A stretch of DNA of 62,544 nt from Eubacteriales bacterium. Its GTDB lineage: Bacteria > Bacillota > Clostridia > Lachnospirales > Lachnospiraceae. A program made the translations under genes and the position numbers. The stretch covers positions 1-62,544 of the forward strand of contig JAUNHC010000034.1 of assembly GCA_030524175.1 (NCBI GenBank), written 5' to 3'. How positions within the stretch are numbered: position 1 is the stretch's first letter; each line of letters opens with the position of its first letter. Positions 1 to 62,544 of the stretch are shown one piece after another. A model generated the notes under the pieces. That model ran no database searches and had not been told where the DNA came from. It worked only from the letters and a program-made list of their open reading frames with translations.

Positions 1-31
1 GGCGAATTAAGGACTTTCACCTATTAGAAAC

Positions 32-84
32 GTGCGCCGCCAGGCGCACAGAAAAACCCCTGACAGCTTATCCTGTCCGGGGTT
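32..84 (-). terminator. Terminator of the first kinase operon
   Basis: A 12-nt stem (55-66 with 73-84) with one mismatched pair near its middle (GGGG run against CCCCT) is followed on the minus strand by five U (complement of 52-56). It overlaps the kinase stop codon. A second GC-rich hairpin, GTGCGCC/GGCGCAC (32-38 with 43-49), follows directly. Together they would end the leftward regulator/binding-protein/kinase transcript. Confidence 0.75.
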
Positions 85-1600
85 CCGGGATATCCAGCAC
101 AATCTGTACTTCCGTCCCTGTCTCCTCACTGCTGAAAACATTCATTGTACAGTGATCTGCGAAGAAGTATTTCAATCGTTTATATACATTTGCGATTCCA
201 ATTTTACCTATCTGTTCCTCATCAGAATCCAGCTTCTGAATCACCTGCCGGCGCACCTGTTCTGTCATTCCCACACCGTTGTCAATGATGGAAATAATAC
301 CTGTCCTGCTTTCTTCCAGGTATTTTGTCTGTACCACAATTTTTCCATTGGTGCTGTAGGTACCTATACCGTGGATGATTGAATTTTCTACTAGTGGCTG
401 TAAAATAAAGCTTGGGATTTCAATCTGATGAAACCTTTCATCCAGAATAAAATCAAATTCGATCCGCTCCCCAAAACGCTGCTCCTGAATATAAATATAA
501 TTTCCAAGCATTTCAATTTCGTATGCCAATGACACACTATGCCCCGAATAGTCAAGATTGTACCGCAGAAGCTGGGCTGTCCTGTGCAAAAGCTCCACAG
601 TCAGATCCGTATCTTCCAGATAAGCTGTCTGAGCGATCATTGTCAGAGTGTTAAACAAAAAGTGGGGATTCACCTGCAGTTGTAAAGTCTTCAGCTCACT
701 TTCCTTCAGCAGTGTACTGATTTTCATATTTTCTTTTTCTTTCTCATGGAGTGCTTTTGTCTTCTCTGCGCTTTCCTCCATTGTCTGAATATGGTCTTTC
801 AGACGGCTGAGCATAAGATTGAAAGCGGAGACCAGGGTTGTGACCTCCTCATAGCTTGGCGGCTCTACAGAAACCACCTGAAACTGCTCCAGTTTTCCAT
901 GGATCACATTTTCCGCAGCATCTGTAAGCGTTCGTAAGGGTTTTGAAATCATCAATGCCATTTTGCCCCCATATATGATCAATAGAAACACACAAACTCC
1001 AAGGAGCAGCAAAAGTAGCATATACGCAGCCTGTACCTTTTCATTCAGCTCCAACTGTATTTTGTTTGCCTCATTGATCAGCGTCACATGAAGATCCTTA
1101 TACTGCCAGCCAATAGCTGTATAAATGCCGCTGGCCTCCTCAAACAAGCTGGAAACAGCACGCTGTGTGTCTGACTGATAATATTTTTCTTTGTCATAGA
1201 TGAATTTTTCATGGACTTCATCTATCTTTTCCCGGTAATAGGTGACCATTGAGCAGATATCCTGCATATCCCTGAAAAATGTACTGCTGATCTCCATATT
1301 GTACAATTCATCCAGTCTCTTCTCCAGTAACTGGTTTTCTTGCTGAAGCCTATCATAAGAAGTATTGGTTCCATACTTTGTATACTCTTTCAGGGCAGCA
1401 TAAGTCTGGTCAAGATGGATATAAAACTCATTTAAGCATAAGACACGTTCCATATTTTCGTTGTAACGCCGGACAGAAACAGAGTTAAAGGACAGAAGCA
1501 GCACAAAAATGATACTGGCACTGCCAAGAAGCAGAAACAGATATCTGCTTAATTTTCCATGGATTGTATTTTTAAAATTTTTCTCTAGTATATGTGCCAT
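68..1600 (-). CDS. YesM-type sensor histidine kinase, module 1
   Basis: This 510-aa membrane histidine kinase autophosphorylates on receiving an extracellular signal and passes phosphate to the neighbouring AraC-type response regulator. Visible order: TM1 about residues 21-43, an extracellular helical region, TM2 about 190-214, a HAMP segment, a short coiled coil, a PF06580 phospho-acceptor domain with NPHFLFN (His313), then an HATPase domain with DNGVGM and GIGIANVYKRL. This is the YesM/LytS architecture. The start overlaps the end of the binding-protein gene by 16 bp, so the two are likely translated together. By analogy with XylFII-LytS-YesN of Clostridium beijerinckii, the anchored binding protein is the probable ligand sensor that contacts the kinase ectodomain. 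The ligand is unknown. Confidence 0.93.
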   Translation of the reverse strand: MAHILEKNFKNTIHGKLSRYLFLLLGSASIIFVLLLSFNSVSVRRYNENMERVLCLNEFYIHLDQTYAALKEYTKYGTNTSYDRLQQENQLLEKRLDELYNMEISSTFFRDMQDICSMVTYYREKIDEVHEKFIYDKEKYYQSDTQRAVSSLFEEASGIYTAIGWQYKDLHVTLINEANKIQLELNEKVQAAYMLLLLLLGVCVFLLIIYGGKMALMISKPLRTLTDAAENVIHGKLEQFQVVSVEPPSYEEVTTLVSAFNLMLSRLKDHIQTMEESAEKTKALHEKEKENMKISTLLKESELKTLQLQVNPHFLFNTLTMIAQTAYLEDTDLTVELLHRTAQLLRYNLDYSGHSVSLAYEIEMLGNYIYIQEQRFGERIEFDFILDERFHQIEIPSFILQPLVENSIIHGIGTYSTNGKIVVQTKYLEESRTGIISIIDNGVGMTEQVRRQVIQKLDSDEEQIGKIGIANVYKRLKYFFADHCTMNVFSSEETGTEVQIVLDIPEPRTG

Positions 1601-2583
1601 TGAATTTCAACGCTCCCCTGTTTATTCTCTGTCTGCTCATCCAGATTCTCTTTATCAATAAGGAGCGTCTCTGTATATATAGAGCTTTCTGTCTGTTCTT
1701 CGCCCTTAAAGCATCTGTTCAGCACCTCCACGGCCTTCTCTCCCATAGAACAGGAATTTTGCTGTATCGTTGCCTCTACCTTTCCTTCCTTCATAGCTTC
1801 AATCGTTGAATCCCCAAGTTCAAATGTAACTACCGTAAGATTCCTTTCCTCATACAACGTATTCTCAAGAAGCTGGCAGATGGCAATGGAACTGGTCCCT
1901 TCTGCACAAAATACTCCCGTAATGTTTCTGTTTTCTTCCAATGCCTCAGAAATAAGGTGTCTGGACACCGATGTGCTGAGTTTCCCTTCCAAAACGGTTT
2001 GGATGGTCATTTCCGGGTATTTTGAAATAGTATCTTTAAAACCATTTAATCTTCCAATCTGATTGGGGTCGTCCAGATATGACACGATCACCACAATATC
2101 CCCCTTGTAGCCACATGCCTTGGCCATACTGTCTGCTGCAGTCTGCCCTGCCAGATAATTATCTGTCCCTATATAACAGTACCTTTTTTCATTACTGATA
2201 TCACTGTCAATAAGAACAATGGGAATTCCCCGCTCGGCTGCCATATCCAGTGCACGGTTGAATTTATCGAAATCTTCAATCCCAACTGTAATGATTCCGT
2301 CCACATCAGCATAGACAGCGCTTTCTAAATTAGAAATCATTTTCTCCCGGTCTGAAACATAGGAGCTGACACATTTCACATCTATCCCCAGTTTTTCTCC
2401 GGCCTGGATCGCACCAAATCCCGCACGTCCCCAATACCCTGTATTCACCATAGGCGCCACAAAAGTGATCCTTTTTTCCTCCTTTTTCACCACCTGTCTG
2501 GGCGGAGCCGTAATCACTCCCAGAGTTACAGCCGCAACTGCAATAGTTGAAATCAAAAGTACAATTAAACTCTTCTTATACAT
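1585..2583 (-). CDS. Membrane-anchored sugar-binding protein, sensor of module 1
   Basis: A 332-aa periplasmic-binding-protein fold of the RbsB/LacI family (peripla_BP_4). The N-terminus is a hydrophobic anchor or uncleaved signal (residues about 5-26) with no lipobox Cys. The mature part begins with a typical RITFVAPMVNTGYW strand, continues with ADVDGIITVG and GIPIVLIDSD, and shows the hinge order of pentose/hexose binders. No permease or ATPase is adjacent; the gene lies between a response regulator and a histidine kinase. It is therefore better read as an extracellular ligand sensor than as a transporter subunit. The ligand (probably a sugar) cannot be named from sequence. It is 21 bp downstream of the regulator gene and overlaps the kinase gene. 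Confidence 0.88.
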   Translation of the reverse strand: MYKKSLIVLLISTIAVAAVTLGVITAPPRQVVKKEEKRITFVAPMVNTGYWGRAGFGAIQAGEKLGIDVKCVSSYVSDREKMISNLESAVYADVDGIITVGIEDFDKFNRALDMAAERGIPIVLIDSDISNEKRYCYIGTDNYLAGQTAADSMAKACGYKGDIVVIVSYLDDPNQIGRLNGFKDTISKYPEMTIQTVLEGKLSTSVSRHLISEALEENRNITGVFCAEGTSSIAICQLLENTLYEERNLTVVTFELGDSTIEAMKEGKVEATIQQNSCSMGEKAVEVLNRCFKGEEQTESSIYTETLLIDKENLDEQTENKQGSVEIQWHIY

Positions 2584-2604
2584 TTCTCGTGGCCTCTTTT
2601 CTTA

Positions 2605-4149
2605 TCAGCGCAGCAGTAAGTCCCGCATTTCCCCAATTGTCATGCCTGTGTTTTTCTTAAATACTTTGTAAAAATATGTGGATGACTGGTAACCCACACT
2701 GTTGCTGATATTTCGTATAACTGTATTTTCTGTTTCGATCATAGCAACGGCCTCGTTGATCCTTGCACTGGTCAACAGTTCCACAAATCCCGTTTTCAGC
2801 TTCTGTGTCAGCAGTCTGCTTAAATAAAAGGGGCTTATCCCAAGCTGAACAGCCATATCCTCAAGGGATAAATCCTTATTATAATTTTTCTCTATATATG
2901 CGGCTGCCTGGTTGATATATATCATCCTTCCGTCCGCCTCTTCTTCCAAAATCTCCAGTTTTTTCAGAAACTGCAAAGCTATATTCTTCCGGTCCTCTGT
3001 ATCTTCCAGAGGTGCAAACGCAGTGATGATCTGATGCCAGGAGTATATGCTGTATCCTGCAACAGCCTTGCTGCAATGCTGAAGAAGCAAAGCGGTCAGT
3101 ACGATCTCTTCTCTCTTATTACAGCCTGATTTCTCCCAGACAGTGAGCTGCCATTGTATTAAAGCTGCACTTGCGTCCCAGTCCTTTGCCTTTATACGCT
3201 CCGAAAGCTTCCTGATAAATTGTTCTGTACTCTTATGTACATTTGCTGCATTGTATTTCCCTTCAAAAAAACAGATCTTCCCAGGTGAAGCTCCGTGCAC
3301 GGCAGCAACTGCCTCGCTGAAAGCTTTCGTCATCTCTTCAAAATCATATCTCCATCGGCTGACGCCGAACCGCATTGTGCCGCCCATTTTTTTCTCCACA
3401 AGTGTGCGGTATCTTTCCAGGAGGACAGTGATCCATTCCTTATAATTCTCTTTACCCACAACCTCACCGGGAAAGAAAAACAGAATTAACATATTATCAT
3501 AAATCTTAGTTAAAAAAGTACAGTAACCCTTTAAGGTATCTCCTGCAATTGCACGGGCTGTCTCCAGCTCTTCTCCTTTCACTTTATTCTGAAAATCCCC
3601 GGCAGCAAAAACTCCTCCCCAATAAGTATGATCCATGGTTTCCAGCCAAATGTTAAGCTCCTCCTGACGGGGAGTCCCAAGAATAATGGAAGAGATCACT
3701 TCTCTTCCTGCAACCTCCTGCATTTTTTGAAAAGATTCTGCTTTTTTCTGTTCCTGTAAAACACTGGAACGTTCCCGCTCTATCACACGAAGTACCTTTG
3801 ACAATGTTTTTATCAGAACTTCCCGTTTTACCGGCTTCAGCAGATAATCTACAGCGCCAAGTGAAATGGCTCTCTGGGCATATTCGAAATCATTATATGC
3901 CGTACATATAATAATTTTTGTACGTTCCGAGCGCATACGTATGATTTCCATTGCTTCCAGTCCATTTAATCCGGGCATATTAATATCCACAAGAATAAGA
4001 TCTGGGTCATATTCCTGTACACTTTTAATTAAATCTGTCCCGTTATACACACTGGGCAGGATTTTAATATCCTTTATATTTTCCTGAACCAGCATTTCCA
4101 GTCCCCTGCATTCAATGGCTTCATCATCCGCTATCATAATTGTATACAT
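2605..4149 (-). CDS. YesN-type response regulator with AraC output, module 1
   Basis: A 514-aa response regulator. The receiver domain (1-120) has the acidic pair IADDE, phospho-acceptor Asp55 in LILVDINMPG, and Lys in LLKPVKRE. A long middle region (about 130-395) of unknown function is common in YesN proteins. The C-terminal AraC double helix-turn-helix (about 405-514) contains ISPFYLSRLLTQ and SVGYQSSTYFYKVFKKNTG. It starts ATG with AAGGAGAG upstream and is first in the leftward trio. Likely targets are the divergent secreted carboxylesterase 265 bp away and its own operon; this is inferred from position. Confidence 0.93.
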   Translation of the reverse strand: MYTIMIADDEAIECRGLEMLVQENIKDIKILPSVYNGTDLIKSVQEYDPDLILVDINMPGLNGLEAMEIIRMRSERTKIIICTAYNDFEYAQRAISLGAVDYLLKPVKREVLIKTLSKVLRVIERERSSVLQEQKKAESFQKMQEVAGREVISSIILGTPRQEELNIWLETMDHTYWGGVFAAGDFQNKVKGEELETARAIAGDTLKGYCTFLTKIYDNMLILFFFPGEVVGKENYKEWITVLLERYRTLVEKKMGGTMRFGVSRWRYDFEEMTKAFSEAVAAVHGASPGKICFFEGKYNAANVHKSTEQFIRKLSERIKAKDWDASAALIQWQLTVWEKSGCNKREEIVLTALLLQHCSKAVAGYSIYSWHQIITAFAPLEDTEDRKNIALQFLKKLEILEEEADGRMIYINQAAAYIEKNYNKDLSLEDMAVQLGISPFYLSRLLTQKLKTGFVELLTSARINEAVAMIETENTVIRNISNSVGYQSSTYFYKVFKKNTGMTIGEMRDLLLR

Positions 4150-4338
4150 ACCGGCTCTCCTTATCTGTCATTCTGCCACAGCACCTATTATCTGTCATCA
4201 TTATACAGCATATATCAGATTCAGAAAACTATCATTTTTTGCTTTACCGGCAGCAGGCACATATTTTAATCAAGCAGTGCAAAATATGGCAGTTTTCACT
4301 GAGACTTCCGCAATAATTTACCTCTAATCCAGAAAATG

Positions 4339-4367
4339 TTGAGTTTATAAGAGGCCGCAGACATTAT
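4339..4367 (+). promoter_or_regulatory. Candidate promoter of the secreted carboxylesterase
   Basis: TTGAGT (4339-4344), 17 bp, CATTAT (4362-4367), 47 bp before the gene. The -10 is weak (4/6), as expected of an activator-dependent promoter. The rest of the 265-bp divergent region shows no clear repeat. Confidence 0.35.
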
Positions 4368-4414
4368 ATACTTATCCCATCAAACAATTACCCACATAAA
4401 GGAGGATATAAGTT

Positions 4415-5995
4415 ATGAAAATCAAAAGATTTGCCCGTACACTCACTGCTGTCGGTATGACAGCCGCCATTCTCAGCGCATCCCCGGCCTATGCTGCAGA
4501 CTCCATGAATCCCCCTACCACTCAGGTGGCACAAGGACAGTTACGGGGTTACATGGACGGAGACACCTATGCATTTCTGGGAGTACCCTATGCAAGTGTT
4601 CCGGAAAGATTCGCACTGCCGGAAGATCCCCAAGCCTGGGAAGGTGTTCGTGATGCACAGGCTTACGGCGCAATCTGTCCTATACCGGAGCAGACAAGTG
4701 TGGGTGACGACGAAATGGTATGGCCCCACCGCTACTGGATCCAGAACGAAGAATGCCAGTTTTTGAATATCTGGTCACAGGATATTGACAGCACTGCAAA
4801 AAAACCGGTCATTGTATTTATGCACGGCGGCGGTTTTAATAACGGCTCCTCCATAGAAGGTGTTGCTTATGAAGGCAAAAACCTCAGTGAATACGGAGAT
4901 GTGGTGGTAGTTACCCTCAATCACCGTTTAAATGTCCTTGGTTATCTGGATCTTTCTGCTTATGGCGGAGAATTTGAAAATTCTGTTAATCTTGGAGACG
5001 AAGACCTGATCCAGGCTGTGAAGTGGATCAACGAAAACATTGAAAACTTCGGCGGTGATCCTGAAAACATCACGATCATGGGACAGTCAGGCGGCGGAAG
5101 AAAGGTACAGTCCTTCATGCATTATGACAAAGCAGAGGGCCTGGTTGATAAGATCATTTCACAGAGTTCTTCCGGTTACAGCCTGGTTGACAAGGAAATC
5201 AGTACTGCAGTGGCAGAAAAAACTCTTGAAAACCTGGGACTTGACGAAAATTCTGTAGCAGAGATCAAGACTGTTCCCTACAGTGATCTCATCACTGCCG
5301 GCGTAGACGCATTGGCTGCTGTTAAAGAAGAAACAGGAACTTCCGTCTCCTGGGCTCCTGTAGAAAATGAAGGTGTTGTCTCTGAGGAATACTGCGACTG
5401 GGCTGCTGATATCCCGCTCATGGTTGGTTCCACACTCACAGAACAAACCGGCTCCTTCCGTGTTGGTGACGGACGTAAAAATGAATGGACCGACGAAGAG
5501 GTACTGGCAAATGTAACCGAAAAGTATGGCGACAAGGCAGAAGAAATCATAGCTGAGTTTGCCAAGGCTTATCCCGACAAAAAAGCGGCAGATGCATTCT
5601 TCTACGGCGCATCTCACCGGGAGAATTCCAAAAAGATCCTGAATGGAAAAGAAGAAGCAGGAACCGCTCCTGTATACAGTTATATGTTCTCCTATGAAGC
5701 CCCGGTAAACGGAGGCACCACAGCCTTCCATTGTGTAGATTTAATTTACGCTTTCCACAATGTTGATATCCCGGTTGTGTCCAGAGCCTGCGGCGGAGAC
5801 GAGGACGCTCACCGCATTCAGGACCAGGTGGCATCAGCCATTGTCAGCTTTGCATCCACTGGTGATCCAAGTACAGACAGCCTGGAATGGAAACCCTATA
5901 CTGCAGCAGAGCCAAACACAATGAGATTTGATATTGAAAGTAAATGCGGAATCATTGAGGATGACACTCTTGGAGAACTTTGCTTAGCTGAATAA
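4415..5995 (+). CDS. Secreted type-B carboxylesterase
   Basis: A 526-aa serine ester hydrolase of the type-B carboxylesterase (pnbA-like) family. A Sec signal peptide (1-28, ending SPAYA) predicts export. The mature part shows the oxyanion HGGGF motif, the nucleophile elbow GQSGGG with Ser225 (family consensus GESAGG), and the FHCVDLIYAF segment carrying the probable catalytic His. Length is normal for the family. A strong AAAGGAGG site precedes the ATG. It is monocistronic, divergent from the module 1 sensor trio, and ends at a strong hairpin. There is no wall anchor, so the product may be free or loosely bound. Substrate is unknown; acylated plant polysaccharides or small aryl esters are reasonable guesses. 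Confidence 0.92.
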   Translation: MKIKRFARTLTAVGMTAAILSASPAYAADSMNPPTTQVAQGQLRGYMDGDTYAFLGVPYASVPERFALPEDPQAWEGVRDAQAYGAICPIPEQTSVGDDEMVWPHRYWIQNEECQFLNIWSQDIDSTAKKPVIVFMHGGGFNNGSSIEGVAYEGKNLSEYGDVVVVTLNHRLNVLGYLDLSAYGGEFENSVNLGDEDLIQAVKWINENIENFGGDPENITIMGQSGGGRKVQSFMHYDKAEGLVDKIISQSSSGYSLVDKEISTAVAEKTLENLGLDENSVAEIKTVPYSDLITAGVDALAAVKEETGTSVSWAPVENEGVVSEEYCDWAADIPLMVGSTLTEQTGSFRVGDGRKNEWTDEEVLANVTEKYGDKAEEIIAEFAKAYPDKKAADAFFYGASHRENSKKILNGKEEAGTAPVYSYMFSYEAPVNGGTTAFHCVDLIYAFHNVDIPVVSRACGGDEDAHRIQDQVASAIVSFASTGDPSTDSLEWKPYTAAEPNTMRFDIESKCGIIEDDTLGELCLAE

Positions 5996-6040
5996 CAGCA
6001 TTTGATACTGCAAACGATCCTCATGATCAAAAATCCTATA

Positions 6041-6078
6041 AAGGCGTCCGGACAACCTGCTGGCTGTCCGGACGCCTT
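6041..6078. terminator. Bidirectional terminator between esterase and glyA-like gene
   Basis: A perfect 14-bp stem (6041-6054 with 6065-6078) with a 10-nt loop lies between two convergent genes. The downstream U tracts are modest on both strands. Confidence 0.85.
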
Positions 6079-6119
6079 ATCTTTAGTATAATATACAGTC
6101 CGTTTTACCCATCTGCTAT

Positions 6120-7373
6120 TTAAGCAAAAGACTCTGCCCGGTAAAGGGGATATTTTGAAATAAGCTCTTCTGCACGTACTTTTACTTCTGCGATCACGGC
6201 CTCATCCTCCGGTGCCTTAACCACTTGATCGATCATATCCACGATTTCTGTAACTGCATCCTCCTTCAGTCCCCTTTGGGTGACAGAGGTAAGTCCGATA
6301 CGGATACCGCTGGTAATATGAGGCTTTGCTGTGTCAAAGGGCACAACCTGCTTATTCACGGAGATTCCTGCCCGGTCAAGAGCAGTCTGCATCTGGCGTC
6401 CTGTCACACCCTTATTGCGCAGATCAACAACCAGGAGATGATTGTCTGTTCCGCCGCTTACAACAGTATAATCTCGTTTCATAAGCTCCTCTGCCATATG
6501 CTGTGCATTTTTGACAACCTGAACCATGATATCATGGAATTCCTCAGTTGCTGCGTAGCGGAAACTCCAGCATTTTGCTGCCATAGTGTGAAGATGAATG
6601 GAACCTAATGCACCCGGGAAGGTACCTTTATTAAGTGCCTTGGCATATTTCTCCTTACAGAATACCATTCCGCTGCGTGCAGAACAGAAGGTCTTGGTTG
6701 TGGATGAGGTTACAAAATCCATATAAGGAATAGGACTTGGAATTACCTTTGCCGCTACGAGACCGGCTACATGAGCCATATCGCACATGGAATAAGCTCC
6801 CACAGACTCTGCGATTTCAGCAACACGTTTAAAATCAATAAGACGGGGATATGAGCTGGCGCCGCAGATGATGAGCTTAGGCTTCACCTCTTTTGCAAGT
6901 CTTTCCATTTCCTCATAGTCAATACGGCCTGTCTCAGGGTCGCAGCCATAGAAGGTATGGTCATACATGGTGCTTGTCCAGTTAGCCGGGCTTCCGTGTG
7001 TCAAATGTCCGCCCTGATCCAGACGCATTGCCAGAACTCTGTCACCTGGCTTTAAAATTGTTGCAAAAACAGAGTAATTGGCTGTTGAGCCTGAGTAAGA
7101 CTGGATGTTCACATACTCTGCCCCGAAAAGTTCTTTGGCACGGCTGACTGCAAGACGTTCCATCTCATCTGCCACCTCGCCGCCTGCCTGAAAACGTGCT
7201 CCCGGATAGCCTTCCAGTGTTTTATTGGTAAATACACTGCCGGAAAGCTCCATAACCGGAACGGGAACCGTGCTCTCTGACGCTATCATTTCAATGCATT
7301 TCTCCTGACGGATCAATTCTCTGTCCACAATCCCCGCAAGTTCCGGGTCTGTGCGTCTTGTTTCATCTAACAT
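6120..7373 (-). CDS. glyA: Serine hydroxymethyltransferase-like PLP enzyme (divergent)
   Basis: A 417-aa fold-type I PLP enzyme of the glycine/serine hydroxymethyltransferase family, which interconverts serine and glycine with one-carbon transfer to tetrahydrofolate. Family blocks are clear: IEMIASES, LEGYPGAR, GGHLTHGSPANW, DMAHVAGLVAA, and Lys227 as the PLP Schiff-base residue. Several near-invariant blocks differ. The TTTTHKTLRGPRGG-type block reads SSTTKTFCSARSG, the FPGGQGG block reads FPGALGS, and the RYYGGCE-type block reads RFQAGGE. It may therefore be a paralogue with another amino-acid substrate. It lies 50 bp downstream of an amino-acid symporter, suggesting both handle the same amino acid. 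Confidence 0.85.
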   Translation of the reverse strand: MLDETRRTDPELAGIVDRELIRQEKCIEMIASESTVPVPVMELSGSVFTNKTLEGYPGARFQAGGEVADEMERLAVSRAKELFGAEYVNIQSYSGSTANYSVFATILKPGDRVLAMRLDQGGHLTHGSPANWTSTMYDHTFYGCDPETGRIDYEEMERLAKEVKPKLIICGASSYPRLIDFKRVAEIAESVGAYSMCDMAHVAGLVAAKVIPSPIPYMDFVTSSTTKTFCSARSGMVFCKEKYAKALNKGTFPGALGSIHLHTMAAKCWSFRYAATEEFHDIMVQVVKNAQHMAEELMKRDYTVVSGGTDNHLLVVDLRNKGVTGRQMQTALDRAGISVNKQVVPFDTAKPHITSGIRIGLTSVTQRGLKEDAVTEIVDMIDQVVKAPEDEAVIAEVKVRAEELISKYPLYRAESFA

Positions 7374-7423
7374 AATATTCTTCCTTTCCTGGCATTCATG
7401 CCATATAGCTTTTATTATAAATT

Positions 7424-8860
7424 TTATTTCTTCCAGGTTTCGCTCACTTCTGTAATACCCAATGCATCCGGGTCAAATACAGGCTCTTCCACTCCGTTTT
7501 TCCGCTGTTTATCATAATCCTTAAAAATTCGGACTGCCTGACTTCCAAGAATCAGGAGGGAAATAATATTTACCCACGCCATAACTCCATGACCGATATC
7601 TCCCATAGTCCACACAGCATCTGCGGAAAGAAGACATCCGAGGAATACTGTTACAAGAAAACAGATTTTCAGTACCCAGGGAAGAATTTTATTTTTTGGA
7701 AAAAGATAATACAGGCTGCTTTCACCGTACAGATAGTATGCCAGCAATGCCACAGAGGCAAAACACAAAATTGCAATTGCCACAAACGGTGCGCCAAAGC
7801 CCGGAATTACTGTATCAATGGCTGAGGACACAAAATCATTGCCATATGCCACTCCCGGAAGTCCCTCATACAGGAAACCGCCGGCGCCGTCACTCACATT
7901 GTAGCATCCTGTCATAAGCATCATGATGGCAGATGTGGTACATACGAAAAAGGTACCGATAAACACACTGAGTGCATTGCTTAATCCCTGTTTTACCGGA
8001 TGGCTCACTTCCCCCACAGCCGCTGTAACTGCAGATGAACCTACACCCACTTCATTTGCAAAAACACCACGCTTAATACCCCAGGATATGGCAGAACCCA
8101 CAATTGCAGAGAAAACCTGATCTGTCCCAAACGCTGATTTAAAAATCAAAGCGAAAATCCCGGGCAGTTTGGTAATATTCATAACAATAATGATAAGTGC
8201 CATCAAAATGTAAAGAAGCGCCATGACCGGAGAAATCTTCTGTGCAGCACTTCCGATACGCTTCAGACCGCCCAGTATAACGAAAGCCAAAAATCCGGTA
8301 AACACAATTCCCACACCAACCACAGGAAGATGAAATGCAGCGGAAATACCCTGTGTGATATTGTAAGACTGGGTTGTAGGTGAGAGAAGTACAAAGCAAA
8401 GTATCGTCAGCACCGCAAACACGGATGCCATCAATTTTCCAAGTGCCTTATTCTTCATACCGTGTTCCATGTAATAAGCCGGACCGCCACGGTACTCCCC
8501 GTGTATGGTCTGGCGGTAGGTTTGTGAAAGCACTGCCTCAATAAGGGCTACGGCTGAACCGATCAGCGCCAGGATCCAGAACCAGAACACAGCTCCCGGA
8601 CCGCCGAAAAATATAGCAGTTGCCATACCGGCAATATTTCCCACACCCACAGTGCGGGCAGCTGTAAAGATAAATGCACGGAATGGGGACAGCCCCTTTG
8701 ATGACTCTTCTCCCTTCCCCATGTTCCGGATCATTTCTTTTAGATAACGGAACTGCGGAAATGCCATCCGTATTGAAAAATACAGACCTGCTCCCAATAC
8801 CAGGATAACCAATGGCATACTCCACAGAATGTCATTGATCGTAGTAAGGATTTCATTCAT
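7424..8860 (-). CDS. AGCS-family sodium:amino-acid symporter
   Basis: A 478-aa polytopic carrier of the alanine/glycine:cation symporter family (about 10-11 membrane segments). Typical AGCS stretches are seen: FRAFIFTAARTVGVGNIAGM near residue 65, GGPGAVFWFWI, RGVFANEVGVGSSA, and MTGCYNVSDG. It would import alanine, glycine or a similar small amino acid with sodium (or H+). The hydroxymethyltransferase-like gene follows 50 bp downstream with no terminator, so they are probably one transcript. A good promoter lies about 90 bp upstream, and a sensor kinase/regulator pair is encoded just beyond it. Confidence 0.92.
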   Translation of the reverse strand: MNEILTTINDILWSMPLVILVLGAGLYFSIRMAFPQFRYLKEMIRNMGKGEESSKGLSPFRAFIFTAARTVGVGNIAGMATAIFFGGPGAVFWFWILALIGSAVALIEAVLSQTYRQTIHGEYRGGPAYYMEHGMKNKALGKLMASVFAVLTILCFVLLSPTTQSYNITQGISAAFHLPVVGVGIVFTGFLAFVILGGLKRIGSAAQKISPVMALLYILMALIIIVMNITKLPGIFALIFKSAFGTDQVFSAIVGSAISWGIKRGVFANEVGVGSSAVTAAVGEVSHPVKQGLSNALSVFIGTFFVCTTSAIMMLMTGCYNVSDGAGGFLYEGLPGVAYGNDFVSSAIDTVIPGFGAPFVAIAILCFASVALLAYYLYGESSLYYLFPKNKILPWVLKICFLVTVFLGCLLSADAVWTMGDIGHGVMAWVNIISLLILGSQAVRIFKDYDKQRKNGVEEPVFDPDALGITEVSETWKK

Positions 8861-8948
8861 GTTTTTTACTTTTCCCCCTGTTCTTCTCTTTTGTTATTCT
8901 CATTATGTCATGAAAAGAAGGAAAAAAATATGGCAGGCCTTGTGTAAA

Positions 8949-8976
8949 ATTATATCAATTTTGTGATATGGAACAA
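8949..8976 (-). promoter_or_regulatory. Promoter for symporter-glyA transcript
   Basis: Read on the minus strand: TTGTTC (8971-8976), 16-bp spacer, TATAAT (8949-8954), about 90 bp before the symporter ATG. I looked for a glycine riboswitch in the leader and saw none. Confidence 0.55.
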
Positions 8977-9000
8977 AGTGAATTACTTTTCTAGTATATA

Positions 9001-9034
9001 AAATAAAAACACCCCGAAAATCATTCCGGAGTGT
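9001..9034 (-). terminator. Terminator overlapping the stop codon of the AraC-type regulator
   Basis: The hairpin ACACTCCGGAA/TTCGGGGTGT (9024-9034 with 9009-9018) is followed on the minus strand by UUUUAUUU. Its 5' arm is inside the last codons of the regulator gene, so it separates that operon from the symporter promoter. Confidence 0.8.
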
Positions 9035-9713
9035 TAATACGGCGATAGGCAGCTGGAGTCATGCCCTGGTATAGTTTAAAATACTTATAGAAATGATTCA
9101 GGCTCGTATAGCCTGTCTGCCATGCTGCGTCCTGCACGCTCAAGCCCTCCTGCAGAAGCTGGGCAGCCTTTGCAATGCGGAATTTATGGATATAGGATAA
9201 CGCAGGCATATCAAAATGCTGGCGGAAAAGGTGAGCCAGATGACTGGATGTGCAGCAGCATACCTGGGCAAGACTGTTAAGATTGACCGCCTCTGCATAA
9301 TGGTTATGAATATAATGAACCGCCTTGTTGAGAAGGTCACTGTCTGTAAAGTTCCACCCAATGGCACGGGCAACGGCTTCCTTAAGCTGCACCACATTGA
9401 TCGGTTTTGCGATTATGTCGCAGGCACCCAGGTGCAATGCCTTTTGTGCATGGGCAAAGGTATTATACACTGTAACAATAATGACTTTTGTTTTCATCCC
9501 CTGTAATTGCTCCATAACCTCAAACCCATCCAGCCTTGGCATTTGAATATCCAGAAATGCCAAATCAGGTTTTTCCCTGCGGATCAATTCAAGGGCACTC
9601 TGCCCGTTAGAGGCTGTTCCCACTATGTCAATGGGAAGCTTTTCACTTTCAATAAGATAGCGTATGATCGTAAGGCTTGCAGTCTCATCATCACAGATTA
9701 CGGCGCGGACCAT
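9021..9713 (-). CDS. Response regulator with AraC output, partner of cupin kinase
   Basis: A 230-aa regulator. The receiver domain has ICDDE, phospho-acceptor Asp55 in LAFLDIQMPR and Lys in IIAKPINV; an AraC-type double helix-turn-helix follows from about residue 130 (CTSSHLAHLFRQHF, WQTGYTSLNHFYKYF). It lacks the long middle domain of the YesN proteins elsewhere in the window. ATG at 9713 is chosen because MVRAVICDDE is the normal receiver start; the frame stays open further upstream. It overlaps the kinase gene by 23 bp, indicating translational coupling. The likely target is the symporter/glyA pair downstream. Confidence 0.9.
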   Translation of the reverse strand: MVRAVICDDETASLTIIRYLIESEKLPIDIVGTASNGQSALELIRREKPDLAFLDIQMPRLDGFEVMEQLQGMKTKVIIVTVYNTFAHAQKALHLGACDIIAKPINVVQLKEAVARAIGWNFTDSDLLNKAVHYIHNHYAEAVNLNSLAQVCCCTSSHLAHLFRQHFDMPALSYIHKFRIAKAAQLLQEGLSVQDAAWQTGYTSLNHFYKYFKLYQGMTPAAYRRINTPE

Positions 9714-11211
9714 ATACTTCTTCCCCCTTATCGTCAACTTTCTTTGCCGGAAGAGAAACCACAACTCTCATACCATTGTGCTTTCCCGGTGTAAGCACAA
9801 TAGAAAAATCTCCTCCGCAGGCAGACTGTAGTTTCCTGTAGATCATGGATAAGCCATGGGCTGCACTGCCCTTCATCTCACGCATCACTCTCTCGCAGTC
9901 CGCTTTACTCAAAGAAGCTCCGTTGTTTTCCATAGTAAACTGAAGGAATCTTCCCTTCTCCTTGATGCCAAAGAAAAAGAGCTTATTCTCCTCCTGAAAG
10001 AACCCATGTGTAAATGCGTTTTCAGCCAACGGCATCAAAAAATTAAAGGGTACCTCCCATTTGTACATTTCTGTCTCAATGGCATAGGTAAGCTGAAGCC
10101 GTTCCCCGTAACGCAATTTCTGAAGTTTTATGTAAGAATGGAGATATTCAAACTCTTTAGACAGAGTCACTGTACTGCTGTTGTTGCGCACAGCATAGGA
10201 AAACAGGCAGGATAAATCAAGAATAGACTGGTACAGGGATACCATTCCTCCTGCCAACGCCATAGATGCCATTTGATTCAGGGTATTGAACAGAAAATGA
10301 TTGTTGATCTTCAGATCCGTCATTGTGTTTTCTGCATTGCGAAGGTTTGCGATCAAGACCTCCTGGTATTCCCGTGTGTCAGCCAGCATCAGCTCCTGCT
10401 GCATCAGCTGGTTCTTAAACTGGTACACCTCACAATAGTCCACCATAGCCTTCACGATCCGTCTGAGAAGTATTTTGGCCCCGTGGATAGAGCTTTGGGG
10501 CATAACGTAAACACCTTCCTTTGGAACACTGTGCACATGCACATAACCGCCCTGTACATATCCCAGAAATGTGCCCCGGAAGATAACCGGCACATAGAAC
10601 ACAGTAACTCCATGGGGGCACTCATAACTCTTCTCCCCCGTAAAGGGACATTCCACATAGTGGCACATACAGGCAGCCGCACTGGCTGATATATCATCCA
10701 CACAATGGTGGCAGCAAAACTCCGGGAAAACCCTGGTTCTCTTAACCGGTTTTCCCACTGCATTAAAAATAACATAGGAATAATGAAGAGTATCCAGGAA
10801 CTGCTCACAGGTACCATTGACCGCAGCGTGCAAATACTCCTCTGCTTTTTCTTCACTCATTTTCTGGCCCCCTGCATCTTCCAGAACAGCAGAGTCAAAA
10901 CCCACTGCATCCGGACAGGAAATCATAAGATGCTTGAATTCCGTATCCCCCATATTATACATTTCGTGTATCACGCCTGCTTCCCAGTGCAGGATCACAC
11001 TTGGCAGGGACATATCCACTTTTGCCCCGTTCACCAGGCTGTACCCTGTTCCCTGCAGCGTATAGATCACTTGTTCTGTAAAGTGTATATGAGGATTCAT
11101 ATGGGCATGAGGGGCAATGGATACAATTCCCACATTGAGCGCTGCCTTGCTCTCATCCATATCCTCCTCAAGCCAGTCAATATATCCCCAGTCTGTATAT
11201 TGTCTCTTCAT
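9691..11211 (-). CDS. Soluble sensor histidine kinase with cupin and PocR-like sensory domains
   Basis: A 506-aa kinase with no membrane segment. Order: a cupin barrel (about 1-115; PHAHMNPHIHFTEQ and a later HWEAGVIHEMYN segment, a His-rich metal/ligand pocket), a PocR-like domain (about 125-265; CCHHCVDDI, CMCHYVECPF and FYVPVIFRGTFLGYVQGG), then a PF06580 His kinase (NNHFLFN, His305; usual NPHFLFN has Pro) and an HATPase. Both sensory domains suggest a cytoplasmic small-molecule signal, perhaps an amino acid or C1 compound given the neighbours. The adjacent regulator overlaps it. It begins only 23 bp after the DUF2290 gene, with AGGAG before ATG. Confidence 0.85.
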   Translation of the reverse strand: MKRQYTDWGYIDWLEEDMDESKAALNVGIVSIAPHAHMNPHIHFTEQVIYTLQGTGYSLVNGAKVDMSLPSVILHWEAGVIHEMYNMGDTEFKHLMISCPDAVGFDSAVLEDAGGQKMSEEKAEEYLHAAVNGTCEQFLDTLHYSYVIFNAVGKPVKRTRVFPEFCCHHCVDDISASAAACMCHYVECPFTGEKSYECPHGVTVFYVPVIFRGTFLGYVQGGYVHVHSVPKEGVYVMPQSSIHGAKILLRRIVKAMVDYCEVYQFKNQLMQQELMLADTREYQEVLIANLRNAENTMTDLKINNHFLFNTLNQMASMALAGGMVSLYQSILDLSCLFSYAVRNNSSTVTLSKEFEYLHSYIKLQKLRYGERLQLTYAIETEMYKWEVPFNFLMPLAENAFTHGFFQEENKLFFFGIKEKGRFLQFTMENNGASLSKADCERVMREMKGSAAHGLSMIYRKLQSACGGDFSIVLTPGKHNGMRVVVSLPAKKVDDKGEEVYGPRRNL

Positions 11212-11234
11212 CGTACTCCTTTTTCTGTATCTTT

Positions 11235-11891
11235 CTATATCACTAATCGGCTTTTGTCTCTGTCACACTCAGCAAGATGTTCTTCAAATTTTACAATACT
11301 TTTCATGCTGAAGTCAAACTCCCAGTAAGCACTTGGCACATAGTAGAAATGTTCCATAATGAATTTTACAAAGCATAACGGTGATATAGGTTTATCAGCT
11401 GGAATCCTGCAGTTTTTATATCCCCCAAGGGTTATATGGGAATACGGATGATGTATTTCACTTTTTACTTCATCTCTGCTGTAATCTGCTCTGATAACTA
11501 CAGGTAATACATCTTTATTTAATATGTCGCCGTAAATACTGTCCTCATCATATAATTGCGCATTGTTCTGATATATTTCATAAGATGGCGATGGATAAAA
11601 TGCAAGCCTGTGGGACAGCAGATGAGTACCGCTGAAATCAAAACGGTACATCAACTGAATAATACCACCATCCGGCAATTTAATATTATAATTATGCTCC
11701 TTTTCTATCTCAGCATATATAGATGCGTAATCCATATTTTTTAAATAACAGGAGATATCACAATATTTAGTCCATACAATATCTGTCCCTCGAATCACAG
11801 GAAAATTATACTCCTCTGCCAATCCGCAGCGAATCAGCTCCTGTGTAATATTGTGTACCTCATGATATACTTTTTTAATCCCTTCAATCAT
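11235..11891 (-). CDS. DUF2290 protein
   Basis: A 218-aa protein of the uncharacterised DUF2290 family, recognised from DGGIIQLMYRFD, HRLAFYPSPS, the HHPYSHITLGG segment and the CRIPADKPISP/FVKFIMEHFYY end. No signal peptide or membrane segment. The start is placed at 11891 (AAAGG nine bases upstream); an ATG nine bases earlier is also possible. It overlaps the end of the SF1 helicase gene by 8 bp, so the two are co-translated and probably work together. Function is unknown. The conserved His, Asp and Arg residues could form a nuclease-like or nucleotide-binding site, but I cannot assign one. Confidence 0.8.
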   Translation of the reverse strand: MIEGIKKVYHEVHNITQELIRCGLAEEYNFPVIRGTDIVWTKYCDISCYLKNMDYASIYAEIEKEHNYNIKLPDGGIIQLMYRFDFSGTHLLSHRLAFYPSPSYEIYQNNAQLYDEDSIYGDILNKDVLPVVIRADYSRDEVKSEIHHPYSHITLGGYKNCRIPADKPISPLCFVKFIMEHFYYVPSAYWEFDFSMKSIVKFEEHLAECDRDKSRLVI

Positions 11892-14001
11892 ATAACACAT
11901 CCTTTAAAACCTTTAACGTGTTTGCATCAAGATCTTGCTTTTGAATTTCTCCACTGGCAAGCTTTTCAGCTATTTCACTCAGAGTAAAATTACTCTTTTT
12001 GATTTCCAAAAGTTCATTCTTCGTCTTATCTCTATGAATGATACGCATATTCTGCCGCTGCTGTTCATTGGGATAAATAAATTCCAGGCGAAAATCATTC
12101 TTTTTCACTTTTTCGTATTCATTGATGAGCAGCTCCATATCATCACCTACACCGCTCACTCGTACCCATGCTTTGGATCGGGTTATTGCTGTAAACAGAA
12201 TATTTCTTTTTCTGGATAAATTTACACCTTTTGCACATAAATCTGCGTTTATCAGATACACTACTGCCGCTTCATTTCCCTTTGCCCGGTAAATCTGTGT
12301 AATTGCAATAGAATCCTCCTGAAAGAAATCATCTGGAGTTGTCTGCACGCCTACTATATGAGTTCTGATCATTTTTTCCATTAGCAGCATCCGGATATGT
12401 GAAACATAACTTTTTGTTACTTTTGGATCCGGATGGATGATCATGATATCCTTGTATTTTAATTCTTCTTCCTTTAAATTTTTCTCAATATCATCCGCTA
12501 TCCACTCTGCTTCCTGTCTCGGATCATCGAATTTCCTAAATTGGATAAGCTCATCAATTGTTGAATGATTTTCCAGGAAAACCGGACTTGTTTCTTCGGT
12601 TCTGTATAATGTTACTTCCTGTCCATCCCGGATTCCTCCGTCCTTAACAGTATATCCGATGTCCTCCCACAACTTTTTTTCTTCGAATAACTGGACAAGC
12701 TGCGTTCCTTCGCCCTCTTCTTTTTGGCGATATATACCAAAGCCAAGACTATGGGCAGTAGTCAGTACAGGCCGCGAATTGCGGTAACACTTGGACAAAA
12801 CAATATCTTCTGATTTTCCGTTGCTGTTATCCAGCATCACATTAGGCTTTCCATCACTATATCCAAAAATTTCTTCCGGAGAATCAACATTTTTATTATC
12901 CAGGCTTTGCAGCTCATCATAGGCATAGACTAACATACGGCTTTCCTTCGGCAAAGACATATAACACATACGCAAAAAATATTTTGAAAAATCTTGTGCT
13001 TCATCCACTAATATCACATCATACAGCGGCACAGGATCAGAAACTGCTTCCACCGCTTCCTGGCATACTTTATCAAATACCTGCGTATTACGTCCATATG
13101 TGTTGCACGCATCCAGATAATCATAACACACCAAATTATTAGCTTTACAAAAATTGAAATACAAACCCTCTGAATTCTTGCTTCCCCATGCATGAATAAT
13201 TCTGATACGGCTCCAATCTGGTTCTTCATTTGTATTTTCAATAACGAAATTTGTTATAAACTGAATAAACTGGCCTTTCAAAGCGCGGCTGTTAAAGGTG
13301 ACTGCTATTACTTTATCCTCATACATTGTATATAAATATGCCACTTTCAAAGCCAAAACGATTGTTTTGCCGGAACCTGCAAGACCACGAATCCTCTGTA
13401 CTCCATCTACCGTTTCAATGACTGCTTTGCTCTGATACTTATCAAGACACGAAATTTGATCTTCGATGGCTTTCAGCTTAGCTCCCCTTGACGCAGCATC
13501 CTGCACATACCCTCTGTGCCCGCGTTTCTTAATCTGGGAAATCATCTGTATTGCCTCTAAAAGTTTTTCAAAATAAGCTCCGCTTTCAGGCCACTGTAGA
13601 TTTATCAAATATTCCTGCAGTTCCTCCCGGGTTGTATATATCTCTTCTCCCGATGCACTATAGCGTGGTGCGTAGGAAACAACATTAATAGGCACCTGAA
13701 GTTTCCTTCTCATTGACAGATAACTATACCTTTTTAATCTAGCTTCCATGTTGTTATATAATTCGTCCAGCAGCATTGTTTTGTTTTCAATATCCGTGTC
13801 TGAACTCATATCCAAATCAAATATGACCAGCCCGCATTGCCTGGCGATCAACAAAGCATCCACCTTTATTTTTCCTTCCATTCCGCCCAATACCGGATAT
13901 CCCAAATAAAAGTATCCCTCTAATCCCATTTCTTCCAAAATTGCAATAAGCTCATCGGCAAGTACCTGTTTAGACGTAACGCCCCTGATCACAGTAATCA
14001 T
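11884..14001 (-). CDS. SF1 (UvrD-like) helicase with nuclease-like N-terminal domain
   Basis: A 705-aa protein. The N-terminal about 190 residues resemble a NERD/PD-(D/E)xK fold (VDALLIARQCGLVIFDLD), but the usual E-x-K is replaced by D-x-D, so nuclease activity is doubtful. The ATPase core follows: Q-motif Tyr/Gln (DKYQSKAV), Walker A GLAGSGKT (about 209-216), Walker B VILVDEAQDF, motif IV-V region QIYRAKGNEAAVVYL, and motif VI LFTAITRSKAWVRV. These define a UvrD/Rep-type 3'-5' helicase. It is paired with DUF2290 by an 8-bp overlap and has its own promoter. Such helicase plus small unknown protein pairs often prove to be defence modules; here that is inference. Confidence 0.85.
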   Translation of the reverse strand: MITVIRGVTSKQVLADELIAILEEMGLEGYFYLGYPVLGGMEGKIKVDALLIARQCGLVIFDLDMSSDTDIENKTMLLDELYNNMEARLKRYSYLSMRRKLQVPINVVSYAPRYSASGEEIYTTREELQEYLINLQWPESGAYFEKLLEAIQMISQIKKRGHRGYVQDAASRGAKLKAIEDQISCLDKYQSKAVIETVDGVQRIRGLAGSGKTIVLALKVAYLYTMYEDKVIAVTFNSRALKGQFIQFITNFVIENTNEEPDWSRIRIIHAWGSKNSEGLYFNFCKANNLVCYDYLDACNTYGRNTQVFDKVCQEAVEAVSDPVPLYDVILVDEAQDFSKYFLRMCYMSLPKESRMLVYAYDELQSLDNKNVDSPEEIFGYSDGKPNVMLDNSNGKSEDIVLSKCYRNSRPVLTTAHSLGFGIYRQKEEGEGTQLVQLFEEKKLWEDIGYTVKDGGIRDGQEVTLYRTEETSPVFLENHSTIDELIQFRKFDDPRQEAEWIADDIEKNLKEEELKYKDIMIIHPDPKVTKSYVSHIRMLLMEKMIRTHIVGVQTTPDDFFQEDSIAITQIYRAKGNEAAVVYLINADLCAKGVNLSRKRNILFTAITRSKAWVRVSGVGDDMELLINEYEKVKKNDFRLEFIYPNEQQRQNMRIIHRDKTKNELLEIKKSNFTLSEIAEKLASGEIQKQDLDANTLKVLKDVLYD

Positions 14002-14115
14002 ACATTCACCCTCTTGTCAAAAATCCGTTTTATATCATCCTGTCACTAAATGCCGTACAGCGGGGTGCACGGCCCAATGAACAGCAACTTGTTTTCTATA
14101 AATACATGTGTTTTT

Positions 14116-14144
14116 AGTATATCATTTTGTACCTTGTTTTACAA
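14116..14144 (-). promoter_or_regulatory. Promoter of helicase-DUF2290 operon
   Basis: Minus strand: TTGTAA (14139-14144), 17-bp spacer, TATACT (14116-14121), about 115 bp upstream of the helicase ATG. The remainder of the 367-bp gap (14002-14368) holds a tandem repeat and no further gene that I can see. Confidence 0.55.
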
Positions 14145-14249
14145 TTATTCAAACCATTGGAAACATCGGGCGAAATGCCCGGAAGAAAAAGACTGCTGAC
14201 CTTGCAGTACATTCATTTTATATAGTTCGGCCAGTTATGTCAAATAAAC

Positions 14250-14296
14250 TTTTTATAAACCAGGCATTTGGTATTTTTTATAAACCAGGCATTTGG
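14250..14296. repeat. Two-copy tandem direct repeat, 25-bp period
   Basis: A 22-nt unit containing TATAAACCAGGCATTTGG occurs at 14250-14271 and again, identical, at 14275-14296. It lies 73 bp upstream of the first DUF1638 gene. It could be a regulator site or a chance slippage duplication. Confidence 0.9.
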
Positions 14297-14368
14297 ATTC
14301 CTGCATCATAGTGAAATCCAACTTATAATATGGTATTATAATATAAACTTCACCCGGAGGTGATCATT

Positions 14369-15031
14369 ATGTCCGAAATATGCATTATAGGCTGCCGTGC
14401 TTTGGAAAAAGAACTGCGGTCCGCTATGGAGGCCTGCGGCTGTAAAAATGAAATCATCTGGACAGATCCAGGCCTTCACAATGTAAAATCTAAATATAAA
14501 GACGTTCTTCAGAATATACTTGACGATCTCCCTTCAGACTGCCGGACGGCCCTTCTGGTCAATGGTTTCTGCGGTAATTCTATTCAGGGTATTGTAAACA
14601 GCCACGCCACACTGATCATCCCCAGGGTGGATGACTGCATCTCTCTTCTTTTCGGAGGTTACCGAAATAAAAAACCTTACATGGATTCTTACTTTCTGAC
14701 AGAAAGCTGGATGAACGGAAAACAGACGATATTTCAGGAATATAAGTGGGCCTGTGAAAAATACGGCACTGCCAGGGCCCGCCGTATCTTCGAAAAAATG
14801 TTCCGGAATTACCGCCGCATCGCAATCCTTGATACCGGCTGTTACGACACTGCCAGCGCGGCAGAATATGCCCGGGATTTTTCAGAAATGTTCTCTTTAA
14901 AGCAGGAAATCGTCCCTGCTGGAATCCGGTATCTGAAAGATATTCTTACCGGTCCCTGGGACGATTTAAAATTTCTTATTGTACAGCCTCATCACATGAT
15001 CACTGAGGCAGATTTAATGGATTTATATTAG
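14369..15031 (+). CDS. DUF1638 protein, left end of corrinoid island
   Basis: A 220-aa protein of uncharacterised family DUF1638. Visible family signatures: IIGCRAL near the start, FCGNSIQGI, PRVDDCISLL, LDTGCYD and a C-terminal QPHH. The recurring Cys and His residues (four Cys positions shared with the paralogue at 23927) could bind a metal or corrinoid; this is inference. ATG at 14369 is chosen because GGAGGTG is 6 bp upstream; a GTG three codons earlier is inside that site. The family is often found beside corrinoid methyltransferase genes, as here. No signal peptide. Confidence 0.85.
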   Translation: MSEICIIGCRALEKELRSAMEACGCKNEIIWTDPGLHNVKSKYKDVLQNILDDLPSDCRTALLVNGFCGNSIQGIVNSHATLIIPRVDDCISLLFGGYRNKKPYMDSYFLTESWMNGKQTIFQEYKWACEKYGTARARRIFEKMFRNYRRIAILDTGCYDTASAAEYARDFSEMFSLKQEIVPAGIRYLKDILTGPWDDLKFLIVQPHHMITEADLMDLY

Positions 15032-15140
15032 AGTACTGACTAATCCAGATATGGTCAGTATCCCCGAATTTCGTCCGGCCGGAAACCACATTGCCAGTGC
15101 TGTATGCTTACTTAATCTGCCGGGGCACACATTAGCACCA

Positions 15141-16658
15141 CTAAAAATACATATTTTTTGAAAAGCTTTTTGAAAACTCCGGGAGGACTGCCAGTTCGAG
15201 ACTGGAGATTTCACTGCTGAGTTTTTCCGTTAATTTAAACAGTTCTCTGTCACACGCGATCATAGCCGCTCCGGTGATTGCCGTGTTTCCGGCTACTTTA
15301 ATCTTGTCCAGAAGCGATTGGGGAAGCAGGCCGATTTCACAGGCGCTTTCTTTGCTGATAAAGCTGCCGAAAGCACCTGCAAGATAAACCTCCCGGATAT
15401 CCTCAGCCTGTACGGCACATTCCTTCATCATCAGTTCAATTCCGGCGGCGATAGCCCCCTTTGCCAGCTGAAGTTCACGGATATCATCCTGAGAAACAGA
15501 TACATCCGGGGCAAGGACCACTTTCGGGCCTCTGCCCTCTGATTTCAGATATTGAGAATATTCCGGCCTCTGTCCTGACAGTGCAAGCTTCCCTCTTCTG
15601 TCAATAAGTTTTTCTTTTTTTAATACTGCCAGAAGGTCAATTAATCCGGAACCGCAAATACCAACGGCCTTTCCTCCCCCAAGAACTGAATATGTAATTC
15701 TTCCGTTTTCTGTCCACACATGATCTATGGCACCTTTGGCGCCTCTCATACCGCAGGAAATTTTTGCTCCCTCCAGGGCCGGACCTGCTGCTGTGGCACA
15801 GGCGATCATCTTCTCCCTGTTTCCCAGCACCATTTCTCCGTTTGTACCGATATCCACCAACAATGTAAGCTCCTGTTTTTTGTGGATTCCTGCCGCGATC
15901 ACTCCGGCGATGGTATCAGCGCCCAAATACCCTGCAATATCGGGAATCACCAGCATTTTAGCCTTTTTCAAAGGAGGAAGATATCCGGATGCCTCCAACA
16001 GCCCGGTACTCTTTAATTCCGGAATAAACGGCGGGACTGTCAGATTCCGGGTGGAGATTCCCATAAACAGCTGCTGCATACAGGTATTTCCCACCACGGA
16101 AACCACATCTACCTGCTCCGGTCCCAACCCAGCCTTGGTACACACCTCCTGGATCAATGCACTAAGCCCTTCCCGCACACTAAACATCATTTCTTCCTGC
16201 ATCCCCCGGGATGCTGCCTGGATTCTGGCAACCACATCTCCGCCATAGCTGCACTGGGGATTGAGCAATCCCTCACTGATCATCGCTTCTCCATTGTTCC
16301 CGTCCAGAAGCTGGCAAGCCAGTGTGGTGGTTCCTATATCAATGGCCATGAGATAACGGGGCGACTCCACTACTGTATGTATATTCCGCTGCAATGTGGT
16401 GACCCCTGACAATGTCCTGCCCTCCGGCAGGATGACAGCTTCTGCCTGTTTCTCAGCATAAATCCTCATACCATCTGCCGCTGGTGTCTGACAAGCCAAT
16501 ACCTGCTTCCCGTCAACCGTGACCTGACATTTTCCGCAGCTTCCGTGGCCTCCGCAAGGGGAATCCGGCTTTAATCCTGCACAGCGCTCTGCCTCCAGCA
16601 CTGTCATTCCTTCTGAAACTTCAACCGATATCTCCCACGGATAAAAAGTCAGCTTCAT
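15141..16658 (-). CDS. Corrinoid activation protein (2Fe-2S plus ASKHA ATPase), RACo-like
   Basis: A 505-aa protein that reactivates corrinoid proteins when cobalt is accidentally oxidised from Co(I) to Co(II), using ATP hydrolysis and a reduced FeS cluster. The N-terminal ferredoxin-like domain has CGGHGSCGKC...C (residues about 35-56), the C-x5-C-x2-C-x(n)-C 2Fe-2S ligand set. After a linker, the ASKHA/DUF4445 domain begins with AIDIGTTTLACQLL and continues with VSVVGNTCMQQLF, LLVDIGTNGEMVLG, AAGPALEGAKI and YLAGAFGSFI. It is last in the leftward methyltransferase operon; its ATG overlaps the stop codon of the preceding 49-aa gene by one base (TAATG). Confidence 0.93.
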   Translation of the reverse strand: MKLTFYPWEISVEVSEGMTVLEAERCAGLKPDSPCGGHGSCGKCQVTVDGKQVLACQTPAADGMRIYAEKQAEAVILPEGRTLSGVTTLQRNIHTVVESPRYLMAIDIGTTTLACQLLDGNNGEAMISEGLLNPQCSYGGDVVARIQAASRGMQEEMMFSVREGLSALIQEVCTKAGLGPEQVDVVSVVGNTCMQQLFMGISTRNLTVPPFIPELKSTGLLEASGYLPPLKKAKMLVIPDIAGYLGADTIAGVIAAGIHKKQELTLLVDIGTNGEMVLGNREKMIACATAAGPALEGAKISCGMRGAKGAIDHVWTENGRITYSVLGGGKAVGICGSGLIDLLAVLKKEKLIDRRGKLALSGQRPEYSQYLKSEGRGPKVVLAPDVSVSQDDIRELQLAKGAIAAGIELMMKECAVQAEDIREVYLAGAFGSFISKESACEIGLLPQSLLDKIKVAGNTAITGAAMIACDRELFKLTEKLSSEISSLELAVLPEFSKSFSKNMYF

Positions 16659-16807
16659 TATATTCTTGTAATGAAAAGATAAATCAGTTTTTTCATGGAT
16701 TTCATTACAGTTTCTACATCTTTTCCCTGTTCTTCCGCAATTTCCTTTGCTGCGATTTCAAATGCTTCCAGTGTATCACCCTCAAGGGATGTTGCATATT
16801 CTGCCAT
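16658..16807 (-). CDS. 49-aa small protein of the methyltransferase operon
   Basis: A small acidic-then-basic helical protein beginning MAEYATSLEGDTLEAF and ending with a short hydrophobic LIYLFI. ATG at 16807 has AAAAGGAGAAAAG upstream; the longer frame to 16861 would overlap the upstream methyltransferase gene. It is 22 bp after that gene and coupled to the activase gene by TAATG. No family recognised. Tight coupling suggests a real gene with a role in activation or assembly of the methyltransferase system. Confidence 0.7.
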   Translation of the reverse strand: MAEYATSLEGDTLEAFEIAAKEIAEEQGKDVETVMKSMKKLIYLFITRI

Positions 16808-16829
16808 ATTCTTTTCTCCTTTTCCCAGA

Positions 16830-17996
16830 TTAATATTTTCCATGAACTTCCACATATTCACAGGCGGCGATCATGTTTTCAGGTTTACCGTCGTTTAACG
16901 TCATCATTGTTTTATCAGTAGAGAAAATATAACCGCCGTCAGGGGCAAGGGTATCCAGGCATTCTTTTGTTTTCTCGATCACCTCTTCCTTGCTTCCGAA
17001 AAGAAGCAGTGAAACAGGCATACCTCCCATGATGACCATCTTCTTGCCCAGCTTTGCTTTCATTTCCTTCAGATTGCCTTTCTCAAACAAACCTACAAAT
17101 TTCGCATTATCGGGCAGTTCCTGGAGCAGATCCAGGTAAGGCATCCAATCATTCTCCATAAAGAAATAAACAGAATATCCTTGCTTCACAGACATTTCCT
17201 CAAGATATCTCTTCATGAACGGCAGATACAGCTTTGCAAAATCCTTTGGCCTTAAATAGGTAGGAAGATGCAGAGGCGAGAAAATAATCTTCCTGTCAGG
17301 AGGCGTTGCCGTATCATGAAACATTTCAAGAATATAGTCGTACAGAGACATACATGCAGCCAGAAGCTCGTCTGAGTGACGTCTCACATCCAGCGAAATG
17401 CCCACAAAGTCTCTGAGGTAATCCAGTACCACATCAGGTGAAAGAAAATTAGTTCCGCGGATAATAATGGGCAGCCCAAGCTCTCCCTCAATCCTCACAT
17501 TTGCACTGCGGTTGTATTTCATAAATTCAACGTTATCTGCAAACGCCTGCTTGATCACATCTACCTTTTTCTCCAGGCTTGCATTTTTAAAGAGATCAAA
17601 TTTCCTTGGGATCAAAACATTGGCAAAAAATTTCATAGGATTTTCTGCCAGAAGCTTATATTCTTCCGGCTCCATCAGATGTCCGCCGCTTCCCTTGATC
17701 TGCACTCCGTTATCAGAGCAGGTATAAATTCCCTCCCCAACCTTTTCCGCCAATTTAAGGGGAACTGTATTGGATGTGCTCATCAGTCCGTCAATAGGCA
17801 TATTGTCAGTCAAATGCTTAGCCGCCTCAAACTGAAGGCCCGCATCCTCTGAAAAGGCTTTTTTTACACTTATACCGGCGTAATGATACATCCAAGTATT
17901 CATATTGGGAATGATCGGAACACGGTCCGGCAGCTTACGGCTCAGCACATCATCAAAGCGCGTAAGCCTTTGCTCATATAGTTCACTTGCATTCAT
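16830..17996 (-). CDS. UroD-fold corrinoid methyltransferase, copy 2
   Basis: A 388-aa protein of the uroporphyrinogen-decarboxylase superfamily, which includes MtaA/MtbA and the MtvB/OdmB-type methyltransferase I of aryl-ether demethylases. It likely moves a methyl group from a methylated substrate to the corrinoid protein encoded upstream. Seen: VPIIPNMNTWMYHYAG, IFSPLHLPTYLRPKDF, YFFMENDWMPYLD and GGYIFSTDK. The His-x-Cys...Cys zinc motif of CoM methylases is absent. A close tandem paralogue lies upstream (18040-19221). True uroporphyrinogen decarboxylase is unlikely given the operon. Confidence 0.87.
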   Translation of the reverse strand: MNASELYEQRLTRFDDVLSRKLPDRVPIIPNMNTWMYHYAGISVKKAFSEDAGLQFEAAKHLTDNMPIDGLMSTSNTVPLKLAEKVGEGIYTCSDNGVQIKGSGGHLMEPEEYKLLAENPMKFFANVLIPRKFDLFKNASLEKKVDVIKQAFADNVEFMKYNRSANVRIEGELGLPIIIRGTNFLSPDVVLDYLRDFVGISLDVRRHSDELLAACMSLYDYILEMFHDTATPPDRKIIFSPLHLPTYLRPKDFAKLYLPFMKRYLEEMSVKQGYSVYFFMENDWMPYLDLLQELPDNAKFVGLFEKGNLKEMKAKLGKKMVIMGGMPVSLLLFGSKEEVIEKTKECLDTLAPDGGYIFSTDKTMMTLNDGKPENMIAACEYVEVHGKY

Positions 17997-18039
17997 ATTG
18001 TTTACACCTCCATAACAGGATCATTTAAATTCTGTGACA

Positions 18040-19221
18040 TTAATATTTTCCGTTCAATGTGATATACTCACATGCTGCAATTAAATTTTCAGGTTTTCCG
18101 TCGTTTAGGCTGAGCAGGGATTTATCTGTGGAAAAAATATAACCGCCGCCCGGAGCCAATGTGTCCAGAAGCTCTTTTGATTTTTCAATGACCTGCTCTT
18201 TGGTACCAAAACGCAGCAGTTCTATGGGCATTCCGCCCATAACAGTCATCCTTGACCCAAGCTCTGCCTTAATCTTTGCCAGATCACCAGACTCGAACAG
18301 GCCCACAAACTTAATGCCCTCCGGGAAGTCCTTGAGCATATCCAGATACGGCATCCAGTTATTTTCCATAAAGAAGTATATGGAATAACCATGCTTCACT
18401 GCCATCTCTTCCAGATACTTCTGCATAAAAGGCAGATATATCCTGGCAAAATCCTTTGGCCTTAAATAGGTAGGAAGATGCAGGGGGGAGAAAAGCACTT
18501 TTTCTCCCGGTTCTCCCGCCGTATCAAAAAACATCTCGCTCACATATTCTGTGAGGGAAACACATGCTGCCGCCAATTCGTCCGGACAGCGCCGTATATC
18601 CGCAGCAATCCCCACGAAGTCCCTCAGATAGTCCAAAACAATATCCGGTGCCAGGAAGTTAGAGCCCATAGTAAGGATTGGAAGTCCCAGCTCCTTTTCA
18701 ATCCGTGAATTGGCAGCCGCATTATATGCACCAAATTCGCAGAAATCCTTATAAGCCTGTTTTATTATATCAACCTTCTTTTCCCCACTGCCGTCCCGAA
18801 ATGAACGGAATCTCCGGGGAATTAATACATTGGCAAAAAATTTCATAGGATTTTCCGCCAGCAGGGCATACTCCTGAGGTTCCATAAGCCTGCCGCTGCT
18901 TCCCTTGATCTGCACGCCTTCATCCGAAACCACATACACGCCTTCTCCAATATTCTGCCCCATCTTCACAGGAAATGTATTGGCTGTGCCCATTATACCG
19001 TCAACAGGCACATTTTCATCGAAGAATTTGACCGTCTGAAAAATTTTATCCGAATCCTTCAGAAAGGCTTCCTTCACACTGACACCTGCATAGTGGTAAA
19101 TCCAGGTATCCACATTTGGGATGACGGGAACACGGTCCGGTACTCTGCGGCTTAAAACATCATCAAAGCGTTTCAGCCTTCCCTTATAAATATTCTGAAT
19201 ATTCACACTGGTTTCACTCAT
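18040..19221 (-). CDS. UroD-fold corrinoid methyltransferase, copy 1
   Basis: A 393-aa tandem paralogue of the downstream gene. The two share most of their length, for example KGRLKRFDDVLSRRVPDRVP against EQRLTRFDDVLSRKLPDRVP and FSPLHLPTYLRPKDF in both, and even identical DNA stretches around 17241 and 18451. Both would be methyltransferase I subunits delivering methyl groups to corrinoid. They differ in the middle of the barrel (GVYVVSDEG against GIYTCSDNG; EFGAYNAAANSRIE against EFMKYNRSANVRIE), so substrate range may differ, or they may form a heterodimer. It sits 60 bp after the SLC13 carrier gene. Confidence 0.87.
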   Translation of the reverse strand: MSETSVNIQNIYKGRLKRFDDVLSRRVPDRVPVIPNVDTWIYHYAGVSVKEAFLKDSDKIFQTVKFFDENVPVDGIMGTANTFPVKMGQNIGEGVYVVSDEGVQIKGSSGRLMEPQEYALLAENPMKFFANVLIPRRFRSFRDGSGEKKVDIIKQAYKDFCEFGAYNAAANSRIEKELGLPILTMGSNFLAPDIVLDYLRDFVGIAADIRRCPDELAAACVSLTEYVSEMFFDTAGEPGEKVLFSPLHLPTYLRPKDFARIYLPFMQKYLEEMAVKHGYSIYFFMENNWMPYLDMLKDFPEGIKFVGLFESGDLAKIKAELGSRMTVMGGMPIELLRFGTKEQVIEKSKELLDTLAPGGGYIFSTDKSLLSLNDGKPENLIAACEYITLNGKY

Positions 19222-19281
19222 AAAAAAGCCGTCCTTTCCATTATACCATGGTTATCAAGTGTCCCGGCATATATTCTCAAT

Positions 19282-20730
19282 TTAAAACACCAGTCTGGCT
19301 AATGGCCAGAAAATCACCATTACCACCACATACATAAAGGCTATCAGCGTCATACTGAATTTCAGGGTTTCACTGCCTGTTATGTAACCGTCCTTCTGGG
19401 CCAGGGCAACAAAGCCGCTTCCGCCGGGTGTTCCTATACCCATGTTACACAGGATTGCCACCAGGACGCCATAGGCTGTCACATAACTTATAGAAGTAAC
19501 ACTCAACAGTGCAGGCACGCAGGCTACAATACCTACTGTACCAGTGACACCGTTGGATGCAAAGTTTGTCACCACAATGACAAAGAACAGGAAAACTGCT
19601 GTGAGCACTCCGGCTGACAGATGATTGGACAGGGGTGCTACTAAAGTCTTCAGAAATACATTGATACCGCCGGATTCCATATTAAATACAGAAGCATAAA
19701 GGAAAATACAGCCAATGAAGATAATTGTGGACCAGGGAATCTTTTTCACTGCTGTCTCGTACTTCAGGACAGGCTCGCCTTCCACTTTAATCGCACATAC
19801 AATAGCCACTGCGATCAATGCCGGAATGGATGCGCCTACCGCGGTAATCTTCTCGGAAACTGCAGGCAGGATATAGCCGATAAAGTCAGGCAGAAGCCAG
19901 AAAATGATCAGTGCAACATAAACAATGACAGATATAGTTCCTTTTTTATCCAGTTTATGAAGTTCCTTACGGCGTTCTTCGATATCGTAGGTACCAAATT
20001 TAGAGCAGTCAGGACGAATGATAAACTTAATGATCAGCATAGTAAGGCCCAGAGTAACCAGTGAAAGGGGAATTCCCACTGCCATGTATTTCAGCCAGGA
20101 AATACTTTGCCCGGTGATATTTACGGTAGAATTCAGCATCAGCAGGGGAACAGGATGACCTATGGGCGTTGCGCCGTTTCCGATACAGGTCACCCAGAGA
20201 ACTCCCAGATACATCGCCTTTGAAAACATATCTTTTCTTGTATATCCCAGACTGTCCAGGATGCCTTTTGCAAGGGCCCAGAATATAATGGATACAGCCG
20301 TTGCCTCCATAAAATATGTAATTACAAGATTCGCCAGGAAGAACATGAACAGGAACATATATGGCCTGTTATGGACGACCTCTCTTGTGATAAACCAGTT
20401 TGCAATAAGTTTTGTAACTCCGTTTTCCTCCAGGGCTACGCACAGGATCAAAGTTCCGATACAGATAACTGCTGTGGAATTACCAAAGGAATTTGCCATG
20501 ATCGTAGCTGCCGGACAAATACCTGTAAATGCCAGCAGACCAATGGACATCATACTTGTCCATCCGGAACCGTAAGTGATCCACATATAAATCGTTGCTA
20601 CAAATAATGACAGGGCTGCAGCACCTGGGGCGGTAATCCCCATATCTGTACAGTTCCCAAGAATCATGCGCAGCACTATAAAAATAATAATGGCAATCAA
20701 GATATGAATTTCACGTGTTTTGCCTTTCAT
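19282..20730 (-). CDS. SLC13/DASS-family anion transporter
   Basis: A 482-aa polytopic carrier (about 12 hydrophobic segments) of the divalent-anion:sodium symporter (SLC13) or ArsB/NhaD-like superfamily. Seen: GNSTAVICIGTLIL, CIGNGATPIGHP (substrate/Na-site SNT-like loop), TNFASNGVTGTVGIV and GIGTPGGSGFVALAQKDG near the end. These two pseudo-symmetrical loops are the usual ion and carboxylate sites. Lying inside the methyltransferase operon, it probably imports the methylated substrate, which would then be a carboxylate such as a methoxybenzoate. Start: ATG with GAGGAGGG upstream. Confidence 0.88.
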   Translation of the reverse strand: MKGKTREIHILIAIIIFIVLRMILGNCTDMGITAPGAAALSLFVATIYMWITYGSGWTSMMSIGLLAFTGICPAATIMANSFGNSTAVICIGTLILCVALEENGVTKLIANWFITREVVHNRPYMFLFMFFLANLVITYFMEATAVSIIFWALAKGILDSLGYTRKDMFSKAMYLGVLWVTCIGNGATPIGHPVPLLMLNSTVNITGQSISWLKYMAVGIPLSLVTLGLTMLIIKFIIRPDCSKFGTYDIEERRKELHKLDKKGTISVIVYVALIIFWLLPDFIGYILPAVSEKITAVGASIPALIAVAIVCAIKVEGEPVLKYETAVKKIPWSTIIFIGCIFLYASVFNMESGGINVFLKTLVAPLSNHLSAGVLTAVFLFFVIVVTNFASNGVTGTVGIVACVPALLSVTSISYVTAYGVLVAILCNMGIGTPGGSGFVALAQKDGYITGSETLKFSMTLIAFMYVVVMVIFWPLARLVF

Positions 20731-20791
20731 AAAAAACCCTCCTCTGTATATCGGGCTGCTCTTAGAACACCCATTCCGTTGCTGTTAATAA

Positions 20792-21430
20792 TTACGAAGC
20801 CTCAGCCCAGCCTCTGCATACCTGAACTGTCTTTTGCGGGCTGTGTGCCCATTCATCAGCGCCTGTGGCAATCTTAGCTTCTTCAGAAACCGGTGCGCCC
20901 CCAATGATCACCTTCACACCTTCAATTCCGGCTTCATGCAATGCATCCACTGCCTCTTTCATGGAATCAATGGCCAGAGTCAGTACGCCGGAAAGTGCCA
21001 CGATCTTAATCCCCTCAGCCTTTGCCGTCTCAACAATTTTCTCCTTAGGTGTGTCAATGCCAAGATCGATCACCTCAAAACCTGAAGCCTCCAGCATAGA
21101 GCGGACAATGTTTTTCCCGATATCATGAAGGTCATCTTTTACGGTACAAAGAATCATCCTGGTTTTTGTTTCGCCTTGTTCTCCGGTGATCAATGCATTT
21201 TTCAGAATGTCAACTGCCTCCGTCATCAGCTCACCTGCGAATATCAGGTCACCCACAAAATACTCGCCCTGTTCGAAAAGCTGCCCCACGATCTCCATAC
21301 CCTTCTGACAGGCATCCATGGCTTTCTGCGCATCCTCTCCGCCTTCGTCCATCACCTGGTTCAACATCTCCAGTACACTGTCCTCGTCCAGATCTCCTAA
21401 CGCTTCTGTTAATTTTGTAAAATCTACCAT
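20792..21430 (-). CDS. Corrinoid protein (methyl carrier), MtvC/MtaC-like, copy 1
   Basis: A 212-aa corrinoid-binding methyl carrier. The N-terminal helical cap (about 1-85) precedes a B12-binding Rossmann domain with DDLHDIGKNIV, whose His102 ligates cobalt from below, then GFEVIDLGID, ALSGVLTLAIDSM and VIIGGAPV. It would accept a methyl group from the UroD-fold enzymes and give it to the pterin methyltransferase encoded upstream. Start at ATG 21430, with AAGGAAGGA upstream; a TTG two codons earlier is less likely. Confidence 0.93.
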   Translation of the reverse strand: MVDFTKLTEALGDLDEDSVLEMLNQVMDEGGEDAQKAMDACQKGMEIVGQLFEQGEYFVGDLIFAGELMTEAVDILKNALITGEQGETKTRMILCTVKDDLHDIGKNIVRSMLEASGFEVIDLGIDTPKEKIVETAKAEGIKIVALSGVLTLAIDSMKEAVDALHEAGIEGVKVIIGGAPVSEEAKIATGADEWAHSPQKTVQVCRGWAEAS

Positions 21431-21449
21431 GCTCAAGTCCTTCCTTTCT

Positions 21450-22259
21450 TTACTTTTTTGTTCCTATTTTACCGGCACGGTATGCACGGTTATATTTTCT
21501 TCCGCCCTTGTCATTCATACACAATGCATCGCAGGCATAAATAGTACTCATCAAGTGGATATCACACGGGTCCATGATCGCAGAATCCAATCCTGCCCGC
21601 ACAGCATATGCCATACAATTACTGTTTACATATTTTCTTCCCGGCATTTCAAAACTGATATTGGAAATGGCACCTGTCACCTTGACAGTTGGTGCGTATT
21701 CATGGATTCCTGTGATACATCTTTCAAAATCCCTCATGGAGGTGGACATTGTAGCCAAAGCCATCACACAAGGGTCAATATGCAGGTTTTCTCTTTTAAT
21801 CTTGTAATAATCTGCTTTGTGGATAATTCTCTTGGCAATATCGATTTTTTTCTCCGGCTCTACTGGAATCCCGTTCTCGTCACAGGTAAGACCCACAACC
21901 TGCCAGTCTGTGCCTGCGATCAGGGGAAAAATTGTTTCGCACTTTACCCCTTCCTCACTTACTGAATTCACCATGCCCGGTTTATGTACCCTTCCTTCTT
22001 CCAAAATCCTTGCCAAAAGCCTGGCATCAGGACTGTCAATACAGATAGGCTTGTCTGTCACTGCCTGAATCTGATCGATCATCCAGACCATAGCCTCATA
22101 CTCTTCCTCCGGACTGGTACTGGGCGCACAGTCTATATAATGTGCCCCGGCTTTATCCTGAGCCATTGCTCTTGCCCGGATGACTTCTGAATCTCTGGCA
22201 GCAATGGCGGCTCTTACACTTGGAATTGCACCATTGAGCTTTTCGCCAATTATGATCAC
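21450..22259 (-). CDS. Methyltetrahydrofolate:corrinoid methyltransferase, MtvA/AcsE-like
   Basis: A 269-aa pterin-binding TIM-barrel protein that would take the methyl group from the methyl-corrinoid protein to tetrahydrofolate, linking demethylation to the Wood-Ljungdahl pathway. Seen: IIIGEKLNGAIPSV start, AGAHYIDCAPSTSPEEE, PICIDSPDARLL, PGMVNSVSEEGVKCETIFPL and a VTGAISNISFEMPGRKYVN stretch that carries the Asn-rich pterin loop. It starts with GTG at 22259, preceded by AAAGGAGGGGG at the right spacing; the ATG ten codons upstream would cover that site. First gene of the leftward operon. Confidence 0.9.
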   Translation of the reverse strand: MIIIGEKLNGAIPSVRAAIAARDSEVIRARAMAQDKAGAHYIDCAPSTSPEEEYEAMVWMIDQIQAVTDKPICIDSPDARLLARILEEGRVHKPGMVNSVSEEGVKCETIFPLIAGTDWQVVGLTCDENGIPVEPEKKIDIAKRIIHKADYYKIKRENLHIDPCVMALATMSTSMRDFERCITGIHEYAPTVKVTGAISNISFEMPGRKYVNSNCMAYAVRAGLDSAIMDPCDIHLMSTIYACDALCMNDKGGRKYNRAYRAGKIGTKK

Positions 22260-22322
22260 TTTCCTTCCCCCTCCTTTTATTTGTTTCACTTACCTATTTT
22301 CCGCACTCCTTGTTTGCACCTC

Positions 22323-22334
22323 TTGTACGTACAA
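22323..22334. promoter_or_regulatory. Palindromic operator at the methyltransferase promoter
   Basis: TTGTACGTACAA, a perfect 12-bp palindrome touching the -10 box of the leftward promoter, so at the transcription start. It resembles the short GT..AC palindromes bound by HutC/UTRA-type GntR repressors; such a regulator is encoded at 23187. A related TTGTACA occurs at 22414-22420. Confidence 0.65.
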
Positions 22335-22363
22335 ATTATACTGCTAATTTTTTCATTTGTCAA
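22335..22363 (-). promoter_or_regulatory. Consensus sigma-70 promoter of the methyltransferase operon
   Basis: Minus strand: TTGACA (22358-22363), 17-bp spacer, TATAAT (22335-22340), both perfect. It reads into the pterin methyltransferase gene and the six genes behind it. Such a strong promoter with an operator at +1 fits repression rather than activation. Confidence 0.85.
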
Positions 22364-22502
22364 CGAATTTTATGGAAATTATTTATATATTATCTGTCTA
22401 ATACATAAAAACATTGTACATTTTGCCCATTTTTCAATAAATACTTTTATGCAAAATAAGGGGAAGTGGGTGAGATGCCATTGACACAGACAAACAATTC
22501 AT

Positions 22503-22522
22503 TTACAATTATTATATTGTAA
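22503..22522. repeat. Inverted repeat before the second corrinoid gene
   Basis: TTACAAT, 6 nt, ATTGTAA: a 7-bp inverted repeat 23 bp upstream of the ATG. It may be an operator for the rightward operon; the sequence is AT-rich, so chance is possible. Confidence 0.35.
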
Positions 22523-22545
22523 GATAGAAAGAGGAGTTGCAAAAT

Positions 22546-23190
22546 ATGCTGCAGAACGATTTGTTAGATGCGGTCTCTTCCCTGGATGAAGCCCGCAGTA
22601 TGTCTATCGCCAAAGCTTTACTGAATCAAGGGTGCTCCCTTGAAGAAATAATGAAGATTCTCGGAGAAGGAGTCCGCATAGTCGGAGATAAATTTGCGGC
22701 CGGTGAGTTTTTTATCGGAGATCTGATCGTATCCGGTATGCTGTACCGCTCCATTATCAGCCTGTTTTCAGGCTCTGTTTCCGCGCCTGTGGGCAAGCCC
22801 CTTGGAAGAATCGTATGCGGCGTAGGCGAGGATGATATCCATGATATAGGGAAGGACATCATTGTGAGTCTCCTCCGGGCGGAGGGTTTTGAGGTTATTG
22901 ACCTGGGGGTTGATGTCAAGCCCTGCAGGTTTGTATATGCAGTAGAGACCTATAAGCCGGATCTTCTGGTGATGAGCGGCCTTATGAACTGCACACTGCA
23001 GTGCATGAAGACAGTCGTTCAGATGCTCACAGAACGGGGTCTGCGTGATCAGGTAGCCATAATCGTAGGCGGCAATGCAGTAAACAAAGATACGCTGCAG
23101 TATATCCAGGCCGACGCTGTTTCAATAGCTCCTGTAGATGCTCTCACCTATTGCAAACAAATTGTTATGGAGGAAAAAACACAGCAATGA
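22546..23190 (+). CDS. Corrinoid protein (methyl carrier), copy 2
   Basis: A 214-aa second corrinoid methyl carrier with the same cap plus B12-binding layout: DDIHDIGKDIIVSLL (His99 as lower cobalt ligand), GFEVIDLGVDV, VMSGLMNCTLQCM and AIIVGGNAV. ATG at 22546 has GAGGAG upstream. It is transcribed away from the main operon together with the GntR regulator, whose start codon overlaps its stop (ATGA). It may serve the second UroD-fold enzyme, or it could sense methylation state; both are inference. Confidence 0.92.
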   Translation: MLQNDLLDAVSSLDEARSMSIAKALLNQGCSLEEIMKILGEGVRIVGDKFAAGEFFIGDLIVSGMLYRSIISLFSGSVSAPVGKPLGRIVCGVGEDDIHDIGKDIIVSLLRAEGFEVIDLGVDVKPCRFVYAVETYKPDLLVMSGLMNCTLQCMKTVVQMLTERGLRDQVAIIVGGNAVNKDTLQYIQADAVSIAPVDALTYCKQIVMEEKTQQ

Positions 23191-23906
23191 GTTCTATTGA
23201 AAAATCAAAACCTCTTTATATCAAAATTGCAGATATCCTGAAGCAGCAGATCATAACCGGAGTTCTGAATCCCGGCGATATGCTTCCGTCGGAAAACAGT
23301 ATTTGCGAAACTTACGGGGTAAGCAGAGATACGGCACGGAAAGGTCTGCAGAAGCTGGAACATGATAATCTCATATATTCCAAGCCCAAGATCGGATATT
23401 TTGTAAAAAGCCCTAAACATAACAACTTCTCTGTCAGTCTCATGGAACAGCTCCCTGGCTGCTCCACACGTTACCGCGATATCCATGGTATTCTTCCTGA
23501 TGACCATATTCAGGAAGTCCTTCAGATCGATGCATCCAGAAAAGTGATCGAATTCACCCTGGTCAGCAAGGACAGCTCTGATATTCCTGTTGCTTATGAC
23601 ATAAAATATATCCCTTACGAGCGCTCCTATCCATCCGTGGAAACCGAGCTTCAATTTGCAGTTTTTCCTGATATCACATTTCCCAGGGTTGCCCCTTATT
23701 CCTACCACATTGAATTGTCTGTCAGTGCCATTGCCGCAACGAATAAAATTGCGGATATCCTGCTGTGTGATCCCGGGGAACCGCTTCTGCTGGTGGAACA
23801 AATCTTCATCGGACAAAACGATACCCCTATCTGCTATGCCATACGCTATCTGCGCCAGCCATATGCTGTACTTAACGGCACCTCCGGCAAAACAGAAGCT
23901 TTTTAA
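23187..23906 (+). CDS. GntR-family repressor with UTRA domain
   Basis: A 239-aa regulator: N-terminal winged helix-turn-helix (PLYIKIADILKQQI, LPSENSICETYGVSRDTARKGLQKL) and C-terminal UTRA ligand domain (HutC subfamily). Start at 23187 overlaps the corrinoid stop by four bases (ATGA); frame upstream of it lies inside the corrinoid gene. It probably controls the divergent methyltransferase operon through TTGTACGTACAA and responds to the substrate or a breakdown product. The ligand is unknown. Confidence 0.92.
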   Translation: MSSIEKSKPLYIKIADILKQQIITGVLNPGDMLPSENSICETYGVSRDTARKGLQKLEHDNLIYSKPKIGYFVKSPKHNNFSVSLMEQLPGCSTRYRDIHGILPDDHIQEVLQIDASRKVIEFTLVSKDSSDIPVAYDIKYIPYERSYPSVETELQFAVFPDITFPRVAPYSYHIELSVSAIAATNKIADILLCDPGEPLLLVEQIFIGQNDTPICYAIRYLRQPYAVLNGTSGKTEAF

Positions 23907-23926
23907 ACTGAGGAGAATGACAGAAT

Positions 23927-24577
23927 ATGAAAACTGCTTTAATTGGATGCCGCACATTGGAATCTGAAATATCAGCCGCAGCAGGGCTGACCGGATGGGA
24001 TGGTCCTGTCTATTGGCTGAAATCAGGTCTGCATGATAAAACAGACATATTGCATGAAACCGCTCAGAAGCTCATTGACAGCTGCCAAAAATATGACCGG
24101 ATCCTGCTTGCTATGGGCATCTGCGGCAACTCCGTAATGGGCCTTCGCACAGACCATGCAGAGCTTATCTTTCCCCGCGTGGATGACTGCATCACCCTGC
24201 TCTGCGGTTCAAGGGACAAACGGGCACAATACTACCGCAGCTATTTTTTTACCGAAGGCTGGCTGCGGGGAGAACGTACTATTTGGCATGAATATCAGTA
24301 TACAGTAAAAAAATACGGAGAAGATACAGCCAAACTGGTGTTTGACACCATGCTGCGCCACTACCGTTCCTGCATTTTTCTGGATACACACTGCGGTGAT
24401 ACAAAAGCTTGTGCTGAAACTGTCAGGCACATTGCTGACCATCTTCAGCTGGGCTATGAAAAAATAGACGGCACCCTTCAATATTTATGTACACTTCTCT
24501 CCGGCCCATGGCATTCTGATGATTTTGTCATCATACCGCCCCATACCACTGTTGCAAATAAGCACTTTAATGTTTAA
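23927..24577 (+). CDS. DUF1638 protein, right end of corrinoid island
   Basis: A 216-aa paralogue of the protein at 14369. Shared elements: IGCRTLESEI, GICGNSVMGL, PRVDDCITLL, LDTHCGDT and IIPPH. It is 20 bp behind the regulator gene and so in the same transcript as the second corrinoid protein. Conservation of Cys and His at the same positions in both copies argues for a common chemical role. Function unknown. Confidence 0.85.
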   Translation: MKTALIGCRTLESEISAAAGLTGWDGPVYWLKSGLHDKTDILHETAQKLIDSCQKYDRILLAMGICGNSVMGLRTDHAELIFPRVDDCITLLCGSRDKRAQYYRSYFFTEGWLRGERTIWHEYQYTVKKYGEDTAKLVFDTMLRHYRSCIFLDTHCGDTKACAETVRHIADHLQLGYEKIDGTLQYLCTLLSGPWHSDDFVIIPPHTTVANKHFNV

Positions 24578-24610
24578 TACAGCACTATTTCATCTGCTGT
24601 GCTGCCAACC

Positions 24611-24642
24611 TGTAACAGTCCAGGCAGACCTTGACTGTTACA
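24611..24642. terminator. Hairpin between convergent DUF1638 and kinase genes
   Basis: Perfect 10-bp stem TGTAACAGTC/GACTGTTACA (24611-24620 with 24633-24642). No U tract on either side, so termination is uncertain. Confidence 0.4.
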
Positions 24643-24647
24643 CCATC

Positions 24648-25868
24648 TCACATTTTCAGCAGTATCCTCACTGTAAAGCATCCATTTTCACAGGTTATAT
24701 TTACACTGCCATGATACTGCTCTGCCAGGAGCTTCACAGAATCCAGCCCCATCCCGGGGCCGCTGTGCCGGCTGGATAAGAAAACCCCTTTATTCATACG
24801 AATCTCACCTATATAAGGGTTGATGATCTTTAAGGCCAGGATATGGGGTGCTGTCTGTGCCATTTTCAGGGAAATGTAAGGCTCTTCCGTGCCTTCACAG
24901 CCGAAAACCGCATTCTCCAGCAGATTTCCCAAAAAGATACAGAAATCCATATCCTTCACTGAGGTCTCAGGCATACTGATCCTGAAATCCGTGCGTATCC
25001 CCTTTTCCCTGCAGGTCGCTTCATAATGGGAAAGCACTGCATTCACTGCAGCAGAGCTGGAGTAGTGCTTGATTTCTTGGGAGATGGTTGGCACATAGTC
25101 CTGGATATACAGAGCCAGTTTTTTATATTCCTTCTGGTTAAGCAGTTCCGAGATCACTGTGAGCTGATGCCTGAAATCATGACGGATGCGGCTTGTCTCC
25201 TGGACATGGGACAGAAGCTGTGTATACTGCCCCGCCTGCATAGCCAGAAACTGGTTCGCCCTGGCCAAATGTTCCTTCTCCACAATATTTCTTGCGATCC
25301 GGTAAAACATGGTATAAATGATAAGAACAAGCCCAAACACCATAAAGAGTATGAGCGAATAGATTTTGAAATACCGGTCCCGTATGGTGACATAATCATA
25401 ATTCTGCGGTATAAGGAACAAAGAAATAGTAATGAAAATCACAGGAAAAAGCCAAAGCACCTTCCAAATCTTTTCTTCATGGAAATTGTCAAATACCCAT
25501 CCCATATATCTTTTTACCGGCACGTAGAAAAGGATGTCTATCCCACACCCAAAACAAACCTGCAGAATGATCCCCAATGGTGAATAATCAAAAAAACTGC
25601 CTTCCGGATGAAAATAAGAGTCTATAAGCACAGAGAAAAGAAGGCAGAATGCCCCCAAAAGACAGGCCGTACAAAACCAAAAAAGTTTTTTCCAAAAGGA
25701 AAGCTCCACCTCTTTCTGAAAAAAATAGAAGAAAAAGACTCCCACGATCAATATAAGTCTATTCGTGTCCTTTATGTCCAGCATAAAAATAAGCAGCCCC
25801 GCTCCCAGGGCAAAAACTGCCAGTACAGCCAGCACCTTGAATGCACATTGTTTTTTCCCGGATTTCAT
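24648..25868 (-). CDS. AgrC/VirS-type sensor histidine kinase, TM1 out of frame
   Basis: A 406-aa peptide-sensor-like kinase: about five hydrophobic segments in the first 190 residues, then a HPK10-type acceptor IRHDFRHQLTVISELL and a GHKL ATPase (LGNLLENAVFGC, GPGMGLDSVKLLAEQYHGS). ATG at 25868 overlaps the stop of a 28-codon reading frame by ATGA. That short frame encodes what looks like the missing first membrane segment; one extra G in the run at 25875-25878 would join both into a 435-aa protein. Partner: the LytTR regulator upstream. The probable target is the secreted GDSL esterase. No AgrB or AgrD gene is near, so the signal is unknown. Confidence 0.87.
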   Translation of the reverse strand: MKSGKKQCAFKVLAVLAVFALGAGLLIFMLDIKDTNRLILIVGVFFFYFFQKEVELSFWKKLFWFCTACLLGAFCLLFSVLIDSYFHPEGSFFDYSPLGIILQVCFGCGIDILFYVPVKRYMGWVFDNFHEEKIWKVLWLFPVIFITISLFLIPQNYDYVTIRDRYFKIYSLILFMVFGLVLIIYTMFYRIARNIVEKEHLARANQFLAMQAGQYTQLLSHVQETSRIRHDFRHQLTVISELLNQKEYKKLALYIQDYVPTISQEIKHYSSSAAVNAVLSHYEATCREKGIRTDFRISMPETSVKDMDFCIFLGNLLENAVFGCEGTEEPYISLKMAQTAPHILALKIINPYIGEIRMNKGVFLSSRHSGPGMGLDSVKLLAEQYHGSVNITCENGCFTVRILLKM

Positions 25869-25951
25869 AAAGCTCCCCACAGGGAAAAACAAAAAGGTAT
25901 CAAGGGCAGTATCATAAGAAATTCTGACATATAACGCAGTGTCTCTTCCAT
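25865..25951 (-). CDS. 28-codon frame encoding likely detached TM1 of the kinase
   Basis: Begins ATG 25951 with GGAGGG seven bases upstream, directly after the regulator stop codon. Product: charged start, then the hydrophobic MILPLIPFCFSLWG, then stop overlapping the kinase ATG. It has the best ribosome site of the locus, while the 406-aa kinase frame has none of its own. Either a frameshifted first transmembrane helix or a true leader/small membrane peptide translationally coupled to the kinase. Confidence 0.5.
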   Translation of the reverse strand: MEETLRYMSEFLMILPLIPFCFSLWGAL

Positions 25952-25967
25952 ATGGAGTCCCTCCGGA

Positions 25968-26684
25968 TCAAATATTTTCCAGCTTAGAAAACTGGTACTG
26001 CTCATACTGCCCGATAATCTGTTTTCTGCCGTTTCTTCGGATCGGAAACTTCTTTCCGTCTGTCATTTCAAAAGTATCATTATCCTGGTCCTGGATATAT
26101 TCCATGTTCAGCATGATCCCTCTGGTGCAATTCAGAAACTGTAGTTCCGGCAGAAGAGCTGCTATGCCGGAAAAGGAAATACGGTACCTGTATGTCTCAC
26201 CGTTCACTGTAAAAACAGTATAATTATTGTCAGCCTCTATATACATGATCTCCTTCATCTTCAGACTGACCTCCTGCCTGCCGCAGACAAAATCCAGAGT
26301 TTTGTCCTGCTCCGGCAGAGTCCTTTGTGCTTCTGAGAGAACATATGCCATCCGTTCATAACTGCACGGCTTATTAATATAGTCAAAAATATGCAGGGGA
26401 GCTGCTTTGAAGATATACTCCCGGCTGTTGGTGACAAACACCACCAGTACATGCCTGTCCCCCTGGCGTATCTGCTTCACAGTCTCAATACCATCCATAC
26501 CCCGCATAAATACATCCATAAAGATAAGATCAAACTGCCCCGGCTGATAATCCTTTGTAAAAGCCTCCCCGCTGCTGAACTCCTGGGTTTCCACAGAAAT
26601 ATTTTCCCCGTAAGCCCACTTCTCTGCCATTGTTATAAACTTTTCTCTATCCTCTTTATCGTCTTCTACAATCGCAAGCCTCAT
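25968..26684 (-). CDS. LytTR-family response regulator
   Basis: A 238-aa regulator (AgrA/VirR/LytR type). Receiver: IVEDD, phospho-acceptor Asp57 in LIFMDVFMRG, Lys in INKPCSY. LytTR DNA-binding domain from about 135: SLKMKEIMYIEADNNYTVF and LNCTRGIMLNMEYI. Start at ATG 26684 gives the usual MRLAIVEDD opening. It is 16 bp upstream of the kinase leader frame and divergent from the GDSL esterase; direct repeats fitting LytTR sites lie in the 182-bp gap. Confidence 0.92.
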   Translation of the reverse strand: MRLAIVEDDKEDREKFITMAEKWAYGENISVETQEFSSGEAFTKDYQPGQFDLIFMDVFMRGMDGIETVKQIRQGDRHVLVVFVTNSREYIFKAAPLHIFDYINKPCSYERMAYVLSEAQRTLPEQDKTLDFVCGRQEVSLKMKEIMYIEADNNYTVFTVNGETYRYRISFSGIAALLPELQFLNCTRGIMLNMEYIQDQDNDTFEMTDGKKFPIRRNGRKQIIGQYEQYQFSKLENI

Positions 26685-26786
26685 AAAATCACTTCCCAAT
26701 CTTTATGTATACCTGATATTTTAAAGGGTTTCTCTGTGCCGGGCAAGAGGAAGCTTTCAACACTTCACACCCAAAATACGCATTTC

Positions 26787-26814
26787 GCACCAATTCAGAG
26801 ATTTTTTGTACCAA
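26787..26814. promoter_or_regulatory. Direct repeats with 21-bp period, candidate LytTR site
   Basis: GCACCAA (26787-26793) and GTACCAA (26808-26814) lie in matching TTT-rich contexts, 21 bp apart start to start. LytTR regulators typically bind two 9-bp direct repeats with a 12-bp spacer, which is the same period. A TATTAT box follows at 26834-26839 with no consensus -35, as in activated promoters. Confidence 0.5.
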
Positions 26815-26866
26815 ATATTGTAAAATTTTTTTGTATTATTCAAAACCAAATAAAGGAGAGAGAATT

Positions 26867-28558
26867 ATGACACAGAAAAAGTTTAGAAAATTCTTAGCCG
26901 GACTCACTGCTGCCGTCATGGTGGTAAGCACAGGTGCGTTGCCTGCAATAGCTTCATCTCAGTTTGATGACCAGGCAGAAACAGAAAGTTTTTCTGCTGC
27001 TGAGGAAACAGAGATTGACACTGAATTTGCCCCGGAAGAAGAGGCTGTTTTCAGTTCAGAAGCCGAGGATCCCTTCGGCACAGAAGCAGAAGAGACCGAA
27101 GGAATTTCCCTGGCCGGTATGCCGGTTCTCGCAGAATCCCTCACTGACAATACAGGTGATATCATTCCCTTGGCACAATATCTAGCCCTTGGAGACAGCA
27201 TATCCACAGGCTATGGTCTTGAAGACAAAAGCGGCAGCTTTGTAAATCTCCTGGCCAAAAAACAAGGCTTCACAGTAAGCTGCGGTGCAATGGACGGAGC
27301 CGTTTCCCAGATGGTTCTTGGCCTCCTCGCCACAGGACAGTTTGACGCCCAGATATCAGAGGCTGAGCTTATCACCCTTACAGTTGGCGGAAATGATATG
27401 ATGGCAGTCTTCTATCAGATTGCGGCTGACGCTTATAATGCTGCCACCGGAGATTCTGTCACAGCATTGGAAATTCCTGTGATCCTTTCAACCCCCTCTG
27501 ATCCACGCAATGCCGCCCTCACCGCCAGCACCCTCCAGATCATCGCAGGCGGCTATGAAAAAGTTCAGCCGGCCTTTTCCCCTGCACTTGCAGCTTTCGG
27601 GGAAAATTTGAAGAATATCACTGCTTATATCAAAGGAAAAAATCCCAATGCAGTCATTCTTGTTGCCAATCAGTATAACCCATATAAATGGCTTTCTGCT
27701 CCTTATTCCGTGCTGGGTGCATTTTTCAACGGCGGCGTTACAGAGCTGAATGCACAGATCAGTAATGCAGCCAACGGAGCCGGAACTGTATACACAGTTG
27801 TGGACGCTTACAGCGCCTTCGCCGTTTCCCAGGAAAACCTGTGCAACGCATCCTCCCAGCCACTGAATCTGGATTTCCATCCAAACAGTGCAGGACATGC
27901 TGTACTGGCCTCCCTGTTCGAAACCGCAGTGCCGTCCAAAGGACTTGGAAAAGTGATTTTAAACCAGCCCCAGGCAACAGGCAACAGAGTAAATGTGTCC
28001 CTTGCCCAGCCTGTGGATGATGCACAAGGCTATGACTACGTGATCAGCGAAGATCCTGACTGCATCACTGCCGGAGAATATCTTCAGGTTTGCAAGAATC
28101 AGAAGGATTCCGATGGAGATTTCTACTATATTCCGGAAGGCTCCTATTATGTATACTGCCATGCTTGGATGAGAGGCGAGGACGGAAAGAAACAGTTCGG
28201 TGATTGGTCCGAAGCAGTCCAGGTAACCGTATCCTCCGTTACCCCGCAGCAGCCGAATATCCAGAAAGTAACAGTGAAAGGAAATACCGTAACCCTTACC
28301 TATACCCAATGCAAGGATGCTGACGGATATGATGCCGTACTGGGAACTACATTGCAGAAAATCAACGGTGAAAAGCGCCCCACAGCCTACGGCACTAACG
28401 TGGTAAAAATCAAAAAAGGAAACGTGGTAACCCTTACCTTCAAAAATGTAAAAAAAGGGACTTACTATGCAGGAGTTCATGCCTATAACAGAACTTCCGA
28501 AAACGGAAAAAAAGTATTTAGTCCATGGTCTGCAGCAAAGAAAGTTGTTGTAAAATAA
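26867..28558 (+). CDS. Secreted GDSL/SGNH esterase with two C-terminal repeat domains
   Basis: A 563-aa exported hydrolase. Signal peptide about 1-31 (MTQKKFRKFLAGLTAAVMVV, cleavage near AIASS), an acidic Glu-rich linker (about 32-95), then the SGNH hydrolase core: block I LALGDSISTGYG with Ser111, block III GGNDMM, block V DFHPNSAGH. The last about 200 residues form two fibronectin-like repeats (GYDYVISEDPDC..., then GYDAVLGTTLQ...HAYNRTSENGKKVFSPW) closely matching the C-terminus of the surface protein at 41286. They may bind the cell wall or glycans. No LPXTG. ATG at 26867 has AAAGGAGAG upstream. Substrate unknown: acyl lipid or acylated carbohydrate. Confidence 0.92.
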   Translation: MTQKKFRKFLAGLTAAVMVVSTGALPAIASSQFDDQAETESFSAAEETEIDTEFAPEEEAVFSSEAEDPFGTEAEETEGISLAGMPVLAESLTDNTGDIIPLAQYLALGDSISTGYGLEDKSGSFVNLLAKKQGFTVSCGAMDGAVSQMVLGLLATGQFDAQISEAELITLTVGGNDMMAVFYQIAADAYNAATGDSVTALEIPVILSTPSDPRNAALTASTLQIIAGGYEKVQPAFSPALAAFGENLKNITAYIKGKNPNAVILVANQYNPYKWLSAPYSVLGAFFNGGVTELNAQISNAANGAGTVYTVVDAYSAFAVSQENLCNASSQPLNLDFHPNSAGHAVLASLFETAVPSKGLGKVILNQPQATGNRVNVSLAQPVDDAQGYDYVISEDPDCITAGEYLQVCKNQKDSDGDFYYIPEGSYYVYCHAWMRGEDGKKQFGDWSEAVQVTVSSVTPQQPNIQKVTVKGNTVTLTYTQCKDADGYDAVLGTTLQKINGEKRPTAYGTNVVKIKKGNVVTLTFKNVKKGTYYAGVHAYNRTSENGKKVFSPWSAAKKVVVK

Positions 28559-28603
28559 ATGAAAGAATAATACGAACGCATAACAAGAAATATCCCTGAA
28601 GTG

Positions 28604-28655
28604 AAAAAACCTTTAAACGGACGCATTGCAGCAATTGTCCGTTTAAAGGTTTTTT
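28604..28655 (+). terminator. Strong terminator after GDSL esterase
   Basis: Perfect 19-bp stem (28604-28622 with 28637-28655) ending in six U on the plus strand, 45 bp after the stop codon. Confidence 0.92.
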
Positions 28656-28850
28656 AATTAGCAAATTAAAAATACTACGCTTAATTAATAAAGCCTTATT
28701 GCTTTTACCCAATATGTCAGATATAATCTAATCAGCTACAGCTTGACCATATTATATCTAAAGAGGACCGTACATACACAAGTTATTCAAATAATAGTGT
28801 GACAGGAACCTGTTACCTTTAGATAACAGCAGTAAAAAGGGAGAAAAAAA

Positions 28851-31574
28851 ATGAATCATCACGAACAGGATGCTTTATTGGATTCACTAAATGTCAGCGC
28901 TAATAAATGCCTGCTTGACAAAGACCTGACATTTTTGTATGCCAATAATTGTTTTTATAAAAGTACAGGATACACAAAAGAGGAATTTCAAAGTTTATTT
29001 TCATGTTTTAGCGGATACTATAAAAGCCATCCTGATGAGTTCCGGAAAATCATTGAACATGCAAAGTCAGCCATTGATAAAGACATTTGTGCCTTTACCG
29101 TTGATTTGCGTATGCCTCATAAAGAAGGCGGATACCGCTGGTTCCGGATGAATGGAACAATTACAGGTGAGACAGAGGATCACATTCCTGTCCTTTGCTG
29201 CATCAATACAGATATTCATGACATCATCTGCGAAAAAGAGGAAAAGAACCAGTATTTTGAGTGGATGCTTGATGAGTATGTGGGAAATGTGTATGTGAGT
29301 GATATGGACACCTATGAATTGCTGTATTTAAACAAAACAGCAATCGACACATTAATGACCCCGAAAAATGAAATGATTGGCAGGAAATGTTATGAGGTGA
29401 TCCAGGGCCGTACTGCTCCCTGCCCTTTCTGCACAAACCATCTGCTCAGAGAAGATGATGTCTATGAGTGGAAGTTTGACAACCCAAAGCTTAAAAGAAC
29501 CTTCCTGATCCGTAACCGGCAGATCAACTGGTCCGGCCACCGGGGGCGCATAGAGCTCTCCCATGATATGTACAGCACTGTATTTAAACTGTCCCAAAAA
29601 GACAGAGAGCGTGATGCCATCATCAGAACTTCCCCAGGCGGTTTTGCAAGGGTAGATGCAAGAGATATGAACACAATCCTGTGGTACGGCGGCGGATTTT
29701 TAAATATGATCGGCTATACAGAAGAACAGTTTGAAAATGAGCTTCACAGGAAATGTACATATATCCACCCGGACGATATCGGAAAAGCGCTGGACATTAT
29801 GGAAAACGCCAGAAAAACCGGACAAAATACCGTTTCAGAAGGACGGGTGGTAACCAGGAACGGAAAAATCAAAATCCTCACTATGACCTTTAGCTATGTA
29901 AGTGCAGAGGAGAGTTGGGATGGGATTCCGTCCTTCTATAGTATGGGACTTGACGTGACTGAAGACCGGCAGGAGCAGGAACGGCAGCACAAAGCCCTGG
30001 AGGATGCTTACCAGACTGCCAAGGTGGCAAGTGAGGCAAAGACAAATTTTCTTTCCTCCATGTCCCATGATATCAGAACCCCCATGAATGCCATCATGGG
30101 AATGGCTGCAATTGCCAAGATGAACCTGTCATCTCAGGAGAAAACAAATGATTGTCTGAACAAGATACAGATATCGGGACATCACCTGCTGAGCCTGATC
30201 AATGAAGTGCTGGACATGTCCAAAATTGAAAGCGGAAAAATTGACCTTATTCCGGAAGAAGTATGTCTTCCGGATTTGGTGGGGAATGTATCTGATATGC
30301 TGAAATCCTTGATCACTCAAAAGAACCTGGAATTTAAGACAAGCGTCTGCCATGTAACTCATGAGAAAATCATCACAGACGGTGACAGACTGCAGCAGGT
30401 GATCTTGAATCTTCTTTCCAATGCCATCAAGTATACCCCTGACGGCGGTACCGTCAGCCTGCGCATCCAGGAACTGCCTTCTTCAAGCGAACAAAAAGGA
30501 CAGTATGAATTTATCTTTACAGATAACGGGATCGGAATGTCAAAGGATTACGTAGATCATATTTTTGAACCCTTTTCCCGGGCAGATGATTCCCGCATCA
30601 GCAAGATTCAGGGAACAGGGCTTGGCATGGCCATCACAGAGAATATTGTGCGCATGATGAACGGTACGATCGATGTGAAAACCCAGTTGGACAAAGGTAG
30701 CAAATTTACTGTTTCCGTTCAGTTTGACCTGGCAGGGGAAGAGGAATACAGCGGCGGGGAATTGGCCGGGCTTCCTGTTCTGGTTGTGGATGATGACCAG
30801 ATCGTATGTGAAAGTGCCGCAGCCCTTCTGGATGAGCTGGGAATGCGTGGTTACTGGGTATTGTCAGGGATGGAGGCTGTCAGTTGTGTGGAAGCTGCCC
30901 ACAAGACAGGTGATGATTTCTTCGCCGTGATCCTTGATTGGAAAATGCCGGAAATGGATGGCCTGGATACTGTAAAAGCACTGAGAAAACAGTTGGGCGG
31001 CGATGTACCTATCATCATTATATCTGCATATGACTATTCGGAAATAGAAGATGAATTTTTAAAAGCCGGAGCTGATGCCTTCCTGACCAAACCCCTTTTT
31101 AAATCCAAGATGCTGCACGTTCTCCAGTTATTCTGTACTGTACCAAAAACAGATGCCTGCGAAAACTCCACGGAAAGCAGACCTAATCCACTAATGGGCA
31201 AAAAGGTTTTGCTGGCTGAGGACAATGAGCTGAACCGTGAAATCGCATGTGAACTGCTTACTGCCTATGGACTGGATGTGCATACAGCGGAAAACGGACA
31301 GGAGGCAGTGGATGTATTTGAGGCCTCTGAGCCGGGATTTTACGATGTTGTCCTGATGGATATCCAGATGCCAGTCATGGACGGGTACTGCGCAGCGGAA
31401 ACGATCCGGCATTCAAAACACAGTGATGCCCACAAAATCCCAATCCTGGCACTGACGGCCAATGCTTTCACTACAGATGTGGGCAAAGCATACAGTGTGG
31501 GGATGAATGACCACCTTACAAAACCTATAGATATAGAAAAGCTAATGGAGGCACTGGAGCGGTGGATAGATTAA
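28851..31574 (+). CDS. Hybrid PAS histidine kinase with two receiver domains
   Basis: A 907-aa soluble phosphorelay protein with no clear membrane segment. Order: PAS (about 10-125), second PAS-like (about 130-245, with a Cys pair PCPFC), third PAS (about 260-375), HisKA with FLSSMSHDIRTPMNAIMG, HATPase with DNGIGM and GTGLGMAI, receiver 1 (VVDDDQ, ILDWKMPEMDG), receiver 2 (LAEDNELN, VLMDIQMPVMDG, LTKPID). No Hpt domain is present in it. Its end overlaps the start of a GGDEF-EAL gene, so it may act on that protein's cyclic-di-GMP output. The signal is likely intracellular or redox/ligand-based. Confidence 0.92.
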   Translation: MNHHEQDALLDSLNVSANKCLLDKDLTFLYANNCFYKSTGYTKEEFQSLFSCFSGYYKSHPDEFRKIIEHAKSAIDKDICAFTVDLRMPHKEGGYRWFRMNGTITGETEDHIPVLCCINTDIHDIICEKEEKNQYFEWMLDEYVGNVYVSDMDTYELLYLNKTAIDTLMTPKNEMIGRKCYEVIQGRTAPCPFCTNHLLREDDVYEWKFDNPKLKRTFLIRNRQINWSGHRGRIELSHDMYSTVFKLSQKDRERDAIIRTSPGGFARVDARDMNTILWYGGGFLNMIGYTEEQFENELHRKCTYIHPDDIGKALDIMENARKTGQNTVSEGRVVTRNGKIKILTMTFSYVSAEESWDGIPSFYSMGLDVTEDRQEQERQHKALEDAYQTAKVASEAKTNFLSSMSHDIRTPMNAIMGMAAIAKMNLSSQEKTNDCLNKIQISGHHLLSLINEVLDMSKIESGKIDLIPEEVCLPDLVGNVSDMLKSLITQKNLEFKTSVCHVTHEKIITDGDRLQQVILNLLSNAIKYTPDGGTVSLRIQELPSSSEQKGQYEFIFTDNGIGMSKDYVDHIFEPFSRADDSRISKIQGTGLGMAITENIVRMMNGTIDVKTQLDKGSKFTVSVQFDLAGEEEYSGGELAGLPVLVVDDDQIVCESAAALLDELGMRGYWVLSGMEAVSCVEAAHKTGDDFFAVILDWKMPEMDGLDTVKALRKQLGGDVPIIIISAYDYSEIEDEFLKAGADAFLTKPLFKSKMLHVLQLFCTVPKTDACENSTESRPNPLMGKKVLLAEDNELNREIACELLTAYGLDVHTAENGQEAVDVFEASEPGFYDVVLMDIQMPVMDGYCAAETIRHSKHSDAHKIPILALTANAFTTDVGKAYSVGMNDHLTKPIDIEKLMEALERWID

Positions 31575-34435
31575 ATGATACAACAAGTATGATAAACAGG
31601 ACAGATCATTGTAAAATGATATTTTTTGAATGGGATATGGAATCAGATATCATCATGTATTCGTCAGACAGAAAAAGTAACCGGCGGCAGAAATTCAAGA
31701 AAACCACCGGACAGGGATTCGCTGCCACAATTCATCCCAATGACCTCCCGGATGTAGAGAAATTCCGTAACGATATGGTTAAAGGCTTTTTATATTCAAG
31801 TGTAGAATACCGTATCAAAAATACTGACGGCAACTATGTATGGTACCGTAGTTACGCCATGACTTTGGACAATACTGAAAAAAGGACATGTAAAGCAGCA
31901 GGGCTGACATTTAATATCAATGATGAAAAGCAGGCGATGGTAAAGCTGAAAACCAGAGCTGAACAGGATGCCCTCACCGGGCTCTTTAACCGTGAGGAAA
32001 CAGAGAGTCAGATCAAGCGGCATCTTCTGCAGAATCCTTCTGACTACTGTGCCCTGTTTATGATAGACACAGACAACTTTAAACAGGTAAATGATTCCAA
32101 AGGGCACATGCTTGGGGATACCGTTTTAAAAGAAATGGCTGAAGCCATGAAAAAGACAATGCGGGCAGATGATGTGGTGGGAAGGATCGGAGGGGATGAG
32201 TTCACAATATTCATGAAAAATATCCCTTCCCGTGAAGCCGCCAAAAATAAGGCTGAAAAATTGTCAGAAGTTTTCCGCCATTTGTTTGAGCAGGAAAAAA
32301 CAGCCCTGCAAATCACCTGCAGTATCGGTGTGGCAGTATATCCTGAAGACGGAAAAGATTTCAAAACCTTATATAAACATGCTGATCAAGCCCTGTATCA
32401 TGCCAAACACCAGGGAAAAAACAGATACATGATATATGACCCTGATATCTCCTATAAATTTAAAGATTCCGGACAATCCTCTCTGGGGACAGTCATTGAC
32501 TCAGAATATTCTCCTGCAGAATCTATGGGAGATATCCTGGCTGATATCATACGGATCCTCTATAAGACGGAAGATATAGACCAAGCGATCAATCTGACAC
32601 TGAAAGTTGTGGGAGAAAGATTTAATGTGAGCAGGGCCTATATTTTTGAATCTCCGGATAATGGAAAACACTTTGACAATACATATGAATGGTGCAGTGA
32701 GGGAACTGAACCTCAAATACAGAACCTGCAGAATATAGACAGTGAGCAGGCGGGGGATTATACTGCCTTGTTTGGTGACAATTCTATCTTTTATTGCAGA
32801 GATACAAGCTTGCTGGAGCCAAAAGTAAGAACGCTTTTGGCTGGTCAGGGAATCTATTCCACACTTCAATGCGCATTTTGGAAGGGTGATGAATTTGCCG
32901 GATTCATTGGATTTGATGAATGTACCGGGCTGCGGTTGTGGACACGGGAAGAAGCAGATATCCTGCTGCTTGTCTCCCAGATGGCAGCAACCTTTCTGCA
33001 AAAAGGCCGGGTAATGGAAACAAACACTGCGATGCAGCAGCAGATGCGCATGATCCTGGATTCAAAAGATGCCCAGGAATCAGCGGAGAAAAGTATTGTA
33101 GAATGTATCCGATGGCTCGAATCGTCAGATTATCTCATGGATGGGATTATATATGTGATGGAGATGATCAGGGATTATTACCAGTCTGACCGTGTTTATA
33201 TCATTGAAACAGATGAGAAACACAGGACCTGCAGTAATACATATGAAATCTGTGCTGAAAAGGTTCCTCCCCAGATAGACCTGCTCCAGGATGTTCCCAT
33301 TGAAACCATCTCCTTCTGGATGAAACAGTTCGGTAAAAACGGATATATTATCATTGACAATGTAGACGAACTGGAGGCTGACCGCCAGTGGGAACGTGAA
33401 ATCCTTAAGGTGCAGGGTGTAAGCAGTCTGATGGCTGTCCCTCTGTATGTAAAAGACGAAATGAAAGGTTTCTTAGGCGTTGACAATCCCAAATGTTATA
33501 AAAATAATTTCCGTTATCTTAAGGAGCTAAGCTTTTTCCTTGGAAATGAAATCGCCAAAAATGCCTTAAAAAAGAAACTGGAACAGACAAGTTACCAGGA
33601 AACTCTGACCGGACTGGAAGCCAGAAGCCTACATTCATCAACCAAACAAGAATATTACAAAAAGAAAAAAGAGCTCACCAAATCTTTCCTGAATAAAGAA
33701 TACTTGATTTATCTCCAGCCAAAGCTAAATGTAAAAACAGGACAGGTAGATTCTGCAGAAGCACTGGTCCGTTACAGAGAAAAAGACGGTACTATTCTCC
33801 CGCCTGCTGAATTCATCCCCACAGCAGAACGAAATAAACTGATTTCTGACATAGACTTCTTTGTGATAAAACAAGTTTGCTGTATCCTGGAAAAGTGGAA
33901 AGACACCCCTTTGTCTGATTTAAAACTATCCTTGAATTTATCATGGATCACTATGTCAGATCCTCATTTTTTACAACAGTTCCTGGATATATTCAATCAG
34001 TATGACATCTCCCCCGGGCAGTTGCTGCTGGAGATCAGAGGGGCTGACGATTCCATAAATACACAGCAAATGGTCCATATACTGAAAAAATTAAAACAAA
34101 ATGGTTTCTGTATTGTACTGGATAATTTCGGCTCAGAATACTCCCCCTTGGAGTTCCTCACAAAGGCATCTTTTGATATTTTAGATATTGACTTAAGTAT
34201 TGTCCAAAACATCAAAAATACAAAAAACGGAGAAATTTTAATGAGGCATACCATTAATATGGGCCATGATATTGGGGCTGTGTGCTGTGCCGAAGGAGTA
34301 GAAACAGCCCAGCAGTTTGACTTAATGAAGGATATTGGCTGCGATTATATACAAGGGTATTTTATAGACCGCCCCCTGCCTGCAGCACAGTTTGAAGAAA
34401 AATATAAAGAAGTGCCGGATAATACCGGATTATGA
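31562..34435 (+). CDS. PAS-GGDEF-GAF-GAF-EAL cyclic-di-GMP protein
   Basis: A 957-aa signalling protein starting GTG 31562, 13 bp inside the upstream kinase gene (no ribosome site before the next in-frame ATG at 31589). PAS about 10-125; GGDEF domain with intact motif 210-214 and an RADD I-site five residues before it, so an active, product-inhibited diguanylate cyclase is likely. Two GAF-like domains (about 325-490 and 510-680). EAL domain with EAL at 733-735 and Gln/Glu of AEGVET and YIQGYF kept, but DDFG reads LDNFG and the catalytic Lys of LKID reads LDID. Phosphodiesterase activity is therefore doubtful. Confidence 0.92.
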   Translation: MDRLNDTTSMINRTDHCKMIFFEWDMESDIIMYSSDRKSNRRQKFKKTTGQGFAATIHPNDLPDVEKFRNDMVKGFLYSSVEYRIKNTDGNYVWYRSYAMTLDNTEKRTCKAAGLTFNINDEKQAMVKLKTRAEQDALTGLFNREETESQIKRHLLQNPSDYCALFMIDTDNFKQVNDSKGHMLGDTVLKEMAEAMKKTMRADDVVGRIGGDEFTIFMKNIPSREAAKNKAEKLSEVFRHLFEQEKTALQITCSIGVAVYPEDGKDFKTLYKHADQALYHAKHQGKNRYMIYDPDISYKFKDSGQSSLGTVIDSEYSPAESMGDILADIIRILYKTEDIDQAINLTLKVVGERFNVSRAYIFESPDNGKHFDNTYEWCSEGTEPQIQNLQNIDSEQAGDYTALFGDNSIFYCRDTSLLEPKVRTLLAGQGIYSTLQCAFWKGDEFAGFIGFDECTGLRLWTREEADILLLVSQMAATFLQKGRVMETNTAMQQQMRMILDSKDAQESAEKSIVECIRWLESSDYLMDGIIYVMEMIRDYYQSDRVYIIETDEKHRTCSNTYEICAEKVPPQIDLLQDVPIETISFWMKQFGKNGYIIIDNVDELEADRQWEREILKVQGVSSLMAVPLYVKDEMKGFLGVDNPKCYKNNFRYLKELSFFLGNEIAKNALKKKLEQTSYQETLTGLEARSLHSSTKQEYYKKKKELTKSFLNKEYLIYLQPKLNVKTGQVDSAEALVRYREKDGTILPPAEFIPTAERNKLISDIDFFVIKQVCCILEKWKDTPLSDLKLSLNLSWITMSDPHFLQQFLDIFNQYDISPGQLLLEIRGADDSINTQQMVHILKKLKQNGFCIVLDNFGSEYSPLEFLTKASFDILDIDLSIVQNIKNTKNGEILMRHTINMGHDIGAVCCAEGVETAQQFDLMKDIGCDYIQGYFIDRPLPAAQFEEKYKEVPDNTGL

Positions 34436-34473
34436 CCATGCCTGTGGCTGGTTCCATATCAGCGAAAAAATAT

Positions 34474-34513
34474 AAAGAGGAGTATCAGAAAATGTAATTT
34501 CTGTCTCCTCTTT
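34474..34513 (+). terminator. Terminator after GGDEF-EAL gene
   Basis: Stem AAAGAGGAG/CTCCTCTTT (34474-34482 with 34505-34513) continued by an inner CAGAAA/TTTCTG stem, followed by UUUUC on the plus strand. Could also serve the convergent metallophosphoesterase gene. Confidence 0.8.
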
Positions 34514-34542
34514 TTCATTTCCCTCATTCATTTCACCCAAGG

Positions 34543-35397
34543 TCAAAGATAGATATGAAATAATGCAATCTCAGGCACAACACCGAATCTTGCGGAAATA
34601 TGGGTGGTTCCGATCCCTGTATTCACATATAATTTTGACTGCACATTCTGTCCCAGGCTGTACATCCCTCCGCTGTACTTTGTGGACAGAGAGGTGACTG
34701 CCACTGCCTTTTCATTTAAGAACGGCAGGAAAGGAATATTTATCTGTCCTCCGTGGCTATGTCCGCTTAAAATAATATCATAATTGTAATCCAAATAAAT
34801 TTCTGCCACATCCGGTTCATGAGTTAAAAGTATATCATAATCGGAATCATATATTTTTGTGGAATCAGGCATATAAGGGGCTCCCAGCAAGGAATCATCC
34901 AGCCCTGTAAATAAAATCTTCTTTTCATTATCCAGGGTCACATACCAATTCCCGTTTTTTAGCAGCGTGAAACCAGACCGTTCCATGATAGCTTCATACT
35001 GTCTCGCTGCACCTCCGCCATAGTCCCTGTTCCCCCATATTGCGATTTTATCGTATTTTGCCTGGATTTTCTGCAGTTCATTTACTACATTTTCATCGTC
35101 ATTGTATGTGGCATAATTGTCGTATAAATCACCTGTAAAAAGTACAATATCAGGGCTTTGGCTGTTAACTTTGTTTACTATTTTCTGCAGATTTTTATAA
35201 GTAAAATCCTCTTTAATGTGGATATCAGAAATCTGTACTATTTTTATATCCGCTGTATCAGCCTGTTTCTCATTCAGTGTATATGCATTGGTTTCAAGGC
35301 GGTACGGTTCAATCTTAAAGGCATAGAACACACAGCCCGCCCCTGCCAGAACAAACAGCATACATAATATCAATATATTTCTGAAAAACTTGATCAT
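34543..35397 (-). CDS. Membrane-anchored metallophosphoesterase
   Basis: A 284-aa calcineurin-like phosphoesterase with one N-terminal membrane helix (about 5-27) and an outward-facing catalytic domain (YkuE-like). Metal-site blocks: VQISDIHI, GDLYDNYA, GNRD, LTHEPDV and GHSHGGQ. The third block is GNRD rather than the commoner GNHD. Possible substrates are UDP-sugar lipid or nucleotide phosphodiesters at the membrane surface. It is transcribed alone, with a hairpin upstream separating it from the esterase gene. Confidence 0.88.
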   Translation of the reverse strand: MIKFFRNILILCMLFVLAGAGCVFYAFKIEPYRLETNAYTLNEKQADTADIKIVQISDIHIKEDFTYKNLQKIVNKVNSQSPDIVLFTGDLYDNYATYNDDENVVNELQKIQAKYDKIAIWGNRDYGGGAARQYEAIMERSGFTLLKNGNWYVTLDNEKKILFTGLDDSLLGAPYMPDSTKIYDSDYDILLTHEPDVAEIYLDYNYDIILSGHSHGGQINIPFLPFLNEKAVAVTSLSTKYSGGMYSLGQNVQSKLYVNTGIGTTHISARFGVVPEIALFHIYL

Positions 35398-35522
35398 TGT
35401 TTCCGCTCCTTTTTATAAATTTCAATATGTTAAGAGTGGATTTGTGACAACCGCGTTACAAAATTTCACAGTCCAGTCAGAATTTTTGTGTGCAGGAGGT
35501 TATACTTGAGTTGGTGATAAAT

Positions 35523-35563
35523 AAACGGCGCCGTGCCTCTGCTTAGAGTACATGGCGCCGTTT
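35523..35563. terminator. GC-rich terminator behind the CE1-like esterase
   Basis: Perfect 10-bp stem AAACGGCGCC/GGCGCCGTTT (35523-35532 with 35554-35563), with a small inner CTCT/AGAG stem. Lies between the esterase stop and the metallophosphoesterase start. Confidence 0.75.
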
Positions 35564-35696
35564 TGTCCTCCCGGGAATTTTCCATCCCGGACTCAAAACC
35601 GCAGTTTTATCATATCATTAGTTATGCTGTTTTTCAAGAGACAATACCTTACATGTCATAGACTTATATAGCCCAAAATTTGAGTTAATATATTCT

Positions 35697-37055
35697 TTAT
35701 TTCCACAAGGTATTAGAAACATAATCTCTGAAAATCTGGGGCCAGGTAAACCAATCATGGGCGCCTTCTACTGTTACATAACGCTCACCATTGTTGTACA
35801 TAATTCCTGCTGCATCCAATTGTTCCTTTGCACCCATCAAAGTTTTATCACCGTCTGTGTGATAAGTATTCTGCATCATCAGCTGATCCGCCCAGCCGGC
35901 AGCCAGATAAATATTTGCATTTGTATATTGGGAATAATCCTCCAATTCCGGCCATGCCCATGCGGATGAACCGCTGAATAATCCATAATAACCGAATGCG
36001 GACGGGTCATTGATAAAAATCTGGTCTGTGAGCTTTGCCCCGTTGGACAGACCTGCAAATGCCTTCTCTGATGCCTCTGAGGACACATTGTAGTTTTCCT
36101 CCACATATGGTATCAGATAGTCCTTGATATTATCATAGCAGTACAAAAAGTAATCATTATTGCTGCTATAGCTCTTATCATTTTCATCTGCAGAAAATTT
36201 GTCCACATATACTGTGTTATTCATGCAGACTGTCACAAATTCTTCACTTGCTCCCTCTGCGATCAGACGGTCAAGGATATTTCCGGCATTCCCCTGATAG
36301 AACCAGTCCGCCTCATCTCCGCCGCCTCCGTGGGATAAATACAGTACTTTGTATGGAGTTTCTCTGTCTTTATCATAATTTGCGGGCAGATAGATTTCTC
36401 CCCTCTGCTCTCCATCCAATCCATCATAAGTAAAGGTGCTGATTTCGCCTCTCTGGGCTTCATCCTCTATAGGCGTAACCCAGCCCCAGTCATAATATTC
36501 CTCCTCGCCCTGCTTTTCGTCATAAGGAACGAAAAACTGGCTTCTTGTCTGGCTTGCTCCGAGCTGTGTATTGCACACCGGAATATTTTCCGGGTCCGCA
36601 ATGCTCTCAAACGTCTCCCCGCCGTCGTAGGAAACGCTGTACTGATACAGATAACATCCTCCCGGCAGATTCAGACTTGTTTTCCATACCCCATTTTCAT
36701 CTTTTTCCATGGGAATCGTGCTTCCCGTATCATTGAGGTGACGCAGGCCTGCGCCCGGCATCCACTCATTCGGTCCAATTAAGTGATTTGCCTGCGAATC
36801 ATTGGCCGGCAGCACAAAACCGTTTGCATAAACGTTAATATCACCGGTTTCATAAAATTGGAAGCCTCCAAGCAGATTCACATCTGTGGCTTCCGGGTCC
36901 GTATAAGTGAAATTGATCGTATATCCAGTGACAGATTCACTGTTTTCTTTTATCTCTAATCCTTCGTTACTGTCCACCTCCGCATATACGGATGTACCAA
37001 TTAAGTTAACTGCCAGCATAGCCGTGGCTGCGGCAGCGATTAATCTCTTCTTCAT
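35697..37055 (-). CDS. Secreted CE1-like esterase (feruloyl/acetyl-xylan esterase type)
   Basis: A 452-aa exported esterase. ATG at 37055 gives a clean signal peptide (MKKRLIAAAATAMLAVNLIG, cleavage about VYA) behind AGGAGG; the frame is open 30 codons further but without need. Residues about 50-165 form an E-set/CBM48-like beta-sandwich. The alpha/beta-hydrolase (about 190-452) has LYLSHGGGGDEADW, nucleophile GLSNG with Ser337, and EGAHDWFTW with the catalytic His. This arrangement occurs in feruloyl esterases such as the XynZ domain and in Esterase D proteins. It is divergent from the module 2 sensor trio, its probable regulator. Confidence 0.88.
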   Translation of the reverse strand: MKKRLIAAAATAMLAVNLIGTSVYAEVDSNEGLEIKENSESVTGYTINFTYTDPEATDVNLLGGFQFYETGDINVYANGFVLPANDSQANHLIGPNEWMPGAGLRHLNDTGSTIPMEKDENGVWKTSLNLPGGCYLYQYSVSYDGGETFESIADPENIPVCNTQLGASQTRSQFFVPYDEKQGEEEYYDWGWVTPIEDEAQRGEISTFTYDGLDGEQRGEIYLPANYDKDRETPYKVLYLSHGGGGDEADWFYQGNAGNILDRLIAEGASEEFVTVCMNNTVYVDKFSADENDKSYSSNNDYFLYCYDNIKDYLIPYVEENYNVSSEASEKAFAGLSNGAKLTDQIFINDPSAFGYYGLFSGSSAWAWPELEDYSQYTNANIYLAAGWADQLMMQNTYHTDGDKTLMGAKEQLDAAGIMYNNGERYVTVEGAHDWFTWPQIFRDYVSNTLWK

Positions 37056-37116
37056 TTTCTGAAACCTCCTCATCGTCATTCCAATGTTATTTGCAGCTGC
37101 TTGTCCGGATAAATTT

Positions 37117-37145
37117 ATACTAAGCGCTCTTTTTTGTTTCGTCAA
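37117..37145 (-). promoter_or_regulatory. Promoter of the CE1-like esterase
   Basis: Minus strand: TTGACG (37140-37145), 17-bp spacer, TAGTAT (37117-37122), about 60 bp before the ATG. On the plus strand a TATAAT at 37283-37288 is the likely -10 of the divergent sensor operon. Confidence 0.5.
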
Positions 37146-37342
37146 TCACCCTCATGACCCGATTTTATTTGAATTTTTCATTTTCCGCTCCAAAAAAAGA
37201 CAGGATTCCAAGCTTCCTTCCGCCATATGCAAAATCGTAGATTTTTGGGTCGAACCACTTCCCATAAGGGCCTGTGATTGATTATAATGTAATAAGAGCT
37301 AACGCAGATATCTACTGTTGTATTATCTTTTAAGGAGGCTTC

Positions 37343-38308
37343 ATGGAAAAAAAACACAAATTTTTAATTTATGGATTATTGTCTTTCACTCTCCTTCTCA
37401 TTATGATTTTCATCTTATATCTGTACCGTATGAGCAAACCGGAACAGACAATATCCAGGGGAAAAATCACAGCAATTTTGAATAATGAGAACAATCTGTT
37501 TTGGAAGGATACCTGGGAAGGACTTCGAAAGGAGGCGGAGGACAGAAATTTTGAGCTTGCTGAATATCAGGTCACAAGCGGAGACTCTATTGCCGACTAT
37601 CTTGAGATTGCGGTCTTAACCGAAACGAATGGCATTATTTTTAATCCGTCCATGGTTCGTGACCCGCAATCAGAAGAATTTCTTAGGGAGGCCCATGAAA
37701 AAGGGATTCCTCTGATATCCGTGGATTCCGATTACAAAAATGTGCCGTCACTGAGTATTAAACTTGACAATATTTCCAGCAGTCAGAAAATTGCCGATTA
37801 TATCCTTCAGAATATCAAAGGAGAAAAAATCATACTGCTTACTTATGATGTAAACTATTCGTCTCCTCTTCACACCCGACTCGATACCATCCGGAGATCA
37901 CTCACAGACCATGGATATGAGGATAATATCATTTTACTGAAAATCCCTAATGATGAAGTGGAGATTAGGGAATATCTGAACACCTATCTTTCAGATTTTC
38001 AAGAGAACGCATTTTTAATAGGCACCGGTCCTCAGCAGACATTATATACTGCCAGAACTATTTTTTCCCTTGGTTTAACTGAACAATTCCACCTTATCGG
38101 ATTCGGGGAATCCCAGGAGGCTATTGACCTGTTAAAGAAAGGCGCCATAGAAGCTCTCCTGATTCAAAACAACAGGCAGATGGGCAGCTTATCCGTGAAA
38201 TACATGGAGGAGGCTTTATCCGGCAGCAGCCTGCCTGACTCTTCAGTTTTTGTGGATAGTTCACTTTATACCGACAGCAATATCGACACTTTGACACAGG
38301 AACATTAA
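37343..38308 (+). CDS. Membrane-anchored sugar-binding protein, sensor of module 2
   Basis: A 321-aa RbsB-like binding protein with an N-terminal membrane helix (about 8-28) and no lipobox Cys. Seen: ITAILNNENNLFWKDTWEGL opening strand, GIIFNPSMV, GIPLISVDSDY and a C-terminal YMEEALSG lobe. It is first in a three-gene operon with a regulator and a kinase, without transporter genes. Role: extracellular sugar sensing. Sequence differs widely from the module 1 and 3 sensors, so the ligand probably differs. Confidence 0.87.
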   Translation: MEKKHKFLIYGLLSFTLLLIMIFILYLYRMSKPEQTISRGKITAILNNENNLFWKDTWEGLRKEAEDRNFELAEYQVTSGDSIADYLEIAVLTETNGIIFNPSMVRDPQSEEFLREAHEKGIPLISVDSDYKNVPSLSIKLDNISSSQKIADYILQNIKGEKIILLTYDVNYSSPLHTRLDTIRRSLTDHGYEDNIILLKIPNDEVEIREYLNTYLSDFQENAFLIGTGPQQTLYTARTIFSLGLTEQFHLIGFGESQEAIDLLKKGAIEALLIQNNRQMGSLSVKYMEEALSGSSLPDSSVFVDSSLYTDSNIDTLTQEH

Positions 38309-38325
38309 AAATGGAGGAATTGATT

Positions 38326-39816
38326 TTGTATAACATTTTAATTGTGGAAGATGAACTGTTTTCCCAGCAGGCACTGGAATGCTCCATTGACACCATTTAT
38401 CCGGATAAATTCAACATTCTTGTTTCAGATAACGGCCTTGATGCTCTCGATATCTGCCAGCATCAAAAGCCGGATATTGTCTTAGTAGATTTGAATATTC
38501 CGGGAATTTCAGGCCTGAATTTGATTCAGACACTGAAGGACTATGATTTTTGCGGCAAAATCATCATTATCACCGCATACAACCGTTCCAAATACATCCG
38601 CGAGGCAATGTCTCTTGGCGTTACAAACTACCTTTTAAAACCAATCAGCCTGACAGAATTGGAAAAATCTATTGATAAGTGCCTTTCTCTCCTTGCGGAA
38701 GAAAACGGAGCTAAAAAAGGAGATTTCGACTCCTTATTTTCCTATGCCCAAAGTTATCTTGTCCATGATATCCTGAACTGTAATGCGCCCCAAAAGCTTT
38801 TGTCCGATGTATACGGATGGGCTGTTGACGGAATGCTTGATGCCGGACTCCTCTACTGGCGTCCGGAAAAATCTGCAGGTTCCAATATACATAACAGCTA
38901 TCTGAATGATGCCACAGAATTGTTCGGAAAATATTTCGTGATGCTTTCCGCTGTTATCCAAAACAGCATTCTGATTTTCCTGCATGTATCTAAACCATCT
39001 GATACCTTTCAGGTACAGACTATCCTGCACACCTGCGTTGAAATGCTTAAGCGGAAATATCCCGGCGGCTCTCTGGTTTTGACAGAATTTGTCACAACTT
39101 ATTCTGAACTGTACAGAACCACGAAAAATTGTCTGTTCCTGGCAGAGCACGCACCTCATGCTTTTTTGAACGAAACTCCTTCCCCCACCAGGATTTGGTC
39201 TGCTGATGACCGGCTCCGGCTGCGCCAGAAGCTTGTCCAGAGGCTGTCAGAAGGACAGACCTCACAGCTTATCCAGTATTTAAAGAGAAAATTCGAAAAA
39301 TCCGATACCCCCTGGGCATGGGTTTCACTCTTTATGGAGGCATTAAAGGCCTATGATTCCACTGCTGATCTGGCACAGGCTCTGACAATTTTTCACTCCC
39401 AAAACCGTTTTGTTCTCCTCGAAAAGTGGCTTTACAGTCTCTATATACAGAAAGCCGCTTTAAAAGCGCCCGCCCGGATAAGTAAATCCCAACATGCAGT
39501 TATGATTATCAAACAAAGATTTTCTGATGATATTTCCCAGGAGGATATCGCCACCGAGCTTGGACTTACCCCCACTTACTTCAGCAGCCTGTTCAAAAAA
39601 GAAACAGGAATGTCTTTTCCCCAGTATTTGGCCGAATTCAGAATAAAGCACGCAGTCAGTTTAATTCTGGGCGGAGAAGAAAATATTGATATTCTGGTTA
39701 CAAGCTGTGGCTATCACAACAAAAAATATTTCCTGGAGTTATTCAAAAAATATTGTGGCTGTACAATCACCCAGTTTATACACAATACTATAAAACAATC
39801 GGAGGATGAGGTATGA
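38326..39816 (+). CDS. YesN-type response regulator with AraC output, module 2
   Basis: A 496-aa regulator starting at TTG 38326, where GGAGGA lies seven bases upstream and the product begins MYNILIVEDE; an in-frame ATG at 38311 contains that site and is the alternative. Receiver domain with phospho-acceptor Asp55 (IVLVDLNIPG) and LLKPISL; long middle region; AraC double helix-turn-helix at about 390-490 (LTPTYFSSLFKKETGMSF, GYHNKKYFLELFKKY). Overlaps the kinase gene by four bases (ATGA). Probable targets: own operon and the divergent esterase. Confidence 0.9.
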   Translation: MYNILIVEDELFSQQALECSIDTIYPDKFNILVSDNGLDALDICQHQKPDIVLVDLNIPGISGLNLIQTLKDYDFCGKIIIITAYNRSKYIREAMSLGVTNYLLKPISLTELEKSIDKCLSLLAEENGAKKGDFDSLFSYAQSYLVHDILNCNAPQKLLSDVYGWAVDGMLDAGLLYWRPEKSAGSNIHNSYLNDATELFGKYFVMLSAVIQNSILIFLHVSKPSDTFQVQTILHTCVEMLKRKYPGGSLVLTEFVTTYSELYRTTKNCLFLAEHAPHAFLNETPSPTRIWSADDRLRLRQKLVQRLSEGQTSQLIQYLKRKFEKSDTPWAWVSLFMEALKAYDSTADLAQALTIFHSQNRFVLLEKWLYSLYIQKAALKAPARISKSQHAVMIIKQRFSDDISQEDIATELGLTPTYFSSLFKKETGMSFPQYLAEFRIKHAVSLILGGEENIDILVTSCGYHNKKYFLELFKKYCGCTITQFIHNTIKQSEDEV

Positions 39817-41276
39817 AACGTGAATCAATCCGTAAAAAAATGTTCCGGCTGATTTGTATTTTATTAGGAATTCTCTTACTCTTTCAGATCACCCTGCTTC
39901 TCTGCTTTAATTTTCTATTCAAAAATGTAAAAAATACAGTGGATAAGCAGAGTTTGTATACCAGTTATGATTCTGCTGCTGTTTTACTGCAGGACAGTGT
40001 GACCGATTATTTTGACAACCCTACCTCTGAAGCACTTGCTTTCTTAAATGAAAACAAAAAAATAGTCTGCGATTTATCGGAAAACATTTGTGATTTCTTT
40101 CAAAATGCGCAGTTTGAGGATCACGCTATCATCACCAGGGCCTATACCGATAAAATACAAGAACTCACTGACCACATCAGCCAAAATGCCGGCGGCAGCC
40201 CCTTCCTTTTGTATAAGGAATGCTCACACCTGTACGATTTAATGATGAGACAGCACAGTACCACTCTTCCCTTTGAAATGTCCCTGCTGTCGGATAAGCT
40301 CAGCGGAGTATTTGCCTGTTGGAATATCTTCAATATCTTTATCCTGGTGCTGCTGTGTATCGTCTTTCTCATCATTTTTGTCTGCACCTCAAACAGTATC
40401 CGTAAGATAGCAGAACCCCTTTCTCTTCTCAGCACCCACGCAAAGGAATTTGAACGGGGAAATTATGACGACAGCACAACAGATTCACTGCTGAAAACAG
40501 GATATTCAGAAATATATATTCTGACCTCCGCCTTTATCCACATGGAAAATACGATCAAAGAACAGATAACCGCCCTCAAGGACAAAATAGAATTATCCCA
40601 AAAGGTGCATTCTCTGGAATTAGAAAATATGTCTGTACAGATATCACTTGCCCAAACAGAAAATTCACTCATGCAGTCCTTAATAAATCCACATTTTCTT
40701 TTTAACTGCCTGAATCTTCTCACCAGCTTTGCAATCATAGAAAAAGCCCCCAGGGTTCATGAATATTCCCTGCAGATTGCACAATACCTGAGGGAGACGC
40801 TGAACTACAATGGAAAGCAGATTACCTTGGAGAAAGAATTTTCTTTTCTTGAACATTACGCCGCTATTCAAAAACTACGGTTCGGGGAACGTATCTCTTT
40901 TTGTTTTGAATGTGACAACGACTGTAAAAATGCCATTGTACCGGCCATTATCCTGCAGCCGTTAGTGGAAAATTCACTGATACACGGAATTGGCTCCTAT
41001 CTGCATGACGGAAAAATATGTGTGAAAGCACAGAGACATGACGGAGAAAATATCCTGATTACCGTTTGGGACAACGGAGATGGAATCCCACCGGAAAAGG
41101 TGAGAGAAATTACGGAAAACCTTCGTACACCTTTTCAAGCCGGTCAAAAAGGGACCGGCTTGAGAAGTGTGCTTTATCGGTTGGATTATTATTTCAAAAA
41201 ACAGATTTTCTTTCATATGGAGAGCAAGCAGACTGCCACTCAAATTTCAGTCATAATACCATACCGCACAGAATAA
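39813..41276 (+). CDS. YesM-type sensor histidine kinase, module 2
   Basis: A 487-aa kinase: TM1 about 13-34, extracellular helical domain, TM2 about 170-193, HAMP, coiled coil, NPHFLFN with His294, and HATPase with DNGDGI and GTGLRSVLYRL. Starts ATG overlapping the regulator stop. The gene ends ten bases before the stop codon of the convergent surface-protein gene, with no terminator between them, so the two transcripts probably overlap. Confidence 0.92.
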   Translation: MKRESIRKKMFRLICILLGILLLFQITLLLCFNFLFKNVKNTVDKQSLYTSYDSAAVLLQDSVTDYFDNPTSEALAFLNENKKIVCDLSENICDFFQNAQFEDHAIITRAYTDKIQELTDHISQNAGGSPFLLYKECSHLYDLMMRQHSTTLPFEMSLLSDKLSGVFACWNIFNIFILVLLCIVFLIIFVCTSNSIRKIAEPLSLLSTHAKEFERGNYDDSTTDSLLKTGYSEIYILTSAFIHMENTIKEQITALKDKIELSQKVHSLELENMSVQISLAQTENSLMQSLINPHFLFNCLNLLTSFAIIEKAPRVHEYSLQIAQYLRETLNYNGKQITLEKEFSFLEHYAAIQKLRFGERISFCFECDNDCKNAIVPAIILQPLVENSLIHGIGSYLHDGKICVKAQRHDGENILITVWDNGDGIPPEKVREITENLRTPFQAGQKGTGLRSVLYRLDYYFKKQIFFHMESKQTATQISVIIPYRTE

Positions 41277-41285
41277 TAGCTGCTG

Positions 41286-44200
41286 TTATTTTACCGTTAA
41301 CTTTTTAGCGCCGGACCAGGGGCTGAATACTTTCTGTCTGCCCGGGCCTGTGCGGTTATATGCGTGCAGTCCGGCGTAATAAGTGCCTGCCTTGACATTT
41401 TTGAAGGTCACGGTTACGGTATTTTTATCTGTAACCTTTTTTACATAATCGCCGTATAATATAGGGCGCAGCTCGCCGTTCACCTTTCTGGCCGCAGTTC
41501 CCAGCACAATGTCATATCCTGCCGCATCCTTGCATTTTTTATAAGTAACAGTAACATTGGAGCCGTTCACCTTTACATTGGTGATCTTAGGCGTCCCGGG
41601 CGTCACAGAAGTGACATTAAGCTCCCGCAGCTCTGACCAGGTACCGAAGATTTTTCTTCCGTCCGCATCTCTGGTCCACGCATGGCAGGCTGCATAATAG
41701 GTTCCCGGATTTACATAGTACATATCCGTAAAAATCTTCAGAACATTCTTATTCACGCGATAATAATCTTTTGTTTTCAGCATATCCGAGGAGGTTCCGA
41801 TCACGTAATCATATCCAGCAGCTCCCCTTGCTTCTCCCGCCAGAAAAACAGAAACCTTATTTCCTGCCGCTTTTGCCAGGGATATGGTTACTTTTCCAGG
41901 CCGCAGGTACGTGCCTCCAGGAGACTGTATACTGCCGTCGGCATAATGGGTGTTTCCGTCCGCGTCTGTAAACGCCTCGATAATTTTAAAGGAGATATCC
42001 TGTGTTCCTGTATAATTCCCAATTCCTCTGATCACTGCTTTTCCGGTGCCGGGGTTTGTATTGTCAGCCCCGGCCTGGGCATAGAGAATAAAATCCTTCT
42101 CCGCCGCAAGGGTTGCCTTAAGTCCGGTGTCCTCCACGATCACCTGCGGAAGCTGTGCTTTGCCGTCATAGGTCACATCCAGCGCCTCAATGCGGAAGGT
42201 GTCATCCAGCTCCTTGGCCTTGATGATAAAGCTTCTCTCCAAAGTGCCGTTCATCCTGATCCCGGTTATTTTCACCTTGCCAATCCCTGCATTTGTATTA
42301 TCTGCTTCCGGTACTGCCTCCACACGATAATCTGTATCCTGCTCAAGCTTTGAGCCTGTTACTTTGTCAGTGACTGCCACCTCGGGGAGCTGTGGCTTTC
42401 CATTATATACCACTGTCCCGGCCGTAATCTCATATCTGGAGGCGTCGGCAATTGTATTGGCGGAGGACCCGGAGCTTGTTGAGATAATCTTATATTTGGT
42501 CGTGGTACTGCCTTCATAGTTTCCCATTCCTATCACCTTAACCTCGACGTTTCCCGGATTGGTGGTATTTTGGGTAACCACCTGTACCGTATAGTCCGTT
42601 CCCTCCTTCAGCAAAGTTCCGGCCTCGGAATCCTGTATGATTAATTGCGGTAAGTGCTCCGTTCCATCATAGATGAAATCTTTGTGATCCACGTCAATTG
42701 ACGTATCTGTGATATCTTTTGGTTTAATTGTAAAATGTCTCGTAATGCTGCCTGTGAAATCCCCTTTTCCTCCTGCAAAGGAAATGATTACGGACGCTTC
42801 TCCGGCGTTCACATTATCCTTGTATTCCAAAGTGTAAGCGGGCAATGAATCTTTCTTAGAATAAAAATAGTCTCCCCTGCCTACCTGCCAGTCGCTATAT
42901 TCATATAACGCCAAATCAAATGCCGGCTCCTGTGCCTGGCCATTATATGTCGCTTCAGCAATATCCCCGTTTTCAACATTGTCTAACAGATCTGGCCGGT
43001 CTGGAAGCTTCGAATTCATTGTTTCCTTGGGATTTACGCGTGCAAGATAATGGTTTCCATTTTCAAGAACTTCTGTAGGTGGCTTTTGGTTTTCTGTCTC
43101 ATTAAGTGAGTATGGCAAAACCTTGAAGCTGCCGTAAATGTCTCCCTCCAGGTAACGCGGAGGCCAATTAGAGGGGTTTAAAGAATCTTCATACACGTCT
43201 CCCTTTGAGGTAACGACGCTGATTTTCACTCTAACCGTATCTGAAGTATGGTTTTTTGCCCAAGCCGGCCAGTCCCAACTAGATAGCCACTTGTCTCCGT
43301 CATTTCCGTCATACTGGAATTCTAATGTCAGACAATCTATAGCACACCACAATTCCCTGTCTCCTATCTTCGGCAAGTCTCCCATGTCTTCTTGCTTTTC
43401 CTTGAGATAGACATTTTCTTTCCAGTTACCGGTATTTACGAAATGTGTGAGCATAGGATAACTATCGTCATATTTAATTACTGCCGGAATTCCTTCTATC
43501 GTATAATAATCGCTTATATTGGCATAGTGCACTGTATAATCACGGGTCATATACTTTGCCTCAGAAGCTATTCCTGATATATTTTTAGATGGAAGGGGCA
43601 ATATTTTTATTTTCTTTGTTCCGCATTTCTCCGGATATGAATCAATCACCTCAACTTTAAAATCTTCTCCCTCTTTCAATTCAGAGCCCTCGTCACCAGA
43701 AGGGAGAATTCCATTAATCGCCTTAATGGTAACCTTCGGAACTCTATCCTTCTTCTCCACGGCAAAGCTGCATTGACTGTCATCCACTTTAATATCCCAA
43801 TAGGACGCGTCATCTAAAGCCGGCAGCGCAGCCTTAATAGAAATCTTCTTATCTGACGTGCTAAAAATATCTGTCCCATCCCCGTTTTGGCCAACGTATT
43901 TTATCTTATCAAAATGATATATATCATTTCCTTGGTCTTCCACTAAAACTGTATAGGAAGATGGTTCCACAACATATGGGGAAGGAGTCTTGGCACTTTT
44001 GATAGATATCTTAACATTATCGGATGGTATAGTAGGAGCCCAGGAATCGCCGCCAATTACTGTCTCTATTGTATCGGTTATGGGGTCTTTCTTTGGAAAT
44101 TCCAAACTGTAGGACACACCATACTTGGAATTATCATTGAGGGCCTTTATCTTTGACCAGTCCATTTTATCCCATTTTACCTTTGAGAAGTCGACCTCGT

Positions 44201-44771
44201 CCCATCCACGCCCCTTATTTGCTAACTGTACTTTGTCAACATCCAAGGATTTCCACCTTATTTTATCCCAATTTACCGCTGACCAATCTACTGCCTCCCA
44301 AAACATATCCTCATTGTCCCATATCACTTTATCATGTTCAAGTTCCTTTGGCCAATTATAAAATTCAGACCAGTCAACTGTACTCCAATCTACAATAGCC
44401 CAGTCTACCTTCGTAACATCCAGAAGCTGCACAATGTTATAGTCGCCATCTAAACTTTCCCACGGAATCGTGCTCCAGTCAATTTTATTCCAGGCTACGT
44501 AATTTTTTGGCGGAACCTTACTCCAATCTACGTCAGTCCAGTCTACTTCTGACCAAATAATCTTATTCCAATATTCCTGATTGTCATTGTCCCACTCTAT
44601 CTCTGCTGCACTTAATCCCCCCTGTGACAAAACATCTGTTATTGGTTCCTCCATTTCTTCATCAGAAAACGTCTCGTCCAGTTTCTCTGCTGCCAGTGCA
44701 TCTGTAAAAACTGTCTCTTCGTTATTCTGTGTATTTTCTCCCAACGATGGTTCGGAGGTAAAGATATCCAT
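41286..44771 (-). CDS. Large secreted surface protein, main frame lacking its signal peptide
   Basis: An 1161-aa open frame whose true start is almost certainly ATG 44932, in another frame across a nine-G run (44818-44826). Content: acidic start; Trp-rich pentad region (about 45-205) of repeated VDWSx/KIDWS units; unknown beta-rich region (about 215-620); four Ig-like repeats of the YNGKxQxPxV...GTDYxV...GNYxGT type (about 625-965); and two C-terminal fibronectin-like repeats (about 970-1161), close to those of the GDSL esterase. No LPXTG or membrane anchor. Predicted as a cell-surface or secreted adhesin-like protein. As the sequence stands the exported full form is not made; one added G restores a 1215-aa protein. 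Confidence 0.85.
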   Translation of the reverse strand: MDIFTSEPSLGENTQNNEETVFTDALAAEKLDETFSDEEMEEPITDVLSQGGLSAAEIEWDNDNQEYWNKIIWSEVDWTDVDWSKVPPKNYVAWNKIDWSTIPWESLDGDYNIVQLLDVTKVDWAIVDWSTVDWSEFYNWPKELEHDKVIWDNEDMFWEAVDWSAVNWDKIRWKSLDVDKVQLANKGRGWDEVDFSKVKWDKMDWSKIKALNDNSKYGVSYSLEFPKKDPITDTIETVIGGDSWAPTIPSDNVKISIKSAKTPSPYVVEPSSYTVLVEDQGNDIYHFDKIKYVGQNGDGTDIFSTSDKKISIKAALPALDDASYWDIKVDDSQCSFAVEKKDRVPKVTIKAINGILPSGDEGSELKEGEDFKVEVIDSYPEKCGTKKIKILPLPSKNISGIASEAKYMTRDYTVHYANISDYYTIEGIPAVIKYDDSYPMLTHFVNTGNWKENVYLKEKQEDMGDLPKIGDRELWCAIDCLTLEFQYDGNDGDKWLSSWDWPAWAKNHTSDTVRVKISVVTSKGDVYEDSLNPSNWPPRYLEGDIYGSFKVLPYSLNETENQKPPTEVLENGNHYLARVNPKETMNSKLPDRPDLLDNVENGDIAEATYNGQAQEPAFDLALYEYSDWQVGRGDYFYSKKDSLPAYTLEYKDNVNAGEASVIISFAGGKGDFTGSITRHFTIKPKDITDTSIDVDHKDFIYDGTEHLPQLIIQDSEAGTLLKEGTDYTVQVVTQNTTNPGNVEVKVIGMGNYEGSTTTKYKIISTSSGSSANTIADASRYEITAGTVVYNGKPQLPEVAVTDKVTGSKLEQDTDYRVEAVPEADNTNAGIGKVKITGIRMNGTLERSFIIKAKELDDTFRIEALDVTYDGKAQLPQVIVEDTGLKATLAAEKDFILYAQAGADNTNPGTGKAVIRGIGNYTGTQDISFKIIEAFTDADGNTHYADGSIQSPGGTYLRPGKVTISLAKAAGNKVSVFLAGEARGAAGYDYVIGTSSDMLKTKDYYRVNKNVLKIFTDMYYVNPGTYYAACHAWTRDADGRKIFGTWSELRELNVTSVTPGTPKITNVKVNGSNVTVTYKKCKDAAGYDIVLGTAARKVNGELRPILYGDYVKKVTDKNTVTVTFKNVKAGTYYAGLHAYNRTGPGRQKVFSPWSGAKKLTVK

Positions 44772-44797
44772 TTCTTCCTCAAATTCTGAGACATCAT

Positions 44798-44932
44798 TTA
44801 CTTCCTGTTTAAAAATACCCCCCCCCGTTGATTTTGGGCTATTTCTGTGTCCGCCGCATCTGCCGTCACGTAGGCACCGTTTTGCAACACCAATACGCCA
44901 GCCAGCAGAACTGCTAAAGTTCTTTTTCCCAT
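44798..44932 (-). CDS. Signal-peptide fragment of the surface protein
   Basis: A 44-aa frame beginning ATG 44932 with GAGGAGGAG upstream: MGKRTLAVLLAGVLVLQNGA, cleavage probably near TADAA. It reads into the G run and stops at TAA 44798-44800 soon after. With one more G the frame passes through IFKQEVNDVSEFEEEMDIF straight into the long frame. It is 16 bp behind the small secreted-protein gene. Confidence 0.8.
   Translation of the reverse strand: MGKRTLAVLLAGVLVLQNGAYVTADAADTEIAQNQRGGVFLNRK
44818..44826 (-). repeat. Nine-G homopolymer in the surface-protein gene
   Basis: Nine consecutive C on the plus strand (G in the transcript), just after the signal-peptide codons. Length 9 is out of frame; 10 (or 7) would be in frame. 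Typical position and composition of a slipped-strand phase-variation tract. Confidence 0.9.
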
Positions 44933-44948
44933 TTACTCTCCTCCTCTG

Positions 44949-45419
44949 TCAGCTAATGGTTACTTCAGAGATTACCGTAGATTCTGCCCAAGTACGGTTT
45001 CCTGATGTATAGGCCTGCACATCCATATAACCACCTGCATATTCCGACGGTACTGTTATTTTTGTTCCGTGTAATACTATTGTTTTCTGTCCCGTTTTCA
45101 CCAATGTCCAGGTATATTCAACATCCGGGCTTGTAATCGTACTGCTTGGGGCGCCACTTCTTCGCGCCAGAGATGCATTCACCTCACCCGTAGAGACAGC
45201 CTGTCCCCAGTCTGTAATACCGCCGATGATACCGTTCTCTGCCGTTGGCTGCAGAGAGTTGGCTACGCCTCCCTTCCATACACTTACATAGAAGTAATCC
45301 TTCAATTGAAGGAGATCCGCCGCCATTACCGGAACTGCATTTCCCATAAGCATCACTGCACAAATCAATACTGCCAGATACCTTTTGCTTTTTTTCAGCT
45401 TTTCTACCATACTCATCAT
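44949..45419 (-). CDS. Small secreted beta-rich protein
   Basis: A 156-aa exported protein: signal peptide about 1-33 (RYLAVLICAVMLMGNAVPV, cleavage after VMA), then a short beta-rich domain with DYFYVSVWKGG, YTWTLVKTGQK and GGYMDVQAYTSG. No family recognised; the end looks Ig-like. Start ATG 45419 behind AAGGAGG. It is upstream of and probably co-transcribed with the large surface protein, and could be a partner or subunit. Confidence 0.8.
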   Translation of the reverse strand: MMSMVEKLKKSKRYLAVLICAVMLMGNAVPVMAADLLQLKDYFYVSVWKGGVANSLQPTAENGIIGGITDWGQAVSTGEVNASLARRSGAPSSTITSPDVEYTWTLVKTGQKTIVLHGTKITVPSEYAGGYMDVQAYTSGNRTWAESTVISEVTIS

Positions 45420-45682
45420 CCTAAATATCCTCCTTTTTAATAAGCAAGCTTCCTTTATTGGTAAATGTTATTTTTTAAGGGCTTCCAATCCTCTCTTTTG
45501 CTGCCGTCAAGTCTCATATGTCTCGGCAGCAAACCATACCCGGAATTTTTATACCTCCTTTTTTATATTCTTTTGTGTTGTTACCTCCTTCTCGAGTTTA
45601 CATAAGTTATGTTTCCCCTGGCAGAAGCCATGGCGAATGCACGGGAAGATGAATAGATTCGTTCATTTCCCCTAAAACCACG
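45420..45682 (-). other. Structured leader of the surface-protein operon
   Basis: The 442-bp gap 45420-45861 holds a terminator and this leader. Seen on the minus strand: a 10-bp hairpin TTTGCTGCCG/CGGCAGCAAA (45524-45533 with 45497-45506) without U tract, and two AGGAGG sites not followed by a good reading frame, besides the real one. It matches no riboswitch class that I know. Confidence 0.4.
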
Positions 45683-45716
45683 AAATGCGAACACGCTTTT
45701 ACACGTGTTCGCATTT
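45683..45716 (-). terminator. Terminator of the polyol/ketose operon
   Basis: Perfect 13-bp stem AAATGCGAACACG/CGTGTTCGCATTT (45683-45695 with 45704-45716). The following minus-strand U content is weak (GUGGUUUU), so it may be partial. Confidence 0.65.
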
Positions 45717-45861
45717 CTATTTGCTTTCATCATAACAAAATGACAGACAAATTTCAATACAAATTCATTATTTCACAAAAAAACTCTTAATAAGCTGTGA
45801 CTTTCTTTTAAGGGTACTGTCAGCAGTACACCTGAATAAAAGAAATTTTCCTAATATTTCA

Positions 45862-47349
45862 TTAAATAGTATCTTCGGAAATATACTTGATCCCTGTCTG
45901 GATCCTGAGATATTTCTGGTACTTTTTCTCACATATCTGTACCGCAGCTTCTTCCGGCTCATAGCAGGCTTCCACTTTAACGGTTCCCTCTGTTATCTTC
46001 TGAAAAGAGCAGTCATCTTTATTTTCCTGCGCTGCCAGAAACGCAATTCCAAATGCCGGTCCGATCATTCCATTCATTTTTTCGATTTTCATATTCAGGA
46101 CATTTGCAAGAGTCTGCATCCATACGCTGCTCTTTGCACCTCCGCCGACCACTTTGATTGCTTTGTAGCATCTGACAGGGAGCTGCATCTCTTCTGCAAG
46201 CTGTCTCAGGCTGAAGCACAGCCCTTCAATGACTGCATATAAAAGCGTATATTTATCCGTATCAATGCCAAGTCCGATAAAAGCCCCCCGCAAATCAGGA
46301 TCAGCATAAATAGTTTTGTCACCTGCCAAATGCGGATAAAACAGAACCTCGCTGTTCATCATCTGATCCGGAATCATCTTTTTGTCCACTGCGCTGAGAT
46401 CATGGAAGCCCATAATCTCTTTCGCACACCAGTCAAAGGTACTTCCGTTAGACTGTACCACCCCCTGTATGAGACAGGAATAACTGAATCCGTCCAGTGA
46501 AAAGAGGATAAGCTTTCCTTTTGCCTGTCTGTCAGGCTCCTTTACCGGCATCATAAGCACGCCGGAGGTTCCAAGGGAAATGACCGGATAACCTTTTCCA
46601 AGACAGCCTGTGGAAATGGCTGTGGCAGGATTATCTCCCGTTCCTACCAAAACCTCCACATCCTTTTCCAAATGTAGAAGCTCTGCCATGTCCTCTGTAA
46701 TGCAGCCGGCTATAGTCATGCTTCCCGCTACTTTGGGATATGCAGTTTTTGGCAGTCCCAGCAGTTTTCTCATATCCTCAGACCACTCTCGGCTGCTGAG
46801 CTGATACAGGCAGGAAGTAGAGGCACCGCAATAATCTGTACAGTATTCCCCAGTCAGTCTGAATACAAGGTAATCAGGCCCAATAAGGAACCTATGGATC
46901 TTTTGGAATTTTTCCTGTTGGTTTTTCCTTAACCAGTACAAATTTGCTGCCGGACTGCCTGTAGATACCGTTCTGGCAAGGTAATCTCCGTCCGGAAAGT
47001 TTTTCATCTTATCCCGCAATTCCGGCAGAAGCTCCTTTGCACGCAGATCGTTCCACATCAATGCAGGGCCTATGGATTTTCCATTTACATCGAGTATGAT
47101 CAAGGTATGCATCTGACCTGTGATACCGATTCTTTTCAGCTTACTCCGGTCTTGATCAGCCAGTATTTTGTCTATACCATTTTTCATGCATGTAACCCAG
47201 ATTTCCGGGTCTATTTCACTCCGGCCTGCATCTGTTTTCATTGTCTGATAATCCTGAGTAACCTGATCCAGTACATTCTTCTTTTCATCAATCAGAACTA
47301 TCTTCATAGCAGAGGTTCCTAAATCAATACCTAAGTAAGTATTACCCAT
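45862..47349 (-). CDS. xylB: FGGY carbohydrate kinase, xylulokinase-like
   Basis: A 495-aa sugar kinase of the FGGY family, closest in motifs to xylulokinase: YLGIDLGTSAMKIVLID, GITGQMHTLIILD, LMWNDLRA, GTGDNPATAIS, ISLGTSGV, and VVGGGAKSSVWMQTLANVL near the end. It would phosphorylate a ketose (D-xylulose or a similar one) with ATP. It is last in a nine-gene operon that also has a second FGGY kinase. The gene symbol is by similarity; the real substrate may be another ketose. Confidence 0.85.
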   Translation of the reverse strand: MGNTYLGIDLGTSAMKIVLIDEKKNVLDQVTQDYQTMKTDAGRSEIDPEIWVTCMKNGIDKILADQDRSKLKRIGITGQMHTLIILDVNGKSIGPALMWNDLRAKELLPELRDKMKNFPDGDYLARTVSTGSPAANLYWLRKNQQEKFQKIHRFLIGPDYLVFRLTGEYCTDYCGASTSCLYQLSSREWSEDMRKLLGLPKTAYPKVAGSMTIAGCITEDMAELLHLEKDVEVLVGTGDNPATAISTGCLGKGYPVISLGTSGVLMMPVKEPDRQAKGKLILFSLDGFSYSCLIQGVVQSNGSTFDWCAKEIMGFHDLSAVDKKMIPDQMMNSEVLFYPHLAGDKTIYADPDLRGAFIGLGIDTDKYTLLYAVIEGLCFSLRQLAEEMQLPVRCYKAIKVVGGGAKSSVWMQTLANVLNMKIEKMNGMIGPAFGIAFLAAQENKDDCSFQKITEGTVKVEACYEPEEAAVQICEKKYQKYLRIQTGIKYISEDTI

Positions 47350-47374
47350 ACTTTACCACCTTTACAGATAACAA

Positions 47375-48211
47375 TTAATTCTCATTAATCATCATCACTA
47401 ATTCTTTTGCCCTCCTGCTGACATTTTCCACTGCCGCAACACTGAGATGGATTACATCATGTTCATTATGGTTTGTCTCATAAGCTTCTCCAAATGTACG
47501 GATATACTCTTTACGCAGGTCTGAACCATAATTGATTTTTATCAGGCCATACTTCTTTGCTTCCCATATGACTTCCTTGGGGATTCCTGAGCCGCCATGC
47601 AATACCAGCGGAACTGAGGATACCTGATGGATTTGTTTAAGAAGGGGAATATCTATCTGAGGGTTCAGGCACAGGCCATGCACATTTCCTATAGAAACCG
47701 CAAGCGTATCACAGCCTGTCCGTTCAACAAAATCTGCAACCATATCCGGGTCTGTTTTGCTGTCAGATTCATTGACAATATCTTCTTCTTTTCCTCTGAG
47801 TGCCCCAAGCTCTGCCTCCACGGGAATGCCGTAGAAATGACAGTATTCTGCTGCCCGTCTGCATTCTTTTATATTTTCTTCATATGGAAGATGGGATGCA
47901 TCTATCATGATTGATGTAAATCCTGCATCCACACATTCCTTCACATCCTCAAAGGACTTCCCGTGATCAAGATGAAGTCCTACAGGAGTCTCTGCTTCCT
48001 TTACTGCATCCTGCGCAATCCTGGAAATAATATATGGATTGGAAAGGCGGAGATTGTTAGAAGAAATCTGTATGTATCCGGGCAGTTCTGCCTCAATCAA
48101 TCCCTTGGCAATGGCATATGTCATTTCCAGATCTGTAGTATTAAATGCAGGTAATATATAATTATGCTTCTGCGCATAATTCATAAGGTCAAAACCGTTT
48201 ACTAGCTTCAT
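47375..48211 (-). CDS. Class II ketose-bisphosphate aldolase family
   Basis: A 278-aa zinc aldolase of the fructose/tagatose-bisphosphate family (FbaA/GatY/KbaY). Metal and catalytic blocks: LHLDHGKSFED (zinc His), VEAELGALRG, IGNVHGLC (zinc His), VLHGGSGIPKE (zinc His) and KINYGSDLR. It cleaves a ketose (bis)phosphate to dihydroxyacetone phosphate and an aldehyde (phosphate). Between two FGGY kinases it probably acts on the phosphorylated product of one of them. Confidence 0.9.
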   Translation of the reverse strand: MKLVNGFDLMNYAQKHNYILPAFNTTDLEMTYAIAKGLIEAELPGYIQISSNNLRLSNPYIISRIAQDAVKEAETPVGLHLDHGKSFEDVKECVDAGFTSIMIDASHLPYEENIKECRRAAEYCHFYGIPVEAELGALRGKEEDIVNESDSKTDPDMVADFVERTGCDTLAVSIGNVHGLCLNPQIDIPLLKQIHQVSSVPLVLHGGSGIPKEVIWEAKKYGLIKINYGSDLRKEYIRTFGEAYETNHNEHDVIHLSVAAVENVSRRAKELVMMINEN

Positions 48212-48261
48212 TTCTTTCCTCCAAAATATTTATATCATCCAAAAAACCACCTGCCGGTCAG

Positions 48262-49749
48262 TTACTTAAAATCATACATTTTTTCGTACAATAATTTATA
48301 TCTCTGAAATTTTTCACTATAATATCTGTGCATTTCAGGATTTGGTACATATTCCTTTTTTATCTTCACAGCACTTTCAATGGCCTGAGAAAGAGACACA
48401 TATGCACCGTCTGCAACAGCTGCCATAAGCATACAGCCAAGGGTTCCCGCTTCATTGTTTTCAAGAGAGACCACTTTCATATTAAAGACATCTGATCTGA
48501 TCTGGAGGGTAAGTTCAGAAGCTGCTCCTCCCCCGGTAACTGCTATACGATCCATCTCAGTCCCAAGTTTCCTCAAACGCTCATAGGCAAGGTACATCTG
48601 AAAAGCCATTCCCTCCAGGATCCCACGGTAAATCTCTTCCGGCTTTGTGTGAATGGTAAGTCCAGCAATGGTTCCCCTGGCATCCATAGATAAATCCGGA
48701 TTTCCTGATGAACCAAACTGGGGCAGGACCATCACATCTGTCATGATACCGTCTGCACATCTGTCCATCTCGGCAAAAAAGTCCTTCCCCTCTGCTTCCC
48801 ATCGACAGCGCATCTCTCCTAAAATAGTATCTCGCGCCCAATTTTTCAGTGCCCCGCAGGTTGTGATCTCTATACTGGACAAATAGGTATCCGTCATGAC
48901 ATAGGGAATGCAGGTAAAATCATTCTCCATCATGTAAGAAGTCATGGAAGCTTTTGGAAGCATGGCAAACATAAATTCACATGTTCCCATCCCGCATTCC
49001 CCTGTACTCATACCTGACAATCCGCTTCCAAGGGCAGCACACGTCTGATCGTGCCCTCCTGCCACAAGCTTCATATCCGGATTCAGATGAAATTCTTCCG
49101 CTCTGCCGGGAAGGATCGTTCCAATGACTGTACAGGGTTTTACCGGTGCGGACATCTGTGCCTTATCAATTCCTGCCAAACTCAAAAGTTCTCCGGACCA
49201 TGTCAGCCTGTTAATATCAAAAGCCATACTTCTGGCGGCTGACGTGTAGCTTACCTTTCGCTGTCCTGTAAGCATATAGCCTACATAATCCTCATAAAAC
49301 AGTATTGCTTTTGCTTTCTTTATCACTTCTGTGTTACGGCTCAGCCACATATACTTGGGAAGGCCGTATAATTCGTTGGGAGGCAGCCCTGTAATTTCAA
49401 AAATCCTCTCACTGCCCACTTTTTCTATAATTTCATTTGTCTCTTCAATTCCTCTGCTATCACCGGTAAGCATGGAATTCCATAAGATTTCGTCATTTTC
49501 ACCAAGACATACAATGGATTCCCCCAAGCTTGTGACAGCCATTGCCTCAATAGGCTCCGGACAATTCTCTCCTACCTCTGTCAGCATCTCCCTGATATTT
49601 TTCATTACCGTATCGGGGTTTAATTCCCGGTGTCCGCCTGTTCCTGATTCTTCATATTTCCTTGAGGCTTTATAAAGTACGTTTCCTTTCAAATCGTAAA
49701 CCAGCATTTTGCTTCCGCTGGTTCCGACATCCATACCTGCATATGCCAT
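48262..49749 (-). CDS. FGGY carbohydrate kinase, substrate unclear
   Basis: A 495-aa FGGY kinase: YAGMDVGTSGSKMLVYD, AVTSLGESIVCLG, NSMLTGDSRG in place of the usual WxDxR block, VAGGHDQTCAALGSG, MGTCEFMF, and VTGGGAASELTLQIRSDVF. Divergent from xylulokinase and from the kinase at 45862, so a different ketose or polyol is likely. 31 bp behind the DeoR gene. Confidence 0.85.
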   Translation of the reverse strand: MAYAGMDVGTSGSKMLVYDLKGNVLYKASRKYEESGTGGHRELNPDTVMKNIREMLTEVGENCPEPIEAMAVTSLGESIVCLGENDEILWNSMLTGDSRGIEETNEIIEKVGSERIFEITGLPPNELYGLPKYMWLSRNTEVIKKAKAILFYEDYVGYMLTGQRKVSYTSAARSMAFDINRLTWSGELLSLAGIDKAQMSAPVKPCTVIGTILPGRAEEFHLNPDMKLVAGGHDQTCAALGSGLSGMSTGECGMGTCEFMFAMLPKASMTSYMMENDFTCIPYVMTDTYLSSIEITTCGALKNWARDTILGEMRCRWEAEGKDFFAEMDRCADGIMTDVMVLPQFGSSGNPDLSMDARGTIAGLTIHTKPEEIYRGILEGMAFQMYLAYERLRKLGTEMDRIAVTGGGAASELTLQIRSDVFNMKVVSLENNEAGTLGCMLMAAVADGAYVSLSQAIESAVKIKKEYVPNPEMHRYYSEKFQRYKLLYEKMYDFK

Positions 49750-49780
49750 ATAATACCTCTGTGTTATTTATGCACATGTT

Positions 49781-50551
49781 TTAAGCTGCTATGATCACTT
49801 GTATATTTGCGGATTCCAGCTTCTGTACAATCTCTTCAGATATTCCGGCATCTGTAATTATCCCTGCTACATTAACCGCATTGGTATAGCTGACAAGATT
49901 ATGGGTGCTGAATTTTGAAGAGTCTGCCAAAATATAGCTTTTTACACTTTGTTGTATTACCCGGTTCTTTAAGCCTACCTCAGAAGTAGTTCCCACATAA
50001 GCATTTCCTTCTTCATCAATGGCATTTGCTCCAAGGAAGGTGATATCGATTCTGAACTTTGCAAGTATTTCTTCCGCTATAGAACCGCAGGTAGAAAGAC
50101 TGTTCTGCCGCAGATCCCCTCCTATCAGAAATACCGACAGATTTCTGTGGTTAATAGCCTCCTGTGCGATATTCAGGCCGTTTGTCAGGATCATGTTCCG
50201 GTAATCCATCGGTATATTCCGGGCAATATAATAGGTTGTTGTACCGGAATCAAGGAAAATATTCTGTCCCGGTTCTATAAGCTCCAGTGCTTTTTTTGCT
50301 ATTTTTTCTTTCTCCTCACAGCACTTTTGTACACGAAGTGTATATGGTGGCTCTCTCATTTCTTTAGTAGATACGAGATAGGCACCTCCATGGGTTCTCA
50401 CAATAGATGTATCAGCATTGGAAAGTACATCAAGGTCACGCCGTATTGTCATTTCACTGACATTAAACATTTTGCACAGCGTATTATTCTGTACCTCTCC
50501 GTCTCTCTTTAATATACTTTTTATTTCATTCAGACGAAATTCTTTCAACAT
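49781..50551 (-). CDS. DeoR-family transcriptional regulator
   Basis: A 256-aa regulator: N-terminal helix-turn-helix NTLCKMFNVSEMTIRRDLDVL and C-terminal sensor domain with IFLDSGTTTYYIA, the family phosphosugar pocket. It lies within the operon and probably represses it until a phosphorylated ketose builds up. A TATAAT at 50608-50613 on the minus strand could give it a weak promoter of its own. Confidence 0.92.
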   Translation of the reverse strand: MLKEFRLNEIKSILKRDGEVQNNTLCKMFNVSEMTIRRDLDVLSNADTSIVRTHGGAYLVSTKEMREPPYTLRVQKCCEEKEKIAKKALELIEPGQNIFLDSGTTTYYIARNIPMDYRNMILTNGLNIAQEAINHRNLSVFLIGGDLRQNSLSTCGSIAEEILAKFRIDITFLGANAIDEEGNAYVGTTSEVGLKNRVIQQSVKSYILADSSKFSTHNLVSYTNAVNVAGIITDAGISEEIVQKLESANIQVIIAA

Positions 50552-50619
50552 CTTTTGGTCCCCCTTAAAATTTGCATAATGGCTATTTTCGCTATTTAAC
50601 TAACCTTATTATACATGAA

Positions 50620-51627
50620 TCAGCTAAATTTTACGATGATTTTATTGCTGGTTTTCCCCGCAACGAAATCTGCAAATTTCTCCGGCATTTCTTCAAGAGA
50701 AATCACCTGTCCGATCAGCGGCTTCAGATCAAGGCCCCCGTTTATCATGGATATGGACTGGGGCATTGTTTTCTGAAGCGCATAGGAACCAATAATTTTC
50801 AAATCACGGTAGTAGATATCAAATGGATTGATTTTAATTTCGCTGTCTGTGGGGCAGACACCAAATGCAACATAGGTGCCTGTATCTGCAAGAAGCTTTA
50901 CCGCCATCTCCCCTACCTTGGGAACACCTGTGGCTTCGATGATAAAATCAAACCCCTGGGGATATAATTCTCTAAGCTTTTCCTCCACATGCTCATCAGA
51001 CATAACAGCATGGTCTGCGCCAAGCTCTTTTGCCTTTGAAAGCTGGGGTTCTTTAATATCAATGATCGTAACGCTTCCTGCACCTCTGCGCCTGGCCATC
51101 ATTAGCTGCATCAGACCTATGGTCCCCGCACCGCATATAAGTACATCTGCGCCTATAGGAATGCACGCTTTATTGTGGCTGTTTATGACACAGGCCAGTG
51201 GTTCCGCCATAGAACCTTCCACCAAATCCATCTCTCCTGCAGGGAACACACAGCGCTCCGGGACTGTGACATATTCGGCAAATGCTCCATTTCTTGTATT
51301 CCCGATCACTTGGATATCCTCGCAGTGGATCTGCTTATTCTGCTTACAGTATCGGCATTTTTCGCAGAACACATTAGGATCAGCGATCACGCGGTCTCCT
51401 GCTTTAAATTGTGTCACCTCTTCCCCTGCTTCTTCCACTATGCCGGAAAACTCATGACCGGGAATAATAGGATAATTAGTCACATGCTCTCCCTTAAAGG
51501 TATGGATATCTGTACCGCAGAATCCTGCTGCTGCAACTTTGATCAGTACCTCGTCTGCCTTGGGTACAGGCTTATCCACCTCAAAAACGCCTGCCTCAAA
51601 GGGCTTTTTAATCACAAATGCTTTCAT
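50620..51627 (-). CDS. Zinc-dependent medium-chain polyol dehydrogenase 1
   Basis: A 335-aa MDR dehydrogenase (sorbitol/threonine dehydrogenase group). Catalytic zinc: FCGTDIH (Cys about 37) and PGHEFSG; structural zinc: CEKCRYCKQNKQIHC; Rossmann dinucleotide site ICGAGTIGLMQ. It would oxidise a secondary alcohol of a polyol to a ketose with NAD(P). 18 bp behind a second, different dehydrogenase. Confidence 0.9.
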   Translation of the reverse strand: MKAFVIKKPFEAGVFEVDKPVPKADEVLIKVAAAGFCGTDIHTFKGEHVTNYPIIPGHEFSGIVEEAGEEVTQFKAGDRVIADPNVFCEKCRYCKQNKQIHCEDIQVIGNTRNGAFAEYVTVPERCVFPAGEMDLVEGSMAEPLACVINSHNKACIPIGADVLICGAGTIGLMQLMMARRRGAGSVTIIDIKEPQLSKAKELGADHAVMSDEHVEEKLRELYPQGFDFIIEATGVPKVGEMAVKLLADTGTYVAFGVCPTDSEIKINPFDIYYRDLKIIGSYALQKTMPQSISMINGGLDLKPLIGQVISLEEMPEKFADFVAGKTSNKIIVKFS

Positions 51628-51645
51628 TTCCGGTTTCCTTTCTCC

Positions 51646-52716
51646 TTACGGAATCATTGCTACTTTAAATGCAGTTTCATCCTTTTCAGCAGTTTCGAAC
51701 GCCTGCTCCCAGTCTTTTAACGGGAACTTATGAGAGATGATTCCATCTGACTTGATCGTCCCGTCTGCCAGACCTTTGATGACAGGGCCATAGCAGTACG
51801 GTCCCAAATGAGCACCCAGAATATCTATTTCTTTCGTGTCTCCGATAATGTTCCAGTCAGCCATAATTTCTTTTGGGAACACTCCGAACTGGACAAATCT
51901 ACCCAGATTACGGATCAAGCCAAGGCCCTGCTGTACACTTTTTTCGCTTCCGGATGCTTCAATATAAACATCACATCCATACCCGCCTGTCAGTTCCATC
52001 ACCTCCCTGACAACATCTGTTTCCTTGGGATTCAATACAATATCACAGCCAAATTCTTTCCCCTTTTCCAGCCGTTCCTCTCTCAAATCCAGCCCGATCA
52101 ATAATCTCGGACTGTGATTTGCTGCAACGGAAACCATCCCCTGCCCAATTGCACCTAAACCAGAGATCACCACAACATCGTTATGGCCGATCTTGCCCCG
52201 CTCAACTGCGTGCATACTGCAGGCATACGGTTCGATGAGCAGAGCCCTCTCCAATGGCATATCTTTAGGTATTTTATGGTTGATACCCCGCTTATGGAAT
52301 TTCATATATTCTGCAAATCCGCCTTGTGTATGATGTTTAAATCCATAGACATCACTTTCACGGCACATCCAATACTGTCCTGCCTTACAATAAACGCACT
52401 CGCCGCAAGGTACAATCTGTTCTGAAATTACATGGTCACCAATTTCAAATCCCTTTACTTCTTTTCCCAGTTCAACAATTTCTCCCACAAACTCATGGCC
52501 CCCGATACACGGTGCCTGTATGTATCGGTTTTCCGGTGCAGTTCCCCAGATACGGATTCCGCCGTGCAGCGTCTTTACATCGCCTGCACAAATTCCTGCA
52601 CCGAGGATTTTGACTATCATTTCCCCTTCATCCGTAATCTCCGGTACGGGAACCTCATCCAGCCTGAAATCATAAGGTGCATACATTCTTAGTGCCTTCA
52701 TAGTTTTCTGTTCCAT
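51646..52716 (-). CDS. Zinc-dependent medium-chain polyol dehydrogenase 2
   Basis: A 356-aa MDR dehydrogenase: GICAGDVKTLHGG (catalytic Cys), GGHEFVGEIV, structural zinc set CGECVYCKAGQYWMC, Rossmann ISGLGAIGQGM. It shares only family motifs with its neighbour, so the two likely act at different positions or on different polyols. Behind the ABC permease gene. Confidence 0.9.
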   Translation of the reverse strand: MEQKTMKALRMYAPYDFRLDEVPVPEITDEGEMIVKILGAGICAGDVKTLHGGIRIWGTAPENRYIQAPCIGGHEFVGEIVELGKEVKGFEIGDHVISEQIVPCGECVYCKAGQYWMCRESDVYGFKHHTQGGFAEYMKFHKRGINHKIPKDMPLERALLIEPYACSMHAVERGKIGHNDVVVISGLGAIGQGMVSVAANHSPRLLIGLDLREERLEKGKEFGCDIVLNPKETDVVREVMELTGGYGCDVYIEASGSEKSVQQGLGLIRNLGRFVQFGVFPKEIMADWNIIGDTKEIDILGAHLGPYCYGPVIKGLADGTIKSDGIISHKFPLKDWEQAFETAEKDETAFKVAMIP

Positions 52717-52739
52717 AGCTATTGATCTCCTTTTTATGT

Positions 52740-53717
52740 TTATGCTTTTTTATGTCTGAAGCCTGTTAACAGATTCTGGTTCCGCATTGCATCAAGGGTG
52801 ACTGCCAGAAGAATTACAACGCCCTGGATAAACTGCTGATAATAAGCAGATACATTTAAAAGATCCAGTGCATTCTGAATCAGACCCATAATGATAATAC
52901 CAAGGAAGGTTCCGAAGATTTTCCCTTTTCCTCCGCAGGTGACGCTGCATCCGCCGATGACACATCCGGTAATGGCGGACATATCCAGTCCTTTTGCAAT
53001 AGAAACAGGACAGGAATCCAGCCTTGCGATCAGTACAAGACCTGCAAAGGTAGAGAGCATTCCGGCTATGACATAAACAAATAAAATCACTTTGCTGTTG
53101 TTCACTCCCGCAATTCTTGTGGCAGTTGGATTTCCTCCCACTGCATAAATGGTTCTTCCCAGGGAGGTATGTGTGAGGAAAAGTCCGAATATAATAAATA
53201 ATACAATGGTCCAGATCACGGACATGGGAATGCCAAAGACTTTTCCTGCCCCCACTTTCAAAAATCCCTCAGGAAGTCCATATAAGGGCTTTCCTTTTGA
53301 AAAAACAAGGTGAGCGCCTCTTGCCATCTGTTCCAGTGCCAATGTGACAATAAGCGGCGGAATACCTACACGGGCCACTGCAAATCCATTAATGGCGCCT
53401 ACTGCCGCTCCCACGGCCAAGGCTGCAAGCATTGCCAGAAACCAGGGTGTCCCTTTCAGCATAAGATAAGCAGCAAACCATGAGGACAATGCCAATGTTC
53501 CTCCAACAGACAGGTTGATTCCTCCAGTAAGAATCACCATAGTCATGCCGATCGCCGTAATTCCATAGACTGAAATATACTGGATTATATTCGTAATATT
53601 ATTGAATGTAAGAAAATATGGTGATGCAAAGGTCATTGCAATAAAAATCACCAGAATTATGATCAAAAGCATACTTTGTTCCCGGACTAACTGATATCCT
53701 TTTTTTAAGCTCTTCAT
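52740..53717 (-). CDS. RbsC-type sugar ABC permease
   Basis: A 325-aa polytopic membrane protein (about 9-10 segments) of the ribose/xylose-type permease family: TLALSSWFAAYLM, AVGGNPTATRIAGVN (coupling EAA-like loop) and DMSAITGCVIGGCSV. A single gene, so it probably homodimerises. Works with the ATPase 14 bp upstream and the binding protein. Confidence 0.93.
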   Translation of the reverse strand: MKSLKKGYQLVREQSMLLIIILVIFIAMTFASPYFLTFNNITNIIQYISVYGITAIGMTMVILTGGINLSVGGTLALSSWFAAYLMLKGTPWFLAMLAALAVGAAVGAINGFAVARVGIPPLIVTLALEQMARGAHLVFSKGKPLYGLPEGFLKVGAGKVFGIPMSVIWTIVLFIIFGLFLTHTSLGRTIYAVGGNPTATRIAGVNNSKVILFVYVIAGMLSTFAGLVLIARLDSCPVSIAKGLDMSAITGCVIGGCSVTCGGKGKIFGTFLGIIIMGLIQNALDLLNVSAYYQQFIQGVVILLAVTLDAMRNQNLLTGFRHKKA

Positions 53718-53731
53718 AATAACCTCTTTCT

Positions 53732-55228
53732 TCAGCTGATTTTTGCCATCAATGTATTTTTGTTCATCTCATCGGCAGAAACCATCCCCTGAATTTTACC
53801 TTTTTTCAAAATGATAATATCGTCACATACTTCCAGCAGTTCCTCCAGCTCAGAACTGAAAACCAGGACAGCGACACCCTCCTTTGCCATCTCCAGCAGG
53901 ATTTTATATATTTCGGACTTTGCCAGAACATCCACCCCTCTTGTGGGTTCGTCCAGCAAAAACAGCACCGGCTCACTTGCCACACATCTTCCTATCACCA
54001 CTTTCTGCTGATTGCCTCCGCTGAGACTGCCCACTGCCTGCTCCACTGAGGACATTTTCACAGTCATTTTCCTGGACAGGGAATCGCTGTATTCCTTCTG
54101 CTTTTTAAAATTCACAATTCCCAGCTTATTCGTAAACTTTTTCTGTATGGAAAGTGTGGAATTCTCGCGAATAGACATCATAGGGACAAAGCCCTCTGTC
54201 TTACGCTCCTCTGTCACAATAGCCACATGATTTCTCATCATAATTTCAGGTGTAACCCTGGAAAGGGTCTGTCCGTTTAGCACGATTTCACCGGAATTAA
54301 ATTTATCAATCCCCATGATAGCTCTGGCTATCTCGGTCTTCCCTGCACCCAGCAGTCCGCACACTCCTGTAATGCTGCCCTTCTTAATTTTCATATTTAT
54401 ATTCTCAAACCTGCCTTCGCTGCACAGGTTCCTTAATTCCAGAATCACAGGGGCATCTGCCCGTACATAAGACTCCTGACGTCTTCCTGAATCAGCCCTT
54501 TTGCCCATCATTGCAACGATCAGCTCATCCTTTGTAATTTCCTTAGCCTCGAAAACACCGCTGTTTATCCCGTCCTTCAGTACTGTGACACGGTCTGATA
54601 AAAGCAGTACGTCCTCAAGAAAATGAGAAATAAATATAATGGAAATTCCCTGCTGCTTCAAACGGTTCACAATACCGATAAATATTTCTTTTTCCTTTTC
54701 GTTCAGCGAGGATGTAGGTTCATCAAGTACAAGTACCTTGGCATCCATTGTCAAAGCCTTTAATATTTCAATGATCTGCTTTTCCGCTGCTCTTAAATTC
54801 CGCACAATATCCGTGGCATTCATATCCACCTGAATCATGTCAATAAGTTTCTGTGCTTCTTTTATGGTCTCTTTTCTTTTGAAAACTCCCATTGAATTTC
54901 TTTTTAAATTACCCACAAAAATATTTTCTGCCACAGTCAAATCAGGACAGATATTCAGTTCCTGATGGACAAAGGCGATTCCCAATTTTTTTGCATCCTC
55001 TACCTTTTTGATATTTGCCGGTTTTCCATCAAATAAAATTTCACCGCTGTCTGCCGTGTAAAGTCCATTCAGCACTTTGATCAAAGTGCTTTTTCCGGCT
55101 CCGTTGGCTCCCATCAGAGAATGTACCTCTCCCTTACGCAGATGGAAACTTACATCATTTAATACCACGTTTCCGGAAAATGATTTTACGATATGGTTCA
55201 TTTCAACGATATGGTTATTCTTATCCAA
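53732..55228 (-). CDS. RbsA-type double ATP-binding ABC protein
   Basis: A 498-aa tandem ATPase. First domain: Walker A GANGAGKST, degenerate signature LRAAEKQ, Walker B VLVLDEPTSSLNE. Second: GLLGAGKTE, signature SLSGGNQQK, VLFLLDEPTRGVD. TTG at 55228 is taken as start (MDKNNHIVEMNHIVKSF) because GAGGAGAGGAG lies just upstream; an earlier TTG at 55267 is possible. Powers the monosaccharide/polyol importer. Confidence 0.93.
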   Translation of the reverse strand: MDKNNHIVEMNHIVKSFSGNVVLNDVSFHLRKGEVHSLMGANGAGKSTLIKVLNGLYTADSGEILFDGKPANIKKVEDAKKLGIAFVHQELNICPDLTVAENIFVGNLKRNSMGVFKRKETIKEAQKLIDMIQVDMNATDIVRNLRAAEKQIIEILKALTMDAKVLVLDEPTSSLNEKEKEIFIGIVNRLKQQGISIIFISHFLEDVLLLSDRVTVLKDGINSGVFEAKEITKDELIVAMMGKRADSGRRQESYVRADAPVILELRNLCSEGRFENINMKIKKGSITGVCGLLGAGKTEIARAIMGIDKFNSGEIVLNGQTLSRVTPEIMMRNHVAIVTEERKTEGFVPMMSIRENSTLSIQKKFTNKLGIVNFKKQKEYSDSLSRKMTVKMSSVEQAVGSLSGGNQQKVVIGRCVASEPVLFLLDEPTRGVDVLAKSEIYKILLEMAKEGVAVLVFSSELEELLEVCDDIIILKKGKIQGMVSADEMNKNTLMAKIS

Positions 55229-55393
55229 ACTGCCGCTCCTCTCCTCTTTATCTAAAGGGGAAAGCAATGAATCGCCTTCCCCTCTCCAATCATCAGTAAC
55301 AGCATCTCACTGCAAATATGTATTAACCTGAATTCCCAGCATTACCCTTCTTTTCATACATTATGTAGTTTTATATTTTCCCTGTTTGACGGG

Positions 55394-56407
55394 TCACTCC
55401 ACGCTGTATCCCCATAAAGAATCTGAAGCTTCCAGCTCTTCAATATTTTTCTTGCTTACAACATCTCCGCTGTAATAAATTTTTTCTTCAACGTCATTGC
55501 CGTTCAGGTATTCATTGATCGTTTTCACAACATCAGTACCCAGAGTGATCGGAAGCTGTGAGAATGTGGCATCTACTTTTCCTGATTTAATATAGTCAAG
55601 AGTTTCTCCTGCACCGTCTACGGAATAAACACCGATATGTTTGTCCTCTCCTACAAGTCCTGTATATCCGGCTTCATCCAAAGCACTTAAGATTCCGGGA
55701 ACCAATGCATCTGTACAGGTAAAGATCACATCAACATCCTGGGACTGCAGATAAGTCTTGGTGGTTGACATAGCTGCTTCATTACTGTATTCACCGGCAG
55801 ACGGCTCTCCTACGATCGTCACATTGTCTGCTGCTTCCAGAACTTCCTTGACGCCTGCGGTCCTGTCAAGGGTTGGCGTATCGGATAACACGCCTTGGAT
55901 GATCAGAACATTGATATCCTGGTCTTTGTAATCCTCCAGAATGGCATTTCCCATATCGCGTCCAACCTGCACGTTATCTGTCTCAAGTGTTGCCACAACT
56001 TCCCCTGAACCTCTCCGGTCAATACAGAAAACCGGAACACCTGCTGCCGAACATTCATTGATCGCCGTGCCCACTGCTTCACTGTCAATCGGGGAAATAA
56101 CAATGGCATTAGCTCCCTGTGTGACCTGATTCTTTATCTGTGAGATCTGAAGCTCAATGTCATTATTGGGATCAAGAAGTGTTGACTCCCAGTTATACTC
56201 TGCTGACTGCTCTTCCACGCCCTTCCAGCATGCTGCAAAGAAGGTGGTGAACATACTGGGAATAGAGTATGCGATCTTTACATCTTCTTTAACCGCAGTT
56301 GTCTCTTTTGTATCCGGTTCTTTCTCTGCTGCAAATGCAGTTGTTCCAAATGCACTTGTAAGTGTCATCACTGCTGCTAATGTTGTTGCCACTAATCTTT
56401 TCTTCAT
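55394..56407 (-). CDS. Sugar/polyol-binding protein of the Rbs-type ABC importer
   Basis: A 337-aa RbsB-family protein: signal peptide (MKKRLVATTLAAVMTLTSAF, cleavage after AFA), then KIAYSIPSMFTTFFAACWKG, ANAIVISPIDSEA and VPVFCIDRRGSG. There is no lipobox Cys, unusual for a Gram-positive binding protein, so how it stays at the membrane is unclear. First gene of the nine-gene operon. Confidence 0.92.
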   Translation of the reverse strand: MKKRLVATTLAAVMTLTSAFGTTAFAAEKEPDTKETTAVKEDVKIAYSIPSMFTTFFAACWKGVEEQSAEYNWESTLLDPNNDIELQISQIKNQVTQGANAIVISPIDSEAVGTAINECSAAGVPVFCIDRRGSGEVVATLETDNVQVGRDMGNAILEDYKDQDINVLIIQGVLSDTPTLDRTAGVKEVLEAADNVTIVGEPSAGEYSNEAAMSTTKTYLQSQDVDVIFTCTDALVPGILSALDEAGYTGLVGEDKHIGVYSVDGAGETLDYIKSGKVDATFSQLPITLGTDVVKTINEYLNGNDVEEKIYYSGDVVSKKNIEELEASDSLWGYSVE

Positions 56408-56520
56408 TTTTTTCCTCCTTAATATTGGGGTTTACCGGGTATTTCCTACGTTAATAGTCTGTGACCTGCTTATGGATGCCTCCTCTCTTTTATGTTGCTA
56501 TTTGTTCGTTTATGTTTTGT

Positions 56521-56548
56521 ATTATAGCACATTTTAAATCATTTTCAA
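56521..56548 (-). promoter_or_regulatory. Promoter of the polyol/ketose operon
   Basis: Minus strand: TTGAAA (56543-56548), 16-bp spacer, TATAAT (56521-56526), about 115 bp before the binding-protein ATG. Confidence 0.65.
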
Positions 56549-56549
56549 T

Positions 56550-56939
56550 CGCAATTATAGATAAAATTATTTTTCTATTTTTGTGTATTTTTTTATTTTT
56601 CTCAATTTATATCTGATTATTCTTAATGATTATGTGGTACAACTGTTTTTCAATTGATTTTTGCTCAAATATACTCTTGTTCTTCTTGGATCACCGCCAT
56701 TACAATTCGAACACATTCAAACATATCATAAACATATAATTCTGACCGATTGAAAGCTGAGATTGAAATGAAGACGGGATCATTTAAGAATCCTATCATG
56801 TGGATTCAGTTACAAGCGATATCCTTATTATTCCAGCCCGAACAAGTTTGATATGTTTTCTACGCAAGGATGATGCGCGTCTGACATAAAAAAGCAGCTG
56901 AACAACCACTTTCTGTGTCATGAATTTTGCAAGAAAACA
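56550..56939. other. Non-coding stretch, nothing identified
   Basis: AT-rich to mixed sequence between the operon promoter and a terminator; no frame with a ribosome site, no tRNA and no repeat that I can support. It may carry the regulator sites of module 3 or degraded coding DNA. Confidence 0.4.
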
Positions 56940-56979
56940 AAAATGCTGTCTCACACATTTATTAGTGTGGCAGCATTTT
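56940..56979. terminator. Terminator after module 3 regulator
   Basis: Near-perfect hairpin AAATGCTG...CACAC/GTGTG...CAGCATTT (56940-56956 with 56965-56979), U tracts on both strands. It separates module 3 from the ABC operon. Confidence 0.85.
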
Positions 56980-57028
56980 TTTATATCCTAAATAATAGCT
57001 AATCAGCCGTTCAGTTATCCACAAATCC

Positions 57029-57739
57029 TTATTGCGTCCTGCGCCATGCTGATGGTGTCATCCCATATTTTTTTGAAAAATTTAACCCGAAGTGGCTGGC
57101 ATCTCTATAGCCAGTCATTTCTGCTATTTCTGCAATTGAATATTTAGGATCGCTTAATAATTTTCCGGCTTCACTCATCCGTACATTTGTAAGATATTCA
57201 AGAAAATTCACGCCCATTTCTTTCTTAAACAAAGCGGAAAAGTAATTGGGACTAATATAAAAGTGCCGTGAAATACTTTCAAGAGAAAGTTTCTCCCCAA
57301 AATGCATGTCAATATACTGACATGCATTGCGCACCAACCCAGAAACTAAATCTTTGTTATCTCCGTTTTTCTCAATCTTTTCTGCAATACATCGAAGTGC
57401 ATCATTTAATTCTTTTTTATCAACGGGCTTAGGAAGAAAATCCTCTACATTTAATCTCATTGCCTGGCGGGCAAATGCAAAATCTGTATAAGCGCTGGTA
57501 ATGAGAAAGTATGGCTTTAACCCCATTTCCAATGTTTTAGCTATAATCTCCAACCCGCTAAACACCGGCATTTTAATATCTGTTATTACAATATCCGGCC
57601 GTTCTCTTTCAATCAATGACAATAATTGTTGCCCATCCCTGGCTTCTCCCGCCAGGGTCAGACCAAGCCCCTCCCAATCTGTAAACTTCTTCAGCATAAG
57701 CAGTGCCATACGCTCATCGTCAGCAATCACCGTCTTCAT
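57029..57739 (-). CDS. AraC-type response regulator, module 3
   Basis: A 236-aa regulator: receiver domain with Asp54 (IVITDIKMPV) and LPKPVDK, then directly an AraC double helix-turn-helix (ISPNYFSALFKKEMG, TGYRDASHFGLNFSKKYG). It lacks the about 250-residue middle region of the module 1 and 2 regulators. ATG 57739 has GGAGGTG upstream and overlaps the kinase gene by 20 bp. Possible targets: the esterase at 60347 and the ABC operon that follows. Confidence 0.92.
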   Translation of the reverse strand: MKTVIADDERMALLMLKKFTDWEGLGLTLAGEARDGQQLLSLIERERPDIVITDIKMPVFSGLEIIAKTLEMGLKPYFLITSAYTDFAFARQAMRLNVEDFLPKPVDKKELNDALRCIAEKIEKNGDNKDLVSGLVRNACQYIDMHFGEKLSLESISRHFYISPNYFSALFKKEMGVNFLEYLTNVRMSEAGKLLSDPKYSIAEIAEMTGYRDASHFGLNFSKKYGMTPSAWRRTQ

Positions 57740-59231
57740 TTTCTCCACCTCCCTGCTTATCCGATATCGCCGCCCGTCCAGTCGGCGGCAGAAAGTAAAT
57801 CAATGGCATCCTAAAACAAATTTTCGTACAAACCAACGGTTCACTGTCTACCATACAAGTTACTGTACAATCTTCTTCCTCCCGGCAGTCTTTATAAAAG
57901 GATTGCAGCCTTTGAAAGGTATTTACAAGCCCAATCCCTTTCCTGTCATCATACTTCTCCGAATTTTCCAGACGTTCCCGCACTACCTGCAGACGCTGCT
58001 TTTCTATTCCTGCACCATCGTCCTCTACAGAAAGCATCAGTTGTCCATCCTCCACTCCTGCACAGATATAAATCGTAGTTGTCCGTTTCAACGGTTCCAT
58101 GCCATATCCCAGCGCATTCTCACATAAAGGCTGCAGTATCATTGAAGGAACCACTGCCCTAAGGCTTTCATCCTCAACCTTAAGTTTTACCTGAAAACGT
58201 TCCTCAAACCGTGCCTTTTGAATATCCATATAGTCCATGGCATGGCTTATTTCCTCCTCCAGCCTTACTGCCTTATCCAGACAAATCAATGCATAGCGCA
58301 TATATTTCGCCGTCTTCATCAGCATTTCTGTTGTTTTCTCCGCATCTTCTTCTACCGCAAGTCCTGCAATCAGGTTCAGAGTATTAAACATAAAATGAGG
58401 ATTTACCCGCGACTGCAAAAGCCGAAGTTTTGTTTCTGAAAGTCTTTTTTCTAAATCTTTTTGCTTCTTCAAGATATCATAGTTTCTGTTATTTGTTTCT
58501 ATCATCTGATAAAAAGAGTTGTTCAAAATATCCAGCTCATCCCGCAACTCCTGGTGATATCTCATCTCAATAGTCCGTTTTCCCCCGATAATTGTTTCCG
58601 TCTGAGCTGTTAACTCCTGAACAGGCCGCGTGATCTGCATTTCCATTCGGCGGAGCCACCAGATAAAAAAAGCGACCATACAGGTTCCCAGGGCCATTGT
58701 CATCAAATTGAGTCTTTGCCAAAATATTTCTAAGGTTTTCAGCTCCGTATCCAAATAGTCCTGCATTTTTCCGTATAAAGTGTCATATATTCCCTCCAGT
58801 ATCCATCTATATTCCTTTAGTGTATTATACGAAGAAATCCTCTCTTTTGTCCCGGATTGCCCATTCAGAATCTGTTCACCTATCTGGACATATTTGTCTG
58901 TTATCAGCCTCAAATCCTTCATCTCAGGCTGCTCCAAGGTTTTCTCCAGAGTATCGGCCTCCTTTTTTTGTTCCAATAACAGCCTATAACACTCATCTTT
59001 TTCCTTTTCAACCGGAGTCTGGGAATACCCGTACAGAATACGGTCCGCCTCTTGCATTCCATTCCAGTATTTAGTAAATCTGCTGTAATTCAAATAAACA
59101 TCTGAGCTATTTGAACTGAACCATAGCATCAGGCACTGTATAAGCATAAAAATACACGCTAACCCCACAGTTACTATCATACTAAACGAACGGAATTTTT
59201 TCCGGATTGAACGAAACCTCTTTTTATTCAC
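57720..59231 (-). CDS. YesM-type sensor histidine kinase, module 3
   Basis: A 503-aa kinase: TM1 about 17-39, extracellular helical domain, TM2 about 180-200, HAMP, coiled coil, NPHFMFN with His279, HATPase with DDGAGI and GIGLVNTFQRL. GTG 59231 is taken as start: GGAGG lies nine bases upstream and the overlap with the binding-protein stop is then 8 bp; ATG 59240 sits right on that site, and ATG 59261 is further inside. Confidence 0.9.
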   Translation of the reverse strand: MNKKRFRSIRKKFRSFSMIVTVGLACIFMLIQCLMLWFSSNSSDVYLNYSRFTKYWNGMQEADRILYGYSQTPVEKEKDECYRLLLEQKKEADTLEKTLEQPEMKDLRLITDKYVQIGEQILNGQSGTKERISSYNTLKEYRWILEGIYDTLYGKMQDYLDTELKTLEIFWQRLNLMTMALGTCMVAFFIWWLRRMEMQITRPVQELTAQTETIIGGKRTIEMRYHQELRDELDILNNSFYQMIETNNRNYDILKKQKDLEKRLSETKLRLLQSRVNPHFMFNTLNLIAGLAVEEDAEKTTEMLMKTAKYMRYALICLDKAVRLEEEISHAMDYMDIQKARFEERFQVKLKVEDESLRAVVPSMILQPLCENALGYGMEPLKRTTTIYICAGVEDGQLMLSVEDDGAGIEKQRLQVVRERLENSEKYDDRKGIGLVNTFQRLQSFYKDCREEEDCTVTCMVDSEPLVCTKICFRMPLIYFLPPTGRAAISDKQGGGENEDGDC

Positions 59232-60201
59232 TTCCTGCATCCTCCGCTGATTCCAAATCAATAATCTTGCAAGGTACTGTTATTTCTGCCTGAATCAGTT
59301 CCTCTATGTCAGTACCTGAGACTATCTTCCGAAGAAATTCCGCACATTCCTGTCCAGTCTTCTCCGGGTTCTGTACAATCACAGCATCTATGCCCCCTTG
59401 CTGCATCTCCTGCCGGACCTGTTCCGTATAATCAAAGCAAAGTACATAAACATCTTCCGTCCTCCCCTGTTCTGCCAGAACCTTGGAAACGGTAACGCCT
59501 GAAGCTGAATCCAAACAATACATGACATTGATCCCTGGATTTTCGTCCAGATATTTTCTGACTGTCTGCATAGCTTCCAGCGTGTCAGAAGAGCAAATAC
59601 ACTCTGGCTTCACCTGAAGATTTTGGTGGTTTTCTGCCTCCTCCACAAATCCAACCTGTCTCTCTCTACGGCTTCCGGATATTTTACTGTTTCTAAATGA
59701 AGTCGCAACCATCCCTGCCTGTTGGTTTCCCACTCTTTCTGCAATCATTTGAGCTGCCTGAACACCTGCACTCCGATTACCTGTGCCAATAGAGGCACTC
59801 TGTTCATAACTGGAATTATGCCCGTCCACCGCAAGCACAAATATATTCTCATCCTGAAGTGTCCTGAGAATATCCACATCTGCCTCCTCCGGTATATCCG
59901 CTACGATCATCACATCCATATCAAAGGCAACGGCCGTTTTGACTTTATAATCCATTGATTCATACAGGTCTGAGGGCAGGCAGTAAACACTCAGTGAAAC
60001 TGCATCCTCCTCTCCCAGATTCTCCAGGATACTTTGTGTCACATAGGAAATAGTGCTGTTCACGCCGTTTACGCTGGAATAAAACGCAATGCATCGAAGT
60101 TCCTCCTTCCTATCCTCTGCTCTTGTTTTCTCAGTACAAATTAGTATGAAATATAAAAACAATAGGCCCACAACGCCTGCTCGCTTTAAAATACGCTGCA
60201 T
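59224..60201 (-). CDS. Exported sugar-binding protein, sensor of module 3
   Basis: A 325-aa RbsB-like protein with an N-terminal hydrophobic signal/anchor (about 8-24; a Cys is present in FILICTEK but not in a good lipobox). Seen: RCIAFYSSVNGVN opening strand, DMDVMIVADIPEEAD, IFVLAVDGHNSS and GIDAVIVQNPEKTG. First of the leftward module 3 trio, without permease. Extracellular ligand sensor; ligand unknown. Confidence 0.87.
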   Translation of the reverse strand: MQRILKRAGVVGLLFLYFILICTEKTRAEDRKEELRCIAFYSSVNGVNSTISYVTQSILENLGEEDAVSLSVYCLPSDLYESMDYKVKTAVAFDMDVMIVADIPEEADVDILRTLQDENIFVLAVDGHNSSYEQSASIGTGNRSAGVQAAQMIAERVGNQQAGMVATSFRNSKISGSRRERQVGFVEEAENHQNLQVKPECICSSDTLEAMQTVRKYLDENPGINVMYCLDSASGVTVSKVLAEQGRTEDVYVLCFDYTEQVRQEMQQGGIDAVIVQNPEKTGQECAEFLRKIVSGTDIEELIQAEITVPCKIIDLESAEDAGSE

Positions 60202-60263
60202 TCCAATCTTCCCCCAAATTTTTTATTTTATCATATCACAGTTAATACGGAAAACAAATAAAA

Positions 60264-60304
60264 GTATGCAGGAAAACCTGCCTTTGGCATGCCTTCCTGC
60301 ATAC
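60264..60304 (-). terminator. Terminator after the module 3 esterase
   Basis: 11-bp stem GTATGCAGGAA/TTCCTGCATAC (60294-60304 with 60264-60274) with a loop that can pair further, then UUUUAUUU on the minus strand. It isolates the esterase from the sensor trio. Confidence 0.85.
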
Positions 60305-60346
60305 TGTCCATACAATTTGATCAAACTACTCTGATTTGTTAGTTTC

Positions 60347-61933
60347 TTACTGTATCAGCACCGGAATCACCAATGCGTCCTTTTTTTCTGATTCCGTTAC
60401 GGGAATTAACTGAAGCATTGCCTTCCCTGCATGGTCAACAGATGTTGTGACTGTCCAGTAGAGAAAACCGTCTTCGCCCTCCCTGCTTTCACAGTTTACG
60501 GGAAGTGAAATACCATCCTTCAGCATCAGCAAATAATTCTTTACATCTGCAGATGATTTGACAGTAATAACAATTTCTTCTCCCCTGCCTGCTTCCGAAG
60601 TAAATTCCTGAATAAAGCTTCCCTCTTTTTTATACACAATTTCCTGGGGCTTGAGCTGTGGTTTATTATCCTGATCCAGAACAATCAGCTCACCGTTTTC
60701 CGTATTTCTTGCATACTGTGACATGAAATCCCAAGCCACCTGAGCCATGGACTGCGTCATCCAGTGTATCATTCCCTCCACGTTGATCACCTTGATCATA
60801 TTAATATTGTCTTCATTATAAAAATCTGCTGTATAATATTTCGTTCCATCATAATACTGAGTATAAATGGCATCTGCCTCCAGTCCCAGCTTACTCTGTG
60901 CAACATCCTCCGTAGTATCAACAATCTTCTGGCATTCTTCCAGAGTCACCTGACGGTCAATTCCATTTATCTGAAACCATCTGTTCAGTGCATTTGTGGC
61001 ATCCTCCCCGGTGACACCATAACCATAAGGAAGCTTCACACGCATTTCATTATCACCGTCCAGCTGCAAAACTGGTGTTTCTTTTAAAGCATCCCACTCC
61101 TCATCTGCAAAGGTATAATCTGCTCCCTGGCGGATTCCACCCAGATTATGTCCTCCCACGGTAATTGCCGCAAACAAATTAGGGTTCTTAATCGCTTCCC
61201 GAACTGTAGAACGGCCGCCTAAAGAATATCCAGCTCCATAAATACGACTCTCATCAATAGGATATTGTTCTTGGAGAATCCCCATAATGCGTTCAACCTC
61301 AGCATCAAGTGTTGTTCCTTCCTCTTCATCTGCCGCGCCGGCGTTTGCAGCCCATGGAATGACGCAGATAAAACCTTCCTGTGCCGCCAGCTGTGCGTAT
61401 CCATAGGATTCTGTAATGTAAATCGGATTATTTGAACCATGGAATACAAACAAAACCGGCCATGTTTTATCTGCATTCTCCTCTTCGAAAGCTTCCATAG
61501 GAGTGAAGGTTGCCCATTTGCTTGCCTTATCCCCAGCGTCATGTATTTCTTTTTTGATTCCCAGGTTCTCCCAATATTCATATTCTTCTTTGCAATATTC
61601 ATTTGGATATAAGATAAAATTCTTAGTATTATTTACCAGGCTTTCCCCAAGCGGGCTGTTTACAAATGCTTCAAAATCAAATTCTGTCCCGTCAACTGAA
61701 GTCCCGCCCATCTGGCTGTGATGATCGGCAAGAGAATTATAATTATCCCATGTGAAACTATCCGTCTGGGTATACCATAGATATTTATTCTCATAATCAT
61801 ATACCTGCTTTATCTGGATATCCTCCTCCGCCGCCCGTACTGTACAAACTCCTGGCAAAGCCGTAGCAATAATCATCATTCCAGCTGTAGCTGCCGCAGT
61901 AATTTTCTTTAAACATTCACTTGTGTTTTTCAT
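60347..61933 (-). CDS. Secreted PHB-depolymerase/feruloyl-esterase-like hydrolase
   Basis: A 528-aa exported alpha/beta-hydrolase. Signal peptide about 1-34 (TAGMMIIATALPGVCTV, cleavage near RAA). Catalytic core: PVLFVFHGSNN (oxyanion), nucleophile GAGYSLGG with Ser237, and EGMIHWMTQ with the likely His. A C-terminal beta-rich part (about 430-528) may bind carbohydrate. This fold occurs in LpqC/PHB depolymerase and in some feruloyl/acetyl-xylan esterases. ATG behind AAAGGAG. Own promoter and terminator; upstream of the module 3 trio. Confidence 0.88.
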   Translation of the reverse strand: MKNTSECLKKITAAATAGMMIIATALPGVCTVRAAEEDIQIKQVYDYENKYLWYTQTDSFTWDNYNSLADHHSQMGGTSVDGTEFDFEAFVNSPLGESLVNNTKNFILYPNEYCKEEYEYWENLGIKKEIHDAGDKASKWATFTPMEAFEEENADKTWPVLFVFHGSNNPIYITESYGYAQLAAQEGFICVIPWAANAGAADEEEGTTLDAEVERIMGILQEQYPIDESRIYGAGYSLGGRSTVREAIKNPNLFAAITVGGHNLGGIRQGADYTFADEEWDALKETPVLQLDGDNEMRVKLPYGYGVTGEDATNALNRWFQINGIDRQVTLEECQKIVDTTEDVAQSKLGLEADAIYTQYYDGTKYYTADFYNEDNINMIKVINVEGMIHWMTQSMAQVAWDFMSQYARNTENGELIVLDQDNKPQLKPQEIVYKKEGSFIQEFTSEAGRGEEIVITVKSSADVKNYLLMLKDGISLPVNCESREGEDGFLYWTVTTSVDHAGKAMLQLIPVTESEKKDALVIPVLIQ

Positions 61934-61984
61934 ACTCTCATACTCCTTTCATCTAACTCTCTACTTGTTTCATAACATATCCCG

Positions 61985-62013
61985 ATTATAATAACAGTGG
62001 GTTTTTGAGTCAA
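61985..62013 (-). promoter_or_regulatory. Promoter of the module 3 esterase
   Basis: Minus strand: TTGACT (62008-62013), 17-bp spacer, TATAAT (61985-61990), about 50 bp before the ATG. The rest of the 467-bp gap (61934-62400) holds the direct repeats and the tRNA promoter listed separately. Confidence 0.75.
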
Positions 62014-62030
62014 TAAATCCGGGACATGAG

Positions 62031-62063
62031 CGTAAGTTTACCGTTTTTTTCGTAATAAAACCG
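62031..62063 (-). promoter_or_regulatory. Direct repeats with 20-bp period, candidate AraC-type site
   Basis: Minus strand CGGTTTTATTACG (62051-62063) and CGGTAAACTTACG (62031-62043): CGGTnnnnTTACG twice, 20 bp apart start to start, ending 17 bp before the -35 box of the esterase. Position and period suit an AraC-type activator such as the module 3 regulator. Confidence 0.5.
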
Positions 62064-62305
62064 GATTGGAGTACTGGAATACAATCTTTTATAATGCAGA
62101 TAACTTATGTATTTCCGGAATGTTAAATTGACTGTCCCCATCTTACAGCGTTTCATTAACAATAAAAATCCGTGTATTTTTTACGATACTTGCTGCTTTT
62201 TTATCTAATCCAAGTATCTCATAAGATTATAAATAACCCTGTATGGAAGAAAAATGCACATATTGTATATAATACAAAAAAAATAAAAAAAATTACGAAA
62301 AAGTG

Positions 62306-62334
62306 TTGACAACCCGTGATTTTAATTATATAAT
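62306..62334 (+). promoter_or_regulatory. Consensus promoter of the tRNA cluster
   Basis: TTGACA (62306-62311), 17-bp spacer, TATAAT (62329-62334), both perfect, 67 bp before tRNA-Val. Confidence 0.9.
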
Positions 62335-62400
62335 AGCAAAGCAAGTTGAGGACAGGACAGTGTGAAAACACAAAGAAATGTTTTCAATGAGCAGGAATAT

Positions 62401-62473
62401 GGGGTCTTAGCTCAGCTGGGAGAGCATCTGCCTTACAAGCAGAGGGTCATAGGTTCGAGCCCTATAGGCCCCA
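62401..62473 (+). tRNA. tRNA-Val (anticodon TAC)
   Basis: Complete cloverleaf: acceptor GGGGTCT/AGGCCCC, D arm GCTC/GAGC, anticodon stem TCTGC/GCAGA with loop CTTACAA, T arm ATAGG/CCTAT, discriminator A. CCA is not encoded. Confidence 0.97.
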
Positions 62474-62491
62474 TACCTTAAAAATAAATAT

Positions 62492-62544
62492 GGCGAGATA
62501 GCTCAGCTGGCTAGAGCACACGGTTCATACCCGTGGTGTCGAGG
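62492..62544 (+). tRNA. tRNA-Met (anticodon CAT), cut by the window end
   Basis: GGCGAGA acceptor strand, D arm GCTC/GAGC, anticodon stem CACGG/CCGTG with loop TTCATAC. The sequence stops in the variable/T region. Elongator-type; a lysidine-modified Ile tRNA cannot be excluded. Confidence 0.93.

Follow-up and report, generated by a model that had tools for sequence, protein, structure and literature searches.

To our knowledge, few three-component sensors are in print. XylFII-LytS-YesN of Clostridium beijerinckii manages carbohydrate import according to the passages citing it in PMC10384115. CuaDSR of Ruminiclostridium cellulolyticum also comprises an SBP, a kinase and an AraC-domain regulator, the SBP being sensing-only; its targets are cuaABC-cbpA, a transporter and a phosphorylase, and four reported three-component systems control transporter genes (PMC10384115). 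A Gram-positive PUL is defined in PMC5320581 by at least one polysaccharide-degrading enzyme, a transport system and a regulator in the locus. In the PULs of Roseburia and E. rectale described there, glycan-degrading enzymes are regulated locus by locus, and some of these PULs include CEs and RR[AraC-CheY] regulators (PMC5320581).

The window analysed here is an entire contig of 62,544 nucleotides from a Lachnospiraceae bacterium. From its ORFs and Pfam matches, it encodes three trios, each of an RbsB-like binding protein, a YesM kinase and a YesN regulator, along with three secreted α/β-hydrolases. In each case the genes for a membrane-held Peripla_BP_4 protein, a YesM/LytS kinase and a YesN regulator are tightly grouped, with a hydrolase gene beside them. 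The three genes are contiguous with no permease in the set, which together with a sensing-only binding protein, a LytS-type kinase and a YesN regulator is the arrangement of XylFII-LytS-YesN. It is rather probable, judging from sequence, that three-component systems of the XylFII/LytS/YesN type have been re-purposed, with each unit sensing at the cell surface and switching a single secreted esterase of its own.

Three trios and their neighbourhoods

The original prediction of three esterase-plus-trio sets was borne out by ORFs and Pfam, with RR2 and RR3 identified by custom receiver/AraC profiles in the absence of a Pfam match. The ORF map also gave the gene orders expected, namely regulator-sensor-kinase in trio 1 (T1), sensor-regulator-kinase in trio 2 (T2) and sensor-kinase-regulator in trio 3 (T3). 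All three esterase translations, inspected by eye, open with a signal-peptide-like stretch, as had been proposed. In the trio kinases the outer loop measures some 140-165 aa; by hydropathy there are two TM segments in HK1 and HK2, and in HK3 only one above threshold. The features of T1 are as follows.

HK1, 68..1600, minus strand: YesM/LytS-type histidine kinase (PF06580, 78 bits) with two TM segments (20-38 and 191-209 by hydropathy) and an outer loop of about 150 aa
SBP1, 1585..2583, minus strand: membrane-held Peripla_BP_4 sensor (PF13407, 165 bits) with an N-terminal hydrophobic stretch
RR1, 2605..4149, minus strand: YesN-type response regulator with receiver and AraC HTH (PF00072, PF12833)
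EST1, 4415..5995, plus strand: secreted type-B carboxylesterase, divergent from trio 1 (PF00135, 247 bits, cut-off 27)

The top PDB match of SBP1 is 5xsj (E 1.6e-31), which we take to be XylFII, and its C-terminal tail is WHIY. In NCBIfam, rhizopine, rhamnose, AI-2 and TMAO-system binding proteins are among its top-scoring families, none of them coming near the cut-off. Since the window is the whole contig, the T1 neighbourhood is readable on one side only: no transporter lies on the EST1 side, and the contig ends right after HK1 on the other. A counterpart of T1 in locus L270 has an esterase that is 60% identical and a trio that is 36-39% identical.

Trio 2 contains a putative regulatory site in addition to its four genes.

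EST2, 35697..37055, minus strand: secreted CE1-like esterase with a CBM48-like N-terminal domain (PF00756, 61 bits, cut-off 22)
Candidate operator of trio 2, 37231..37245, no strand assigned: inverted repeat AAAATC-N3-GATTTT between EST2 and SBP2
SBP2, 37343..38308, plus strand: membrane-held Peripla_BP_4 sensor (PF13407, 78 bits)
RR2, 38311..39816, plus strand: YesN-type regulator with receiver and AraC domains (custom profile), 59% identical to the L189 regulator
HK2, 39813..41276, plus strand: YesM/LytS-type kinase (PF06580, 72 bits)

The called ORF of EST2 spans 35697-37145; because an AGGAGG ribosome-binding site lies just 5' of the ATG at 37055, the protein very probably starts there, giving 452 aa. 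S367, D420 and H463 are invariant across 14 aligned homologues, and EST2 has the properties of a CE1/PF00756 protein. In the PDB it lies nearest to ferulic acid esterases and to CE1 proteins with an isoamylase-N-terminal domain/CBM48. EST2 matches the CE1 part of the CBM48-CE1 ferulic acid esterases (PDB 6rzo, 6mot, 7b5v, 6rzn) and keeps their Ser/Asp/His, while its own activity is a prediction; the match extends further N-terminal in 7b5v and 6ne9. The ORF list shows no transporter in the neighbourhood of T2 within the window. All four genes have a counterpart in L189 (67/52/60/59% identity for EST/SBP/HK/RR). The 2.76 Mb of DNA fetched contain three exact copies of the candidate operator; two are in the EST2/SBP intergenic regions of T2 and L189, which align over the repeat. 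When up to one mismatch is allowed, the window holds two copies against 0.62 expected, that at 37231..37245 being the exact one. Among all annotated loci searched, the repeat is absent from every other trio region.

Trio 3 differs in having a predicted sugar transport operon at its side.

ABC sugar transporter, 52740..56407, minus strand: SBP (55394-56407), ATPase (53732-55267) and permease (52740-53717), named by eye
RR3, 57029..57748, minus strand: short YesN-type regulator (custom profile), 78% identical to the L269 regulator
HK3, 57720..59261, minus strand: YesM/LytS-type kinase (PF06580, 85 bits)
SBP3, 59224..60201, minus strand: Peripla_BP_4 sensor (PF13407, 86 bits) with best PDB matches 6gq0, then 5xsj
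EST3, 60347..61933, minus strand: secreted α/β-hydrolase upstream of trio 3, no family score above cut-off

The three esterases had been assigned to three families, of which type-B carboxylesterase for EST1 and CE1-like for EST2 stood. The label of PHB-depolymerase for EST3 was discarded, as its PHB/PHA depolymerase scores (44.7 and 21.3 bits) are far below the cut-offs of 150 and 107.85. Its PF00756 score of 16 bits is likewise below the cut-off of 22; S237 and H390 are invariant in 18 aligned homologues. The ABC operon, whose SBP carries a PF13407 match at 55496-56275, lies downstream of T3 across a gap of 621 nt and, as named by eye, is followed by genes for two dehydrogenases, DeoR, two FGGY kinases and an aldolase. 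Because this operon adjoins, the description "without permease" is true of the T3 trio, as of the other trios, but not of its neighbourhood, and the operon may be an alternative or additional target of the T3 switch. A counterpart of all four T3 genes in isolate 1XD42-54 (73/58/59/78% for EST/SBP/HK/RR) has no ABC operon within the 13.7 kb fetched.

Set against the described systems, a sugar transporter adjoins T3 and neither T2 nor the readable side of T1. The contrast once drawn with the transporter-controlling trio of C. beijerinckii is not supported as stated, since T3 adjoins a transporter. It applies to T1 and T2, where instead of carbohydrate import genes a lone secreted esterase adjoins on the readable sides. 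The SBPs of CuaDSR differ in resembling Family 1 SBP structures, and the word esterase is absent from the main text of PMC10384115. The definition of the Roseburia and E. rectale PULs includes a transporter (PMC5320581), which is lacking at T2 and on the readable side of T1; T3 has one, along with an EST3 whose substrate is not assigned. Among titles and abstract openings in the open-licence PMC literature, no paper on esterase-paired three-component systems was found.

Frequency of esterases beside trios

A census of SBP trios was made in five genomes, among them the relatives G168, G130, G135 and 1XD42-54, which were picked for holding EST2 homologues. It covers kinases of 390-560 aa and one fused kinase; truncated frames (e.g. 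C102 in G000; C35 and C85 in G168), YesMN pairs without Peripla_BP_4 and the kinases C24 (G130) and C14 (G168) fall outside it. An esterase lies within two genes of 23 of the 39 short-kinase SBP trios (18 of 39 if only relatives of EST1-3 are counted) and of none of nine long-kinase SBP trios. The count is 11 of 27 once the window and the EST2 pairs used to pick the relatives are taken out. In kinase-centred loci, esterase-labelled genes make up 23 of 264 at one to three places and 0 of 218 five or more places from YesM/YesN, a count that favours the near class because near-trio genes were examined harder (via Pfam) than distant ones (via BLAST to references themselves beside kinases). Seventeen of the near genes remain when the reference genes are removed (eight for EST1-3 alone).

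The source genome encodes 76 YesM-type kinases; PF00756 and PF00135 each match only three times in it. Within it, four of eight short-kinase SBP trios have a neighbour of the EST1-3 families, against two of 68 other YesM kinases (Fisher p 0.0007). This genome alone is no proof of pairing, because the comparison drops to 1/5 against 2/67 without the window kinases (p 0.2).

Viewed from the esterases, YesM lies within three genes of EST2 homologues of at least 45% identity in 12 of 18 loci, with four cut by a contig end and two clearly without. Among homologues of at least 33% in genomes of known YesM number, 17 of 21 determinable loci have a YesM, where 1.6 are expected. These distances cover 78 of 79 loci (L256 has no gene), a locus without YesM and with fewer than three genes on a side counting as undetermined; the positions peak within three genes. 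For EST1 and EST3 homologues in relatives, whose sets are 20 stretches each around the best places of longer lists, YesM is within three genes of a labelled esterase in three loci (L144, L146, L155) and two loci (L125, L142), respectively. PF00756 matches occur in 55 of 100 family genomes, with neighbourhoods taken only where the EST2 profile also matched, plus L123. PF00135 at E 1e-20 is present in 28 of the 100, a sample that includes the source genome. In the 53 loci fetched around these PF00135 matches, only three of 61 COesterase genes (L056, L084, L093) have a YesM within four genes, and a crude score of hydropathy gives no signal peptide for most of them. The pairing of esterases with trios is supported by the trio-centred counts; COesterases in the family sample show no such link.

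Exchange of sensors and the proposed switch

A kinase tree was built from 38 kinases of 400-560 aa with an SBP4 and a YesN/REC within two genes; L197, L211, L215, L221, L249, L253, L177 and trios fetched later are absent from it. The EST2 pairing takes six changes on this tree, at least five of them forced by supported branches, and the EST1 and EST3 pairings take three each. The pairing would thus need to have arisen independently several times. That three similar cassettes came from segmental duplication in one genome would explain why the same gene set occurs three times. It was rejected as scarcely credible, since it is contradicted by the tree, in which the three kinases fall in different parts with kinases of other species nearer. 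The esterase families, gene orders and orientations differ as well, and the earlier view that this is no simple duplication is sustained.

Identity is strongly correlated between SBP and kinase (0.94) and only loosely between esterase and kinase (0.42). Esterases about 60% identical are found beside sensors about 16% identical, which suggests an exchange of sensors under a lasting pairing; if true, this would offer a plain example of regulatory rewiring that is open to test. The pairing has persisted or been rebuilt on many occasions, which suggests a separate chemical switch for each enzyme. In such a switch, modelled on XylFII-LytS, the binding protein would catch a small ligand and dock on the kinase loop, the kinase would phosphorylate YesN, and YesN would activate the promoter of the adjacent esterase. 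The ligand, the weakest step, would most likely be a sugar, polyol or other small polar part freed by the esterase; release by basal enzyme would give positive feedback. Plant glycosides or hemicellulose are the probable substrates from which the esterases remove acyl groups, and a plant-polyphenol substrate is only a lead.

The trios may instead be general regulators of small glycan-degrading loci, one trio to one secreted hydrolase, with nothing specific to esterases, although we consider this fairly unlikely. Trios of 1XD42-54 adjoin secreted GH3 (three) and GH31 plus GH13 (one), G000 and G130 have trios beside ceramidase-like proteins, GH106-like proteins are found next to YesMN pairs with a longer kinase, and ABC transporters are also among the neighbours of trios of this class. 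The proposed pairing with secreted esterases of different families recurs without duplication and in other genomes, but the same trio class also pairs with non-esterases. Even so, the esterase is the commonest partner, at the 23 of 39 given above. A W-H-x-Y-like C-terminal tail, defined post hoc, goes with an esterase link in 12 of 13 SBPs (one a decayed remnant), and SBPs lacking it show such a link in 12 of 26 (p 0.006). Appreciably less probable is that the esterases are bystanders and the trios act on transporters or other genes elsewhere. T3 does adjoin an ABC operon, as in C. beijerinckii, and some homologous esterases have no trio, such as L124 (71% to EST3) and L184 (70% to EST2). Against this, adjacency is kept across codirectional, divergent and convergent layouts, YesM peaks close to the esterase, and the T3 counterpart keeps its esterase in a fetched stretch free of the operon.

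It is also fairly unlikely that the ligand is something other than an esterase-freed sugar; the binding proteins would then read the esterified substrate itself or a compound of polyol, cyclitol, autoinducer-like or aromatic type. The sub-threshold NCBIfam matches of SBP1 and the unrelated sensors of similar esterases agree with this, whereas in the PDB both SBP1 and SBP3 match sugar-type binding proteins best.

Extending the dedicated esterase switch beyond this contig, Lachnospiraceae could possess expandable "one ester, one sensor" modules, a proposal that we regard as possible and still tentative. A branch of XylFII-like sensors reserved for esterases and recognisable by the W-H-x-Y tail (which may dock on kinase or enzyme) would be shuffled among unrelated secreted esterases, so that the bacterium reads acylated plant glycosides via what each esterase frees. 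Gut esterases are difficult to match to substrates by sequence; if dozens of single-esterase sensors exist, those substrates could be found via what each sensor binds.

Several loci depart from the usual layout. In favour of the switch, the kinase, a TM segment and the SBP are fused within one ORF in L177, which gives an indirect hint of SBP docking on the kinase, and a decayed copy has an EST2-like start fused to the SBP C-terminus; the inverted repeat conserved between EST2 and SBP2 points the same way. On the other side, the pair in L205 and in L275 is about 14 kb apart. The plant-polyphenol lead comes from three loci: L128 contains a PF00724 reductase, GH78, EST3-like, EST1-like and GH3; L129 contains YesN, EST1-like, GH78-like and EST3-like; and L245 contains ABC, GH3, EST1-like and EST2-like.

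Trio–esterase units of the window and its genome

ORF, Pfam and profile matches place in the window three contiguous sets of a Peripla_BP_4 binding protein (SBP), a YesM-type kinase and a YesN-type regulator (trios T1, T2 and T3), each adjoined by a secreted α/β-hydrolase, in agreement with the original prediction of three such units. The genes of each trio overlap or almost touch. The type-B carboxylesterase EST1 (COesterase) and the CE1-like EST2 are oriented divergently from their trios, T1 and T2. T3 lies downstream of EST3 and codirectional with it, and an ABC sugar operon comes next, giving T3 both an esterase and an ABC system as partners. The genome comprises 5.95 Mb in 119 contigs, of which the window is one in full (C47). 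Other features of the window are:

6120–11211: GlyA, an alanine/glycine:sodium symporter-like protein and a kinase-regulator pair, together again in L036 (contig C40, same genome)
15141–22289: corrinoid methyltransferase cluster and activator (RACo/MtgA/MtaC/MtrH-like, by eye from translations), with a possible role in O-demethylation of methoxylated compounds
24648–28558: LytTR-like regulator and Agr-like kinase (24648–26699, named by eye), divergent from a GDSL-type hydrolase (26831–28558; PF13472, 55 bits), which makes a fourth secreted esterase-like protein

The genome encodes 76 YesM-type kinases, with 92 Peripla_BP_4 matches and three matches each to PF00756 and PF00135. Eight SBP trios with a short kinase (390–560 aa) were found, the three of the window and five on other contigs:

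C71: immediately preceded by an EST3-like esterase
C114: divergent from a ceramidase-like secreted protein
C46 and C86: ABC transporters adjoin
C108: TetR-like and ABC exporter-like genes adjoin

A YesN-YesM pair with no SBP seen adjoins a secreted COesterase on C51 and a secreted EST2-like esterase (45%) on C89, where the contig ends behind the kinase. No YesM occurred within the fetched stretches of C81, which has two esterase hits, and no labelled esterase lay within two genes of the eight long-kinase SBP trios in the fetched stretches of this genome. Large secreted GH106-like proteins occur near some of its YesMN systems (L047:3433–6519, L049:5995–9459 and L049:10903–15081).

Association of trios and esterases in relatives

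The association was followed from trio to esterase in the source genome (G000) and four relatives holding EST2 homologues.

Short-kinase SBP trios, and those with an esterase within two genes
Genome: trios; any esterase; EST1–3 relatives only
G000: 8; 4; 4
G168: 13; 8; 5
G130 (one kinase-SBP fusion included): 4; 3; 2
G135: 1; 1; 1
Isolate 1XD42-54 (17 of its 31 YesM places covered): 13; 7; 6
Total: 39; 23; 18

One EST1/ESTIG-like gene pair lies between two trios (L270) and was counted for both; a decayed esterase remnant on contig C41 of G168 is additional to the total. The trio-adjacent esterases are of at least five kinds (COesterase, CE1, EST3-like, EstA_Ig-like and AXE1-like). When the window is left out, along with the nine EST2 pairs on which the choice of genomes was based, an esterase stands beside 11 of 27 trios; the long-kinase SBP trios of these stretches give 0/9. 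Esterase-labelled genes made up 23/264 at one to three places from YesM or YesN versus 0/218 at five or more in kinase-centred loci, two of which overlap (L270 and L271). The reference esterases used for labelling themselves adjoin kinases, a bias; when they are excluded, the near count drops to 17 (8 with EST1–3 labels alone) and the far count is still 0.

In the reverse direction, a search of 294 genomes with the EST2 profile (A1) gave matches in 12, the source included; G130 and G135 belong to the genus of the source. SBP-YesM-YesN sets lie beside the EST2 homologue in five neighbourhoods (L104, L105, L107, L110 and L111), and YesM-SBP_bac_1-YesN in L116. Named genomes scanned with an EST2 alignment of 14 members yielded 79 loci, some of the contigs covered above among them. 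YesM lay within three genes in 12/18 loci at ≥45% identity (to EST2 or the C89 esterase), 6/19 at 33–45% and 5/41 below 33%; 2, 7 and 18 loci, respectively, were clearly without YesM, the remainder being cut by contig ends. By gene offset, 24 occurrences fell at 1–3 and five at 4–8. At ≥33% identity, YesM was present in 17 of 21 determinable loci versus 1.6 expected from genome YesM counts with an assumed 8.5-kb reach, and in 7/9 with one locus per genome. This set omits six determinable loci whose genome YesM number was uncounted (L198, L199, L211, L212, L237 and L250), among which only L211 has YesM within three genes.

Among EST1 and EST3 relatives, the trio link mostly persists only in close ones, and not invariably there: homologues 71% identical to EST3 (L124) and 70% identical to EST2 (L184) have no trio. 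By a crude test, most COesterases across the family are not secreted, and YesM was beside 3/61. Five loci (L202, L203, L217, L229 and L245) each hold a cluster of between two and five esterases from different families (EST1, EST2, EST3-like and ceramidase-like), which suggests a shared multi-acylated substrate.

Exchange of sensors and other partners

Counterparts of all three units were identified. For T2 (L189), the esterase, SBP, kinase and regulator are 67, 52, 60 and 59% identical. For T3 (L269, isolate 1XD42-54) the values are 73, 58, 59 and 78%; an AraC gene lies between esterase and SBP, and the ABC operon is absent from the 13.7 kb fetched. For T1 (L270), they are 60% for the esterase and 36–39% for the trio. 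One esterase-trio pair (L205/L275) is separated by about 14 kb, from coordinates, on a single 193,080-base contig and is adjacent in a relative (L192).

The T1, T2 and T3 kinases fall in different parts of a tree of 38 trio kinases, upholding the view that the units are not a simple segmental duplication. Label changes required on this tree number six for EST2 (at least five forced by supported branches) and three each for EST1 and EST3. Sensors appear to have been exchanged beneath similar esterases, because SBP and kinase identities covary (r 0.94) and esterase and kinase identities do so weakly (0.42); EST2 is 60% identical to the EST2 of L185 and L186, with SBPs at 15–18%. A decayed unit at L168:6848–7369 has an EST2-like esterase start running into the C-terminal half of a sensor SBP.

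Judged by its neighbours, this trio class appears to serve other secreted enzymes too. Non-esterase partners in the census were ceramidase-like proteins (2), GH3 (3), GH31 with GH13 (1) and ABC systems (3). Seven trios have no clear partner: C108, L164 (EST1-like gene further along), L167 (contig end), L168 (remnant), L169, L172 and L275.

These are sensing systems of the XylFII-LytS-YesN kind, and their repeatedly re-paired use for single secreted esterases would be a variant. No paper on esterase-paired three-component systems was found among open-licence PMC papers, searched by titles and abstract starts. Trio control of the adjacent esterase, and the ligand, are proposals.

Sensor tails, a candidate operator and kinase architecture

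The C-terminus of many trio SBPs, SBP1 (1585–2583) included, reads W-H-I-Y or, more loosely, W-x-x-Y; the L170 SBP has further residues after WHIY. In the census, 12/13 tailed trios have an esterase link (one by the decayed remnant; the exception is L275, with EST2 14 kb away) versus 12/26 untailed (p 0.006). The association is only a lead, since the tail was defined after the data were seen and rows were sorted by eye. Among the 38 tree rows, W-H-x-Y-like tails are confined to a single supported kinase clade of 23 rows.

Several blocks, including AAAATC-N3-GATTTT, are common to the EST2/SBP2 intergenic region and the corresponding L189 region. The 2.76 Mb of DNA fetched contains three exact copies of AAAATC-N3-GATTTT, two of them in these regions, making it at most a candidate operator.

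In the 36 of 38 trio kinases for which two TM segments were found, the outer loop spans 136–167 aa. In one relative (L177:8386–10776), a single ORF of 796 aa combines a YesM kinase with a TM segment and a Peripla_BP_4 domain; this locus also holds a ceramidase-like secreted protein.
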